Assembly: GCF_039555335.1 (NCBI RefSeq)
Contig: NC_092642.1
Coordinates: 57,639,776-57,703,775, forward strand
Length of the DNA stretch: 64,000 nucleotides
Direction: 5' to 3'
Source: Amphiura filiformis
Lineage: Eukaryota > Echinodermata > Ophiuroidea > Amphilepidida > Amphiuridae
Position 1 is the first letter of the stretch. Each line of letters opens with the position of its first letter. Below are positions 1 to 64,000 of the stretch, piece after piece. A model generated the notes under the pieces. That model was not told the origin of the DNA. It did no database searches and saw only the letters and a list, made by a program, of their open reading frames with translations. The translations under genes and the position numbers were made by a program.

Positions 1-366
1 TAACCCTCACCAGGAAATCAGACCAGATAACCCCTGTCTTGTACAAACTCCACTGGCTTCCAGTAAGAGAAAGGATTGTTTATAAAATTCTTCTGTTGAC
101 ATTCAAGATACTCAACGGTGAAGCTCCCCGCATATCTCTCTAATCTTGTGTCGTGCTACATTCCATCAAGGACCTTGAGATCTGCGTCACGCAATCTGCT
201 GTCTGAAATTCCCAGCAAGACTGTAACATACGGAAGGTGCTTCTCGGTTGTAGCGCCCAAGTTCTGGAATTCCCTCCCCGATTCCGTCCGAAACTCTGCC
301 ACTACAGCACAACTCAAATCGCGCATGAAGACTCACCTTTTTAAATCTGTGTATGACACCAAATAA
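1..366 (+). pseudogene. C-terminal fragment of LINE reverse transcriptase ORF2, frameshifted
   Basis: Frame 3 reads a block with LHWLPVRERIVYKILLLTFK, typical of the region after the reverse-transcriptase domain in CR1/L2-like ORF2 proteins. It continues to GEAP and then meets a stop near 119. The conserved reading resumes in another frame from 118 as AYLSNLV..., followed by YIPSRTLRSASRNLL, FSVVAPKFWNSLPDSVR and a final LKSRMKTHLF motif ending at 366. The frame change near 118-130 means this copy is decayed. No catalytic YADD box is visible because the 5' part lies outside the window. Confidence 0.8.
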
Positions 367-462
367 CAACTCTTGCCGATGTCTTCCGCTTGTCTGTTGC
401 AGCTCCTGTTTTTTTTTAACTTGATTTAATTGTGTATATTATTAAATTGGTTGTATATATTG

Positions 463-1434
463 CAGGGGCAGACTTAGGTTTCAGTTTTCTACTGGCCCTC
501 TGGGCCAGTGAAACGGCAAATCTACTGGCCCTGCAATAAATTTACTGGCCCAACTTTTTCAATATGTTCTACTGCAAAAAGTGCAAATAAAGAAGCACGG
601 TCCCATGCCCCTAACCAGGGGGCAGGTGGTGAACACCGCATCGCAAAATGCCAAAAAAAAGTCCCCTATTTTGACCCAAAAAGTCCCATTCACGAGCGTA
701 GCACGCAAAAAATAGAGGTTTTCAGTCCTTGTCGGTCAAAAAAGGTCCAAATTTTGAACAAAAATCCACTTTTTAAAAATCCTGTACGTTCCAATGCGAC
801 TTTTAAAGTTAGAGACTACCAGTTACTAAACTTGACACATGTTACTTGTGTGTTAACATTATTTTATTCTATGCCACCATGGACCCTAAAAATCTTTTTC
901 CAGGATCTATGGTGCCACTTTCATTCAAGCAAACCTGCACATTTTTAATTGTTTTGTACTGAGCGTACTCAATATAGAGAGACTCATACCATGGTCACTA
1001 ACACAAGTTCAGTCAGTCCTTCCTTAATTAATAAATCTATAGTTCCAAAAGTTCACAAAAGAAAAGGTTCAAAGTATGCGGTATTTGCGATATCGCTACC
1101 ATCCGCATCAGATAGAGCATGAAAGAGCTTGGAAATAGTATGTAGGTACATCGCCGAAAAAAAGCGGCGATATTTCCAACTTGCTTGCAACGCAAGGATA
1201 AGAACTTGAAACGGACAAAAAATCATTAAATAAAAATATAAATTACACACAGGTGACAAGTGGGGCAGAAACTGTGTCCAATTGTGTCCATCGCTGATTA
1301 TATCTTGCCTCATATATGAGTTATAACAGGATCAAAATCTAGTGGCCCGCCGGCCAGTATTGTTTGAAGTTTACTGGCCCGAGGCAAAATCAACTGGCCC
1401 CGGGCCACCGGGCCACTGCTTAAATCCGTCCCTG
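463..1434. mobile_element. Non-autonomous hAT element inside the LINE
   Basis: The terminal inverted repeats begin CAGGGGCAGACTTAG on the left and, reverse-complemented, CAGGGACGGATTTAAG on the right. The 8-bp sequence ATATATTG flanks both sides (455-462 and 1435-1442), diagnostic of hAT insertion. The roughly 970-bp interior carries repeated ACTGGCCC/GGGCCAGT motifs near both ends but no transposase coding region I can recognise. Open frames inside it (for example 508-948) show no transposase motif. Confidence 0.88.
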
Positions 1435-1749
1435 ATATATTGCTTACCAATTTTTTAAATCAAAAATTGCTGTTTTTAAAATTATTGTTGATGTTTTTTA
1501 AATCTTGCTATGCTGTTAATGCTTTTAATCCACTGTTTCATTCCTCTGGTGTCATTTGCTCGTTTCCTGAGGCTGTTGGTTTTAAAATCATTATCGTTTA
1601 TTTTGTTTGCTGTTTTATATTTTGCTTTTTCATGCTTTTTGTAGTGTAAGTTATGTGTAATTAAGTTGTTCAGCGCATAGTGACCTTTTAGTTTTATGCG
1701 CTTTATAAATGCTTTTTATTATTATTATTATTATGCCTAATACTAGTAT

Positions 1750-1921
1750 GGGGTTGTGCAATAATTAAGCACCAACCAAGGATAACTTCTGAATGGTACA
1801 AAGTAGCTTTGTTCCCCAAACTTGTTTCAATTTTTTTATTTTTAATATTTGAATGTTCTTGTACTTCTATGCCATTTAATGAAACAATGCTAGTACAGGT
1901 TCATAATTGTTGCACAGCCCC
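1750..1921. mobile_element. Palindromic MITE, GGGGYTGTGCAATAATTA family (short copy)
   Basis: The left end GGGGTTGTGCAATAATTAAG is mirrored by GGGGCTGTGCAACAATTATG read on the opposite strand at the right end. Related termini occur near 27575, 29996, 35120 and 35507. The 35120 copy has a TAA duplication, which suggests a 3-bp target (Harbinger-like). Here the flanks (TAT and TTA) do not match exactly. Confidence 0.6.
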
Positions 1922-1948
1922 TTACCAGAAACATCAATTCATCTTTTC

Positions 1949-2088
1949 GGTAAATCCCATAAGCCTTTGCGTGTAGACCTGTGGAAATCATTTAGTGAAC
2001 ATTGCTACTGCATGCGCATTTCAAAGTTGTGAAGTGCGCATCGGCATGGCAACATCACATGTCTACCCACAGGCTTATGGGATATACC
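1949..2088. mobile_element. Small palindromic MITE
   Basis: Imperfect terminal inverted repeats of about 30 bp contain GGTAAATCCCATAAGCCT on the left and GGTATATCCCATAAGCCT reverse-complemented on the right. A shared GTAGAC follows inside each end. The interior is about 80 bp and non-coding. No clear target duplication is visible. Confidence 0.5.
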
Positions 2089-2385
2089 AAAAGACCTAAT
2101 GATCTAGAATTTCTAAATACCAGCTGCAAAACAAATTTATTTCCAAACACAATAGGAAGGGTAATACAACACAAAGCAGGCAGGATACTTTATAAGGTGG
2201 ATATATGTTTAATATAATCATTAAAAAATTTAGTGCTCATTTGCATAGGTGATTGAAATCAATTACACAGTAGATATAAAATAATATTAAATGCATAGAT
2301 ATGAACTACTAAATGAATATACGTGTACATGTACTCTAGAACAATATTATGAAACCTCTACATGTGACCTGCTCCCACGAAATGA

Positions 2386-2887
2386 GGGGCTGGCATTTTC
2401 TTCGGAAGGGGGGGGGGGTCACAAATATGTCAGTGACCGAGTCAATTTTTATGACCCCCCTGTCGCGGGCAAAAATTTTTTACGCCCCCCCCCACCGCGG
2501 GTCGAAAAATTTTATGCCCCCCCCCCCCCCCCCTTCCAACTACACAGACTCAAGAAAAATTATTCATTGCCAGAACTAAGGCACGGAGCGCGTCAAAACT
2601 TATAAGTGAAAAAAGTGTGTGGAGCACGTTAAAACTTTTATTGTAAGTGTAAAGAAGGCGCGCGGAGCGTGTAAAAATTTTGCATAGATTGTATGCACAT
2701 TTCGATTGCAAAGTTAAAGAATGCACGTGCAGCGCGCGAAAATTTTGAGTCACCAGCCCTTAATAATTCTATAACCCCCTATTTTGGGTGTTAAAAAAAT
2801 TATAACCCCCCCTATTTTGGGTCTGAAAATTCTATGACCCCCCAGTATTTTTGGGACTCCCCCCTCCCGAAGAAAATGCCAGCCCCC
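2386..2887. mobile_element. Palindromic MITE with GGGGCTGGCATTTTCTTCGG ends and long G/C homopolymers
   Basis: The left end GGGGCTGGCATTTTCTTCGG is mirrored at the right by CCGAAGAAAATGCCAGCCCC. TGA lies on both sides (2383-2385, 2888-2890), consistent with a 3-bp duplication. Runs of G and C up to about 18 bases and repeated ATGACCCCCC/TATAACCCCC blocks fill the interior. Open frames here (2291-2605) are products of this repeat and are not genes. Confidence 0.65.
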
Positions 2888-3239
2888 TGAGTGTAAAGTT
2901 GGTAGTTTCGAGACCATGTTTGACACACATTGTGTTCATGCCAGAACGGGCACAACATGCACAATTTAGGGTATTCACAAAGAACCTACGTCTACTGGCT
3001 TGAACATGTGTGCATCAAACAAAGAACATCAACTCAGCAGCCAGGAGGTCTTGAAACTACCAATTTGCAAATTTACGCTCATTTTGTGCTTCAGGTCACA
3101 TGGTAGGAATAAAGTGATTTTGAAGTACAGCTTAGAAAAGGGGAGGGTTGGTTATGAGTCTGAGCCAAATACCAAAAAATAAGGCGGTTCATAACCGTAA
3201 GACCCCCTGGCCCACACGGCTGTACCTAAATGTTGTAAC

Positions 3240-3530
3240 AACCATTCCTTTTGAATTTGAGCTCGATTGGACCAATCTTGAAATTTGACCTCTGTCCCTT
3301 AAACTTTGACTTTGGGTCATAAATATTTTAAACATGTTTAGAATGTGATCATTCCTGTTGAATTTGAGCTTGATTGGACCAATTTTGAGATTTAACCTTT
3401 GACGCCTTCAACTTTTACCTTTGGGGTCATAAATATTTTAAACATGTTAAGAAAGTTGTAAGGATCATTCCTGTTGAATTTGAGCTCGATTGGAGCAATT
3501 TCAAAATCTTACCTTTGACCCATATTGACC
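3240..3530. repeat. Three-copy tandem repeat, unit about 107-116 bp
   Basis: GAATTTGAGCT starts at 3253, 3360 and 3476, each time followed by TGATTGGA-CAAT and preceded by ATTCCTGTT or similar. Between copies runs a shared CTTTGACCTTTGGGTCAT block followed by AAATATTTTAAACATG. The copies differ by several substitutions, so the array is old. No coding potential. Confidence 0.7.
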
Positions 3531-4839
3531 CTCCTGCACTTTCCCCATCACTGAGCAGCTCAACGCACTTACCCCTATCAACGATCAAAATTACAGTGCA
3601 ATAGGACAAATTTGCGAGAAAAAAAGCAAAACCTAACCAAAATGGAACACACACATACAGAAGGAATTCACTATCGCAAGATCTCCCTCCATGGCTAAAG
3701 CCAGGGGGATAATGATTTACATATATGATATACATTGTAATGGAAAATTGTGATTCTTTTTCCTTAGGAAGAATATGGTGAATTTGGTACAAAGTTGCAC
3801 ATTTCGAGAAAATAGTATAATAAAAGGCACTTCAAAACTAGAAAGACATCAATCTATGTGGACACATGTATAATACTGGCATTTTCCTACAGTACATAAC
3901 CAGTACAGTACCAGTTATGTTCACCCCTGTATAGATCCTAAACAAAGATAAATATGTCAAAATTAAAATGAGCATCTAGCACCTGCACCCATCAGCTCTG
4001 ATTTAAGAAACTGGTTTAAAGAAACATTGACTTTAAAACACAAGGAAGTAATGAAATCAAAAGTTGCACTTTCATGTTCTTATCAATGGAAAGCATGTCG
4101 CTAATTTAAATGTCCTCTATCAATGGAAGCATGACACTAGTTCTCTTGTTTGAGAGCGCTTTGTGTACAAATCAATAGGGCATGCAATGAAGCAAAACTG
4201 TAACTTTTAAATTTGCATCCTCCATGGGTTTTTGGATCATTGTGTCTTGTTTTCTTGACAGATTTTAATGAATGAGGTCTTAAATCCAAGCTAGCTGAAA
4301 GATGCAGCTATTGGCTACTGGTTCTAATTATAACATACCTGCCTTTAGGATATACAGGGGTAACCATACCTGGTATCTTAATTGTTTTGCAAACTGTATA
4401 TAAATCTTGGCAATCATATTTCTAAACCCATCACAAGAAATAAGTCCCCTTCTCAACATTTCCTTATAACATTGTTACATGTATGTAAATAAATTTTGTA
4501 CCAATAAAACTTTAAAATAATAATATGACTGTTTACTCTTGTGTGACCCTCAAAAGGACCTCATAAGGTTATACAGGGGTAAAAAAGTAAACATGCTCAG
4601 ATTTCACTCTTTAGCATATCAAATTATCTCGTCATAAGGATCACAAAAGTATATATTTTGTGTGTGCAAGGGTTGAAGGTCAATTTTTAAGTTGTACAGG
4701 GGGTCAATACTTTGATTTTCAATTTTCATTGAACTTCTACCAAATTGTTTGTCTAGCTTCAGGTAGTGAGAAAAAGATATGTGCCACTATCTGTGATATG
4801 CGTATAATTAATGTTACCTGGCAAAAGGTTGTATGTCTA
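3531..4839. other. Non-coding stretch, nothing recognised
   Basis: AT-rich sequence with only short chance open frames on both strands. I see no splice-bounded exon, RNA gene or terminal inverted repeats here. Two weak CAGGGGTAA-type motifs near 4355 and 4572 do not form an element. Confidence 0.5.
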
Positions 4840-5278
4840 TAGACCTTTTTTCTCAGACGTCACCAATCAATCGATATTGGGGTCCAGCATTGAGTCATCA
4901 GCACCCAACGCGCAAACACCATGCAGCGATCAACTTTGCGCTGAATTGCCAGCTCGCAGTACGCGTTTAGTTCTTCATGGTGTAAACAGTAAACAAAAAT
5001 GTGAAACAAAACAAAGATTAATTTTCAAATAGCATGGCGGTTTTTCCGTATCTTTTGTATTTTGTAGTATCAAAACAAGCTGAAACAAAGGTAACTATAG
5101 TATACAGTTCCATTCAAAAAATTATTTTATGGAAGCTAATGTGAAACATGACAAAACAGAGGAGAAAATACGCAGTATTTGGTGTTTTCACACTGTGGGC
5201 ATGTGGGAAACGCATGTGTTGTTTGTTTACATCTGAGACCCCAATATCGATTAGGTGACTTCATCAGAAAAAGGTCTA
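4840..5278. mobile_element. Palindromic MITE with TATAGACCTTTTT ends (TA target)
   Basis: TATAGACCTTTTTTCTCAGA on the left is mirrored by TATAGACCTTTTTCTGATGA on the opposite strand at the right. Both are followed by a GTCACC and then an ATCGATATTGGGGTC block. TA is present on both sides, as expected for Tc1/mariner-type insertion. The interior is non-coding. Confidence 0.7.
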
Positions 5279-5334
5279 TAGGTTCTAATGGCAATTTTGC
5301 TCTGTTAAAATCGGTTTATCAATTCTACTTTTAA

Positions 5335-5680
5335 GGGTACTACACCCCTGGCCAATTTTGTGACTATTTTTGCTTTTTTCTCAAAAATTATAGCGCATTG
5401 GTGACAGGTAAGATATTTATATTATAGGGGCAAAGACTACAACTACTGCACTGAAAATTCAGCAACTCAAGGCAAGTGGTTATTGATTTATTGATCAAAT
5501 ATTGTTTTTCCCTCATTTTTGAATGTAACTCCACAACTGTTGTCTGGGCTGAAATAAAATTTCCAGTGCAGTAGTTGTAGTCCTTGCCCCTGTAATATAC
5601 ATATCTTACTTGTCACCAATGCGCTATAATTTTTGAGAAAATGCAAAAATAGGCACAAAATTGGGCAGGTGTAGTACCCA
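5335..5680. mobile_element. TTAA-targeted palindromic MITE, family A, copy 1
   Basis: Starts after TTAA with GGGTACTACACCCCTGGCC. The two arms mirror each other for well over 100 bp, including AAAATTATAGCGCATTGGTG and TAGGGGCAAAGACTACAACT. The right end GTAGTACCCAGTAA has decayed from TTAA. A second, better-preserved copy lies at 8223-8575. A TTAA target suggests piggyBac-type mobilisation (inference). Confidence 0.75.
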
Positions 5681-6199
5681 GTAACTCCCTGTATAAACCC
5701 TATGGGGTCATTTTGAGGGTCATACATTGTAGACTCAAAATAACACTTTAAACCCTTTTTTGGGATTCAGCAGGTCCAAATTAGTAAAGATGTACCTAGG
5801 TTATCAACTTTAACTCAGAAATGCTTCAACAATTTTATACAAGCACATTATTTGAGATGTTCCTCTAGTTAAAATGCAGTGCATCTGAAGTCAACATCAT
5901 CATAAATCCTAATTATAAGCCAGAAAGTTTTAAACCATTAGTTGTTGATACATGTACCAATAATAACAAGCTTTCAACTACTTTACTATTAAATATTACT
6001 ATTGAGTCAAGAAATATTACACAATATATACCCATGATGAAACTAGCTACCTTTCCTATGCCTACTTGAAAACAAATCTTCTAATACACGAATATTGGTC
6101 ATATTGTTATGATCAGCTGCTGCCTTTCTTCTTAAAGTTCCCCTGATTGGTTCATTACATCTATATAATAATACGCTATTCTCTGTAGAGTTGTCTGTT
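5681..6199. other. Non-coding spacer, nothing recognised
   Basis: AT-rich sequence without long open frames, splice-bounded exons or inverted termini between the TTAA element and the minisatellite. Confidence 0.5.
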
Positions 6200-7330
6200 T
6201 GTCTGTGACTGCTAATGTGAGGCCGTCGTGGGTCGCACGGGGCTCATACTTGGTGGGTGGGTGCAGCTTGGTATGAAGAAGAACGAGTTTAGATTTTTTA
6301 AGGTCAAAGGTCAAGGACGGGGTCAAGTTCAATTGAAGTCTAATTTCAAATACTTTAAATGGCAAATCTAGCCATGCCATTGTGTTGACCTTGGACTATC
6401 AAACAAAAGTTTCCACGGTGACCTTTTCGTCAGACCAACGGTTAAGAGGTAAAAGGTCAAGAAAGGTAAAAATTTCAAACTGCCCCTATGAAGCTCAAAC
6501 TTGGTGGGTGGATGGAACTTGGAATAACAAACAAACGTTTCCACAGTGACCTTTTCGTCAGACCAACGGTTAAGAGGTCAAAGGTCAAGAAAGGTAACAA
6601 ATTCAAATTGCTCCTATGGAGCTCAAATTTGGTGGGTGGGTGGACCTTGGACTAACAAACAAAAGTTTTCACGGTGACCTTTTCGTCATATCTACGGTTA
6701 AGAGGTCATAGGTCAAGAAAGGTAAAAATTTCAAATTGCCCCTATGGATCTCAAACTTGGTGGGTGGGTGGACCTTGGACTAACAAACAAAAGTTTCCAT
6801 GGTGACCTTTTCATCATATATACGGTTAAGAGGTCATAGGTCAAGAAAGGTAACAATTTCAAATTGCTCATATGGAGCTCAAACTTGGTGGGTGGGTGGA
6901 CCTTGGACTACCAAACAAAACTTTCCACGGTGACCTTTTCGTCATACCTACGGTTAAGAGGTCATAGGTCAAGAAAGGTAATAATTTCAAATTGCTCCCA
7001 TTGAGCTCAAACTTGGTGGGTGGGTGGACCTTGGACTAACAAACAAAAGTTTCCACGGTGATCTATTCTTCAGACCTACGGTTAAGAGGTCAAAGGTCAA
7101 AAAGGTAAAAATTTCAAATTGCCTGTGAAGCTCATACTTGGTGGGTAGGTGGAAATTGGACTAACAAACAAAAGTTCCATTGTGACCTTTTTGTCAGACC
7201 TACGGTTGAGAGGTCATAGGTCAAAAACAAAGATTTCAAATTGCTTATGGAGCTCAAACTTGGTCGGTGGGTATAACTTTGGCCAAGGAAGCCCTGGTTT
7301 GAGATCTGCAAAAGCCAATAACTATGACAG
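6200..7330 (+). repeat. 128-bp minisatellite; nearly every unit carries an AGGTCA-N-AGGTCA (DR1) motif
   Basis: TTGGTGGGTG recurs at 6250, 6501, 6629, 6757, 6885, 7013, 7138 and (as TTGGTCGGTG) 7260, giving a period of 128 bp that slips to 125 and 122 at the right end. Each unit also contains ACAAACAAAAGTTTCCACGG, GTGACCTTTTCGTCA and CGGTTAAG. Perfect AGGTCAAAGGTCA or AGGTCATAGGTCA occurs at 6301, 6575, 6703, 6831, 6959, 7087 and 7211, with one imperfect copy at 6447. This is the consensus of a nuclear-receptor DR1 element; whether it is bound is unknown. Confidence 0.85.
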
Positions 7331-7877
7331 CCGAGAACCGCGAAATACGGGTAACCGCCTAGTGATATTATAATCTGACTAACCAATCAAAATACAGCTT
7401 TCGGATCTCTTAAAGCAATTTTAAGCTTAATTTCCGTCAGTCCGAATTACCTTATCTCCGATTGGCTCAATATATGATGAAGGCCTCTTTGTAACCAATC
7501 AAAATAGTCCTTGTAGGCCGATGATTTGGCATGTTGTGCCCACGAGGTTAACAATTCACTTGTTGGTCACAGTTTGTCTTAATTAGTTCATTGACATTTT
7601 ACATATCATATCTATAGCAATTATATAAATGCTGGATAGATATAGGCCTAATGATAGATTTATGATATTTTACAAAAATGTAGACACTATTTTTACTTGT
7701 AGGCACTACAGTCCTAACTTTGAATGAACACATTGGGCCATTTAAGACCTACATGAATAGTCAACCACCCGAATCCCAACCTCTTTTATGCAGCTCTCTC
7801 TGTTATCCTGACATGTGAACTTCATAGAAAAAACATGTTTTTAATAAAGCAGTGAGAGCTTGATTTCATGCACTTAA
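7331..7877. other. Non-coding spacer
   Basis: No gene, RNA or inverted terminus recognised. Three CCAATCA motifs occur between about 7380 and 7500 on either strand. They are suggestive of CCAAT boxes, but no start site can be tied to them. Confidence 0.4.
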
Positions 7878-8218
7878 GGGTATACAATGTATTGTTGGTC
7901 GAAGCAGCAAAAAAAATGTAGTTCACAGCATCTTGCCAATGGTAGTGAGCTTTAGCAAAAATTGCATTGCTCAATTCATAGCGTGTAGAAGAATTCAAAT
8001 ATCACATATACTTTTGTATGTCATGTGGTTCTTGAGTTACACACAATGTATGTTGTAAAGAGGGCTGAAACAACAACACTTTTGTAAAACATACATAACT
8101 CATTAACAGCAATAAATTAAGCAAGTATATGATTTGTAGAATGAACTTTTGCAGAACACCAAAGTGTTGTTTTTTTTCAATAATATATTGCTTCGACCAA
8201 CAATTACCTTGTATAACC
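7878..8218. mobile_element. TTAA-targeted palindromic MITE, family B, copy 1
   Basis: Flanked exactly by TTAA (7874-7877 and 8219-8222). The left end GGGTATACAATGTATTGTTGG plus TCGAAGCA is mirrored by TGCTTCGACCAACAATTACC and TTGTATAACC. The family is distinct from the neighbouring family A but uses the same TTAA target. Another copy, in opposite orientation, is at 43649-44012. Confidence 0.8.
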
Positions 8219-8222
8219 TTAA

Positions 8223-8575
8223 GGGGGTACTACACCCCTGGCAACTTTTGTGCCTATTTTTGCATTTTTCTCAAAAATTATAGCGCATTGGTGACAAGTA
8301 AGATATTTATATTATAGGGGCAAGGACTATAACTACTGCACTGAGAATTCAGCAACTCAAGGCAAGTAGTTATTGATTTATTGATCAAATATTGATTTTC
8401 CCTCATTTTCGACTGTAACTCCAGAACTATTGTCTGTGTTGAAATAAAATTTCCAGTGCAGTAGTTGTATTCCTTGCCCCTATAATAGACATATCTTATT
8501 TGTCACCCAATGCGCTATAATTTTTGAGAAAAATGCAAAAATAGGCACAAAATTTGGCAGGGGTGTAGTACCCCC
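8223..8575. mobile_element. TTAA-targeted palindromic MITE, family A, copy 2
   Basis: Flanked by TTAA at 8219-8222 and 8576-8579, with ends GGGGGTACTACACCCCTGGC and its mirror. The arms match copy 1 (5335-5680) closely. The left TTAA is the same four bases that end the family B element, so the two insertions abut head to tail and share one target copy. Confidence 0.85.
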
Positions 8576-8990
8576 TTAAGCATTAAGAAGGATAACTACA
8601 TGTATGTGGCATATACAACACTCAAATACCATCTTTCATTGTTATTACCCCCATTTTGAGTCATTTGTTGCAGTCTCAATGTTAGCACCTCAGGCATTGA
8701 TGCACAATTGCATATAATTCACTTATCCGGATTTTTCACTTATCCGACCAATGCTTGGTCCCCGGGGCTTGGTCCCATCATGGTTGAAAATGTGTTATTA
8801 AAACAAAATTGCAATTTCACTGTCCACAATCAGAAATTAAAAGCTTCTTTTTACTTAAATGTCCTGAGAATAAAACTGAATGCATGCCTAGTTGAATATA
8901 AATATACATACTTGAATTGATATTTCACAGACCCTTCCTCTGCAAACTCATGTCAATTGTACAGATTTGCAGCATATTTACTGTAAAAGT

Positions 8991-9189
8991 AGAAATTTTC
9001 GTGAGGTTTTTATTTTCGCGAATTTCGCGAGTGGACATAAAATCGCGAAAATAAAAATTCGCGAAAATAACCTTTTGCATTAGGTTTCTATTGTATCAAT
9101 ATCAAAACTGCTAAATTTAATTCTCGCACAATTGACAAAATCTTCAAAATCGCGAAAATATCTTCTCGCGAAAATATTGACTTTTACAG
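8991..9189. mobile_element. Palindromic MITE with CTGTAAAAGT ends and CGCGAAAAT motifs
   Basis: TA flanks both sides. The left end CTGTAAAAGTAGAAATTTTC is mirrored by AATATTGACTTTTACAG. The interior is dense in TTTTCGCGAA/ATCGCGAAAAT. A second copy is at 63235-63424. Similar short elements are common in marine invertebrate genomes (general knowledge), probably moved by mariner-type transposases. Confidence 0.8.
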
Positions 9190-9375
9190 TATTTAATTAT
9201 TACTAATATAATCTCATAAACATCAACTAGCCGTTTTAAAGGTCCATATATTTACATATATCGTACTTCACAACATATTGTGGCACTCAACAAAGTGCTA
9301 TGCATGATCTGCGTTATTGAAAAATGGAGAAAAAGGGTCAGATTTGAAATTACGTTTTAAAATAAGAGAAACATG

Positions 9376-9627
9376 TGTGACACGATCAAGGAAATGAGTC
9401 GGATGTCGCTAATATTGATTTTGAGATATTGGCAAAGAAAGTGTTAAAATTCTTTTGTTTTATATTGTTTTCAGCGATTGATATATTGACGTAACTTTGC
9501 AAAGAAAGGTCGTATCAACATGGGGTTTTCAGTTTCTGGAAGCTCTAAATGTCCTCTTTAGAAACATATGTAAAACTCATTTTCGACCAGGGTCGACAGG
9601 TGTCTCATTCCCCTTGATCATGTCACA
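9376..9627. mobile_element. Palindromic MITE with TGTGACAYGATCAAGG ends, short copy
   Basis: TGTGACACGATCAAGGAAAT on the left is mirrored by TGTGACATGATCAAGGGGAA at the right. A longer relative, about 570 bp and inverted, is at 41893-42465; it shares the CATGGGGTTTTCAGTTTCTG segment and the cold-spot sequences around it. The target duplication is unclear. Confidence 0.7.
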
Positions 9628-10211
9628 TATGATATGCCTATTAAGCAGGTGTGAGCAATAAACCCTGATGGCTTCCCTCACTGTCCATTTGACCCTAGTA
9701 AATTATTACACATGCACAGCCATTCATAAATCATCAAATCAAGCCCCCCCCCTCCCCATGCAGGCACAGGTTAGGAAATAAAAGTTTGATGACATTTCAT
9801 TCAAAGTCTGCTCTTTAGGAGGCTGACTCCTTTCTGAAATGTAAGTGTGAAATGTTGACATTTCCAACCTGTATTTGTAGGATATTGATCACATTTAGAC
9901 TACAATATGTTAAAGGCTCTTGTACCCTATTTTACCAATTTCAGGAATTTCAAGGGTAGGGAAAAGTGAATTTTCAGGATTTTTCCATGTTTTTCAGGAA
10001 AGTTTGCCACCACCAAGTGGCATCACTGCATACTTACTGTACTTACGCTCCCCTTCTATTAAACACCCCCATCAATTTTCCAGCAAAAAGCTTTGACCCA
10101 TACTTTTACAAACATTTTGAACTTTTTGACCCCTCCCCCCTAATGAACAGACTTTTGCTTATATGACATCATCAAACTTTCGGTTTGTTCCCTTAGGTTG
10201 AAGGGAGGATT
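9628..10211. other. Non-coding spacer
   Basis: Only short chance open frames; C-rich patches near 9745 and 10130. No gene or repeat boundary recognised. Confidence 0.45.
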
Positions 10212-10219
10212 GGCCCTAC

Positions 10220-10476
10220 CAGGCGGTGGATGACATGATCGAACCGGCAACTCGTGAAACCGCCCGCCCGTATGGCATTTTCCATATACTCAGTTAGTTT
10301 TGTGGGGTTCATTATCGAACCCCAACGGTTTTAGCTTGTATTTATATTATTTATCAACATAGGCCTATTTGTTTGTGATATTTCAAGCGTTTTAAAATTT
10401 CAAAATAATCCCATTCAATTACACGGTTGTGATGAAAATTTACTGAATTTAGGGAATGCACGTCATACACCACCTG
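10220..10476. mobile_element. Short hAT-type MITE, copy 1
   Basis: The terminal repeats CAGGCGGTGGATGAC and CAGGTGGTGTATGAC (opposite strand) match at 13 of 15 positions. The 8-bp sequence GGCCCTAC is duplicated exactly at 10212-10219 and 10477-10484. The 257-bp interior has a strongly conserved block (GGGGTTCATTATCGAACCCC) shared with copy 2 at 31462-31717. Confidence 0.88.
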
Positions 10477-10484
10477 GGCCCTAC

Positions 10485-11373
10485 ATTGTAACTTATCACT
10501 GACCAGACTGTATAATTATACAAACAGGAATACAGAGTCAGAATGGGTTGTGGCACACAATTAAAAATCACATAAACAGACACAGTCAAGCTACAAACTT
10601 TCTAAACTACCACACAATTTTTCATACAATGTCCGCACTAATAATATACTTATAATGAAACAATATGAAGGCATACAGTTTTTGTATATTGGTATTCAGA
10701 AACTAATACTTAGTAAACTACAATCAAATTATTAGGCACTGTGACATCAAAATTTCAAACTGCATAAATCCGTCATACAGAGATGTCACTACACTGTCAA
10801 TGATAGATTATAACCAGCACCCAGGCTAACCAATCAGCACTCGCAGGAATTATGTGGACTTGTCGGATTATTACTTTTTACCCTTTACAGAGTTGGAAAA
10901 TGATCCATGAGAGTAGCATGTATACCATCAGTTGCTGGAAGAAACAATGCACTATTATAGAGATGAGAATAGAGGATACCATAAAACCTCGTCTGCAAGT
11001 ATATATGTGATCAATCACATCAAAACCGACCACTTCGCGGCTGGCTTCAATATCAGATAACAATGAAAGAAGATGAGAAAATATTAAGAAAATAAAAAGA
11101 AATTTGAACTTGATTTGCCTCATAAAACATTTTTACTGTATGTGATTTCAACAAGGTGTCATTTTAATGCTAAAAAACAGCAGTTTATCCTAGTGTTTAA
11201 ATCTCCATTTTCATTTCTGCCACGAAGTGATTGGTTTTGATGTGATGGGTCACATTCACATATTTAAGTGTTTTTGATGAAAGCTAATTATGCCACTACA
11301 ATAGAATGTCTTATCTGCTTAAACTCACTAATGTTATACATCTGTCGATCGACTTATACAGCTAATCATTATA
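10485..11373. other. Non-coding spacer
   Basis: AT-rich sequence without a recognised gene. An 81-codon minus-strand frame at 10878-11123 starts with a hydrophobic stretch but has no supporting splice sites or similarity I recognise, so I treat it as chance. Confidence 0.45.
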
Positions 11374-11724
11374 CCGTATTTCGTCAAATAAACGCCCCCG
11401 GGGGGCGTTACATTTTCCCAACGGGGGGGGGGGCGTTTATTAGAGGTCATTTTTAGCACGACAATTCCCGTTAAGCTTAAGGTAAGCTTAAAAAACACGC
11501 TAAAATGACGAACTATGAACTTTTGACACTGACTTTTGGTTCACTTCCGGGTTTCTGATGCAGATTTTCGCCATTTATTGCTGCTATTACCGACCATGTG
11601 AGCAACTTGGTAAGCTTACTACACAAGATAGCATGGAAATATCGGAATTTTTGAAACATCTTGGTTGAAAAAAGTGGTGGGGGCGTTTATCTGAGGGGGG
11701 GGGCGACTATTTGACGAAATACGG
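11374..11724. mobile_element. Palindromic MITE with CCGTATTTCGTCAAATA ends, copy 1
   Basis: TA flanks both sides. CCGTATTTCGTCAAATAAAC on the left is mirrored by CCGTATTTCGTCAAATAGTC on the opposite strand at the right. Internal GGGGGCGTTTAT motifs repeat near both ends. A diverged relative is at 48468-48790. Confidence 0.8.
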
Positions 11725-11950
11725 TAGGCTATACAGCCATTGAAACAGCACCCATATTTTGTGGGAAAAGGTCATTGAAGAACTTTAACCCGCTGATCAA
11801 GTTCAAAAATGCTTGGACTTTGTTAAAAACAACAATAATGTGTTCCTCTAGTGACAAGGATTCACTGGGATTGCAGTGCACATGAAATGAAATCTCTTGA
11901 ACTATTAAAGGGAAGAAATTGATGAATGTTTTCAGTCATCCAGTTGTAGT

Positions 11951-12233
11951 ATATGAAGTTTGGAATTAAATCAAAATACTGGACTTACTATTTTTAGCAA
12001 AGCTACGTTGCGTGTGATACCATCACACTTCATCAGGCAACTGACCCGCTGGACTGGTCATGAGACAGACGGCTAAGGATCGGCTTGATGGCTCTGTCCC
12101 ATGCTCTGTCCCATGCCATCACATGACCAGTCCAGCGGGTCAGTTGCCTGATGAAGTGTGATGGTATCACACGCAACGTAGCTTTGCTAAAAATAGTAAG
12201 TCCAGTATTTTGATTTAATTCCAAACTTCATAT
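11951..12233. repeat. Long inverted repeat: 112-bp arms, no gaps, 59-bp spacer
   Basis: The left arm 11951-12062 and the right arm 12122-12233 are reverse complements across their whole length as far as I can compare them by eye. The equal lengths show that no indel separates them. The spacer contains a 12-bp direct duplication, GCTCTGTCCCAT. The structure lies about 190 bp downstream of the gene 1 stop codon, so a gene 1 transcript with an ordinary 3' UTR would carry it as a long hairpin. The 63-codon open frame at 12033-12224 lies inside the palindrome and is not a gene. Confidence 0.9.
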
Positions 12234-12419
12234 TAAAGGGAAGCTGTACAAATGCAAAAGGAGCATCATTTGATGAAATGAGGTGATGTATCATGTTGCA
12301 AAGGATTCTGGGAAGGGTAAGATATCTCTCAACTGGTGGGGTGATGTATCAAAGGGTATAATAAAGTACACTTTGCAGGCATTTTTAAACAAGACAGTTC
12401 CATACGGTATTCGTAATAC

Positions 12420-14998
12420 TCAAATGTTCAAATGCTGAGCTTTAAAAATGTGTGTTGTGAAGCTGTATTTATCCTTGCATATCACCCCACAAGTATGACA
12501 TTGGAATGGATGCTTCTCTCCATGCCATAACATATGAATCATATGCATGGTGGGCTCAAGAAAGATGATCCGCAATGCTCGCATTTGTTTTGATTAGGCT
12601 TCTGAGCCAAACAGCTAGTGCACATGTTATCTGCTTGCACATTTGCTCCGCTGCTTGGCATCGCTGCAAGTGGTTGCCAACCAGTCGATGGCGACGATCC
12701 CGACATCACGTTGAAGCCAGTATTTCCTTTTTCAGTAGCCGTGGAGTAATCTGACCCCACGCTTGCTGGCCTGTCATGGTCATCGTTGCCGTTGTACAAC
12801 ACTGTGGTGGAAGTAGTGGATTTGGAATCATCAAATCCATTGGTCAGCGGTTCCGTATTAGTAGTGGGTGTCATGGAAAACACATTAGAGATAACTGGCA
12901 TGTTGGAAACCTCACTAGGGTCTAGCGGTTCTTGTTTGATTCTTACAGGTGGGGGGTTAGCTTTTAACTTAGCCTGCTTACAGGCTAAACAGTCATCATG
13001 CTCATCATGGTCTTCATCATGGTGCTGTGTAGTACTCTGTGCGGTGCCACTGCTTGCCACTGATGAGCCTGCAGAATTAGTTCAGAAACAAATGAAATCC
13101 AATGCAATTTTAGTCATGAACAATAAATTAGTAGTAGAGTATGTAGGCTTAAGTGAATTGGGAGTATTTCATACGGAACAGGTTGAGATCTTGTCTCGGT
13201 CCCAGCCGGTTTGTGTTCCTCCGTCACTAAACAAACCGTCTGGCGACAACCTCTTTGTACGACTTTTCTGATTGGCTGAACCTCACCTCGCAAAAAAGTT
13301 ATGACCGTCACAATTGACCGTCAATCAGCGCTGGGCTTCAGTGCATCGTTGCGGTTACATAAATCCACACAATGTATGCGAGTATGCACTGCGAGCCGCT
13401 GACATGAAAGGCGATATCAGACGATTGGCGACTCAGTGTCTGCTCAGCTAGCGTACAATTTGCGTTTAGTATCACTTACACAAGTCACATCCTATAGCCA
13501 ATTGAAAAGAGTTTTATTTGAAAATTCATTAACCAATCAGTGAACACTATTTCACAGGTTGTCGCCAGATGGTTTGTTTAGTGACGAAGGAGCACAAATC
13601 AGCTGGGATCAAGACTAGTTGAGATCCTGACATATAATGAACAGAAGAGGCACTAGTGACAGGAAATCACTCCTTTTTTGGTCAATTCAAAGTGTCTGGG
13701 TCAATATACAATGTAGCCTTGGGTGAAACAACTGGAAAGAGGTGTTAAATTAAATACTTGCTCCCGGTTTGAAATTAGTAACCTTGCACGTAACATGTAA
13801 AATTGCCCATTGCGTACATGCACACGTACAAGGGCATCTTGTCAGCAAGCTTGCGGGGGAACTGGTCAACATCACTACTGAACTTAAGGTGAACCTAAGT
13901 ACAAGTATATGGCTGGGGCATTAATATAGTGAAAAATTGGTGCTCGTACTTTGTACTCACCCTGTGTGGCTTCGTTATTCATTCCCGAGGTGTCACTACC
14001 AGCTTCAGTCATGCTTCCACCAGATGCATTCCTCCCCTTAACCTTTCCTCCACTTGCATTGTCTCCATTAGCAGGCGGTTTCTTTGAAGCCCTTGTTACG
14101 CGAGAAGATCGTTTGGTGCGAGTGTTACTAGGTGCCCAATCACTGTCCTCGCTATCAGCGTCATCAGACGATGTGTCTGAATCATCATCTCGTCGTCGCT
14201 TCTTTGCTGGTTTACAAGAACTTACATACTTCTCTTTGTGGAATACAAGCATGTGATTGTTATAACTTGTTTGCGATTTGTGAGTTTTTTGCAAATCTTA
14301 CAAGTAAGATCTGGATCTGGCTCCTCCTTGTTGACAGAGGGCGCTGCTGGAGGTGGACTAGGTGGATCAGGTGCTGTCCATGCACTGCTGGCTGCAGCGG
14401 TGCTATCACTCCCACTTCCACCACCTGGTAATGATACTCCGGTCATCGGGGTGCCCTTGATGTTATTCAGCAACTCAAATGGTTTGGTGACTTTATGGTT
14501 CTGCCTCAGATGGGCCTGCAGCATGCTTGCTGTGCTGAAGCAATTCTTGCAGTGAGAGAAACCACATCTAGCGATCTTCTGCGCCTGAGGATGATCCTGA
14601 AGGATGTGATTGTGCAACTCAAGACATTTCTCAAATCCGACGTTACATTTCATACACTCGTACTGCTTCTGTAAAGAAACTGTATTATGTGCCGTCTGAA
14701 TATGACTCAAGCATTTGCACAACAGGAACACTTGGTAGGAGCAGACAATGCACTTAAACACCTTCACGTCTTTGTCGCCATCTTTCAGATCCACCTCTTC
14801 TACCAACTTGGATGAATCGTGGCGGCGCTTTCCCGTGCAGTGAGCGCACTGACAATTAAACCGGGGGCCATGCTCATCGTTGACGTGGGTTTCAACTTGG
14901 TTCTCTGACTTCAATTTCATTTTACAAATGAAACATTTTAGAGATGCTGCTTCATTTCCTGATGCACCACTGTCAGTCTTTTTCTTCTTTGGAGGCAT
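12420..14998 (-). CDS. Gene 1: multi-finger C2H2 protein with Ikaros-like C-terminal finger pair (two frame breaks)
   Basis: Likely nuclear zinc-finger regulator. The ATG at 14998 begins MPPKKKKTDSG, ten bases after a 3' splice site (TGTATTACAG). Coding exons are 14998-13961 and 13068-12420; the intron starts GTGAGT and ends TTCTGCAG, and the joint preserves frame (ATQ-G-SSV). In order: a C2H2 finger, HG plus CQCAHC knuckle, three fingers, a frame-broken central finger (TSYNNHMLVFHK), acidic/serine stretch, DSDWAP with RASK basic patch, CLACK, IKQEP (SUMO-type), CTSC, then the Ikaros-like pair. Two one-base deficits relative to paralogs occur: in a T6 run at 14285-14290 and within 12549-12556. 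Adding two bases gives 563 codons including stop. Beyond the second break the conserved finger continues (HMLWHGEKHPFQCHTCG) to the stop at 12420. Read literally, the protein stops early in the first break. Pseudogene or assembly error cannot be told apart here. Confidence 0.82.
13181..13628. mobile_element. Palindromic element inside the gene 1 intron
   Basis: Left-arm sequences TTGAGATCTTG, TCACTAAACAAACC and TGGCGACAACCT are mirrored on the right by CAGATGGTTTGTTTAGTGA and GTTGAGATCC. The arms are about 70 bp and the total about 450 bp. The element lies wholly within the 892-bp intron (13069-13960) and explains its size. Target duplication not identified. Confidence 0.65.
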
Positions 14999-15009
14999 GA
15001 TGTCAATCT
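14999..15009 (-). other. 3' splice site and short 5' UTR ahead of the gene 1 start
   Basis: On the minus strand CTCTGTATTACAG is followed by ATTGACATC and then the ATG. This implies at least one non-coding upstream exon at higher coordinates, which I could not locate among the repeats. Confidence 0.55.
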
Positions 15010-15734
15010 GTAATACAGAGGAACAATAAAACATATAATGCACAGTGTCAACACCCTGTATTATAAATATTTTTTTCCATACAGCGCCATACTCCGTTGA
15101 AATCAATATTCTATTATTGACACAGATAAAGAAAGTTTACATATGCATTGTGTTATAGGACATGCACCTGGAACTTAATTGAATGGGCTAAACGTGTTCC
15201 TTTATACCTAGATAAAGTATAATTGTAATTCTCAAAATTAAATATATCACAATTTTTACTTTCGATTTCAAAATCTTAACTTTTAAAATGCAGTAAAAGA
15301 TATCCACAGCAAGCTGCAAAACCCCGCTAATTAGTGTATTGCTTTTCGAGTTAGTGTACTGGAAACAAAACCCTGGTTTTACCTGAAAACAAATCAATTT
15401 TTCTTGTAATGGAAACATCATATGGGGTACTAGAGCATGCACAGATCGTAATAATGTGTAGAATATAGAAACTCTTTGGTATCTCATATGATAGTCATGG
15501 TATGCTTAGCCTGAGTCGCTCGGCCTATCTCGAACAAAATCGCCATGCGTAGCTGTTGAAAAACGAGAGGATTCGCTGTACTATCATGGCAATTTTTGAC
15601 ACAAAGATATAGGGATGATGACAATGTGTAATGTTCATAATGAAACCAATTTCCCTGAGAGATCATACACTGGAAATTCAGCCCAAATACAGAATTGCAG
15701 ATTAAATAAGCCAAAAGTTACCTAATTATTTTTC
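15010..15734. other. Upstream/intronic region of gene 1, nothing recognised
   Basis: Presumably the 5' intron of gene 1 if the splice site just ahead of its start is used. Contains only short open frames and no recognised repeat termini. Confidence 0.4.
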
Positions 15735-15882
15735 TCGGAACCACTGGTTTCTATGGGACAAGAAACTACTGGAAGTCACAGAAGCCAATGTTGAAAAGTA
15801 ACCTATTTTTTCTTAACCATTGGATGGTTTCTATATATGGGAGAAATCAACTGGGCTACCAAGTCAAGGTGTGACAACCCTG
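15735..15882 (-). mobile_element. Diverged fragment of the CAGGGTTGCCA hAT family
   Basis: The segment with GGTTTCTATGGGACAAGAAA and GAAGCCAATGTTGAAAAGT is the reverse complement of the interior of the element at 26627-26883. It ends with ACAACCCTG, matching that element's terminus. The other end is not intact. Confidence 0.6.
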
Positions 15883-16017
15883 ATGCAAATTACAATGTGA
15901 TGCCAGGGGTCAAAGGTTTCTACAGGAACTTTTGAAAATAAACCGAAAATTAAACTAAATTCACATTTCTTTCTACTCTGCTTTTTGTATTTCTTCATAC
16001 TTGTCTCTCACTTCCTT

Positions 16018-16755
16018 CCCCTGGATCCCCATTGTTATACTCCAGGAACCACTTCCTTCCCCTGGATCTCCATTGTTATACTCCAGGAACCACTTCCTTC
16101 CCCTGGATCCCCATTGTTATACTCCAGGAACCACTTCCTTCCCCTGGATCTCCATTGTTATACTCCAGGAACCACTTCCTTCCCCTGGATCCCCATTGTT
16201 ATACTCCAGGAACCACTTCCTTCCCCTGGATCCCCATTGTCATACTCCAGGAACCACTTCCTTCCCCTGGATCCCCATTGTTATACTCCAGGAACCACTT
16301 CCTTCCCCTGGATCCCCATTGTTATACTCCAGGAACCACTTCCTTCCCCTGGATCCCCATTGTTATACTCCAGGAACCATTTCCTTCCCCTGGATCCCCA
16401 TTGTTTTACTCCAGGAACCACTTCCTTCCCCTGGATCCCCATTGTTATACTCCAGGAACCACTTCCTTCCCCTGGATCCCCATTGTTATACTCCAGGAAC
16501 CACTTCCTTCCCTGGATCCCCATTGTTATACTCCAGGAACCACTTCCTTCCCCTGGATCTCCATTGTTATACTCCGGGAACCACTTCCTTCCCCTGGATC
16601 CCCATTGTTATACTCCAGGAACCACTTCCTTCCCCTCGATCCCCATTGTTATACTCCAGGAACCACTTCCTTCCCCTGGATCCCCATTGTTATACTCCAG
16701 GAACCACTTCCTTCCCCTGGATCCCCATTGTTATACTCCAGGAACCACTTCCTTT
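16018..16755 (+). repeat. 41-bp minisatellite, about 18 copies
   Basis: The unit contains TTCCTTCCCCTGGATCCCCA and TTGTTATACTCCAGGAACCA. Copies are nearly identical; one unit lacks a C near 16511 and a few carry single substitutions. Because 41 is not a multiple of three and the unit lacks stops, all three forward frames stay open. This produces long overlapping open frames (up to 329 codons, 16032-17021) that are not genes. Confidence 0.95.
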
Positions 16756-16954
16756 TCCGTCCTAATTTAGCCATCCATTTATATTCAACTAGAGCTGACT
16801 TTTCTTTTGCCTGCCACTATTTGGGCCCCCGCCACCCTAGTGCAAGGAAAAAAGAGAAAGGAGGGAGGAAAAAGAGGGGGGGGGGAGAAGGGAAAGAGAA
16901 AGAGGGAATCCATAGGCCTACGATCATGATGATATGTAGTGCCATACGATTATT

Positions 16955-17348
16955 AGGCCCTTCACAATTGATTCCGAGTTTACTGTTCAAGATTTTTAAA
17001 ATAGGACGAGGTGACTTTTAATTATTATTAAAAACAGGAAAAATATGACACAACATCCAATCACACAAAACTTTATTTATATGTTTTGTGTGACTCCCCC
17101 ACTTATTACAGGATCAACATGGTCCCTAATTCTATTCAGTAGGATCCTATGTTATGCTGTTTGTTTATTCATCATTATTGTTGATATGATTCATGTTAGA
17201 AAGTACATGTAGCAAGTAAAAGTCATTTATAAAAGTTATTTTAAAAGGAGAAAATGCAAAATAAAAACAAAATAATTAAATATTTTGCAATTTTCAATTT
17301 TGGACGCGGGCGGTGAACAGTAAACTAAGAATTTAGTGTGAAGGGCCT
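16955..17348. mobile_element. Palindromic MITE with AGGCCCTTCACA ends
   Basis: AGGCCCTTCACAATTGATTC then GAGTTTACTGTTC on the left is mirrored on the right by GAACAGTAAACTAAGAATTT and AGTGTGAAGGGCCT. Relatives occur at 30668-31457 and 32966-33530, and more distantly at 49307-49709 and 63450-63560. Confidence 0.7.
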
Positions 17349-18676
17349 TATCAATATACTCGACAATATGCTTCACTGCTTGAAGACAAAGAAATAGAAA
17401 TCTTTTGAAATGCTAATTGCACAAAAGCACCTACATGTATAGGAGCAGTATATTGACTAAAACAAATAAAACAATAAAATGGCCAAATCAAAAATAAAAG
17501 TCGCAAAAGGTGGTCAAAAAGGCTGTGTTCGACATGTTTCTTGTATTGCATGCCCCAACCGAAAATTTTCAGTATCAACACAAAATTGGCCAATTAAGTC
17601 ACTTACCATTGAGCTATTTCAAACTTAGGGCCGGATTTACCATTAGAACAGATGGGTACGGATCCTGGCCCCTAAAATATCTTAAGGTATGTTCTCCAAA
17701 ACACCATGTTTTGGACCGAAATATGGTAACATTGCAAAATTTTGTGCGCCTCGCGCGCACTGGCCTTTACGTAAAATTTACCTTAATTTTGGGCTAAAAT
17801 TGTCTGAAATTGGAAATTTTTAGCACGCTTCGAAATTAGTAATAAAAAAGCAAATTTTTCTTGTGGAGCTCACAATTTCTTTCACGGTCAATAGTTGATT
17901 CCAAAATCAGAAATGTTCAGTATTAAAGTGAGCCATTATTATGCAATTGCAAGATATGTTGCATCCGGGCAAGAACCGGCTGACAATAGCAATGGAGTGA
18001 AAACAACATTCGCATTCACTGAACTCTGGAGTGTATCACAAGCTATCACACTATTGTGCCAGGTTCAACTCTCTGCAAATAGAAATATGCGATAAGTTGT
18101 TTTCACTCCAATGGCATGCATGAATGTAGGTATGCCAGGTGAATTCAAATTTGCCATCAAACTGCATCATTTTATATATCAAATTAAAGCCCTTGAGTAA
18201 AGAAAGCCAACACTGAAAACCTTTTTGTCATAGCACTTTCCGTATCAAAGTTACATCTAGTCAAAGATTGACTTTCATCAAAAAGATTCAGCTAGCAAAA
18301 TTCCCAAAAAAAAGCATTTCGGGGGTGTTTCTAGATCTTAGTCTCATGACGATAGCAGCTTTTTTTTTTTTTTTTTCTATCAAAAACCCTCTAAAATTCC
18401 ATGTGTGAGTCTCTCATCACCAAAAAAAATCATATATTTGGGTCAAGTGAAGTATAGACAACATATTTATGTAGGTTTCCTTGAGCAAGCGGTTCTTTTA
18501 AATTTCAATGTAAATTTGTATTGCCGGTTTAGGCCATTTTGGCTGACTAGCAAATGTGTTAACTGCATGACTGACATGTCGTTTCCCTCTTATACCTAAT
18601 GGATGGATCATGTGACGTGCACAATCAAACTTTCACCATTGGCACTGTACAAATAATTAAGAGAACACACCAGGTA
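17349..18676. other. Repeat-derived non-coding stretch with a hairpin
   Basis: A partial hAT-like terminus GGGCCGGATTTACCATTAG lies at about 17629, without a matching right end. At 17989-18112, CAATGGAGTGAAAACAAC is mirrored by GTTGTTTTCACTCCAATGG, forming a loose hairpin. A T17 run lies at about 18360. No coding region recognised. Confidence 0.45.
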
Positions 18677-19412
18677 TGGCGATCCTGACTTTTAGACCAC
18701 CCGCGCTATATAGGGCTAAAATATTACTATTTCATCAAGGTTTAATATATTCTAACAAGCTTAAACTAAAAGTTTCATCTAAGGAGTCAAGCTTTAAACT
18801 ATTTAGCAAAAATATCCAACAAGCTAAAACGATTTTTTACCCGGTTTTAACAAGCTAAAACCAATTTTTGAAAAGAAGCTTAAAAGCGTCAATTTTTCAT
18901 CGTAAAATCATCTAAAAATCTTTAAAAATACAGTGACCTACCTAATATTACTAATCTATGTTTCCGATGATATCCAAGAAGCTAAAATATTGTGAAACGG
19001 GCAGGGCTTTGAGTAATGAGGGAAATTTCGGGTAAAATGTATCACGCCGAGAAATTCGCCATTTTGAATAAACAATGTCAATGCAGAATTGCGCCACGAG
19101 TAAAAGCGATGTCAAAGCGCGCTTGAAAATGCATGATACGCTAGCGTAAATTACCGTCAAAACGAGCGTACATCAAGCGCTTGTGCTACGCGAAAACTTC
19201 GGAGCTGGCATCACCGGTTTTGTTACCAGCTCTTTTACGTCAAAAATAGCTATAAAAACATGAATTTTGGAACAAAATAAAGCTTGTTCGATGGAATAAA
19301 AGGTATGTTTGTACAGTTGAGAACATGTTTAACCTTGTTGCAAAAGTTTAATATGATAAATTTGCAATTTGCACCTTATATAGCTCGGGTGGTCTAAAGG
19401 TCAGGATCGCCA
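18677..19412. mobile_element. Palindromic element with TGGCGATCCTGAC ends
   Basis: TGGCGATCCTGACTTTTAGA then CCACCCGCGCTATATA on the left is mirrored on the opposite strand at the right by TGGCGATCCTGACCTTTAGA and CCACCCGAGCTATATA. Length about 736 bp. Clear target duplication not seen; no transposase recognised. Confidence 0.7.
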
Positions 19413-19634
19413 CTATGATGATCAATTGCACAGTTGGGAAACCACCAACCAATAGTACACACACAGCTGCTCACATTACAACCCCATGCACTGAACTGAC
19501 CAATCAGGTGCATGGATTTTCAAGAAAATTTGTTCTGGACTATGAAAAATGCTCATGCATATTACTTTTGTCCATCAAGATTTGACTGTCTCCACTTGTA
19601 CTTCCTACACGAGTAGCTTGAATAAACCTTAAAC

Positions 19635-21211
19635 TAGAGTTGGGCGACTATCACTTTTTTTCCTAGTCGAGCAGCAAATAGTCGCGACTACGACTATAGT
19701 CGCGACTATCTGTGGTTAAAATTGGACTGAAAAATCGGGTGAAAGATTGGTGGCAATTTAGTATTTATAATGCATGATTACAGGACCCGTGATTGCCGGC
19801 ATCGCATCACAGTTTGCTACACAAACCAGCACTGTTGCGATACAAATTGCTACACTGTCTCGCACGTTTGCGATGCAAATATTTGACTGTAAAATGCTGT
19901 AATATAGGCCTAACTTTTCTGTTCAATTAAATTCACTTGCCACTTTCCAGCAACAGCACAAGAAACTTCATATAATTTCTCAAACCTTCAATATTCCAAT
20001 AGCGATCTTCATTCGTTTCCATGTTTTGCTGTGCATGAAAATATGTAAACATGCCGGTACGGCAGTGCATATTTTCCATGGTACGTATGCTCATGAACGT
20101 GTTGCATCGTGCATGTACGATTAACTTTCACCTCCGACCTACGTCACCTGACCTCATCTAGACTACTGCATTTGTCGCTACAGTGGTGGCATTGCAACAT
20201 TACGACTGTTTGTCAGCTAACTTGTTTATTTTCCTGTTGCTTTCTAAATATTCTGTTACCACAATAATCATAGCTTTTTGAAATTATGTGAAAAGTACTT
20301 CTAATCGAATAATATTTTCCTAAATTGTCCCTTTTGGAAAACACTTCTCGGAAGTTCTTGCTGTTTCTTTCCAAAGTTAAAATAATCTCATACCTTCAGT
20401 AGTTGGTACAAACACCCAACCTGGGTCTGTACATGCACGCTATGACGCTGCTACACCTGTTATCGCTGCATAAATTATAATCATAATGAGATGTTCGACA
20501 GTTCTAAGTAATTTGAGTTTTTGACGGCTTTTATCTTGTGGGAAAGTAGTTCGACAACAAGTCAATAACACCAATTTAATGATGATTTATGGACTTTATG
20601 ATTACTTGTTGGTTAGTGTTACTATTGGTAAGACAATGACTAACATTTTTCACATTTTTTTCAGTTTATATGTTAGTATTTGGTTGGTTTTGGTGCGAAT
20701 AACTGGCACTTTTAAAGTAATTTTTTTACACAAAAATATACTTGCATTAGTCGACTTTTGGTTTTCAATAGTCATAGTCGCGACTATCAGTACCGTAACC
20801 ACTCGGGTATAAGCTCACCCCCCTAGATGGCAGATTTCACTTCAAAAAATGGGGGTGGGCTTATAACCGGGGAAGGGCTAGTGCTTGAATTTAAAAATAA
20901 GAACAACCACAAATGTATATATGCCCAATGTACCAGTAATTTTCTATGTCAATTTTTTTAAATTATAAGTGTGGAATGTTAATTATCAACTGATATTTTT
21001 TATATTTGTTCTTAAATATGAGAGCAAAACATTGATTTGATTTAAGAACTTAGCCAAAATTTAGTGCTGGGCTTATACCTGAGTGCACCCTTGTTCCCAG
21101 AGTGTTTTGAAAAATAGGGGGTGGGCTTATAGCCGAAGGTGGGCTTATACCCGGGTGGTTACGGTAATAGTCGCGACTAACGACTATTGGCGACTTAGTC
21201 GCCCAACTCTA
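19635..21211. mobile_element. Non-autonomous hAT element with TAGAGTTGGGCGACTA ends, carrying a nested MITE
   Basis: TAGAGTTGGGCGACTA on the left is mirrored by TAGTCGCCCAACTCTA-type sequence on the right. The 8-bp CCTTAAAC is duplicated exactly at 19627-19634 and 21212-21219. The subterminal sequence is rich in AGTCGCGACT palindromes on both sides. A TA-targeted MITE at 20793-21164 is inserted near the right end. Without it the element is about 1.2 kb; no transposase frame is recognised. Confidence 0.9.
20793..21164. mobile_element. TA-targeted palindromic MITE nested in the hAT
   Basis: CCGTAACCACTCGGGTATAA with GCTCACCC on the left is mirrored by CCGTAACCACCCGGGTATAA and GCCCACC on the other strand at the right. 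TA flanks both sides. It splits the AGTCGCGACT-rich subterminal repeat of the host element and so is younger. Confidence 0.85.
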
Positions 21212-21969
21212 CCTTAAACCTCCGTAGAAAAACTTTGAAAACCTCAGAAAAACTTTTAATTTTTTACAAAAGCCCTTGACATTTGAGTAATGTTGGTTCC
21301 ACTTACATCAGTTACATGTATTTCAATGGGATGTAATTTGAGCTGGTGATGTCATTGGGTTATAATGAGCTGTGGTTGATTCATTTGCATAACTTAAAGC
21401 TGAATTTGTACAGAAGTTTGCTTGTGACGTGGCGAGAATACAAAATTGTACAAACTCTTCATGACCATTTTACTATTTACCGTAGAATACACATGATCAG
21501 TATAATTTTGAGTTCCAACAGGATGCATTCATCATATAAGTTTATATCAAAATTCGACTATGGCATAGTCTACCCCCCCCCCCAACAAGTGTTTGTGAAC
21601 GGTCCCTGACTTCTCGTTCATACATACGCGTTATATAACAGCATGCGTGATTGGTCGATAGGCGGGCATAAACAACGTTTATGCCCTGCTTTCTGGTCGT
21701 AAACAAGCCGCGTCAGAACCGATGGACTTTCGCGAGTAGGATATACTCGCCTATATATGCTCGCGAGCTATTTACGCAAAGCGCGAATGATGAACGCGAT
21801 GTTCGCGCGCGTCCAAACACGGTGGACTGAGCAAGTAAACGTTTTCTTACAATTAGCAATGGAAAAACTTTTCAAAAGGATAAGAAATTGGTAGTTTTTA
21901 GTCAAAAATGACGATATTTTTTAGTTATGGAGGAAAATAACAGCACGCAGAATGTTACGTATGTATGAC
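21212..21969. other. Non-coding spacer with a short palindrome
   Basis: Contains GGGCATAAACAACGTTTATG then CCC near 21663, which resembles the inner part of the hairpin at 21970-22074. GC-rich CGCGAG motifs lie near 21730-21810. No gene recognised. Confidence 0.4.
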
Positions 21970-22074
21970 GGGGTTCATTCATATATTTTCATGACTAAAC
22001 GTTGTTTATGCCCTCGGGCTAAAGCCCTCGGGCATAAACAATCGTTTAGTCATGAAAATATATGAATGAACCCC
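21970..22074. repeat. Tight hairpin with about 50-bp arms
   Basis: GGGGTTCATTCATATATTTT then CATGACTAAACG, TTGTTTATGCCC and TCGGGCT is followed almost directly by its reverse complement ending in GAATGAACCCC. Only a few bases separate the arms, and one arm has a single extra base (ATTG versus TTG). Confidence 0.85.
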
Positions 22075-23289
22075 TAAATCACGATCAAATTGTGCAAAGT
22101 GCCCGGCAAAAGTGTGCTAGTTTTTTTAGCATGAAAACAAAAGTAGAAGCGTACAAACCTTATTTTATCAGGCAGGATCGAACTGTGGACATGGATAAAA
22201 TGAACCTTCGGTCCAAATCAAACTTTTAGCATGCTAAACTTCAAGCTGTAGCTGGTATGTATTTGGCTGTGTAGGGACTGAGCGGACACCAATTAGCAAA
22301 TAGGGTAACAGGTGTCCCGAATATATACGTAGCAAACTACGTATTCAACGTATTGTACCACTGTGTCATCAAGTTCGTAATTTATGGACAATTAACAGGT
22401 CGATGAGTAGGCTGGTACCCGTTTATAACACATGTATGATTTCGTCCTGAGACTGAAGCGAAGCTCCATGATACACGGTACCAAATATCAGGGTCACTTT
22501 GGTTTAAATTGTTCCACATAGCAGGATAAATATAACATTATTTGACAATTTATTTTACATATAAAACAAATAAATATTTTGTTGCATTTTGTATTATTTT
22601 ATTTTTGGTATCTATATATTTTTAGTAAAATAAGTAGCTTTTAATGATAAAGTAAGCATTATTTTAACTGGTCTATAAATATTGAACAATGTCTCCGTGC
22701 CTGTGGCGCGGTACCAAAGCCAATGCATGCAAAGCCAATGTCCCAATTACACCATGCAGTGCATGTCCGTGCAGCTGTGAAACTCAAAGTGCAATCAAGT
22801 ACACGATGAACTTGAACTTCCAGGTGAATGGGTAGATCTGCTACATGCTGCTGACTTCCTGGTGGAAGTGTCTATATTTCTGCCTGCAAGCATCGATCTT
22901 ATTCATGTATTCATCTATATCGTGCATTTTTCCAGGAAGGTAGGCCTAATTTATTATAATTATTTTAATGTAGGGCCTATTGATCCATTTTAATAACAAT
23001 AATCATGCAGTGATATACAGATTTTTAAAGCCCTACCATGCACTATACCATGGGCATGCCTGCACATCCATGACATTCATGCATTTGCAAAAATAATGTT
23101 AACATAAATATGTACAGGTGACATGGGTGATGTGCACACAAAATTACATGAACAAGTTGCACAATCATGACAATAGCCATAGCACAGCCGGTGGGGGTAG
23201 TCAACCCGGGTAGTCAAGTTGTACTTGTACTAGAGAAACAAGATTATTTCAATAATTTCGAAACTTAAACTCAGAAACGGAGCTCAGAC
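22075..23289. other. Non-coding stretch, nothing recognised
   Basis: AT-rich sequence with short chance frames. No inverted termini, RNA or exon with plausible splice sites could be identified. Confidence 0.45.
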
Positions 23290-23400
23290 AAAAAAATCAG
23301 AACCGTTCGGATTCGAACCAGCGTGCACTAATGATTACATGTCGTATACATGTACATGATGTAGCTCACCACCACACGCCACAACAGCTCGTCATTGAAC
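23290..23400 (-). repeat. tRNA-like sequence, possible SINE head or tRNA pseudogene
   Basis: On the minus strand a perfect B-box-type GGTTCGAATCC (23309-23319) is preceded by GTGGTGGTGAGCTAC and GTAATCATTAG. The A box is poor and a cloverleaf could not be closed confidently. I therefore do not call a functional tRNA. Confidence 0.4.
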
Positions 23401-23879
23401 ATGTAAATGATTTTATTCTCTCGAAAATGTCTCACAGCCAATGTAATTTTAATTATAATTAGAGAGGGCAGCCTATCTCTAGCTGTGTCCTGGCAGAACA
23501 TCAGTCAATATGAGACATTTAAATATTAAATGCGAGGATCCAGAGGATGGTCCTCTCTAATTATAATTTTGAAACTTTAATAGTATTTATACCCGGTGGG
23601 TTCAGTTTGTATTTAAAGGTAGGACTTATGACCGTTCCAGGATTTGAAAATGACCCCTATTTCTTCTTCTTCTTCTTCTTCCTTATAAGTGCCTCCCTCA
23701 TATGTATGAGTATTGTCGCACTGCGTACAGACAAGCTGTACTTATTTTTTTACTCTGGAACCTTGCGTAGCTGAGTGTATTTTGAAGTACAGTCAACATG
23801 ACCGGGATGATCCCCTGCTCTTTTGAATAGCCTGTGGCGTTCTTAAGCGTGCACACTACATTAATGTGAGAAAATATGC

Positions 23880-24035
23880 ATGTACACGGGACCGACAGCT
23901 TAAAGTGCCCTCCAAGCACTAAGCAAGTAGAGTGAAGTGTCTTGCTCAAGGACACAAAGAGCCGGACCTGGGATTCGAACCCTTAACCCTTGGGTTCACA
24001 GTCCTATGCCTTAACCGCTAGGCCACGCTCTTCTC
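23880..24035 (-). mobile_element. tRNA-derived SINE (head and central domain)
   Basis: Minus strand: GTGGCCTAGCGGTTAAGGC contains a good A box at 24015-24025. GGGTTCGAATCC forms the B box at 23971-23981, about 45-55 bases downstream. Next comes TGTGTCCTTGAGCAAGACAC, resembling the conserved central domain of V/Deu-type animal SINEs (from general knowledge). The 3' tail is not clearly bounded. Confidence 0.7.
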
Positions 24036-24425
24036 TTTCACGGGGAATCAAGGACATTTGCAGCAATTTTACCCCCTATTTTGCGCGAAATCAAGGAAAA
24101 TTTGCCCCCAAACACCTCCCCTATTTTTATCATTTTAAGGACGCATTTTCATTTCACCCCTTATCACCAGGAATCAAGGACATTTTTCCAAAATAAATAC
24201 CCCTATTTTTACCATTTCAAGGACGCTTTTGAATTTTCCACCTATTGCACGGGGAAATGAGGACAATAACGAAAACTGTAGAAAGGCGGACGAAAGTCCA
24301 GGAAATGCACCCTATTTTTCATTTCAAGGACAATTTTGCTCCAAAACACCCCTAATTTGGACAATCGCGAACAATTTATTTTGTCCTTGAAAATTCCGTG
24401 GACATTTCTTGAAAAGTACCCCTAC
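24036..24425. repeat. Degenerate repeat block of ATCAAGGACATTT / ACCCCTATTTT motifs
   Basis: Phrases such as AATCAAGGACATTT, CACCCCTATTTT and CATTTCAAGGACG recur at irregular spacing of about 50-80 bp. No open frame survives. Possibly the body of an old palindromic element; boundaries uncertain. Confidence 0.45.
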
Positions 24426-24861
24426 ATGTAATTGAAACCATCATGTGTACACATTGTCAGTGAAGATTGAACCCACCGGGTATTTATACGGTACTCATCA
24501 AGAAAAACATCTCTTTTTTGGATCCACATGCGACATGTCATGCATGTGGCAACGTTTGATATAGAGCCGGTCCGTCGCCGGCCTGTAACTTTTTTAGCCA
24601 GCCGGTAACTTTCCTGACTAGCAGCTGTTATGTTGTACATGTAACCGGTAAATTAAAAAAAAAAAAGTCATGAAAGTATTGGTTTTTAAATACCGATATT
24701 CACATGATTCATGAATGCATTGCCATCATCAATTTGTCATTATATAATACGAAGCATGATTATTAGTAGTAAGAAATAAGTGGGTTTTTTTTAATTCATA
24801 CTTGTGTGATTTCATGTGAATTATGGGAAAATAAAATATCTTGTACATGTATCTTGTAGAC

Positions 24862-25293
24862 CTGGCATTTTCGGGTAATTTTGTACCGGGTACCCGCCCA
24901 TAATTTTGGCGGGTAACGGTACCTAAATTGCACAAAAAAAAAGTTTTTTATTTTTTCGGTTTTGTAGTGTCTCTGGACCTAGACCTAAATGCCAGGATCA
25001 TTCATATCATGGTTGACCTAAAAAAAAAATTTTAAAAAAAAAAAAAATTCAAGAAATTTTGTTATTTTTTATATGAAAATTGATAATTTGTATTCATGTC
25101 ATAGTCTATTAATGATTTCAAAATGTATTGAATTTGAATGCATTTTGAAAATATCTTGAATTTTTTTTTTTTTTAGGTCAACCATGAATGATCCTAGCAT
25201 TTAGGTTTTTTTTTTTAATTTGGTACCGGGGAGGTATTTCCTACCCGGTAATGTAATCTCGGCGGTACCCGTTTACCCGACCGAAAATGCCAG
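24862..25293. mobile_element. Palindromic MITE with CTGGCATTTTCGG ends and shared hairpin core
   Basis: CTGGCATTTTCGGGTAATTT on the left is mirrored by CCGAAAATGCCAG at the right, with GGTACCGGGTACCC-type sequence inside both ends. The interior contains the same hairpin core (GGACCTAGACCTAAATG, ATTCATGTCATA, CAACCATGAATGATCC) found in the TA-targeted elements at 25625-26183 and 30740-31176. Those elements have different ends. Confidence 0.65.
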
Positions 25294-25624
25294 CCTTAGT
25301 ATCTTGTATACAAAAATGTATATCTTGTATCTGAAAAAATCCCTGGTTTGCAAGAAACATTTCATTCAATGGTACAACCGCCGCTTCAAAAGTTCTATTT
25401 TGTGCATTATGAATTCATACATGTAGTACGGTACCAACATCTTTAATTTAGCATATAAATTATGATTTGTAGTACGGTACTGTGAGATTTTCAACAGCCT
25501 ATATGCTTTGGTCAATGGTTCTCCATAATTCAGGCTTCAATTGTAGTTGACCAGCAGGGGACACTTTTCTCATAAAACTGGCCCCCTGGATAGTGAACAA
25601 AGAGTATCAAATTCAAAGCAACTA

Positions 25625-26183
25625 CCGTATTCGTCCGAGTATAGTCCCACGTTCGAGTATAATCCCACCCCCATTTTTCGAAAAATTTCAGAAATTGTAA
25701 AAAAAAAAAAAAAAATTTTTTTTTTCATAAGTTTTTTTTTCGGTTTTGGAGTGTCCCTGGACCTAGACCTATATGCTAGGATCATTCCTGGTTGACCTAA
25801 AAAAAAAAATTCAAGATATTTTGTATTTTTAATATGAAAATTGATAATTTGTATTCATGTCATACTCTATTGGTAATGATTTCAAAATGCATTGAATTTG
25901 AATGCATTTTGAAATCATTAATAGAGTATGACATGAAAACAAAGTATCAATTTTCATATTAAAAATACAAAATATCTTGAATTTTTTTTTTTTTTTTTTT
26001 TTTTTAGGTCAACCATGAATGATCCTAGCATCTAGGTCTAGGTCCAGGACACTCAACACCGAAAAAATAAACAAAAAAAAAAAAAAACGTTTTTTTTGTT
26101 TGAAATTCGAGTATAATCCCACCCCCCAATTGTGAAAAATTTTCACATAAAAAACGGGTGGGACTATACTCGGACCAATACGG
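25625..26183. mobile_element. TA-targeted palindromic MITE with CCGTATTCGTCCGAG ends, copy 1
   Basis: CCGTATTCGTCCGAGTATAG then TCCCAC on the left is mirrored at the right by GTGGGACTATACTCGGACC and AATACGG, with TA on both sides. The interior hairpin has arms of about 150 bp around AATGATTTCAAAATGCATTG, with poly(A)/poly(T) runs flanking. Copy 2 is at 30740-31176. Confidence 0.8.
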
Positions 26184-26467
26184 TAGTGCTTATTTACATT
26201 GTGTAACTCATCCAGCACATCTTTATTTTTATTGGCCCTTGGTAATTGGAAATGGCCCTGGTTCCTCCAAATTTTGGTGACCAAGTGGCCCCTGGTTCAA
26301 GCTCTCTTATTTTCACCCTTGGTTGGGAAGCTCTCGGCCCCACCATTTATTGCGAACTCCATTGTAAAAAAACATCACCATTGTGAACTTGTGTGATGGA
26401 AATATATGTTGTTGATATACATGTGTCCCAGCTCAATTTCCGAAAGCTCGTATTAAAATGTTTGGGC

Positions 26468-26556
26468 CAGTAACTTTTCACCCGGGCCTGTAACTTTACA
26501 GAGTTACGTACAGGCTCAGTTGAGCTATAACTTTTTGAGGAATATTTCTAACACTG
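26468..26556. mobile_element. Solo hAT-like terminus (CAGTGTTAGAAATATTCC type)
   Basis: On the minus strand the segment starts CAGTGTTAGAAATATTCCTC and continues into AAAAAGTTA and AGTTACAGGC. Related pieces occur at 62986-63064 and, more weakly, near 24560-24640. The opposite terminus is not found. Confidence 0.45.
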
Positions 26557-26626
26557 ACATGTACATGTATGTGGGGGGGGTATGCACTCTAGTTAAAACA
26601 CTTTGAATCTTAAAGACCCATGTAGA

Positions 26627-26883
26627 CAGGGTTGCCAAACCTGCGATTTGGTAGCCCAATTGGGCGACTTTTGAAGATTTTTCCTGCGACTTTTGACAAT
26701 TTCCGGTCCCATAGAAACCAATGGTTAAGAAAAAAATTGGGCGACTTTTCAACATTGGCTCCCGCGACTTCCGCTAGTTTCCTGCCCCATAGAAACCAAT
26801 GGTTAAGAGAAAAATTGGGCGACTTTTCGATTTTTTGACCCGCGATTCGGGCTGAAATCTTTTGGCAACCCTGCAAAGGCCTG
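26627..26883. mobile_element. Short hAT element with CAGGGTTGCCAAA end
   Basis: Starts CAGGGTTGCCAAACCTGCGA and contains TTGGCAACCCTG near the right end. CATGTAGA occurs at 26619-26626 and 26884-26891, supporting an 8-bp duplication if the element includes ten extra bases after CCCTG. Inside, a roughly 86-bp unit with CCATAGAAACCAATGGTTAAG and ATTGGGCGACTTTT is repeated. Confidence 0.65.
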
Positions 26884-26891
26884 CATGTAGA

Positions 26892-27574
26892 CTTCACTTT
26901 GATTACTGCACACTTGAGTCAAGTACTTTGTTTCTATTGAGCCTTCCAGAAGACAGGAAATTGCCCTCTAGGTAATTGAAGTAGAATATTGTTTTAGAGG
27001 ACTGTGAGTTTGGGGGCTCCAAATTTTGGCCTGGCCCAGGTAAATCCCGCCCTGGTTAAAAGGGCCTGTACTGCTCCTTGTCCATGGGCCCCTGATGCTC
27101 TTGCTTTGGCAAATTGATATTTATAAAGAATAACTGCACAGTGTGTACTTGCATATATGAATAAAGTAATTGGCAATATATTAAAAATACCATATTTCAC
27201 CAAGTAGCTGGCTCATATAATTAAAGTTTGAAAATAAAATGATAAAAAAGTCGCCTTCTCAATCTTGGAAAAAAATGCAATTTAAACTGGGAATTGACTT
27301 TCAAAACAGTGAACATGTGAAGTTTTAACTTCACATGTTCATTTAAAAATGCTGTATTTCTGGACCATATTAAACTTCATTTGAGAAAATGGTGATTAAA
27401 TTTTTATGTCACTTAAACATGTTATTGAAAGCATGCACTGCACATAGCAGGAATATTGCCGCATTTAATCATAAAGAGCCGAATAGAACTTGCTTGCTGG
27501 TCCCAATTTCATCACAGTGAAATTCCAGGCTACCCACAATTCCCAGGGGCTTGTGAATTAAATTTTGCAGTGAT
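26892..27574. other. Non-coding spacer with a perfect short palindrome
   Basis: At 27310-27341 TGAACATGTGAAGTT is followed, after two bases, by its exact reverse complement. No gene or complete element recognised elsewhere in this stretch. Confidence 0.5.
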
Positions 27575-27860
27575 TGGGGGCTGTGCAATAATTATGAGCC
27601 CCCCTCCCGTTCGGGCGGGTAAAATTGCCCAACGACTCGGACTCGCCAAAATTGCTCTCCCCCCTCGGCCTGCAAAAAGTGTTTGGTCCCCTCTCGGCCT
27701 GTAAAAAACCCCTTCCCCCCCCCCCTTTGGACATTCCCAATTTGCAAACCTTGGCTTCAATGGTCTAGATAAATGTTGTGATCGCAGTGAGCAGGAAAAT
27801 GTGCATATTCAAGCTTTCTGTACTGTTTTCGTACGCCTTTTAAGAGCATTTTATTTAAAA
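27575..27860. mobile_element. Half copy of the GGGGCTGTGCAATAATTAT palindromic family
   Basis: Begins GGGGGCTGTGCAATAATTAT, followed by C-rich CTCGGCCTGCAAAA-type units, then CCCAATTTGCAAACC and ATGGTCTAGATAAATGTTG. These match the right half of the large palindromic structure at 34900-35507. Only one terminus is clear. Confidence 0.55.
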
Positions 27861-29199
27861 GGCCAAGTGGAGACAAGGGTGGGTTTTTTTTTTTGGCATG
27901 CTGGGAGAAAGAGCAAATTTTGCATAGCCCCAAATAGGGAGCTTAGAGATAGGAAGGAGATTCACATTGCTCCTTTGATGCCAATTTGATTTGTCGACAG
28001 GCTATTCATAAAAGTGGTACCATTGTTTCGAACAAAAAAGTTCTGCCATTAAATTGGTCACCGACCTGAAAGCATGTTAAAGTCTTTTCCAGGTGACTGT
28101 CAAAAAGAAAGCTATGCGTAAGCGTACCACTTGAGAAAGCGGTCCCATTGTTCTCACACAGCCGAAGCCCCAAGGGTGTGCTGACTTGTCCCAATTTTGA
28201 TGCAAGCACACAAACCTTTAAAAAGCGGATAAAATGAAAATGGGGGAAATTTTCAAAAACTGGCGCGCAGCATTTTACTCTCAAAAATAGCGCATTTTCC
28301 CTATGCTTACCTAACTGGAAGAAAGTGTTAAAATGATAACCAAGAACTTCTAAACATCATAACATGTCTTTTCGTCACAACAATTTTGGAAATAAAGTAA
28401 GGAAGCAAGTTAATATCGAAAAATAACAAAAATATTTGAAAATCTCCAAAAATCGTGAGGGCGGGGACGATATACATGTTATTTATTTTACTTGGCCTTA
28501 TACGACCTTTTCCATGCTCTACTAAACACTGTAAAAAGTATTGTCATGACTGTTCCATCTGGCACTTAAAACATCTTGAAAGATAATTTTGTTTTTTGAA
28601 AAATATGGAATGTCAAAATTTTATGATCCTTTACTTTGAGGAGTGTATGAATAAAAACGGCTAATAATAAAGTCGCCTAATTGTACAGCTGTGGGTGTTG
28701 ATCGCACGATTTCATGAATATTGATTGGCAACATTTACCAATAAGTCAGGGCTCTAATCGGACACAATAGATTGAACAATAAACCCTGCAGTGCCTTGGC
28801 CCCAAAGACAAATGGGAGAGGAGGAGGATTTTCTGGCAATATATCAAAGCTAATCTCTAAATTGAGAAGTTGTCATACATGCATAGTGCCACCTCTGGTA
28901 CAAAGTATATAGCTAAACACCTGCTCCTTCTACACAATACTGGGGAACCAAGGCGTTATGCTTGAATGCATGCAGGATGGGATTTAATAAAGAGTTGAAA
29001 TTAAGATAAAACTGATAAAAAAATTATTGTTACAATAAAAGTAATCCAACTGAATGAACATACATACAGCTGTATACAATATATAGGCCTATTGGTTATC
29101 TGTACATGACCATGTAAAAGAGACCATACATTGAGGTTGATCGTTGACCTGTAACCTTTGGAATATATACAAACATGGAATTGTGAAATTTGTGATCAG
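27861..29199. other. Non-coding stretch with a fragment of the AAGGCC family
   Basis: Near 28455-28502 GGGCGGGGACGATATACATG and TTATTTTACTTGGCC resemble the terminus of the elements at 30066 and 31988. Nothing else recognised. Confidence 0.4.
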
Positions 29200-29214
29200 G
29201 TAGCAATGTTTGCA

Positions 29215-29390
29215 CCATTTTTTTTGTGGGACATGAGATTATGAGAACACATTATCCATCTGATATTAAATAATTTTAATTTTTTATTTTTTGTGGGACA
29301 TGAGATTATGAGAACACATCAGACATGGAATTGCATTCTAAATATGAGGAATATCCTTCTGATATAAAATAATTTTGATTTTTTATTAAA
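29215..29390. repeat. Two-copy direct repeat
   Basis: TTTTTTGTGGGACATGAGAT then TATGAGAACACAT occurs twice (about 29219 and 29286). Each copy is followed by a similar TCTGATAT-AAATAATTTT-ATTTTTTATT tail. Non-coding. Confidence 0.65.
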
Positions 29391-29639
29391 AATTTGAAAT
29401 TTGTGATAAATAATACAAATTTCACAGGAAATAATTAAAAAAATTTGTTTTTTGATATTCTGCACTGCAGTCCTCATTCAAAGTTTATCAATCTATTGAT
29501 ATGTACTTCTTTTAGTTCTAAAAGTGTATGTAGCTGGGAGGAAAAGCCATCCATCATTTGAAAATGTTGACCTTTCGTATTGAAGATAGGCCTACACTTT
29601 TTTTTTCCAGAAAGTTTATTTATATTAGGTCTTTTGGTG

Positions 29640-29850
29640 TGTATGTGTGTGTTGACTATTCTTTGAGGAAGCTTGTTCCAATCTTTGGAAGTTTTATAGG
29701 AAATATGAATATATATACCCAACAGTACTTCTTTCCTGTTGGTCTTTGGAAAGCTTTGTTGTGGAGATTTCTGGTGTGACGTTTGACAGGTTGCAGTTCT
29801 AACGTTTTCCCACATCTTTTTAGGCTGCAAAATATAGAATCGGTGCCCAA
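29640..29850 (-). pseudogene. Decayed C-terminal fragment of a non-LTR reverse-transcriptase protein
   Basis: Minus-strand frames give HTRNLHNKAFQRPTGKK in one frame and KTSKDWNKLPQRIVNTH in another. The arrangement resembles the SFFPRT-KDWN-LP end of many jockey/RTE/CR1-like ORF2 proteins. The frame change between the two blocks shows it is broken. The match is short, so confidence is moderate. Confidence 0.5.
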
Positions 29851-29861
29851 AACATCTGTGC

Positions 29862-29996
29862 AAAAAATCCCCCCCCCCTTCGACCTGCTACAAATTGCTT
29901 ACCCTACCTTTCGACCTGCCAAAAATGATTGCCCCTTTTGGCTTTTCCCCAATAATTCTCCACCCCAGGGGTACACATGATTATTGCACCACCCCT
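29862..29996. mobile_element. Terminus of the GGGG-TG-GCAATAAT palindromic family
   Basis: CCCCCCCCCTTCGACCTGCT and CTTTCGACCTGCCAAAAATG units lead to CATGATTATTGCACCACCCC. This corresponds to the right end of the element at 35120-35507. The left end is missing. Confidence 0.5.
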
Positions 29997-30065
29997 AGCA
30001 CATTGAGCATTTTATAATTTCAAAAGTAAATTTTAAGAAACTTGCATGATATGATGGCTTTTGAT

Positions 30066-30456
30066 AAGGCCAAATAAAAAAATAAAACATGTTTCACGTC
30101 CCCTCCCGCTTCCTTTTTTGAGGTTTCTTCAATTTTATTTTTATTTTTGAAATTCAGTTATAACTTTTCAAAAAATATGTCTAGGAAGTAGAGGTGCTTT
30201 CTATAGCCTTGTTAATATACAAGAAACACTTTTATAAGGTTTTGTGATAGTTAGAGGGGGCCTATCTCTCAGAACAACAAATAAAAAGAGGCCTCCTCCT
30301 CTTTCCAGGCATTATTGCATACGCTAAAATAGCTCTACATGTAATTATGGGTATTACACCGATTTTGCGATAAAAAATAAAAAATAAAAAGCCCCCTCTT
30401 CCTCCTTTTTTTCAAAAACCCGGATGTGAAACATGTTTTTTATTTTATTTGGCCTA
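30066..30456. mobile_element. Palindromic MITE with AAGGCCAAATAAAAAA ends, copy 1
   Basis: AAGGCCAAATAAAAAAATAA then AACATGTTTCACGTCC on the left is mirrored by GGATGTGAAACATG and ATTTTATTTGGCCT on the right. Copy 2 (31988-32370) has the same body in the opposite orientation, so the two form a large inverted pair about 1.5 kb apart. The open frame at 30354-30602 is part of the element. Confidence 0.75.
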
Positions 30457-30667
30457 AGACCCTGTGGGCAGGATCTGTGATGTGGGTCAACATGAAGATT
30501 TTCTTTGTGCATACATGATTGATACCAGTAGTGTGTTTTATCACCAACATCTGTGGTTTTATAAATCCATCTGGTCACCATTTTCAAGAGATACAGTGTC
30601 AAGGTTTATTGTGCAGCTTGATGGTCACAGACCATTGAGGTCCAAGATATGCCTTTGTTCTAATCTA

Positions 30668-31457
30668 AGGCCCTTCACATTAAATTACTGTTTGAGATTT
30701 TAAAAAAGGGACAAGGTATTAACTTTTAATTATTAATTACCGTACTGACGCAAGTATAGTCCCACCTTCGAGTAAAGTCCCACCCCCAAATTTTCAAACT
30801 TTGGAGTGTCCCAGGACCTAGACCTAAATACTAGGATCATTCATGATTGACCTAAAAAAAAAAAAAAATTCAAGATGTTTTGTATTTTTTAATATGAAAA
30901 TTGATAATTTGTATTCATGTCATACTCTATTTCAAAATGCATTCAAATTCAATGCATTTTGAAATCATTAATAGAGTATGACATGAAAACAAATTATCAA
31001 TTTTCATATTAAAAATACAAAACATCTTGAAATTTTTTTAGGTCAACCATGATTGACCCTAGCATTTAGGTCTAGGTCCAGGGACACTACAAAACCGAAA
31101 AAAAAAAAAACTTTTAAAAAAAAAAAAAAATGTTCACCCAAAAGCGGGGTGGGACTATACTCAGGCGTCAGTACGGTACTTATGATTTTCTTTACTTTGA
31201 AACGAGTGGTCAGAGGTCGATTACCCCCAATATCATTTTTGGCACTGCGGATATTGCAATTATGGTTGATTTTATGCATTGACAGTAATGCAGCCTGTGT
31301 GTTCTATGTTTGATCAGCATCTCAGTTAGGATGATCATAGTAATTAAGAAAGTGTCATTTTAAAACAAAGAAAATGTCAAATAAAAATCACTAATAAAAA
31401 TATTTTGCAGTTCTCAAGTTTGGATGCGGGAACAGCAAACTCAAAATCAATAGGCCT
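30668..31457. mobile_element. AGGCCCTTCACA-family element interrupted by a nested MITE
   Basis: AGGCCCTTCACATTAAATTA starts the left end, and GGATGCGGGAACAGCAAACT to TAGGCCT closes the right. The central part matches 32966-33530 (TTTTGAAACGAGTG-TCA, TGGTTGATTTTATGCATTGA). The insertion at 30740-31176 splits it after TTTTAATTATTAAT. Confidence 0.6.
30740..31176. mobile_element. TA-targeted palindromic MITE (CCGTACTGACGCAAG ends), copy 2, nested
   Basis: CCGTACTGACGCAAGTATAG then TCCCACC is mirrored by GGTGGGACTATACTCAGGCG and TCAGTACGG, with TA on both sides. The hairpin core is nearly the same as in 25625-26183. It sits inside the AGGCCCTTCACA-family element and is therefore younger than that copy. 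Confidence 0.8.
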
Positions 31458-31461
31458 ACAT

Positions 31462-31717
31462 CAGGCGGCGATTGACATGATAGAGCCGGCAACTTGTAAA
31501 ACCGCCCGGCCGTATGGCATTTTCCATATATCGTTAGTTTTGTGGGGTTCATTATCGAACCCCAACGGTTTTAGCTTGTATTTATATTATTTATTAACAT
31601 AGGCCTATTTGTTTGTGATATTTCAAGCGTTTTAAATTTTCAAAATAATCCCATTCAATTACACGGTTGACGATGGAAATTTACTGAATTTAGAGAATGC
31701 ACTGCGACCACCACCTA
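31462..31717. mobile_element. Short hAT-type MITE, copy 2
   Basis: Begins CAGGCGGCGATTGACATGA and ends ACCACCACCTA. The body (GGGGTTCATTATCGAACCCC, GTTTTAGCTTGTATTTATAT) is almost identical to copy 1 at 10220-10476. The target duplication is unclear here. It abuts the right end of the preceding AGGCCC element. Confidence 0.7.
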
Positions 31718-31987
31718 GCCTATAGGGCCTATGTATGTATTTTAATGATGTATTGAGCAGTGCCAAGGTGAAAATACACAATCCCAAGTACTAGTAGGCC
31801 CTATTTGCCTGTTGCAGAGCACCAAGATGCATCATGTACGTATGTATTTTGGATTTTCAAGATGAAATTGATATTTGATACCTTGAGCAATGAGCAAAAA
31901 AGGAGAGACATGTTCCTAGGGACATGTTCTACTTTCTATGATGTAGCATGCAATCCAATGCTAAAGCCATAATATACGATCTTATAT

Positions 31988-32370
31988 TAGGCCAAGTAAA
32001 AAATAAAACATGTTTCACGTCCGGGTTTTTGAAAAAAAGGAGGAAGAGGGGACTTTTTATTTTCTATTTTTTATCGCAAAATTGGTGTAAATACCCATAC
32101 TTAGAGCTGTTTTAGCGTATACAATAATCCCTAGAAAAAGGAGGAGGCCCTTTTTTTATTTGTTGTTCTGGGAGTTACACCCACTCTAATGATCACAAAA
32201 CCTTCCTAAAGTGTTTCTTGTATCTTAACAAGGCTATAGAAAGCATCCCAACTTCCTAGACATATTTTTGAAAAGTTATAGCTGAATTTCAAAAATAAAA
32301 ATATATTGAGGAAACCTCAAAAAGGAAGCGGGAGGGGACGTGAAACATGTTTATTTTTTTATTTGGCCTT
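31988..32370. mobile_element. Palindromic MITE with AAGGCCAAATAAAAAA ends, copy 2 (inverted)
   Basis: Its body is the reverse complement of 30066-30456: for example GGTTTTTGAAAAAAAGGAGG, TTTTAGCGTATACAATAAT and GAAGCGGGAGGGGACGTGAA. The right end reads TTTTTTTATTTGGCCTT. Confidence 0.75.
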
Positions 32371-32404
32371 AAATATTTCAAACCTGATTTTTTTTTGCAT
32401 ATTT

Positions 32405-32775
32405 GTAACCCGGGGTGGGGTACTCAAGTTTGGTTTTGGTAGGGATGTGCCGCTGAGATTTTGGAATTAGACCCATAAATATACCAATTTTTCAAGAAAT
32501 TTTGACCCATTGATATACCAAAAGTCAAAATTTTTAGCCGAATTTAACCAAAATTGTCTTAGTTTTTAAAAATTTTCCCAAAATTTTCCCAAAATTTTAA
32601 AAATTTTGGCTAGATTATGGCAAAATTGGGCTGTTTTCCGAAAAAAAATTGAAAAAAGGACCCATTCATATACCAAAATAGGCTTTGAAAAAGGGGTCAT
32701 TGATATACCAGAAGGCCGAAAATGCTACCCATGTTTATGCACGTCCCCGTATGGTCATTTGTACTGAGTACCCCC
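32405..32775. repeat. Dispersed repeat (GGGGTACTCAAGTTTGGTTTTGG start), copy 1
   Basis: GGGGTACTCAAGTTTGGTTT then TGGTAGGGATGTGCCGC opens the repeat. GACCCATTGATATACCAAAA and GGGGTCATTGATATACCA recur inside. GCACGTCCCCGTATGGTCAT and GAGTACCCCCCC close it. A diverged relative is at 34315-34690. Type of element unknown. Confidence 0.55.
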
Positions 32776-32866
32776 CCAGATTTGTAATGTTTACACATGT
32801 TCCAACTTGCACCTAAATGGAATCAGCAAAATTTGTTGTCTTTGTAGGTCAACAGAGCAAAGTTCA

Positions 32867-32904
32867 ACATAAAGTCATAATTAAAAAAAATTATGACTTT
32901 ATGT
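32867..32904. repeat. Perfect 16-bp-arm hairpin
   Basis: ACATAAAGTCATAATT and its exact reverse complement are separated by six A. Short and AT-rich; may be a remnant element or a chance structure. Confidence 0.7.
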
Positions 32905-32965
32905 CCTCCCATAGAACTGCATGTTAAATGGCCAAAATATATAAACCAGTGGGGTTTCTTTCACT

Positions 32966-33530
32966 TTAGGCCCTTCGCATTATAAAATTCTTTATTTTAC
33001 TCTTTAAAAGATTTTTTTTAAAAGCACAAGGTAACTTTTCATTATTACTTACCTATTATTTTGTTTATTTTGAAACGAGTGATCACAGGCCAATATCAAC
33101 AGTAAAGTCAGTCCATGGAAACAGTAAATCACTCACTTATTGATAATAGCCCCTCCTGGTCAGATACACAGCTGGGTATAATCCCTTTGTACAATGTAAA
33201 TCAAATATCACTAATCCCCCTCTCACTGGTCACTTGCCTTGTATGCCCAGAGGGCTGTTATAATTGGCCAGTGTTTCAAAAGGGATTTGTGGTAAGCCAT
33301 ATCAGTTTTATCACAGCAATATTCACACCTCTGTAATTAGGCAGAATTATTTCTCTGATTAGATAGACTGACTTGATACATTTTGGCACTGCGTATTTAA
33401 TTACTGAAGTATATATATTGCAGTTGTGGTTGATTTTATGCATTGATAATAATGCAGGGGTGTTCTTTGTTTGTTCAGCATCATTCATTACAGCATCAGA
33501 GGATGATTTAAGCACTTCCCACCACGCCAC
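32966..33530. mobile_element. AGGCCCTTCRCA-family element, partial
   Basis: Left end AGGCCCTTCGCATTATAAAA; the internal blocks TTTTGAAACGAGTGATCAC and TGTGGTTGATTTTATGCATT are shared with 30668-31457. The right terminus is not evident. Confidence 0.5.
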
Positions 33531-33923
33531 TGTGTTGACTTGCGGTTAGCACAGCTGTGTGAGTGAACATGACACCCTGCTCGCACATTGCATTGACGGG
33601 CATGGTTAAATTTGAATTTGGACTGATATATTTATAATAAAAATGCATTCAAAATGCTAGTCGATTTCACATTTTATGTTACCTACAGAAGGTGTGAATT
33701 ATCCTTTATGCATACATCACTTTTGTTCTGAAATCGACCAAGTAATAATGACACATGCACAATTCTTAAACAACATCTTTTGCACAGAATTCAATGGGAT
33801 TTGAAAAGTAAAGTGGCAGTTGAAACTAGTGATAACATGTTTGCAGTGCATGATGGGGCTTCCTTAAATCATCCTCTGTTACAGCATGCAGGATGATAGA
33901 AAGTAGCAAAATGTCAGTGTTGG

Positions 33924-34060
33924 AGGACTCAGACTCGAGTCCGGACTCAAGTCCTTTTTTCAAGGACTCGGACTTGGACTCGGAAGCTAAGGACTTGGAC
34001 TCGGACTCGGACCCCATGGACTCGGGGACTCGGCTTCGAGTCCTCCTCGAGTCCGCAAAA
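33924..34060. repeat. (GGACTC)n-rich block, copy 1
   Basis: Imperfect GGACTC/GACTCG hexamers on both strands, with GAGTCC mirrored segments (GACTCGAGTCCGGACTC). A second block is at 35700-35825. It produces serine/glutamate-rich chance frames that are not genes. Confidence 0.75.
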
Positions 34061-34314
34061 TAGGGTCTTTTTAGGTCTTTTATTTTCGTTCATTGTAAAC
34101 TTCTTCTTATGCTTGATCAATGATCACATCATGTGATTAATTTAAGTACTTTTGCATGCAAATAAATTCAGTTTGTAAATAAAAGTACAACCAAAAAGCA
34201 AGATTGCTTTCAGTTAGCCTATATCTTTAATTGGTTAAATGGATTTTAATCATAATCGTTTGTTTTGACATGACTGCTTTGTTAGACGCAAGTCTAAAAT
34301 GTACATGAATAATA

Positions 34315-34690
34315 TATCCTGGGACACTCAAGTTCAATTTTGGTAGGGGTGTGCGGTGCCGAACTTCGGGAACTAAGAACTGATTTGGGGGCAAAATAGG
34401 GGTTGGGAATAGGGGCTTGATGAACTGAAATTGCAACATTTTTGTGGAGGTCCAGTATGAACTGAAATTGGGCCAAATTATAGACTTTGGAGCTAACAAA
34501 TTCAAAATGTTTCCAAATTTGAGCTAAAGAGCTGCAAGTTAGTGTTAGGCTCAATGAACTGGAACATGATGCAAATGTGGGTCTTAAGGAACTGCCATAG
34601 AGCCTGAAAAATGGACCCTTGACCGCCGCGACATACCCGCACGACCTTTACATAGTGACCCCCACCCCGAATAATACTGCATAGGCCTAC
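34315..34690. repeat. Dispersed repeat related to 32405-32775, diverged
   Basis: GACACTCAAGTTCAATTTTG then GTAGGGGTGTGCGGTGCCGA parallels the start of the 32405 copy. AACTGAAATTG phrases repeat inside. It ends near CATACCCGCACGACC and GTGACCCCCACCCC. Confidence 0.5.
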
Positions 34691-34904
34691 AGCCAGATCC
34701 AACACCCCTAAGTTTGGTAGTGACGTCATATTTTGATTGTCATATTGCATAAGCCTGATAAGTTACAGTGAGCCTGTGATTGTCTGTTTCCAAGGTATGC
34801 TACCTAAGAGGCTGAGCAAAAATTATGAGCATGGGGGGAAGCGAGGGTGGAAGCAATTTTTGGTCAAACGAGAGGGGGGAAATTTTTGGCACATATGTGG
34901 GACA

Positions 34905-35119
34905 CCTTTAGAAAACAATACGGAAACACTTAATTACATTTATATGCAAATTTCCCTGCTCGCTACGCTCGCAACATAGACCTACATGTATATCTAAACC
35001 CTAAACCATTTAAGGTTTGTAAATTGGGATCCCCAAAAAAGGCATGTACAAAGGGGGGGTGCAAATATTTTTAGCAGGCCGGGAGGGGAAGTGATTTTTA
35101 GCAGGCCGAGAAGGGATAA
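34905..35119. mobile_element. Left arm of a large palindromic element
   Basis: ATACGGAAACACTTAA, CTCGCAACATAGACCTA and CCATTTAAGGTTTGTAAATT followed by GGGATCCCC reappear inverted at about 35275-35360. The right arm lies inside the TAA-bounded element at 35120-35507, so the two structures overlap in a way I cannot order fully. Confidence 0.5.
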
Positions 35120-35507
35120 GGGGCTGTGCAATAATTATCAGCCCCGACTCGGGGTAAAATTTCGAACGGCTCGCCAAAAAATCGCTTGCCCCCCTCTTGG
35201 CCCGCCAAATATTGCTTGCCTCCCCCCCTCTCGGCCCGCCAAAAATTCTTTGCCCCCCCCTTGAACATGCCAAATTTTTGGGATCCCAAATTCCAAACTT
35301 TAAATGGTCTAGATGTATGTTGCGAGATATTTAAGTGTTTCCGTACCGTTTTCCTTCATTTTATTAAAAAGGCGCCCTGTGAATGCGTGCCAAAAATCGC
35401 CCCCCCCTCTCGACTTGCCAAAATTGCTTGCCCCCCCCCTTCGTCTCGCCAAAATTTCTTGCCCCCCATTTTACCCTCCCCAGGGCTCATAATTATTGCA
35501 CAGCCCC
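35120..35507. mobile_element. GGGGCTGTGCAATAATTAT-family element with TAA duplication
   Basis: GGGGCTGTGCAATAATTATC at the left is mirrored by GGGCTCATAATTATTGCACA then GCCCC at the right, with TAA on both sides (35117-35119, 35508-35510). Inside, C-rich units (CTCGGCCCGCCAAAAATTCT type) repeat about every 35-45 bp. A 3-bp TWA-type duplication suggests a PIF/Harbinger-type mobiliser (inference). Confidence 0.75.
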
Positions 35508-35699
35508 TAAGCATTTTTTGCAATTTCACCCCTCCTTGGGCTTCGCATAATTATTACAAAGCCCCCAAAACAACAATACTAGACATGCTAGGTGGGACTA
35601 GCAAATTATGTATTTACAAGAAAATATTATAGAACTAAAATTCTGGTTAAGTATAGGCCTACGTTGATAAAGTATTGGTGAAAACCCCGGGGCTTGAAT

Positions 35700-35825
35700 T
35701 TGATACATAAGGACTCGGACGCGAACATTGAGGACTCGGACTCGGACTCGGACATCAAAAATTGGCTCGGACTTGGACTCGGACACCAAGGACTCGGACT
35801 CCGATGACGAGGACTCGACTACAAA
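35700..35825. repeat. (GGACTC)n-rich block, copy 2
   Basis: Repeated AGGACTCGGACTCGG and TTGGACTCGGACACCAAGG units, related to the block at 33924-34060. Confidence 0.7.
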
Positions 35826-36119
35826 ATGTAATATAGGGTGGTAGGCCTACCGCTATGCGGTCCACCAAAAATGTGATGCAAAAAAATCAAGTTTCATTGC
35901 AAAATCATGATTACACACCTTATTATTTTAGGTATTCCAAATTTATCATGTCTACATGTCCGCATATCTACACGTCCGCATATCTCTCTAAGATTTCCCC
36001 TAAATTGTTACAAAAAATGCTATGCAAAATTTGGGAATTGCTGCATAAAAACAAATACTGCTACTCCAAATAAATGCTGCCAATCCAAAATTCAAGATAG
36101 GCAAATAATCTCCTACGCA

Positions 36120-36416
36120 CAGGGCTGTTCCGACCAATAGGCCAGGTAAGGCGGTTGCCTAGGGCAGCAAACACAGAGGGGCGCAAAAAAAGAAGAAGAA
36201 AAAGGCGAAAAAAGAAAAAAAAAACGGGAATGGAGAAAGAAAAGGGAAGAAAAAATGAGGGCGGATAAAAAGAAAAAAATGGGAGGAAAAATAAAAGGGG
36301 GCGAAAAGTTTTTAAGAGGGTAACCCCCACCCCCTTAACACTTTCTTGGTATGCTTTGGTGGGGCGGCAGGGAGAGGCTTTGCCTTCGGGCGGCAAAATC
36401 CCTAGGAACGGCCCTG
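36120..36416. mobile_element. Short hAT element with exact 8-bp duplication
   Basis: CAGGGCTGTTCCGACC on the left is mirrored by CAGGGCCGTTCCTAGG on the opposite strand at the right. CCTACGCA is duplicated exactly at 36112-36119 and 36417-36424. The interior is purine-rich with AAAAAGAAAAAAATGGGAGG-like runs. Confidence 0.9.
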
Positions 36417-36422
36417 CCTACG

Positions 36423-36729
36423 CAGCCAGTTTGGTTTAATGGTTTTGCTCCCTCCACACAAACAGTCTGCCAATGACCACATACACATGTACGCCGTTTC
36501 TGATTAGCTAAGAGGGTGACAATGCAAATTGCAAAGTCTATGAGAACCTGATCAGAAGCGATACATCCGGGAACTTTATTGTTAGTAGGTTGAACGCCTG
36601 GCTGAATAATCAGATACGTGAGCAGCAAGTACTGGATGACATCATGGGAAAAGTGCTGGCCAATCAAAAAGAACATGTTCTTTATCATTGGCAGACTGTT
36701 TGTGTGGAAGGAGCTGAACCAAACTGGCT
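36423..36729. mobile_element. Palindromic element next to the hAT
   Basis: CAGCCAGTTTGGTTTAAT then CCACACAAACAGTCTGCCAA on the left is mirrored by TTGGCAGACTGTTTGTGTGG and CCAAACTGGCTGCTG on the right. The neighbouring hAT inserted at, or immediately beside, its left edge. Target duplication not identified. Confidence 0.65.
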
Positions 36730-39700
36730 GCTGTGGAGACTATAGACAAATATATAGGAACTGTGTTGTAAATGTTGCAGTCATTGAATCATGATACCAC
36801 TGGTTTCCTGTCAGCAATTTGGACCCAATTCCTCTCTGAAAGACCTATCGATCGGTTATTTTCCCATAAACAACATTGTATTAGTATATAACCAGTATTT
36901 TGAAAGGCACCTCCACAGTAGTTAGTCCTCGCTCGGCCTTGCACTCATTTACAGTGTACACACTTGTTTCCACACACTCGATATTTTGCCTCGGCATGCT
37001 TACGTTGATATATTTGTATACTTGTGCGTTGGTGCTAATTGTTGGCGTCTAGTGGCGTCTTTGTCAAAGACTACCAATTTCATACAAACAAAGTACACTG
37101 AAATTATATTTCATATTTCAGGTATATTTTATTAAAACACTCAAATAACAGCCAAAATGGCTGAATTGCATGGTGAATTACAATAATTACAATCAAATTT
37201 ATATAAAGAAAGGCAGATAATAATAAAATACATACAAAAAAATTGAATTATTGCACAATACATACTCAATGAAAATTTGAAAAGGTACAATCAAAGAATT
37301 AATAAATAGCTGTAGCTCATACTCAACCGAACTCACCCCAACACCATATCTCAAACACACCCCTGCACCCCCCCCCCCCCTCCCATACCCATACACACCC
37401 ACCAACATCCACTGATGCACTCCTACACTTACCATTGCACAAAAACTCAACCTAATAGAATGTCAATGTGACGGCATAATAAAAAGATATAATAATATGA
37501 CAAATAGAATGCTAAAAACATACTGGATAAGTTAAAGTGTGTTTGGCTTAGAATTGGCAAAAATTATTTTTTTTTGTTACTGTACACACTATACAATATA
37601 AAGTTCCAACATACGTCCGAGTAAATTCTCATAAGAGCGTGCCAGTCACGCCTCCTGCAGCACAAAACTAGCATTAAGTGCTGCATCCAATTGTGCGCGC
37701 ACGCCATTCTATGATGTTATTAGCCTTTTTGAAAAATGGTAGACACAATAGGAGGTTGCTGTTCAGCTTGGATAAAGCTTTTCAAAAGGCTTTACCCAAA
37801 CTGGACAGCACCCTCCTATTTTGTCTGCCAATATTCTGCCCTTTCACTGTTTGTACTTTAAACAAGAATAGTCTTTAAAAAGACAATCGTCGCTAAGGCA
37901 GTTGTAATGTGAAGCTGTGGAGTGAGAAGTCATGAAGGTCGTCACAAGTCTGACGAGAATGATGCAGCCTAATGAGATGGTGTTATGAAATCATGTGAAT
38001 AGGATGTATAGAGGTGGAGGACACAGTAAATCAATAAAGACATAAAGACTATTAATATATGATTTCATAACAGTAACAGTCATCTTCATACATTCTTGTC
38101 ACACTTGCGACAAAGATTGATGAAGATCTATAATTGTACTGTTTCGTTTTTCGGCTGACTCCGTCCAGAAATGTACTTAATCATGATTATCATGAAATGT
38201 TGACAATTTGTGGTCGGCGCACTCATTCACAGTGTAGCCTTGTACTCTGTGTCTTTAGCCTACCAAACCGTGTGGTTTTATACCTCATACTAGGGATGAC
38301 CATCATAATTTCTGGAAAGAACTCATCAACAGAAGTATTTTGGTGGTTAAATGGTCAAAATCGGTCAAAAACTTTTCGAATTATGAATTTTCAAAGTTTC
38401 CCATTCTGACCGGTCATTGGAGCGAAATAAATTGACAAAGTCTATTAAAATATAGCAATGTGAGCAAAATTGGTATAAGCATATATTTACCTTTTTATAT
38501 TTCTTTATTTTAATATATATGCAAACATGAAACAAGCATATTGTGAAAGTATCAAAGGGGTTTCTTATGAAATGCCACTTTACTAGTCAATAGCTGAAAT
38601 CATGCTTTTAGAAAACATTTGCCAAAAATCATCCATAATGGCCAAAGTGGCACAAAATCAAAAGTCCAGGTGAACTTTTTTCCACAACAATATACACTAC
38701 ACATAAGAAAAATACTAATGTACTACAAGGGATTTTCAACATAGGAATCCAAACAATCAAGTACCAACATGCACAGCTTAGTCCTGATATCACTTCTGGG
38801 GTTTTAACAAAATGTTTAACCTCTATTGTGATTGGCAGCAGCATAAGGTATCTCTTTGATAGCTGATAATGCCCAGCCATTCAGCAAGTGGCTAATAACA
38901 GACCTTGATAGGCTTGAATGAATACTGTCATGTGCTACAAAACCATCACACTCCAGGGCCTGGTCAGTCCATATGCTACAGGGAGCACAGTACTCATTAT
39001 TGATTAGGCGCGTATTTTAAAAGTACAGCTCCTGTGCGTGTATAGCAGCAAGTCAGTGCAGATGGTATAAATATAAGAAAATGTTTAGGGTTGAGATCAG
39101 GTGAATAATACAACAAATGAGCATGAAACTTCACATTTATGTTCAGAAAGGTGTCTATTTAACATGATTCGAAAGGTGTTTGGAAATTCCAAAGGGAAGC
39201 TGGTGATTTAATTTTTAACTCGAGATCTACTTGTCCGGTTTTTTTCCTTTTTACAGAGGGTATGATAGAGGTAATAACAACAACTCTGCCAAATTACAGC
39301 TCAGTAGGTCAAGGTGTTCACCTGATCTTATTCATCTGAATATTTTGTGCCATTCTGAGCAGTGCTGCACTGGGCCACTGGCAATTAAGCGCACTGTGGC
39401 GATGGACCAATTTTGACTCGCACTTACAGAAAAACCAAATAAGTTATGATGCTGTAATTTGCAGGATAGTTACAAAACATAATTGGCATTAACATCTCCA
39501 ATTTTTACAGAAAAATTATGAAAAATAAAAGAATGAGCTCAATTTAGAAATGTCTATGCAAGCGGTGCACAGTTGGGCTGCCTGCATGTCTATGGGAGTG
39601 TTCTAATCAAGTTGATGGTTCATTGGTCATCCCTACTCATACCTTCCGTTCACACCAATCAATTACAAAAAGCCCTGTTAAATCAAAGGTAAGATCGATG

Positions 39701-41446
39701 GTAAATCTTCATGAAACAGGCCCAGCCCATTTAAAAAAAAATCCATTAACAGTTAATTTATCATTCGCATACATGTACAACCTTAGGAATTTAAAATCAT
39801 GTATTTGTACATGGACCCTCTACGTAGGCTATATCTAGAGGGTCTATGATTTAGAATACGATTTATTGCAATGAATGGTGCTGTGGATGTCAAAAATTGT
39901 GCCATTTCAACAAAACAAAAATGTATGCGATTATTGAATGTTTACGAGTAGGCCTACAATGGCAAATTATTTTCATGACGCGAAATATGAACTGTTCCAG
40001 TTAAAATTTTAACTTCTATGATTTTTTAAATATGAAATTGGTTAATTTTTGCCATTTTTACGCATGTCCCACCTTCACTTATATGATTAAATATGGCACT
40101 TCCAACACTCACTTGAATCCCCTGATATGATGCTCTCCACCTGGGTTTTGACAGAAATGTATACATGATGTTTGTTGTCATTTACTTATCAGGGAGGAGC
40201 GACTCTTCTGCAGATGCACCACCTATAATTTTTACCTCACAAGTACAAAACAAGTGATTTAGCTAAGTTCACAAGAAAGCGTGTGATATTCAGTAAAAGT
40301 TGCATTATATTTACACATTGGGTGGGCCATGTCGTGCCACACCTGATGCCAGACTTTCCTTACTAAAATACCAAATATTTGTGTCCGCGTATCATATTTC
40401 CAAACATCTAAATAAGCTGAATAATTAGGACACATGATGCTACAAGACTGTATTCTCTAGAGTAGGCCTACAAAAAATATTGGCCGGTTATAGTTTTCAC
40501 ACAGCGAAGGCAACGCTTAGTTATACAGGCACGACAACCAATGGTGAGAGCTGTGTAAACATAGGAAAACGGACAGTAAATGCATCATGCATGATGAACG
40601 ACCAATATGGCAATGACCATAGATTTGATTAGACACATGTATACACACCCCGATTTGCAGGTTACACAATGTAAACACGTAGTTCATATCAATACGCATT
40701 GCGCAAACATGTATACAAATCATACATTGTACAGAATGGTCAACTGCAGATCCATCGGTTAACGCTTTTCCAATGCAAACGAAAACCGAATTACGATTTA
40801 CTGCGCTAAAAAGTAATTAATCCCAGGTTTGAAATACCGATTGGTACAAAATACTTACTAGCATTTATTTACGTTATTAACATTTAATGATAATGATCAT
40901 GTTTGTAACAAATTGTTAGCACATGATATCCAAACTAAAAAACTTGTTAAAACAGAATTTGGTAAACAAACCGGTCCACACGTATCTCTCACCTTTGACC
41001 ACTCAGTGGAAAATTTGCTCCTTGGAACATGGCAAATACATTAAATTATACATTCTAACAGCCAAACAAGCAAAACAATTCACATTTTAATAATAATTAT
41101 GACTTTCAATGGAAAATTTGTGCTCCAAGAAGAAATAATTTAATAAACTCACGACAAATTGACCAATCACAGTTGTCGATATTAGTTGCTCAGTTCGGCG
41201 ACTTCTTATTCGCCTCATCGTGCAGTCTAAGCACGTTATCGCACACGACAGATTTCTGCTGACCTGAATCACGATGCCTGTGCCCGAGAAATTTTCTCCA
41301 AAGCAGGAGACTCTGTAATAGATCACGAGTCATCACTACAATGTAACATGACGGTAAACAGGGCAGTGTCGTTTACGCACCGTTCATGTCATTCAATTGA
41401 TCTCAGTACATCTTGCGACGAAAAAAATATTATTTTAAGTGGTTGT
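36730..41446. other. Long non-coding stretch with one hairpin
   Basis: No exon, RNA gene or complete element recognised across about 4.7 kb. At 37738-37828 GGTAGACACAATAGGAGGTT then GCTGTTCAGC is mirrored by GCTGGACAGC-type sequence and CCTCCTATTTTGTCTGCC, giving a hairpin with arms of about 40 bp. A C14 run is near 37367. AAATGTATGCGATTATTG-type low-complexity patches give only short frames. Confidence 0.45.
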
Positions 41447-41700
41447 AGATTGTCAAAACCAATTACATTTTACTGGCCTGACAGTTTCAACTTTCTTGGG
41501 CGTTGGCCATCTTCAGAGTGATGTTTTTCGAACCAACTTCTGGACCAACAGAGGGCGCACCTGTGCCCAGAAGTGGACCGTTGGTGTACAGAAGTTAGAT
41601 CGAAAAACATCACTCTGGAGATGGCCAACGCTAGCCAAGATGGTATAAAGACTCAAAACTGTCAGGTCACAGTAAAACATAATTGGTTTTTGACAAGATG
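41447..41700. mobile_element. Palindromic MITE-like element
   Basis: TTGTCAAAACCAATTACATT, CCTGACAGTTT, GCGTTGGCCATCTTCAGAGT and GATGTTTTTCGAAC on the left are mirrored on the right in reverse order (GATCGAAAAACATCACTCTG, GAGATGGCCAACGC, AAAACTGTCAGG, CATAATTGGTTTTTGACAAG). Arms about 100 bp with small gaps. The centre contains AGAGGGCGCACCTGTGCCC. Confidence 0.7.
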
Positions 41701-41892
41701 AAATATGTATATTATGAATATTAAATGCATTTTAAATAATTTTGATCAGCTATTTTATTTTATCTTTCATTCTGTTGCAGGTGAACTGCTGTAAGAATTC
41801 AATCTGACTGATGACATCAGCAAGATTATGTTTATATAGAGAAAGGTATGGTGTACAGACTGTATTTAAATGATGGTAACATGGCAGAAATA

Positions 41893-42465
41893 CATCACAT
41901 GATCAAGGGGAATGAGTCACATGTCGACCCTGGTCGAAAATGAGTTTTACTTAATAGACAAATCCAACGAGCCAAATGATGGTCAGAATTCAGTCGGCCT
42001 TTACTGGGTCCCGTCTGCACCAAACTGGTTTTGTTACTGCCCAATTGGGTGGATTAAATCTGCCTAAAAAAATTGATGTTGAATTGTATCATGCAAGAAA
42101 GAGATAAGATGTGTTTATCATTCTTTTGTCTATGTGTAACACATGTGATGGAATGCAGTTTAATATCCCCACCAAAGCCACATCATTTCACATTTTAGGT
42201 GGAAAAGACCTAAGCGGGGATCCAGTAATGGCTGACATTGAGGTGTACGGATGCATGAAAATGGATTCGTCTATATTTCTAAAGAGGACATTTAGAGCTT
42301 TCAGAAACTGAAAACCCCATGTTGATACAAATGTTGATTGCGAAGTTACGTCAATTTATCAATCATTGAAAACAATATAAAACTAAGGAATTTTAACACT
42401 TTCTTTACCAATATCTCAAAATCAATATAAGCGACATCCGACTCATTTCCCTTGATCGTGTCACA
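41893..42465. mobile_element. TGTGACAYGATCAAGG family, long copy
   Basis: CATCACATGATCAAGGGGAA then TGAGTCACATGTCGACCCTG on the left. The right end GATCGTGTCACA mirrors it. The right third (AAAACCCCATGTTGATAC, CGAAGTTACGTCAATTTATC) is the reverse complement of 9376-9627. The middle has about 300 extra bp without a recognisable gene. Confidence 0.65.
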
Positions 42466-42730
42466 TATTTTGTTCCATTAACCGCCGATTCACATCACAA
42501 CCCAGCTAAAGACGGGAGGTTTCAGTCGCAACTTCTGTTCGTTTGTCAAAATAAGTACACATCTGGTTGACCAGATTTAAATCAAATCTTAATTTCCACA
42601 TACACAGATGAATGAAGTCTACCACAGATATTGTTCTGTAAGTCTATACAGTTTAGCCCAAAATATGGATTTATGGCTAGATGATTCCATCTTTGATACA
42701 TGTGTAGTTGGATTCTGCACATAATAATGG

Positions 42731-43027
42731 ATCAGTAAACTGGTTAATTATGCTAGCCGAATCCAATAAATATTACTCACAGAACTGAGCTTTCAGAAAA
42801 GGGCAAGAACTCACTCAACCACGACGAGGGTACATACTTTCTAGATGATTTATATGACCCACTGCTTAAATCTGCATCACTTCCGGGTAACTAGGATGCG
42901 TCAATAGCAACCAAGTTTCACGGGAAAAGCAATTCATCTGTGATCAAGCCATCGGCCAAGATGGCGAAAGCTCAGTTCCGTGAGTAATATTTATTGGATT
43001 CAGCTAGCATAATTAACCAGTTTATGA
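42731..43027. mobile_element. Palindromic MITE-like element with about 60-bp arms
   Basis: TAAACTGGTTAATTATGCTA then GCCGAATCCAATAAATATTA and CTCACAGAACTGAGCTTTC on the left is mirrored by GAAAGCTCAGTTCCGTGAGT and TAATATTTATTGGATTCAGC on the right, ending TAATTAACCAGTTTA. The interior includes GGCCAAGATGGCG. Confidence 0.75.
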
Positions 43028-43377
43028 TCTCAACAATCCTACCAAATGAATCTCTTTGCTGATGATGGATCAGTGTTTCTAAATTGGCATAGGGACATTA
43101 TAGCCATTAACAGTAGATGCTGATATAGCATCAGTCCTCACATGGTCCATGGTACGGCGAAAAAATTCCAACCTGTGTGTACCTATTTAGATACGGTGGT
43201 AAAAACTCAACAGGGTGGGCTGACATCCTCAGTTTCCTGTATACACTTATTACATGTGTGCTTGTGCATCACATACTTCCCTTAGGATTTATGGTGGTTC
43301 AGTCTTCAGGAAATGTTATTTTGGGACATTTTGGTGAGATAATCTGTACATTTTCAAGATTTTCTGACAACAAGGAC

Positions 43378-43575
43378 TATTCCAGTTGAAATCCATACAC
43401 CCCCCTGTGGAAGACATGATCGTAATCTCCCATACAGGGGGTGTAGATTTCAAATAGTCTATTTAGAAATTTTTGCCTATTTAGGTAATCTTATCTGAAA
43501 TTCACACTCCCTGTGTAGAAGATAAAGGTCATGTCTTCCATAGAAGGTGAGTGGATTTCAACTTGAAAATACCAT
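43378..43575. mobile_element. GGGCTATTCCATTT family, diverged copy
   Basis: TATTCCAGTTGAAATCCATA then CACCCCCCTGTGGAAGACAT is mirrored around CATACAGGGGGTGTAGATTT and ATGTCTTCCATAGAAGG. Matches the better copies at 49882-50143 and 59418-59696. Ends eroded. Confidence 0.6.
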
Positions 43576-43648
43576 AAACTAGCATCTCTGATTGTCCTCA
43601 ATTTTTAGGGGGGAAGCCCGTTGCACAAACCCAAGACCTTCAAATTAA

Positions 43649-44012
43649 GGGTAGACGAGGTATTGTTGGTCGAAGCAACCTAAAAATCGATATTCATTAT
43701 CTAGATCAATATATTATTGAAAATTAGCACCTTGATGTTTTGCAAAAGTTCATTCTACAAGTCGTATACTTTGCAAACTTGCTTAATTTATTGTTGTTAA
43801 TGAGTTATGTACGTTTTACAAAAGTGTTGTTGTTTCAGCCCTCTTTACAATGTAACTCAAGAACCGCAGCACCTATAAAATTATATCTGTGATATTTTAA
43901 TTCATCTACACGCGCGCTATGAATTGAGCAAAGCAGTTTTTGCCAAAGCTCACTACCATTCGTAAGATGCTGTGAACTACCAAATCACAACAGTTTAAAA
44001 TAATGAATAACC
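43649..44012. mobile_element. TTAA-targeted palindromic MITE, family B, copy 2
   Basis: TTAA flanks at 43645-43648 and 44013-44016. The interior (GTATTGTTGGTCGAAGCA, GTTGTTGTTTCAGCCCTCTT, GATGCTGTGAACTACC) matches 7878-8218 in the opposite orientation. It ends only about 200 bp before the gene 2 start. Confidence 0.75.
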
Positions 44013-44045
44013 TTAAATTTGTCACTTTTCTTTCATCTTTTTCAG

Positions 44046-44079
44046 ATACACTGGTGGTCAAGATCTTATTTGTAAAAAG
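44046..44079 (+). other. Candidate 5' exon between splice-like signals upstream of gene 2
   Basis: A pyrimidine-rich acceptor, CTTTCATCTTTTTCAG, precedes 44046, and AAAAAG followed by GTATGAAG is a plausible donor after 44079. No ATG lies inside. It could be a 5' UTR exon spliced to an acceptor at 44258-44259 (CATTTCAG), or be ignored if transcription simply runs through. Confidence 0.35.
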
Positions 44080-44217
44080 GTATGAAGCAATGTATGGTCT
44101 GATAAGTATCCAGCAGGCTTGCTGCTATAACACCCATTAACATTTATGACCTGCCTCCAAACTATCAAATCATTAAGCACCAACTCTTTAGATCGCCGGA
44201 TCAAATCAAATCTTTTA

Positions 44218-47200
44218 ATGCGCAAAACATCAGTAGTTGTTGTCACCAAATCATTTCAGTGTCCATATCAACAGTGCACCTTTATAGCAAGATAGCAGAG
44301 CAAATTAATGCACACATGGAGACTACACATAAGAATCAGCCGGATTCCTCCAGCAAAACGTCCAACACAAATGATAAGCCAAAGTGTAGTAAGTGTAACG
44401 AGACTTTTTCTGGTCTAATCAAAATGTATGATCACTACAAAGTAGCCCATGGACGAGAAACCCATGGATCTTCAGATTGCAGGTGTGTTGCATGTGTCAG
44501 CAAAAAAACACACATACTACTAGTTAAACTTGAAATTGCAGAGGGTGGCGAGAAGAGAACTATTTACAAGTGTAAAATGTGTCAACAGCCGTTTCTGGCG
44601 CTATGTAAAGGTTTGGACCACTGTCACACGTCTCATCTGCAGAAGCCACTTGAGTGTGGAGCATGTGATCAAACTTTCAGCGTTTACAAAGAGTTGCATC
44701 AACACATCAGGACACATAAACCTGGAAGCAAAGTAATCTGTGGCTACTGCAAGAGAACGTCCGACCCAGGGAGGAAGATCTTCCAGAGTCCGCACACACT
44801 CAACAGGCATCTGATCAGTGCTCACAATTTTGAGAAAGAGTCGGCTATATGGAGCCGAATTACACAACAAAAACAGTGCATGAAACAGACCAAAAGGATT
44901 GAAAATATCGGAAAACATCCTGCGAAGAGGAAAGAGATGGTTACAAGAAGTAATGAAGACAGCAACTATGGTAATAATAGTGCAGAAAACAGTGAAGGGC
45001 TTCCTCCTCCGGTGAAAGGCAAAGAAGCTCCTGAAAAAGAAGACAGTAATCATAGTACAAACAAAGAAGGGCTTCCTCCTCCGGTGGAAGGAAAAGAAGC
45101 TCCTGCAAAAGAAGACAATAAATATAATAATAATGAAGAAAACAATGAAGGACTTCCTCCTCCTCCTAAGGAACAAAGAACTGAAGAAGTGCATCCTCCT
45201 CCTACTCCAGAGGGAGAAAGAAATGGTACTGCTGGACAAACTGCTCGCAATACTAAGGGTAACCAAGGTGTCAAAAGACACCACCATCAAGAGAAACAAA
45301 ATAAAGTTGCTGCCAGCAACATTAGTGGCAGTAATGCGGACAGTAAAAAAGTAGGCGTTGTGACGAAAAAGTCAGGTAGACCCGGCAGGCCAACTAGAAC
45401 AAGTGGAACAGAATCAGTGCAGAAAAAAAATGATCAGGGTGTGGAAGAAGATCTAGGTATTAAAAGTGCCAGTGACAAAAAACATCACCATAAAGAGAAA
45501 CAAAATAAAGTTGCTGCTGGCAACATCAGTGGCAGTAATAAGGACAACAGAAAAGATGGCAGTCTGACAAAAAAACCAGAAAGACTCCCGGGTAGACCCG
45601 TCAAATCAAAGAAAACTAGTGGAACAGAATCAGTACATAACAAAAATGATCAGGGTGTGGAAGAAGATTTAGGTATTAAAAGTGCCAGTGACAAAAAACA
45701 TCACCATAAAGAGAAACAAAATAAAGTTGCTGCTGGCACCATCAGTGGCAGTAATAAGGACAACAGAAAAGATGGCAGTCTGACAAAAAAAACAGAAAGA
45801 CCCCCGGGTAGACCCGTCAAATCAAAGAAAACTAGTGGAACAGAATCAGTACAGAAAAAAAATGATCAGGGTGTGGAAGAAGATCTAGATATTAAAAGTG
45901 CCAGAGACAATCTACAAGCCAATAAAGACACTAGTGAAAGTCGTCATGATGCTAGGAAACCAGCTGTAAATAAGCAACAAGGAGGGAGACTGCCAACAAA
46001 TGCTGGGCCTAGTAGTTATCACTGCGTGGAGTGTGTAAGGGACTTCAGAACAGAAGCTGCCTATGACAGTCACATGGAAGTGTACCATCAACAAAAAGCA
46101 GCAAAGAGAAAAGTTACTGCTAAAGATAGCAGACAATCAAGAGCAGACGACAGTAGACAATCAAGAGCAGACGACAGTAGACAATCAAGAGCAGACGACA
46201 GCAGACAATCAAGAGCAGACGACGAGGAAGAGATGGAGACAACAGAAGATGGAGATGATGATTATAATTGTAGTACTGATAGTCTGGGTGCTTCTTCCTC
46301 GTCAGATTCTGAGTGGAATTCTACCCTAGACCCATTTAAAATCACAAATGCTTCAACACGCCAGTCATCAAGACTGAGTAAGACACATGAAGAACCAAAG
46401 AGACGCTCTACTCGCGCCAACAAATCGGGTTCCGAAAGAGCAGAGCGAAAGATGTCAAGGAAACGAATAGTGATGAATGAAAGTGCACAGTCATCTGGAG
46501 AGGAAACGGAGTCGACCTCCCCTCAAATTACCAACCCTCCAAAAAAGCGAAGAAAAAGACCAACATCAAATGAAAGTTATTCAGCAACATCTGTGGAAGG
46601 CAGGAAATCTAATGTGAAAATAACTCCTGCGCGGAAAACGACAAGAAAACGAGCTGCATCAGACGCGAGTATTCCATCTTCCGAGGAATTTAATAACATT
46701 CCTGATTTATCACTTCATGACATCAATGACGTTGGAAATCAGTCTGAAAACCCCATGTCTCCTCAAGCTGAACCAGCTGTGCTATCACCGATTTTAAATA
46801 TGACCAGTTCACCAGTAGGCCCTCAAAATGAAAATACGCGCCAACGTAGCATCATCCACCCGAATGAAGATTCCTCACAAAGTAATGCCTCTACTCCCTT
46901 CCTTGATTCAGAGGTCATATTGCCAACCACGCAAGTTGCTAGCCCTCACCTATTGATCAGCAATGTACACAGTATCACCCAGCCTAGTGAGCCTACTACT
47001 TTTAGCAATAATGTCGGTAGTGTTAGGCGTGCTGGTAGAATAGTCCGACACAATCCCGACACTGATCGTCATCATGTATCGATAGTCCCTGCACCAGTCC
47101 CTGCAGCACCTAGTATACATCTACATGGAACGCCATTGGAACCGACTACAGACACCCCAATGTGTATCAGGTGTTGGCAGACTTCAAGCGCCACCAACAT

Positions 47201-47360
47201 TTGCGAATTTTGCGGGATTATATTTCTAGATGTTGACATATACACATTGCATAAATTGTTGCACGATAGAGAAAACCCGTATAAGTGTACAGGATGTGGT
47301 AAAGTGTGTGGTAGCAAGTACCAGTTTACTTCGCATGTATTCAGGGATCCTCATCCATGA
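44218..47360 (+). CDS. Gene 2: long multi-finger C2H2 protein with Ikaros-like C-terminal pair (one frame break)
   Basis: Likely nuclear regulator. I place the start at ATG 44218 because that frame reads MRKTS... then CPYQQCTF, matching CPHDGCKF of gene 3. After codon 25 a stop appears, and the same finger continues one frame over (INAHMETTH). One base is missing at 44293-44295; adding it gives 1,048 codons including stop. In order: N-terminal finger (split by the break), KCSKC finger, HG and CRCVAC knuckle, three fingers, EGLPPPV repeats, three roughly 72-residue repeats with GRP cores (45276-45915), a central finger (YHCVEC...HMEVYHQ), four DSRQSRAD units, acidic and DSEW stretch, basic SxRLSK/RSTRANK region, long Ser/Pro linker, CIRC, then CEFCGIIFLD...HKLLH and CTGCGKVCG...HVFRDPHP. 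A shorter start at 44316 would lose most of finger 1. Antisense frames here are shadows. Confidence 0.87.
45276..45915 (+). repeat. In-frame 216-bp coding tandem repeat in gene 2
   Basis: GAGAAACAAAATAAAGTTGC starts at 45291, 45495 and 45711 (spacing 204, then 216 bp, both multiples of three). AAAAGTGCCAG closes units at about 45462, 45678 and 45894. Units two and three differ at few positions, so they duplicated recently. Each encodes a His/Lys start, VAAG-ISGSN, a PGRP-containing basic patch and an acidic VEEDL end. Confidence 0.9.
46129..46227 (+). repeat. 24-bp coding minisatellite in gene 2 (DSRQSRAD units)
   Basis: Four nearly identical units containing GACAATCAAGAGCAGACGAC encode DSRQSRAD repeats just before an acidic EEEMETTEDGDDD stretch. 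In-frame copy-number change would be tolerated. Confidence 0.9.
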
Positions 47361-47604
47361 ATTTATGAAAAGAATGAAATGCATTTTGTGAAGTCTTCCA
47401 AAGATTGTTTGTCCATTTTTAAATGACAATATTATTGAGGAATTAGAACTAAAACTGGCTGCATATCCATATTTTGAGTTTTAAAAAGCTCTGAAAAATC
47501 AAAAACCTGGGAGCAAAAACAGTGATTATCCATGATATAAACAAAGGAAACTGTATTGTTTTTAATACATGCCCCAGGGTGTTTATTACAGGCAATATGG
47601 TATA
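47361..47604 (+). other. Gene 2 proximal 3' region
   Basis: Follows the TGA at 47358-47360. AT-rich with no further coding similarity; presumably 3' UTR. A GAAATAAAG near 48968 could act as a poly(A) signal, but many similar strings exist, so I do not assign it. Confidence 0.4.
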
Positions 47605-47612
47605 CACACCTG

Positions 47613-48121
47613 CAGGGTTCGCAGGTTTTTGCCGCAGGTGGAAAAAAACGCGGTTTTAACCGCGGATAAAACCGCTTGGCAAAAAACAGTTTTTGCCGGC
47701 AAAAATGGCAAAAACTAAAAAAGTGATTTATAGTTCAGTTTTTTTCATCTTAAAACAAATTGATAAGTTACAAAAATTATTTCCTGAGAGTAACAAGGCC
47801 AGATTTTGTAATTATAATTAACATATTAAGAAATTAAAGGCATGCGTTTTCATTGCTCAAGTGCATTTAACGAAATGTGGCAAAAATCAAATTCAAAACT
47901 TTTTTTTGTTTTAAGGGCTTGATGAGACAAAAAATTATTGAATGATTCATTAAAATTTTGTGTTACTGTTTATGAGCTTTTTGACATTACTTTTTAATAT
48001 TTGAGTGACTATGTGAGTTTTTGCCATTTTTGCCGGTTTAAACCAGGCAAAAACAGGTTTTTGCCAGTTTTTGCCACTTTGCTGGCAAAAACAGGTTTTT
48101 GCCGGCAAAAACCGAACCCTG
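47613..48121. mobile_element. Non-autonomous hAT element with CAGGGTTCGCAGG end
   Basis: CAGGGTTCGCAGGTTTTTGC on the left is mirrored by CAGGGTTCGGTTTTTGCCGG on the opposite strand at the right. CACACCTG is duplicated exactly at 47605-47612 and 48122-48129. Both ends contain many GGCAAAAAC/GTTTTTGCC iterations. It sits about 250 bp after the gene 2 stop, perhaps in its 3' UTR. Confidence 0.9.
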
Positions 48122-48467
48122 CACACCTGTATGCTAATATAGTGGACTGCACTTCCCTGAATGTGGACATTACATGTATAACAAATTAAATTCTGGCTGA
48201 GTAACCTTGATTTATACAATATAACTATTTGATGGCATTTGTCAAGAAAAAACAATGATGATTTTTTGCTGAACCATCATTAACTTGTCCAAAATGTATA
48301 AGTATTGAGCTGGTAGATTATTTTTTTTAAGTTCACTGTAAATGTTTTTCATTGTCACTTTTAGAATTTTTCTGCTTATGCACTTTTGTATTTTGTAAGA
48401 CGTGTGAATTTGTAGCTTCAGCAGGTATTTAGTATATTCAATGTACTGTATCAATTTTACATGTATA

Positions 48468-48790
48468 CTATATTTCCTCTATTAAACACCCTGGCAGCAT
48501 TGCATTTTCCAAAAGAGGGCATTTATTAGAGGTCATTTTACAGCGCCAAATCCTGAAAAAAATTGTTAGGTAAGCATAATAATCTCAGCGAAATGACGAA
48601 CTATGAACTTAGGATTGGTAACTTCTGAGTGAACCGGTTTTGCAATGTCATTTTTTACCATTACCGATCATGTGGGGACCGTGGTAAGTTTACTAAACAC
48701 AAGATAACATTGGAATTTCAGTATTTTTTAAACATCTTGAAAAATGGTGGGGGCGTATATAGAAGAGGGCAACTAATAGAGGAAATACGG
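48468..48790. mobile_element. CCGTATTTC-family MITE, copy 2 (diverged)
   Basis: Right end GAGGAAATACGG with TA; the left end CTATATTTCCTCTATTAAAC mirrors it imperfectly. Internal TTTATTAGAGGTCATTTT and AAATGACGAACTATGAACTT match 11374-11724. Confidence 0.7.
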
Positions 48791-49306
48791 TAATAATTTT
48801 CTCGGAAAGATTACTGATATATGTCTTTCCTTAACTATGCAATCTTTGTGCCTTTGTTTGATTGGTAAATTTTCATATTTTTCTACCTTTTATGATATTA
48901 ATTTGTTCACTTTTGTCTTCATGATTTTGTGATTTTGGGATGTATGTATTTTATATATAAAAGATTTGAAATAAAGTGGTGCTGTGAGATGAGTTTTCAT
49001 ATCAATGCAGGATTTCAGGCATATTGATGATGTTTCAGGCAATGTTGTGTGCCTATCTCACCTGTAGATGGACTAAATTGACTTTTTTCAGTTTTCCTGA
49101 TTTTGGTAATTCCCCAAAATCCTTTGAATTTGAAACAAACTATGTCATCATCATATTGACTAGCAACCAAGCAAACTATTGCTGAAATCCCTGCATCCCT
49201 ACTAGCATATGTACTTGCCAATTTTAATTTATTTTATTGTTTGTTGCTTTCTTATTTTGCTTATATCTCAATTTTTGCCACCTCTGTCCTACAATCTAAT
49301 TGGTTT

Positions 49307-49709
49307 AGGCCAATGAAAGTCAATTCCGAGTTTATCGTCCCTTTTTTTCCCCAGGTTGGTGAGGTGACTTTTTCATTTTTCATTTTTCATTATTTCATCA
49401 GATTTCATTATTGACCTTTAGTGCGTGTTGATTTAAAGCCACACTCATACATGTTATTTAAAAACATGTTTTTATATGGGTAGGGACTAGAAAAGTTGGA
49501 AAAAGAGCCTGGTTTTGGTTCCAAGTTATAAATTTATATGTTTTACAAACAAAAATATATGTTTCAATTGCTAAAACTGGTGAAAACACTGATACTTTGA
49601 AAATAATGAATTATTTTGGCATTTTGAAAATTTGACGCTGGTGTTTTTGGTGTCCAAAAAGTGACGCGGGCGGGGGACGATAAACTCGGAATCGACTTTC
49701 ATTCGCCTT
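49307..49709. mobile_element. Palindromic MITE with AGGCCAATGAAAGTC ends
   Basis: AGGCCAATGAAAGTCAATTC then CGAGTTTATCGTCCC on the left is mirrored by GGGACGATAAACTCGGAATC and GACTTTCATTCGCCT on the right. Related to the AGGCCCTTCACA elements by the GACGCGGGCGG motif near the right end. Confidence 0.7.
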
Positions 49710-49881
49710 ATATCATGCCCCATATCTTGTAATTAAGTTCGCGCATGAATTATGGAAACTTTGTAGTGTGAAGGTGCTAGTACTATAGCCCCGATCTCAT
49801 CTCAAGTTGAAAGTAACACCATGTTGGATTTTGAAATGACAGATTTGAATGGTGCCCACTAACCTAATCTTGCGAAGCATA

Positions 49882-50143
49882 GGGCTATTCCATTTAAAAT
49901 CCACATTCCCCCTGTGGAAGATTTTAGAAATATCTTCTACAGGGGGCGTATAAATTTCAAATGGAATTAACACATTAGCAGCTCAATTTGTATAATATTC
50001 AGGTTGAATCTTTCTCAGAGGGTGTATGAAATTTAAATGGAGCTGCCTAATGTGCTCCTTCCATTTGAAATTCATACTCCCCCTGTGGAAGATATTTCCA
50101 AAATCTTCCACAGGGATAGTGTGGATTTTAAATGGAATAGCCC
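49882..50143. mobile_element. GGGCTATTCCATTT palindromic MITE, good copy
   Basis: GGGCTATTCCATTTAAAATC then CACATTCCCCCTGTGGAAGA is mirrored by TCTTCCACAGGGATAGTGTG and GATTTTAAATGGAATAGCCC. The centre holds a second mirrored block (AGCTCAATTTG / CAAATTGAGCT type). A very similar copy lies after gene 4. Confidence 0.8.
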
Positions 50144-50837
50144 ATATACGCACGTGAACAAAGGTGATTTATCCATACGCTGGCGACACAATAGCATAAA
50201 CGCACTAAATACGCCACTGCAAAATCCAACATGTTGCGTTACTAGACAAGACAGGCTATCGTACATTTGTGGTCTATGCATTGTAATACCAGTAGGTTTG
50301 CAAAAATAGAGATGCTTTAATTTGAGAGAAATTTAACATTTTATGAAAAGTGATGATTGTATTAAGATAAGTAGAGGTCTGCCAGTTTCTTTTCATGATA
50401 CTTCTGTTATAAAGAATGCATGGGGTAATAGTAGTTGAATTGACTAAAACTATGTTTATAATATACATTTTATTTTTCACTCTCAGTCACTCTCTTCTCA
50501 TGAAGTTGCTTTTGTAATGACTTGGGAGTAATCACTGTCCATCCCATAATATTGAGCTATCAGCTAACCCAACATAGGTTATTTATAATAGGTAGTATCT
50601 GAATATATAACCCATTCATACACTCTTAGATTGCAAAAACCAATCAGAGCAAATGATAGAAATATGCAAACCATGCATCGATTGTGTATAATGCACCGGC
50701 TTGCACTCTGCTTAGCGCAGTGCTGTTGGATGGGCTCATTTTTCTTAGAGTTTGATGCTGCTACAGATGTTGATGCATCTAATGCAATCAGCATATCAGT
50801 ATGTGTAAAATTTTGTTGCCAACAAGTGATACACATT
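50144..50837. other. Non-coding spacer
   Basis: No gene or clear element; short overlapping frames on both strands near 50579-50843 lack supporting signals. Confidence 0.45.
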
Positions 50838-50840
50838 TAT

Positions 50841-51129
50841 TAACCCTAACCCCTAAGGGCTTTTCGGCGACGGGAAGGGAAAGAAGGACAGAATAAACAG
50901 AGAAAAGAAGAAAAGAAGTTGTTTGCTCTGGGTGTGATTCGAACCCGAGACCCCTCGCATGCCAAGCACTCGGTCGGCGACACTTTGCCACAGGTCTTGG
51001 GCTTCGCTGGCCAGCAAAACCGTGCCTATATATCACTTAGGGCGATTGCGTCATCACACCCGTGGGATGCATGCACGAACAGCGCATATATCAAGTAGTA
51101 TTTTGTAGTATTCAGGCGGGTTAGGGTTA
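50841..51129 (-). mobile_element. tRNA-derived SINE-like element bounded by inverted telomere-like ends
   Basis: Minus strand: TGGCAAAGTGT (A-box-like, 50980-50990) and GGTTCGAATCA (B box, 50936-50946) are spaced as in tRNA genes, within GACCGAGTGCTTGGCATGCG then AGGGGTCTCGGGTTCGAATC. Departures from consensus and no closed acceptor stem argue against a working tRNA. The unit is bounded by TTAACCCTAACCC on the left and GGGTTAGGGTTAA on the right, inverted copies of a telomere-type motif. A pyrimidine-rich CTTCTTTTCTTC tail follows the B box side. Confidence 0.6.
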
Positions 51130-52131
51130 AGCTACACGTTATTGTCACAGGTCAGTTACTTTGAATCAGTTTATACATTTGTATGGCCTGTTTACTAAAC
51201 GTTGACCCAAATATTATCACTATTGTTATTGTGTGCAGGCTTAAAGAGCAATGTTGCCAGTGTTTATTTGTTAAGTTTGCATTAAGTCCAAGAAACCAAG
51301 TCGGCTGTGACAGATAAACAGATTATGCATTGATGAGCAACTGTTCAACGGTTATTCCTTTACCAAGTAGCACAATTTAAAATTTAGCTGAATGTATTTG
51401 AGTTGTGTCTAGATAAAACCATATAATAGAAAGAAACAAAGTTAGAGAAACAACAAAACATGAAATTGAAATCGCACTGAACCATTTCTACTGAGTTTTG
51501 CAAGTGAGGATCCATTTGCTGAGTTTTTTCATTCTTTTATAATGATGGAAACAACACTTTTTTGCATAGATGCACAATAGCTGCCATTTGCATTTGCCAA
51601 GTTTGCAATGAGGTATTGGTCACAAGGAACATGCCTACATTGCAAATCTTACAATATGCTGCACAATATTCTTGCACACAAGTAAACTATGCCATTGTAG
51701 ATGATCCTATATTTGTCTCATATCTCTAGGGCACTCATCTCTCTGTTGTAAACCCCTGTGGTCCTATTTATTTGGTTTTGTGCATCCGTTCATCCATCAT
51801 ATGGTTGCATGTTTTTGTCTCTCCTTGCGACTCCAATGAAGTTTATCTCCATTGATTTTTTTTGCAACTCTCAGAGCTTTGTTACCAGTTTCTGTAATGT
51901 GCTGTGCATGTACAAGTGAATGCGGGTGTGCGAATCGTGCAAAGGGAGATGAGGCTGTCTTGGCTGCCATGTTAAGTCTTCCACAAATCAACTGTATGAA
52001 ACTGACGATCTTTCTTCTGTGTCTTCCACAGGCCTCAAAGCGAGAACTGAATGAACCAATAGGAGAAGCAGATAAACAAGTGATTTGGTAAGGAACCAGT
52101 TTGATACCGCTCGTTAACCCGGAAAAATAAC
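51130..52131 (+). other. Upstream region of gene 3, with candidate splice signals
   Basis: TTTCTTCTGTGTCTTCCACAG ends at about 52031 (good acceptor), and GTGATTTG followed by GTAAGG at 52089 is a good donor. A 5' UTR exon at 52032-52088 is therefore possible. However, no convincing acceptor lies between it and the gene 3 ATG, so read-through transcription is the simpler model. No core promoter identified. Confidence 0.4.
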
Positions 52132-54194
52132 ATGGCTGCCAAAGGCACCTCATCCCGAGTAACATGCCCGCATGACGGTTGCAAGTTTGTCACAAACTCA
52201 GCAGACAGTATGTTCCACCACATCAAGGACAAACATGTGATTCCCGTAGCACCACCACCTCCATCCCCACCAGCACCTGCTATTCAAATCCGCAGAGATC
52301 AGAAGAAATGTTTCATCTGCAAAAAGGTGTTTCCAGCAGCTAAGGAGTGTTTTGAGCATATTTCAAGATCGCACGGTCCGTTGGAGTGTTCCTGCACTAG
52401 ATGTAGTAGAAAAAATGACAATCACAGATTCATGACCAGATCAACAGCTATGGATGGTGATAAGAAATTTGATGTATTTAGATGTATTCTGTGCACTTCT
52501 GCATTCTTGGGCATGTGCCGGTGTTTAGTGCATTGTGAAGAAGAACATATAGAAGACCCATTTGAGTGTGCACTGTGTAATCTAACGTTCAAATCTCACA
52601 TGGATTTGTCTAAGCATATGACAGATCACCTGGAAGAAGGCCAGAACATGGTGATCCAGGCTAGGTGCAGCTATTGTAAGAGCGGTGGTGGTCATACTGG
52701 CACTAAGTTTTTTAGAAGACCTGTAGATCTCTACAAACATATGGTAGAGGTTCATAACTTTGAGCAGGAATTGGAGGCCAGGAAAAAATATGAAGCAAGC
52801 AATAAACCTGGCGGATTCCCTCGAATACCATCGCTTGTCAGTCAGGAATCAAAGCCGCCATCAAGCACCTCAAGGGAATTTCAACCCTTCGTAAAATTGA
52901 AGAAGCAACCAGAGGTAGCACTGGGATCCAAGGAAAAAGAGAAGAATGAGAAGGAACCATCCAGAAAACGAGCAATGACAGCTGAAGATAACCAATCACA
53001 AGTCGCAGAGAAGAGAAGGTCAGGGCGAAACAAGTCCAATAATGAAGAAACCGTCAAATTCAAAGCAAAGGGCAGGCGAAGCAAAAAACCAAAGACGGTT
53101 ACCACATCCGCAGAAACAGAGGTGAAGATACCTTGTAGCAAAACCTGCACTGTAAGTTTCAGAAGTTTTACGTCATACAAGAACCACATGATCACGTTTC
53201 ACAAATGGAAGGCCGACAATGAAACGATTCGTGAGATTGGAAAAAAATATGGGTATGATGAAGATAAAAAGGATGCAGATAAGGAGGCCTCAGATGATGA
53301 GAATTCAAACAGAGAGAGCAGTGACGATGAATGGGCACCTGGAAACAGATCAAAGAGAAGAAAGATCACCAGAGCTTCCAGGAGAACAAATTTAGTTTCA
53401 ACTTCAGTTCCATCTCCTGCAAGTTCTGCATCATCTGATATAAGTAGCTTAACCTCAGGGGCCACATCAACGACCAGCTCTGTTGATAAAATTCAACAAC
53501 AGCAGGTTGCACAACCTGGAGATGGAGACCAATCGGCAATTGATGAAATCCAAGCTGACAGCATGAAACAAAGTGGTGTTGAAAGGACTCAACCTGCAGA
53601 TGACAAACGCACGGCCGTGTCGTCTAATGTTAGTCAGCACATCCAACAACAACCAAACACCCAAAATGTAAGTGCAGGGCACGAGATATGTACCCAGGCC
53701 AACTGCGAGGGATGCCTCTATGAGCAGAACAGGAGACCAAACATTGTTATTAAAACAGAACCGGAAGATTCTCCTTCAACTTCTACTAACATGAACAATA
53801 ATGCCCCGAGTCCTGGTTACGGTACTCAGTCTTACACCCAAGAAAATCAGTCAGGCTTTATGTCTGACTCGAATACCTCGCACGTATCCTACGCGTCGGG
53901 ATACGCTGCCTCGCCGTACTCCGCCTCTCTACCAGTTGCAAGCAGAATGCCTAGTAGCTCATTCCCAATGACAATGGCTCAAGCAGACAGTCAATGTACT
54001 GGCGCTGTTTGACTGAATCAACTGCCAAGAATATATGCCATCCATGTGCCATGATTTTTCTCGACCCAGATGTATACACGTTGCACAAACTTTGGCACGA
54101 CCGCGAGGATCCTTATAAATGCAGCTACTGCGGTAAAAGCTGTGGAAGCCGATATCTGTTCACAACTCACATATTCAGAGATCCACATCCTTGA
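52132..54194 (+). CDS. Gene 3: multi-finger C2H2 protein with Ikaros-like C-terminal pair (frame break before the pair)
   Basis: Likely nuclear regulator. ATG 52132 sits in AACATGG, a good start context. Fingers: 1 (C12/C17/H30/H35), 2 (C60/C63/H76/H81), HG plus CSCTRC knuckle (86-91), 3 (C118/C121/H134/H139), 4 (C146/C149/H162/H166), 5 (C179/C182, extended loop, H203/H208), a central CSKTC finger near 335-360 (TSYKNHMITFHK), then basic, acidic and DDEWAP/RASRR segments, a CTQANCEGC cluster, and IKTEP near 541 (SUMO-type). The frame stops at 54012 right after QCTGAV. The C-terminal pair (CHPCAMIFLD...HKLWH, CSYCGKSCG...HIFRDPHP) continues one frame back to 54194. Removing two bases from GGCGC at 54001-54005 restores the CxxC and gives 687 codons including stop. 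A literal reading lacks the dimerisation pair. Confidence 0.87.
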
Positions 54195-54319
54195 AACCTG
54201 TTCTCAATATAAGATGGACAATTGACATGGAAATTCACCATAATCTGTTCATTTTCAATGAAACATAAATAGTGTATTATTGTGTACATAATTACTCCGC
54301 TATGTGTTGCACTAATTGC
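54195..54319 (+). other. Gene 3 proximal 3' region
   Basis: Follows the TGA ending at 54194; no further coding similarity. Presumed 3' UTR. Confidence 0.4.
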
Positions 54320-54512
54320 TAGGCTGTTCCATTTGGAATCCATGTACCCCCATCCATACATCCGAACATGTCCTTGATCTCCAACACAGGGAGTGTAGAT
54401 TTCAATTGGAGTTGCTCGTTTACATAAGCCATTTGAGATTCACACCCCCTGCTTGGAAAATTTAGGCCATGTCTTCCATAGGGGATGTATGGGTATCAAC
54501 TGGAATAGCCTG
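54320..54512. mobile_element. GGGCTATTCCATTT family, diverged copy
   Basis: GGCTGTTCCATTTGGAATCC then ATGTACCCCCATCC is mirrored by GGGGATGTATGGGTATCAAC and TGGAATAGCC. Shorter and more eroded than the 49882 and 59418 copies. Confidence 0.6.
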
Positions 54513-56850
54513 ATGCACCAGAACTTGTTGACATGCCTTTCAGCTGATGGATTAGTGCATGCACCTTGCAACTTTTCATCTTTCACTTGTAATCTATAGG
54601 CTGATAAATGAAAATGGGATTATCAAGTCTGAAATAATTCATTTTCACATTAGCATAGTTCAGTTGGTGACTTGGTGAATGTACAAACATATTAGGGTAG
54701 GGTTAATGAGGTGTGTGTGTGGTGATAAATTGAGTTATTTCAAATCCTATGAGCTGAAGGAATGATCCAAAATCAGGGGTGTGATTCTTCAGGATTTTTT
54801 CCTGTGGCCAAAATTTAATGCAATTCTATTGATTTTTAACCCATTTTGTGGTATTTTAGCCCAATTTCAGTTTTTTAAGATTTTCGACTACTTACTATTT
54901 GAATCACAGCGCTGCAAAATGCACATGGCACTGTAGCACAATGTATGTAAATTGCTGAATGAATGTAAAAAGCACATTGCTGCATGGCCATGTGTACATG
55001 TATTCCATTTCTTTCAAGTTGAATAGACTGTGATTCTTGTGCCAGAAGTAAAAGTTTGCACATACAGCTTCAATTCATCTGCCAGTTTTGCCAATTGTAT
55101 ACATTTTTCAAGTTTTTTGAGTTTTGTATTCACATTCTGAGGAATCTCCTGCTCGTATTCGTCACCACACTAAAAGTATAATTGTTTTCTTGATTTTTGC
55201 ACAAGTTGTACATGTAATCATGTGCACTGTAGCTTTTCATTGTGTGACAAGAATGACCAACCATACAACCATGTATCATTGGAATGGCCAACTGAAAAAG
55301 CATTCAGACTGGTCTTAGGACTTGTATCATAGGAATGACCACCTATGCAACTTAGGCATTCAAAGTGGTTTTAGGACAAAAGTATTGCATTTGTAACTAG
55401 CTGAAATGAATAAACCAGATTGACAACATCAGCAAGCATTTCCAGTTGACACAACTTAAACGATCGTCATAGAGATAAGAGATGAATAAGATGATATGAT
55501 GTTTCCAATTTTTATAACCATCTATGGAACTCCAGGTTGGAGGATGGACAACTTTGTCATTGGTGATCTGACAATTTTGAATCATTAAAAAGCGACACAA
55601 TAATCTGCTCTAAATGACCTTCAGGGTGGTTGATGTGTAAGCATGCCATTGGCGAACTAAAGATTGCAGCAAGATTTTGGTGATATCTGCAGCATAAATT
55701 ATGGACACCACAATCAGCTTGACATATCACAGTTACAAAATTGGTACTAGACAATTTGTAACCATGGCAACAATAATTTGATGAACAAAAAGAATTGTAC
55801 AAAACTAACAAGAGAAATATTATACAAAGCACTGGTGGTATGGACACATCCAAACATGAAAAGTGACTCATCGTGATCCTGCAAAAAGAATATGCATTTG
55901 TTTTTTCAAACTTGATGAAAACATGATATGACTGAATTGGTAATGGTCTGCTAACTGTGGTTTCTAGCATAACACTTTTACGTATGAATATACTGCATGC
56001 ACCAAAATGTTATTAACTTCATCCATTGCCATGAGCATTGCCAAATTGACCACAACCAATCAAATCATGCCAGCTAAATTCCGCTGACTTTGTGTAAGTA
56101 ACACAATGTGCAAGGGTGGACTCTGCCCATCAGGTCTGTGTCCGGGAAGCCAGTATGCATGTGCCGCCAGTTCTGCAAGTTGTGACATTCTGAAAACTGA
56201 ACTGAAAGACTAATATCAAACACTTAAAACATTACATAACTCTCTGTCAGAGTGTCATCAGGCCTGTATTCATTAACCAGGATTATATTTTTTTAAACTA
56301 GGATTAAAGAATCACTAACAAGATTTAAACATCCATTGGCTGTTGTATGCATGTCTTGGAACTACCTGCCACTAATCAAGTTGTGAAAAGTGAGGTGACT
56401 TGCAATAATTAGAGGTCAATATCTTGTAACTAGAATTTTAACCAGTGTTAACCATGCAATAACCAGGGTTGAACATATAGTTTTGTTGCCTGCTTTATCT
56501 GCTCATCCACTTGCCTGCTTACCTGCCTGCCTGCCTTCCTGCTTGCCTTCCTTTTCGTCATTTCAGTTTGCATTAACCGTAGTTATGATTTTGCACCATG
56601 CAGTTAACCAGAGTTAATTCATCACTGATCAACATCAACAAAGGGTCATGCATGCAGTAACCAGAGTTCATCATGCAGAAACAAGGATTAAAGAAAATTG
56701 AGCAGCCTGACTAAACCTCTGCCTGCATGATGGACAGTTGCATAAACCAGACTTAAAAGATCATTTCATGTGCAGAGTAACCAAAGTTAAATCAACTGTT
56801 GAAAGCAAGTGTTTCATCAAGTAATCTCCGTTTTTGTGACTATTTTGCAG
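54513..56850. other. Spacer between genes 3 and 4
   Basis: No exon recognised; a 137-codon minus-strand frame at 55557-55970 has no recognisable domain. From about 56270 to 56840, AACCAGRGTTAA-type phrases recur (for example ATAACCAGGGTTGAAC, TTAACCAGAGTTAATTC), and CTGCCTGC-like repeats occur near 56520. TTTTGTGACTATTTTGCAG is a plausible 3' splice site ending at 56850, implying an upstream 5' UTR exon for gene 4. Confidence 0.45.
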
Positions 56851-56936
56851 GCACAACCCTGCAATCCTGCATGTGCTACCTGTTGTAATAAAACCTTGCA
56901 TCAAAACTGAATTGACTTCAACAACTTATAACCACC

Positions 56937-59201
56937 ATGATAAGAAAGAAGTCCACCAGAGGTCCCAGTTGGAGACAGCGCTCTCCCGTTGAGCCTGAGA
57001 GACAGCGCCCTCTTGCGACTGAAAAGCAGACAAAGGGGCTTGCACCAAGTGACGATTTAAAGTGCAAAGTATGTGGTAGAACCTTTCACAAACGGGCGAT
57101 GTTAAAATTCCATCTTCTTACCCATAACATGACAACCAAGAAGTTGATGTCGTCTGCGCAAGTAGAAAGTTCAGATGAAAAGCTTGAGAGAGAACTGATG
57201 GAGGCTGATGGGTCGGGAGGCAGTAAAATGGCATCTGAAAAATCACAGATTAACGAGGCAGAGAAAACAATGGAAGCAAGTGGTAGTAGCGTCGTGGTGA
57301 CAAGACAAGCGTCGTCAAGTTCTCGGGATGAGGTTGATGACGAAGATATCTCTGATGAGATGTATAAATGTATCGCTTGCGGGAAATTGTGCCATGATCA
57401 AGAGATTCTCGATACCCATATTGTACAAAAGCATGGAGCGAGGCTGAAATGCCAGTGTCAGGTCTGTCATGGCAACAAACGAAGTGATATTGCCTCCCTG
57501 ATGGAGAAATATCACATTCAAGATGGTGAGGAGGATGTGCGGGTCTTTCGTTGCTTGATATGCAGAAGTGTCTTTTTCCTGGGATGCAAATGCGTTTATC
57601 ATATTGAGCAAAGTCACAACTCTATCATTCTGAAATACCCATTTGAATGTGCAAATTGTGGGAAAATGTTCGAAATGGTGTCGCTTCTGTACGAACATCA
57701 GAAACAGGAACATGAACAGCTGGAGAAGTTATCCCGGTGTGGATATTGCAAAGATTCCTTTAAGTTTACTTCGTTGTTGGAATCTCATATTCGACAAATG
57801 CACCAAATAACCAAAGATCCTATCATAAGCTCAGTGAAGGAAAGTACAAAACTACCTGTTACTGATGTTGTATCAAGTAGTTCTTCCACGGCACATGTGA
57901 ATCTTCCAATGCAAACAGCAATAGCAAAGAAATGTACAAGAAGCCCACTACCAGGACCTTCGGTGTCTAGCACCTCGAGCGACATCGTGAATGCCGATGA
58001 ATTTACCTGCGAGATCTGCAATCGGAAATCACAAAGTAGAATAGGTTATACGAACCATATGGTGGTGTATCACAAAATCAAACCAGATGATCTTCCTCTG
58101 GTTAGGGCATCTGGTTTTGGAAAGCAGATGTCACAGAAGAAAGCATCTGGTGATAGCAATAATGACAGCGATGATGACAACTGGAGGCCATCAAGAGCGA
58201 AGGCCACCTGCACTCCAATGAGATCCTCCACAAGACTAGCACTGGCAGCATCACGTAGAGAGGTGGAACCCACTCTTGCTCAACTCCAAGATGAGTTTAA
58301 TCGTGAGAGTGATGAGGATACACATCAAGTGGTCAGTGAAGCAATAGGTCCTACTTCAGAAGCAGAAAGCAGTCATTCTGAAGCATCTTATAAACCTGCA
58401 GGTGATGATGACGATCCTGAAGATGATGATGATGGTCCTGAGGATGATGATGATGGTCCAGAGGGTGATGATGAAGCGGAAGATGATGATGATGTCAAGA
58501 CAGAAGATGAGGAAGAAGACACAGTCCTGCCCCACTCTCCAAAAGACATTCCTCATACTAAATCACCTGGCTCCCATGAAGGAGACTCTAAAGATAACGA
58601 GGTTGATAAATGCAAGAACTGCCCAGCCTGTAAACAAGAAGCAGCGCAGGCAGCTGCAGCAAAAGTCTTGGCCGAAGAACTGGCGATTAAAAGAGAGCTA
58701 CAAGAAGAGGAAACTGAAAACGAAGATGGGATACCATTGAAACTGTTATCTAATAGGCAACCTCAGCTGGTTATTAAAGATGTGTACAGCCTTCACCCAT
58801 CTGGCAGTAGTGCTTCATCGATACAATCTCAGTATAGTGAAGACACAGTAAGGAGCTACACATCAATCTCGGAAAGAGACCATACATCTCCGCCACCACC
58901 AACAAGGCAAAGACAACCTCAACAGCAACCTACCCCAATGTTGTCAACGTCGTCCATCCCAGTGCTTGTGCTACACATGCCACCATCCGGTGAGCCTATC
59001 TGTCAAAGTTGTAGCGGGCGGACGATTTACACGACCAGTCGATGTGTCCACTGTGATCTGGTGTTTCTTGATGAGGTCATGCATACAATTCACATGGGAT
59101 GGCATGGAAGGACCAACCCGTTTGATTGTCATGCTTGCGGGAGACAGTGCACGGACAAGTATGCCTTCATAACCCATATATTTAGAGACCCGCACTTGTG
59201 A
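56937..59201 (+). CDS. Gene 4: intact multi-finger C2H2 protein with Ikaros-like C-terminal finger pair
   Basis: Open reading of 754 residues and the reference for the family; probably a nuclear regulator able to dimerise. The ATG lies in ACCACCATGA, close to the Kozak consensus, 86 bases after a likely 3' splice site. Domains: finger 1 (C43/C46/H59/H63), acidic linker, finger 2 (C145/C148/H161/H166), HG and CQCQVC knuckle (172-177), fingers 3 (C206/C209/H222/H227), 4 (C238/C241/H254/H259), 5 (C268/C271/H284/H289), central finger 6 (C358/C361/H374/H379), DDDNWRP (413-419), Asp/Glu-rich block (490-528), CKNCPAC (559-565), CQSC (689-692), finger 7 (C703/C706/H719/H723 with FLDEVMHTIHM) and finger 8 (C731/C734/H747/H753). 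The last two match the Ikaros/Hunchback/TRPS1 C-terminal pair, including Hx5H spacing. The first fingers do not show Ikaros-type TGEKPF linkers. DNA-binding specificity is unknown. Confidence 0.93.
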   Translation: MIRKKSTRGPSWRQRSPVEPERQRPLATEKQTKGLAPSDDLKCKVCGRTFHKRAMLKFHLLTHNMTTKKLMSSAQVESSDEKLERELMEADGSGGSKMASEKSQINEAEKTMEASGSSVVVTRQASSSSRDEVDDEDISDEMYKCIACGKLCHDQEILDTHIVQKHGARLKCQCQVCHGNKRSDIASLMEKYHIQDGEEDVRVFRCLICRSVFFLGCKCVYHIEQSHNSIILKYPFECANCGKMFEMVSLLYEHQKQEHEQLEKLSRCGYCKDSFKFTSLLESHIRQMHQITKDPIISSVKESTKLPVTDVVSSSSSTAHVNLPMQTAIAKKCTRSPLPGPSVSSTSSDIVNADEFTCEICNRKSQSRIGYTNHMVVYHKIKPDDLPLVRASGFGKQMSQKKASGDSNNDSDDDNWRPSRAKATCTPMRSSTRLALAASRREVEPTLAQLQDEFNRESDEDTHQVVSEAIGPTSEAESSHSEASYKPAGDDDDPEDDDDGPEDDDDGPEGDDEAEDDDDVKTEDEEEDTVLPHSPKDIPHTKSPGSHEGDSKDNEVDKCKNCPACKQEAAQAAAAKVLAEELAIKRELQEEETENEDGIPLKLLSNRQPQLVIKDVYSLHPSGSSASSIQSQYSEDTVRSYTSISERDHTSPPPPTRQRQPQQQPTPMLSTSSIPVLVLHMPPSGEPICQSCSGRTIYTTSRCVHCDLVFLDEVMHTIHMGWHGRTNPFDCHACGRQCTDKYAFITHIFRDPHL

Positions 59202-59417
59202 GCACAGTATACATCATATATCAAAATTGAACTAGGTCTGGTAATAATGCGACAGGTGTATTTGTTAGTTAGAAGACTCACTTGCAAAAGCAGTGTCAAA
59301 ATCAAAACTTATGCAATATTTAAGATTTAAAGTCCCTTGTTATTGTCATATTATCAAAACAGAATGCAATTTTACCCATTTATTGTATACATGTAGATGG
59401 TCACTGATGAAAGCATT
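59202..59417 (+). other. Gene 4 proximal 3' region
   Basis: Follows the TGA at 59199-59201; AT-rich, presumed 3' UTR, no poly(A) signal assigned. Confidence 0.4.
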
Positions 59418-59696
59418 GGGCTATTCCATGTAAAAATCCACACTACCCCTGTGGAAGATTTTGGAAATATCTGCCACAGGGGGAGTATGAATATCAAATG
59501 GAATGAACACATTAGGCAGCTCCATTTGAATTTCATACACCCTCTGAGAAAGATTCAAACTGAATCTTCCACTTGAGGGAAAGTGAGTTTCAAATGGAGT
59601 TGTTATGTGTTAGTTCCATTTGAAATTATACTCCCCTGTGTAAGATATTTCCAAAATCTTCCACAGGGGTGGTGTGGATTTTAAATGGAATAGCCC
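59418..59696. mobile_element. GGGCTATTCCATTT palindromic MITE, good copy
   Basis: GGGCTATTCCATGTAAAAAT then CCACACTACCCCTGTGGAAG is mirrored by CTTCCACAGGGGTGGTGTGG and ATTTTAAATGGAATAGCCC. The internal blocks (CAGCTCCATTTGAATTTCAT) match 49882-50143. Confidence 0.82.
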
Positions 59697-59836
59697 AATA
59701 TCACAACTAAAGTAAACTGGATCAGATCTGTTCTGTGTAATGTGGGCAATTTCTGCTTATTACCATTGTACAGAGAATATACAAGTTGGTATGACACCCT
59801 TAGTTACCCGCTATGATATAAAATTGGATCGGTTGA

Positions 59837-60014
59837 GCCCATATTTATTGGTCGAGCTATGAGATTTAAAATATTGGACGAGACGTAGTCGAGTCCAATA
59901 TTTTACAACTCATAGCGAGACCAATAAATATTGGGCGAAAGCATCCAATGTTATCATTATTATGTTTTGGATCCAATATTATCACAACTTGGATCCATCA
60001 AAACATAATAATGG
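59837..60014. repeat. Two neighbouring hairpins
   Basis: First (59837-59936): GCCCATATTTATTGGTCGAG then AAAATATTGGAC mirrored around GTAGTC by GTCCAATATTTT and ACCAATAAATATTGGGC. Second (about 59957-60014): CATTATTATGTTTTGGATCC mirrored by GGATCCATCAAAACATAATA. Possibly the two ends of one old element. Confidence 0.7.
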
Positions 60015-62724
60015 TTTAATATTGAGAGAAGTCTTAATTTTACAATTTGGTGTGAAGCACATACATAAGATTTCCAACAGTTCGTGCAAACCATGACCTA
60101 TCAGAAATTGATGGGTTTGGGTTTTGTTTTTTTACAAACACACTAAATGAGAAGAGAGATTGAACTAGAGAATGGACAGGATACAGAATTCAACAAAAAG
60201 GCAAAACAATAACGTACTCAGTTTTGTGAGCTTTCAATGACAGGCTATATCATCACAGATGGTCCAGGCTTACGGCACTTGCCATGAGATTTGGTTGTAT
60301 CATTTCCCCAGATTGGTGTTTTCGTTTTGTTTTTTTCTTTTTGAGCAGCGATAAACATGAATGCATTGCTGTGGATCAGGTTTATGACTTGCTGCCCCAA
60401 AACAGCAAACTGGCAGGACAAAATTAGCCAATCCTGTGTGAAGTGCAGTGAGCCTGGACATCAGTGGTCTAGATGACAGCCTGTCATCAATAGCCCAGAA
60501 AAGTGAGTAAAATATTGGATTCGTCTGCCCAAAAAAATTGTCATTTATCTGTAACAATCATACAAATGAAACTTGATGTGATTATGAGTGCCTTGAAAGT
60601 GTAAGAAAATGACTAACTTCCAAGGGTGCTTTTATAATTAAGCATATAATATTCTTTTGATGCGAGAAAAAACTTTGTATATGCTTGTAATAGTTCAAGA
60701 AGGTAATGTACTGTATACAGTGTGTAATGATATTACTATGTAGTTGTAAAATGTTGGGATATGTGAAGTGTTTTATGTTATTGTTTTAAAATTTGACTAT
60801 AAGATGTAAAATAGTTTGTGACAAATATGTAAACTACTTTTTGTTTCGCTTGGAGTTTGGTAGTGATGTAAGGGATTTTTTACGCAGTTGCGCCGCCAGT
60901 GTCCCACAAACCACACTTGTGCGTATGTGTTGGCGCACCGTACATGATTTGATACTGCAACCAGCAAAATAAGCACCTATACCACTCCCAAACTTAAGGT
61001 AAAATGAAAGTGGTATGTCTCCCAAAGTAGGGACAGTATGTGACCTAGGTTGTTTCATCATGTGCCTGGTAAACTCTGTAGTACATGCAGGTTATGAATA
61101 CATTAATTTATCAAGGGCTTCAAACCAGCATGAAACGGTGATGACCGCAGGAATTTTTGGGCTATTTATGAGCTTATTTGCATATTTTACTTTTCATTAA
61201 TCCACTCTGCAGCTTAAATGCTATAACCGATCAACTTCTAACTTGGTATGGTGATTGGATATGATGGTATGATGTGTTGTATAGTTATTTGCATATATGC
61301 ATATTAATGAGCTTATTTGTATACTGCATTATTTGTACCAACCTTGTTATTTACACACCTTTGTGTGGGGGGGCCACCTTAATTACGAACCGCATAATTC
61401 TAGTTGTTATTTTACTGGGGGTTCTGACTGCTTGTTAGGGCATATATAGATTCTTTGACTGATCTCACTTCTTGAAATTGTAAAAGAGAAGAAAAGAAAG
61501 AAGGTAAACGTGGTGCTCATATTGACCCACCAGTAACTCAACAAAATTGTGTCTTGAAAAAGTGACAGTAAAATAATTTAGTGCAAACAAGACCACATTA
61601 ACTATAATCATACCCCCTTGGTGTTCACTCTGTGTTCAAAGGCGCAACACATGATCATTTTGGTATTTCAACATACCCATATTTTGCGTAAAACAAGGAC
61701 ATTTATGTACATTTGTACATGTAAATAAAGGAACAATTTTGATGACAAATCTGCCATTTTTAGCATTTCAAGAATGCTTTACTTTAATCAAATACCTCTA
61801 TTTTGGCATTTCAAGGATTTGTTTATCAAAATACATCAAATTGTTTCCAGTGCTGACAGCATGTTTAATAATACATCTTATTTTTATTTTGCTGATCCTA
61901 TGTACTAAAACACCCTAATTTTGATTACTGCAGTCTGTGATATGCTCGCATCAGATAGCCTGTAGTCCATGTGAGTGAACACCTTGCGGGAAGCATGCAT
62001 GATCTGTTTGTGAGTCCATGCATTTTGATAAAAGTTTTGTTCTTGAATTTTGTATAGATGGTACTATGTGTAAGTTTACAAACAGTAGTGCAGTAACCAT
62101 GACAGTCGGTAAAAGTGAAATCAGCTGAAGATTCCAGTAGCTAGATGAACAGTATTTTCACAATCTTTATTTGCAATCCAAAGTAATCATGTGTATATAT
62201 GGGTAACAGTCAGGAATGATGTTAGATTAGTTTTGGGGTATAGTTATTATAATATTCTTTATACTCATGCTCATGTACAGGATCAAGTGTTTTATTTAAT
62301 AGACATAAAGTACAGCATGTGATGTGACATATCAACAGATACCTTAATGCTCTGCGTGCTAGCCATGCGCTTCAATGGAAAAAGTTCAAGTGTTGAAATA
62401 TTTTCTCAAAATATCAAGAGCTATCTTAAGAACTGCTGAATCAATACTAGGTTTGTTTGTACTCATTTTAATGCATTTTTCATGCTGATTCCAAATATGG
62501 TCATGAAAATTTACATTTCTGAAATTTTTCTGAATTTTTTTTTTGTTGAAACTTGTCGTCTGCAATTGACACCCGCGTGAAGAGAGTTAAGGGGTGACAA
62601 AATCCTTACAGAGGGTGACAAGATTGTAACCAAATTTAAACCTGATGAAACCATGAGTGATTTAATTGCATCTCCAACAGTATTGCTTCCGAACTACCAT
62701 TTATTTATTCAAAAGGGTCTAGTC
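60015..62724. other. Non-coding stretch, nothing recognised
   Basis: AT-rich with only short chance frames. ATTTCAAGAATGC/ATTTCAAGGATTTG phrases near 61760-61820 echo the degenerate repeat at 24036-24425. No exon or RNA found. Confidence 0.45.
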
Positions 62725-62778
62725 TTTTGATATGATACATCACATTTTGTATTTTGATATGATACATCACATTTTGTA
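62725..62778 (+). repeat. 27-bp exact direct duplication
   Basis: TTTTGATATGATACATCACA then TTTTGTA occurs twice in tandem. Likely a slippage duplication. Confidence 0.85.
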
Positions 62779-62985
62779 TTTTCCTGATAATGTTGATTTC
62801 ATCTTATTATCAAGTTAATATTAATAGCTGTAGTAAGTTAGTGGATATGTTGTTGATGTAGAATAGATTTGCCTATATTGAGCTATATCGTTCATAAATA
62901 TTACAATTCTACAAATTTGGTATATTGCTGATAGCAATTGTTAGGCAAACTTGATGCATGTTCAGCATTCTGACTGGCATCTAGT

Positions 62986-63064
62986 TGCCGGCCCAGCTGG
63001 CCGGTAACTTTTTAAGGTCAAGCCCGGCTGGCCTGTAACTTTTTGAGGCATATTTCGAACACTG
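62986..63064 (-). mobile_element. Solo hAT-like terminus (CAGTGTTCGAAATATGCC type)
   Basis: Minus strand begins CAGTGTTCGAAATATGCCTC then AAAAAGTTACAGGCCAGCC; GGCCGGTAACTTTTTAAGG lies inside. Same family as 26468-26556. The other end is not seen. Confidence 0.45.
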
Positions 63065-63234
63065 TGCATGTTGGGAATTGCTCAAAAGCTATCAAATTCA
63101 TCACCCGCGATGGCTAATTTGAGCCATTTTCATTCCCAGCATGTATCATTATTGCCCATCAATCGCTATCAGTAATATACCTTGTGAGATAAAAGAAACT
63201 GATATCCACCTGGATCTGGTGTGCCCGTTATATA

Positions 63235-63424
63235 CTGTAAAAGTAGACATTTTCGCGAGGTTTTTATTTTCGCGAATTTCCTGAGTGGGAGTGGACATAA
63301 AATCGCGAAAATAAAAACTTGATAAAATAAACTTTTGCATTAGGTTTCTATTGTATCAATATCAAAACCGCGAAATTTAATTCTCGTGCAATTGACAAAA
63401 TCGCGAAAATATTGACTTTTACAG
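63235..63424. mobile_element. CTGTAAAAGT palindromic MITE, copy 2
   Basis: TA flanks both sides. CTGTAAAAGTAGACATTTTC then GCGAGG on the left, AATATTGACTTTTACAG on the right. The interior GCATTAGGTTTCTATTGTAT matches copy 1 at 8991-9189. Confidence 0.8.
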
Positions 63425-63449
63425 TAATTAGCGGTAGCGTGTGTTTAAG

Positions 63450-63560
63450 GTTAGGCTAATGAAAGTTGATCCCCAGTTTCCCGTTACATAGTTTTTCATG
63501 ACTGGGTAGGTGACTGTTTCATTATTCATTATTCATTATTTTCAAACTTTCATTATCGGT
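63450..63560. mobile_element. Fragment related to the AGGCCAATGAAAGTC element
   Basis: TTAGGCTAATGAAAGTTGAT then GGTAGGTGACTGTTTCATTA and repeated ATTATTCATT resemble the left end of 49307-49709. The right end is missing. Confidence 0.45.
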
Positions 63561-63632
63561 GCAAAGTTAATTACGGAATGCTATGTTTTGAGGCCCAAAT
63601 AAAATAATAAAGTATAGTAATGACCATACCTC

Positions 63633-63803
63633 CTCAACATCTAAAGAAACTTGCACGATGGACTGTGACAACTTGCTTTCCCCAACACTGCATCTCACTA
63701 TCTCGAGATCAGACAGCGACAGTCCGGCAAATAAAACATTAAATGATTGACCAATGTCGGTTGTAATAATTCTCCACGGCAGTCGGACCTTGCCCTCCTC
63801 CTC
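63633..63803 (-). CDS. Possible internal exon of an unidentified gene (partial)
   Basis: A minus-strand open stretch extends from about 63905 to 63567. Inside it, sequence preceded by TTAATTTCTGTGAAG and followed by GTATGG could be an exon encoding VEEEGKVRLPWRIITTDIG then QSFNVLFAGLSLSDLEIVRC. Composition and codon use look protein-like, but I recognise no domain. No in-frame ATG begins it except one at a hydrophobic stretch upstream, which could alternatively be a signal peptide or intron. The rest of the gene would lie outside the window or in unrecognised exons. Confidence 0.35.
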
Positions 63804-64000
63804 CACCTTCACAGAAATTAACATATTTATCAAAAACACCAGTAGGGGAAAGTAAATTGTCACAGTCAAAATGAACAAATAAACAAAATTGAAAGCAGAA
63901 ATAAACTAAATTTGACAATTCGAACGTTCACATGGAGGTTGCTGGTAAAAATCATCACAGGGTGCACGTGTTAATAATAAAACAACCATGCAAGAAATTG

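Follow-up and report, generated by a model that had tools for sequence, protein, structure and literature searches.

Four neighbouring zinc-finger genes of Amphiura filiformis carry terminal finger pairs resembling the Ikaros/Hunchback/TRPS1 module

The best-known role of the DZF module is to let Ikaros proteins pair in lymphocyte development. A preliminary description of 64,000 nucleotides of Amphiura filiformis DNA (contig NC_092642.1; the window, by which we mean this whole stretch) proposed that four zinc-finger genes lying close together carry such a module at their C termini. This locus raises the question of whether the terminal finger pairs belong with those of Ikaros, Hunchback and TRPS1 or are ordinary C2H2 fingers, and of what a local set of such genes might do.

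The four genes and their four terminal finger pairs are present in the sequence as described. They are neighbours, gene 1 lying on the minus strand and the other three on the plus strand (Table 1), and their bodies match one another by tblastn, as in the comparison of the front of gene 1 with gene 4 (E-value 5.9e-40). Because of these matches, and because the profile scores reported below lie above those of the generic fingers scored, the likeness of the four genes exceeds chance. The coding intron of gene 1 has good splice sites (GT at 13960, acceptor AG at 13070-13069). Stretches upstream of the ATGs that resemble 3' splice sites suggest that all four genes may have introns in their 5' UTRs. 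In the assembly, an uninterrupted frame from the ATG through the finger pair exists in genes 2 and 4 only. Replacement changes between the copies are fewer than synonymous ones: in 12 pairwise comparisons pN was 0.19-0.52 and pS 0.70-1.16, with pS at 0.75 or above, where correction fails, in 10 of the 12. Since the synonymous sites are near-saturated we judge the duplicates to be old and, from the same comparisons, to be under constraint.

Table 1. Positions of the four genes and of their features in the window
Feature	Position	Strand	Remark
Gene 1	12420..14998	-	ATG 14998, stop 12420; coding exons 14998-13961 and 13068-12420
Gene 1, 3' splice-site-like stretch	15008..15020	-	just upstream of ATG; by eye
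Gene 1, N-terminal finger module	14453..14944	-	F1-F4 and CxCxxC cluster; from alignment
Gene 1, lone finger F5	14238..14302	-	split by frame break
Gene 1, terminal pair (DZF-like)	12432..12583	-	first finger split by break; CxxC at 12622 upstream
Gene 2	44316..47360	+	1014 aa, one open coding exon
Gene 2, 3' splice-site-like stretch	44036..44045	+	upstream of ATG; by eye
Gene 2, N-terminal finger module	44373..44846	+	long insert in F4; from alignment
Gene 2, lone finger F5	46023..46088	+	
Gene 2, terminal pair (DZF-like)	47202..47354	+	CxxC at 47163 upstream
Gene 3	52132..54194	+	first frame of 626 aa, stop at 54010-54012
Gene 3, 3' splice-site-like stretch	52021..52031	+	upstream of ATG; by eye
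Gene 3, N-terminal finger module	52297..52776	+	long insert in F4; from alignment
Gene 3, lone finger F5	53134..53202	+	
Gene 3, terminal pair (DZF-like)	54036..54188	+	open and conserved past break
Gene 4	56937..59201	+	754 aa, one open coding exon
Gene 4, 3' splice-site-like stretch	56841..56850	+	upstream of ATG; by eye
Gene 4, N-terminal finger module	57354..57836	+	F1-F4 and CxCxxC cluster; from alignment
Gene 4, lone finger F5	58008..58073	+	
Gene 4, terminal pair	59043..59195	+	closest to the DZFs (81.8 bits); upstream CxxC at 59001

All four terminal pairs follow the pattern CxxC-x12-HxxxH-x7-CxxC-x12-Hx5H over 51 residues, the row for gene 1 having been joined by hand over its frame break. 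The preliminary description had reported an HxxxH finger followed by an Hx5H finger that ends the protein, and this is what we find in every gene, with 1-3 residues between the pair and the stop. The FLD motif reported alongside it is present in genes 2, 3 and 4 and missing from gene 1, where an FLE-like sequence falls on the frame break. In genes 1, 2 and 4 a further CxxC precedes the pair by 9-10 residues; the equivalent place in gene 3 is taken up by its frame break. The closest pairs are those of genes 2 and 3 (36 of 51 residues identical) and of genes 1 and 4 (29), while the other four comparisons give 21-25.

As references for the DZF class we used seven sequences (IKZF1-5, Hunchback and TRPS1) that were set down after the window had been read and are not database entries. 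A profile of these seven non-database references scored gene 4 at 81.8 bits, gene 1 at 61.1, gene 2 at 57.6 and gene 3 at 55.3. Six PDB fragments reached at most 37.5 bits (HIC2), followed by ZBTB24 (31.8) and four others (22.9, 20.2, 18.3 and 17.3), and eight inner pairs that served as controls, F2F3 and F3F4 from every gene, gave -1.9 to 17.4 bits. This profile check, of a kind proposed in the preliminary description, places all four pairs above the generic fingers scored, the weakest window pair standing about 18 bits clear of the best generic fragment. Run against 177,635 PDB sequences, the same profile returned 179 matches at E-values up to 10. Among the best 60 of these 179, HIC2 was the only chain resolved by domain (peak 34.4 bits), chains with a single matching stretch scored 35.5 bits or less, and the larger totals, up to 61.2, were several fingers summed; no solved DZF structure was recognised among these matches. 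One candidate for such a structure, 2MA7 (Eos), was dropped when the reference Ikaros DZF missed it at an E-value of 0.001.

A profile of the non-database IKZF1-4 references alone gave 64.7 bits for gene 4, 52.0 for gene 1, 41.3 for gene 2 and 39.0 for gene 3, compared with 46.0 for Hunchback, 69.8 for TRPS1 and 76.7 for IKZF5. The 11 generic pairs stayed at or below 26.0 bits, which leaves a gap of 13 bits to the weakest window pair. In the reverse direction, a profile built on the four pairs of the window scored the seven reference DZFs at 45.2-76.6 bits and the 11 generic pairs at 22.0-41.2, a margin that is small for Hunchback. When this profile was limited to genes 1-3, gene 4 scored 84.5 bits and the DZFs 36.0-66.8, with one generic pair, Ikaros fingers 2-3 (42.0), above Hunchback (36.0). 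Built on the 11 generic pairs instead, a profile fails to split the DZFs (28.9-41.1 bits) from the window pairs (36.6-41.1).

Column counts separate the four genes further. Over 45 unmasked columns, gene 4 had 18-27 identities to four DZFs and 11-16 to five generic pairs; for gene 1 these counts were 13-24 and 12-15, for gene 2 they were 15-20 and 14-18, and for gene 3 they were 15-19 and 12-17. We then removed 15 C2H2 consensus columns, with 31 of the first 45 columns left. Gene 4 matched the DZFs in 7-15 of the 31 and its best generic pair in 5, and gene 1 gave 2-12 and 6. With 4-8 against 7 for gene 2 and 4-7 against 6 for gene 3, these two genes do no better than generic once the consensus columns are masked.

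The tree, which had also been proposed, was built from 22 rows and 53 columns (the seven reference DZFs, the four window pairs and 11 generic pairs). The window pairs fall with the DZFs and away from the 11 generic pairs, on a branch with support of 100/99; the same split was recovered without TRPS1 (100/99) and without TRPS1, IKZF5 and Hunchback (100/100). As one group the four window pairs had support of 75/73, which rose to 80/95 and 96/98 when these references were removed. The test does not reject a topology that sets the seven DZFs apart from the window and generic pairs (p-AU 0.554); the window pairs may be nested inside the known DZFs or stand beside them. Neither profile nor tree places the pairs with generic C2H2 fingers, and both support, with these non-database references, the original reading of the pairs as the Ikaros/Hunchback/TRPS1 C-terminal module. 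As judged from the sequences, the resemblance is strong for genes 4 and 1 and weaker for genes 2 and 3; the latter two are placed in the DZF group because of their profile scores, their position in the tree and their kinship with genes 4 and 1.

Among the non-database references, the pair closest to that of gene 4 is TRPS1 (30 of 51 residues identical), and IKZF1, IKZF5 and fly Hunchback share 27, 26 and 20; with fly Hunchback genes 1-3 share 14-17. TRPS1 is described as a repressor that combines C2H2, GATA and Ikaros-like fingers (PMC6079100). The window, in contrast, has no match to the GATA-type spacing CxxC-x17/18-CxxC in the six frames of its 64 kb, a search that a finger split by an intron or lying in an exon outside would escape. 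Like the four window genes, Hunchback and nematode HBL-1 bear two such fingers at the C terminus. In the Ikaros/Hunchback family the two C-terminal fingers are stated to serve homo- and heterodimerisation, and C. elegans is credited with six such genes, among them HBL-1 (PMC12506653). Several Ikaros-family genes in one invertebrate were thus already known; what is unusual here is their clustering and the front module, whose fingers are set apart from those of Ikaros proteins. A literature search, with most subscription papers outside its scope, found no such cluster described among the titles and starts of abstracts listed (20 of 1,630 and 15 of 410 matches, for example). A 2024 paper on the evolution of the Ikaros family from the deuterostome ancestor, which appears as a reference title in PMC12146709, may describe one. 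Searches for relatives gave 22 and 99 pattern matches in viral contigs and 50 and 26 in bacterial and archaeal genomes, none of them confirmed, and found none in phages, as expected for an animal gene.

We consider it fairly probable that the four genes are an old local family of nuclear transcription regulators. The N-terminal finger module would contact DNA or another nucleic acid, and the terminal pair would join each protein to itself, to its three neighbours or to the other DZF proteins of the animal, yielding a set of homo- and heterodimers. A nuclear role, DNA binding, dimerisation and a choice of partners are all predicted on this reading, as is a repressive output, which we infer from putative consensus SUMO sites read from the sequence (IKQEP in gene 1 and IKTEPED in gene 3). 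If it is correct, the pairing module has been retained after being combined with new sets of fingers, and the cluster would be a natural set for finding the residues that decide partner choice.

It is possible, if doubtful, that the terminal pair is of DZF descent and no longer pairs these proteins, contacting another protein instead, by analogy with HBL-1 and LIN-46. According to PMC12506653, HBL-1 carries the pair but does not form homodimers through it, and it binds LIN-46 via two fingers, one of which is C-terminal. The divergence of the gene 2 and gene 3 pairs outside the consensus columns is in keeping with such a change of partner. Genes 4 and 1, however, keep much of the DZF sequence outside the consensus (7-15 and 2-12 of 31 columns), and the module has been kept at the very C terminus in all four copies, which argues for retained pairing.

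The proposed family of dimerising regulators could also be smaller than it looks. As assembled, gene 1 contains two frame breaks, near 14285 (in finger 5) and near 12550 (in the first terminal finger), and gene 3 contains one, near 54000, immediately ahead of its terminal pair, which sits in another frame. Genes 1 and 3 might accordingly be decaying copies, or give shortened products, with the pairing module made by genes 2 and 4 only; we regard this as unlikely, and it would be compatible with the other explanations, not exclusive of them. Past the breaks, the frames reopen without stops, for 108 and 175 residues after the first break of gene 1, 46 after its second and 62 in the last piece of gene 3. 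The gene 1 piece past the second break, moreover, compares with gene 4 at a pN of 0.264 and a pS of 0.701. Because of these stop-free frames and this excess of synonymous change, assembly error or very recent loss appears likelier than long decay. We rejected a tiny intron spanning the gene 3 break, since at about 34 bases it would be too short; programmed frameshifting was weighed as a further candidate for the breaks.

The front fingers share a module of about 160 residues in all four genes, consisting of fingers F1 to F4, with a CxCxxC cluster between F1 and F2 and one additional invariant Cys in F2. Its alignment has 28 columns that are invariant across the four sequences, with pairwise identities of 43-60 out of 146-159 positions. 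Genes 3 and 4 have an extra N-terminal finger, at 52165 and 57063, respectively, and acidic and basic stretches follow the lone F5. The front-finger layout had been called foreign to Ikaros proteins, and the comparison bears this out. In Ikaros, HTGERP/HSGEKP linkers connect the DNA-binding fingers, whereas the pattern H[TS]GE[KR]P is absent from all eight protein pieces of the four genes; relative to the Ikaros family the window also adds the CxCxxC cluster (all four genes), the extra Cys in F2 and the CxxC before the pair (genes 1, 2 and 4). AlphaFold models of the front module and the terminal pair were poor (mean pLDDT of 64.5 and 57.7), and a fold search with them returned nothing at an E-value of 0.001 or better. 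The gene 3 front fingers (52132-53202) have a weak match to a ZNF451 zinc-finger model (E-value 0.0076, below cut-off), and a second ZNF451 model matches gene 1 (E-value 0.3) and gene 4 (E-value 2) weakly.

Four invariant Cys lie outside the C2H2 ligands of the front module (residues 33, 35, 38 and 78 of the gene 4 row) and may form a zinc site. A more elaborate version of the dimerising family, which we think rather improbable, would make it a DZF family of its own kind, with a putative extra four-Cys zinc site contributed by the CxCxxC cluster and the F2 Cys, a zinc shared at the dimer interface through the CxxC before the pair, and combinatorial dimers closed to outsiders.

Searches with the window sequences themselves speak to whether the pairs are DZFs at all. 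The passing or near-passing Pfam matches are general C2H2 models, and six protein pieces had no match in NCBIfam. Searching the PDB with the gene 4 pair or the window-pair profile put generic multi-finger proteins on top, and neither these queries nor a front-module profile separated the families, because multi-finger chains sum their scores. That the pairs are ordinary C2H2 fingers whose spacing converged by chance, as these matches and the masked counts of genes 2 and 3 might suggest, is nevertheless very improbable and already disfavoured by the bit gaps under both DZF profiles, by the tree split with support of 100/99 or better, and by identical spacing and identical terminal position in four of four genes.

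Several other elements were noted in the window. A short plus-strand ORF at 100-363, which we take to resemble the end of a LINE reverse transcriptase, has one weak Pfam match, below cut-off and to another family. Between its fingers gene 2 contains in-frame repeats (44987-46223) of 72 bp in 1.9 copies, 216 bp in 2.4 copies and 24 bp in 3.9 copies. A 128-bp tandem repeat occupies 6387-7272 (7 copies, 88% match), and a 41-bp tandem repeat at 16009-16754 (18.2 copies, 97% match) is open in all three plus-strand frames.
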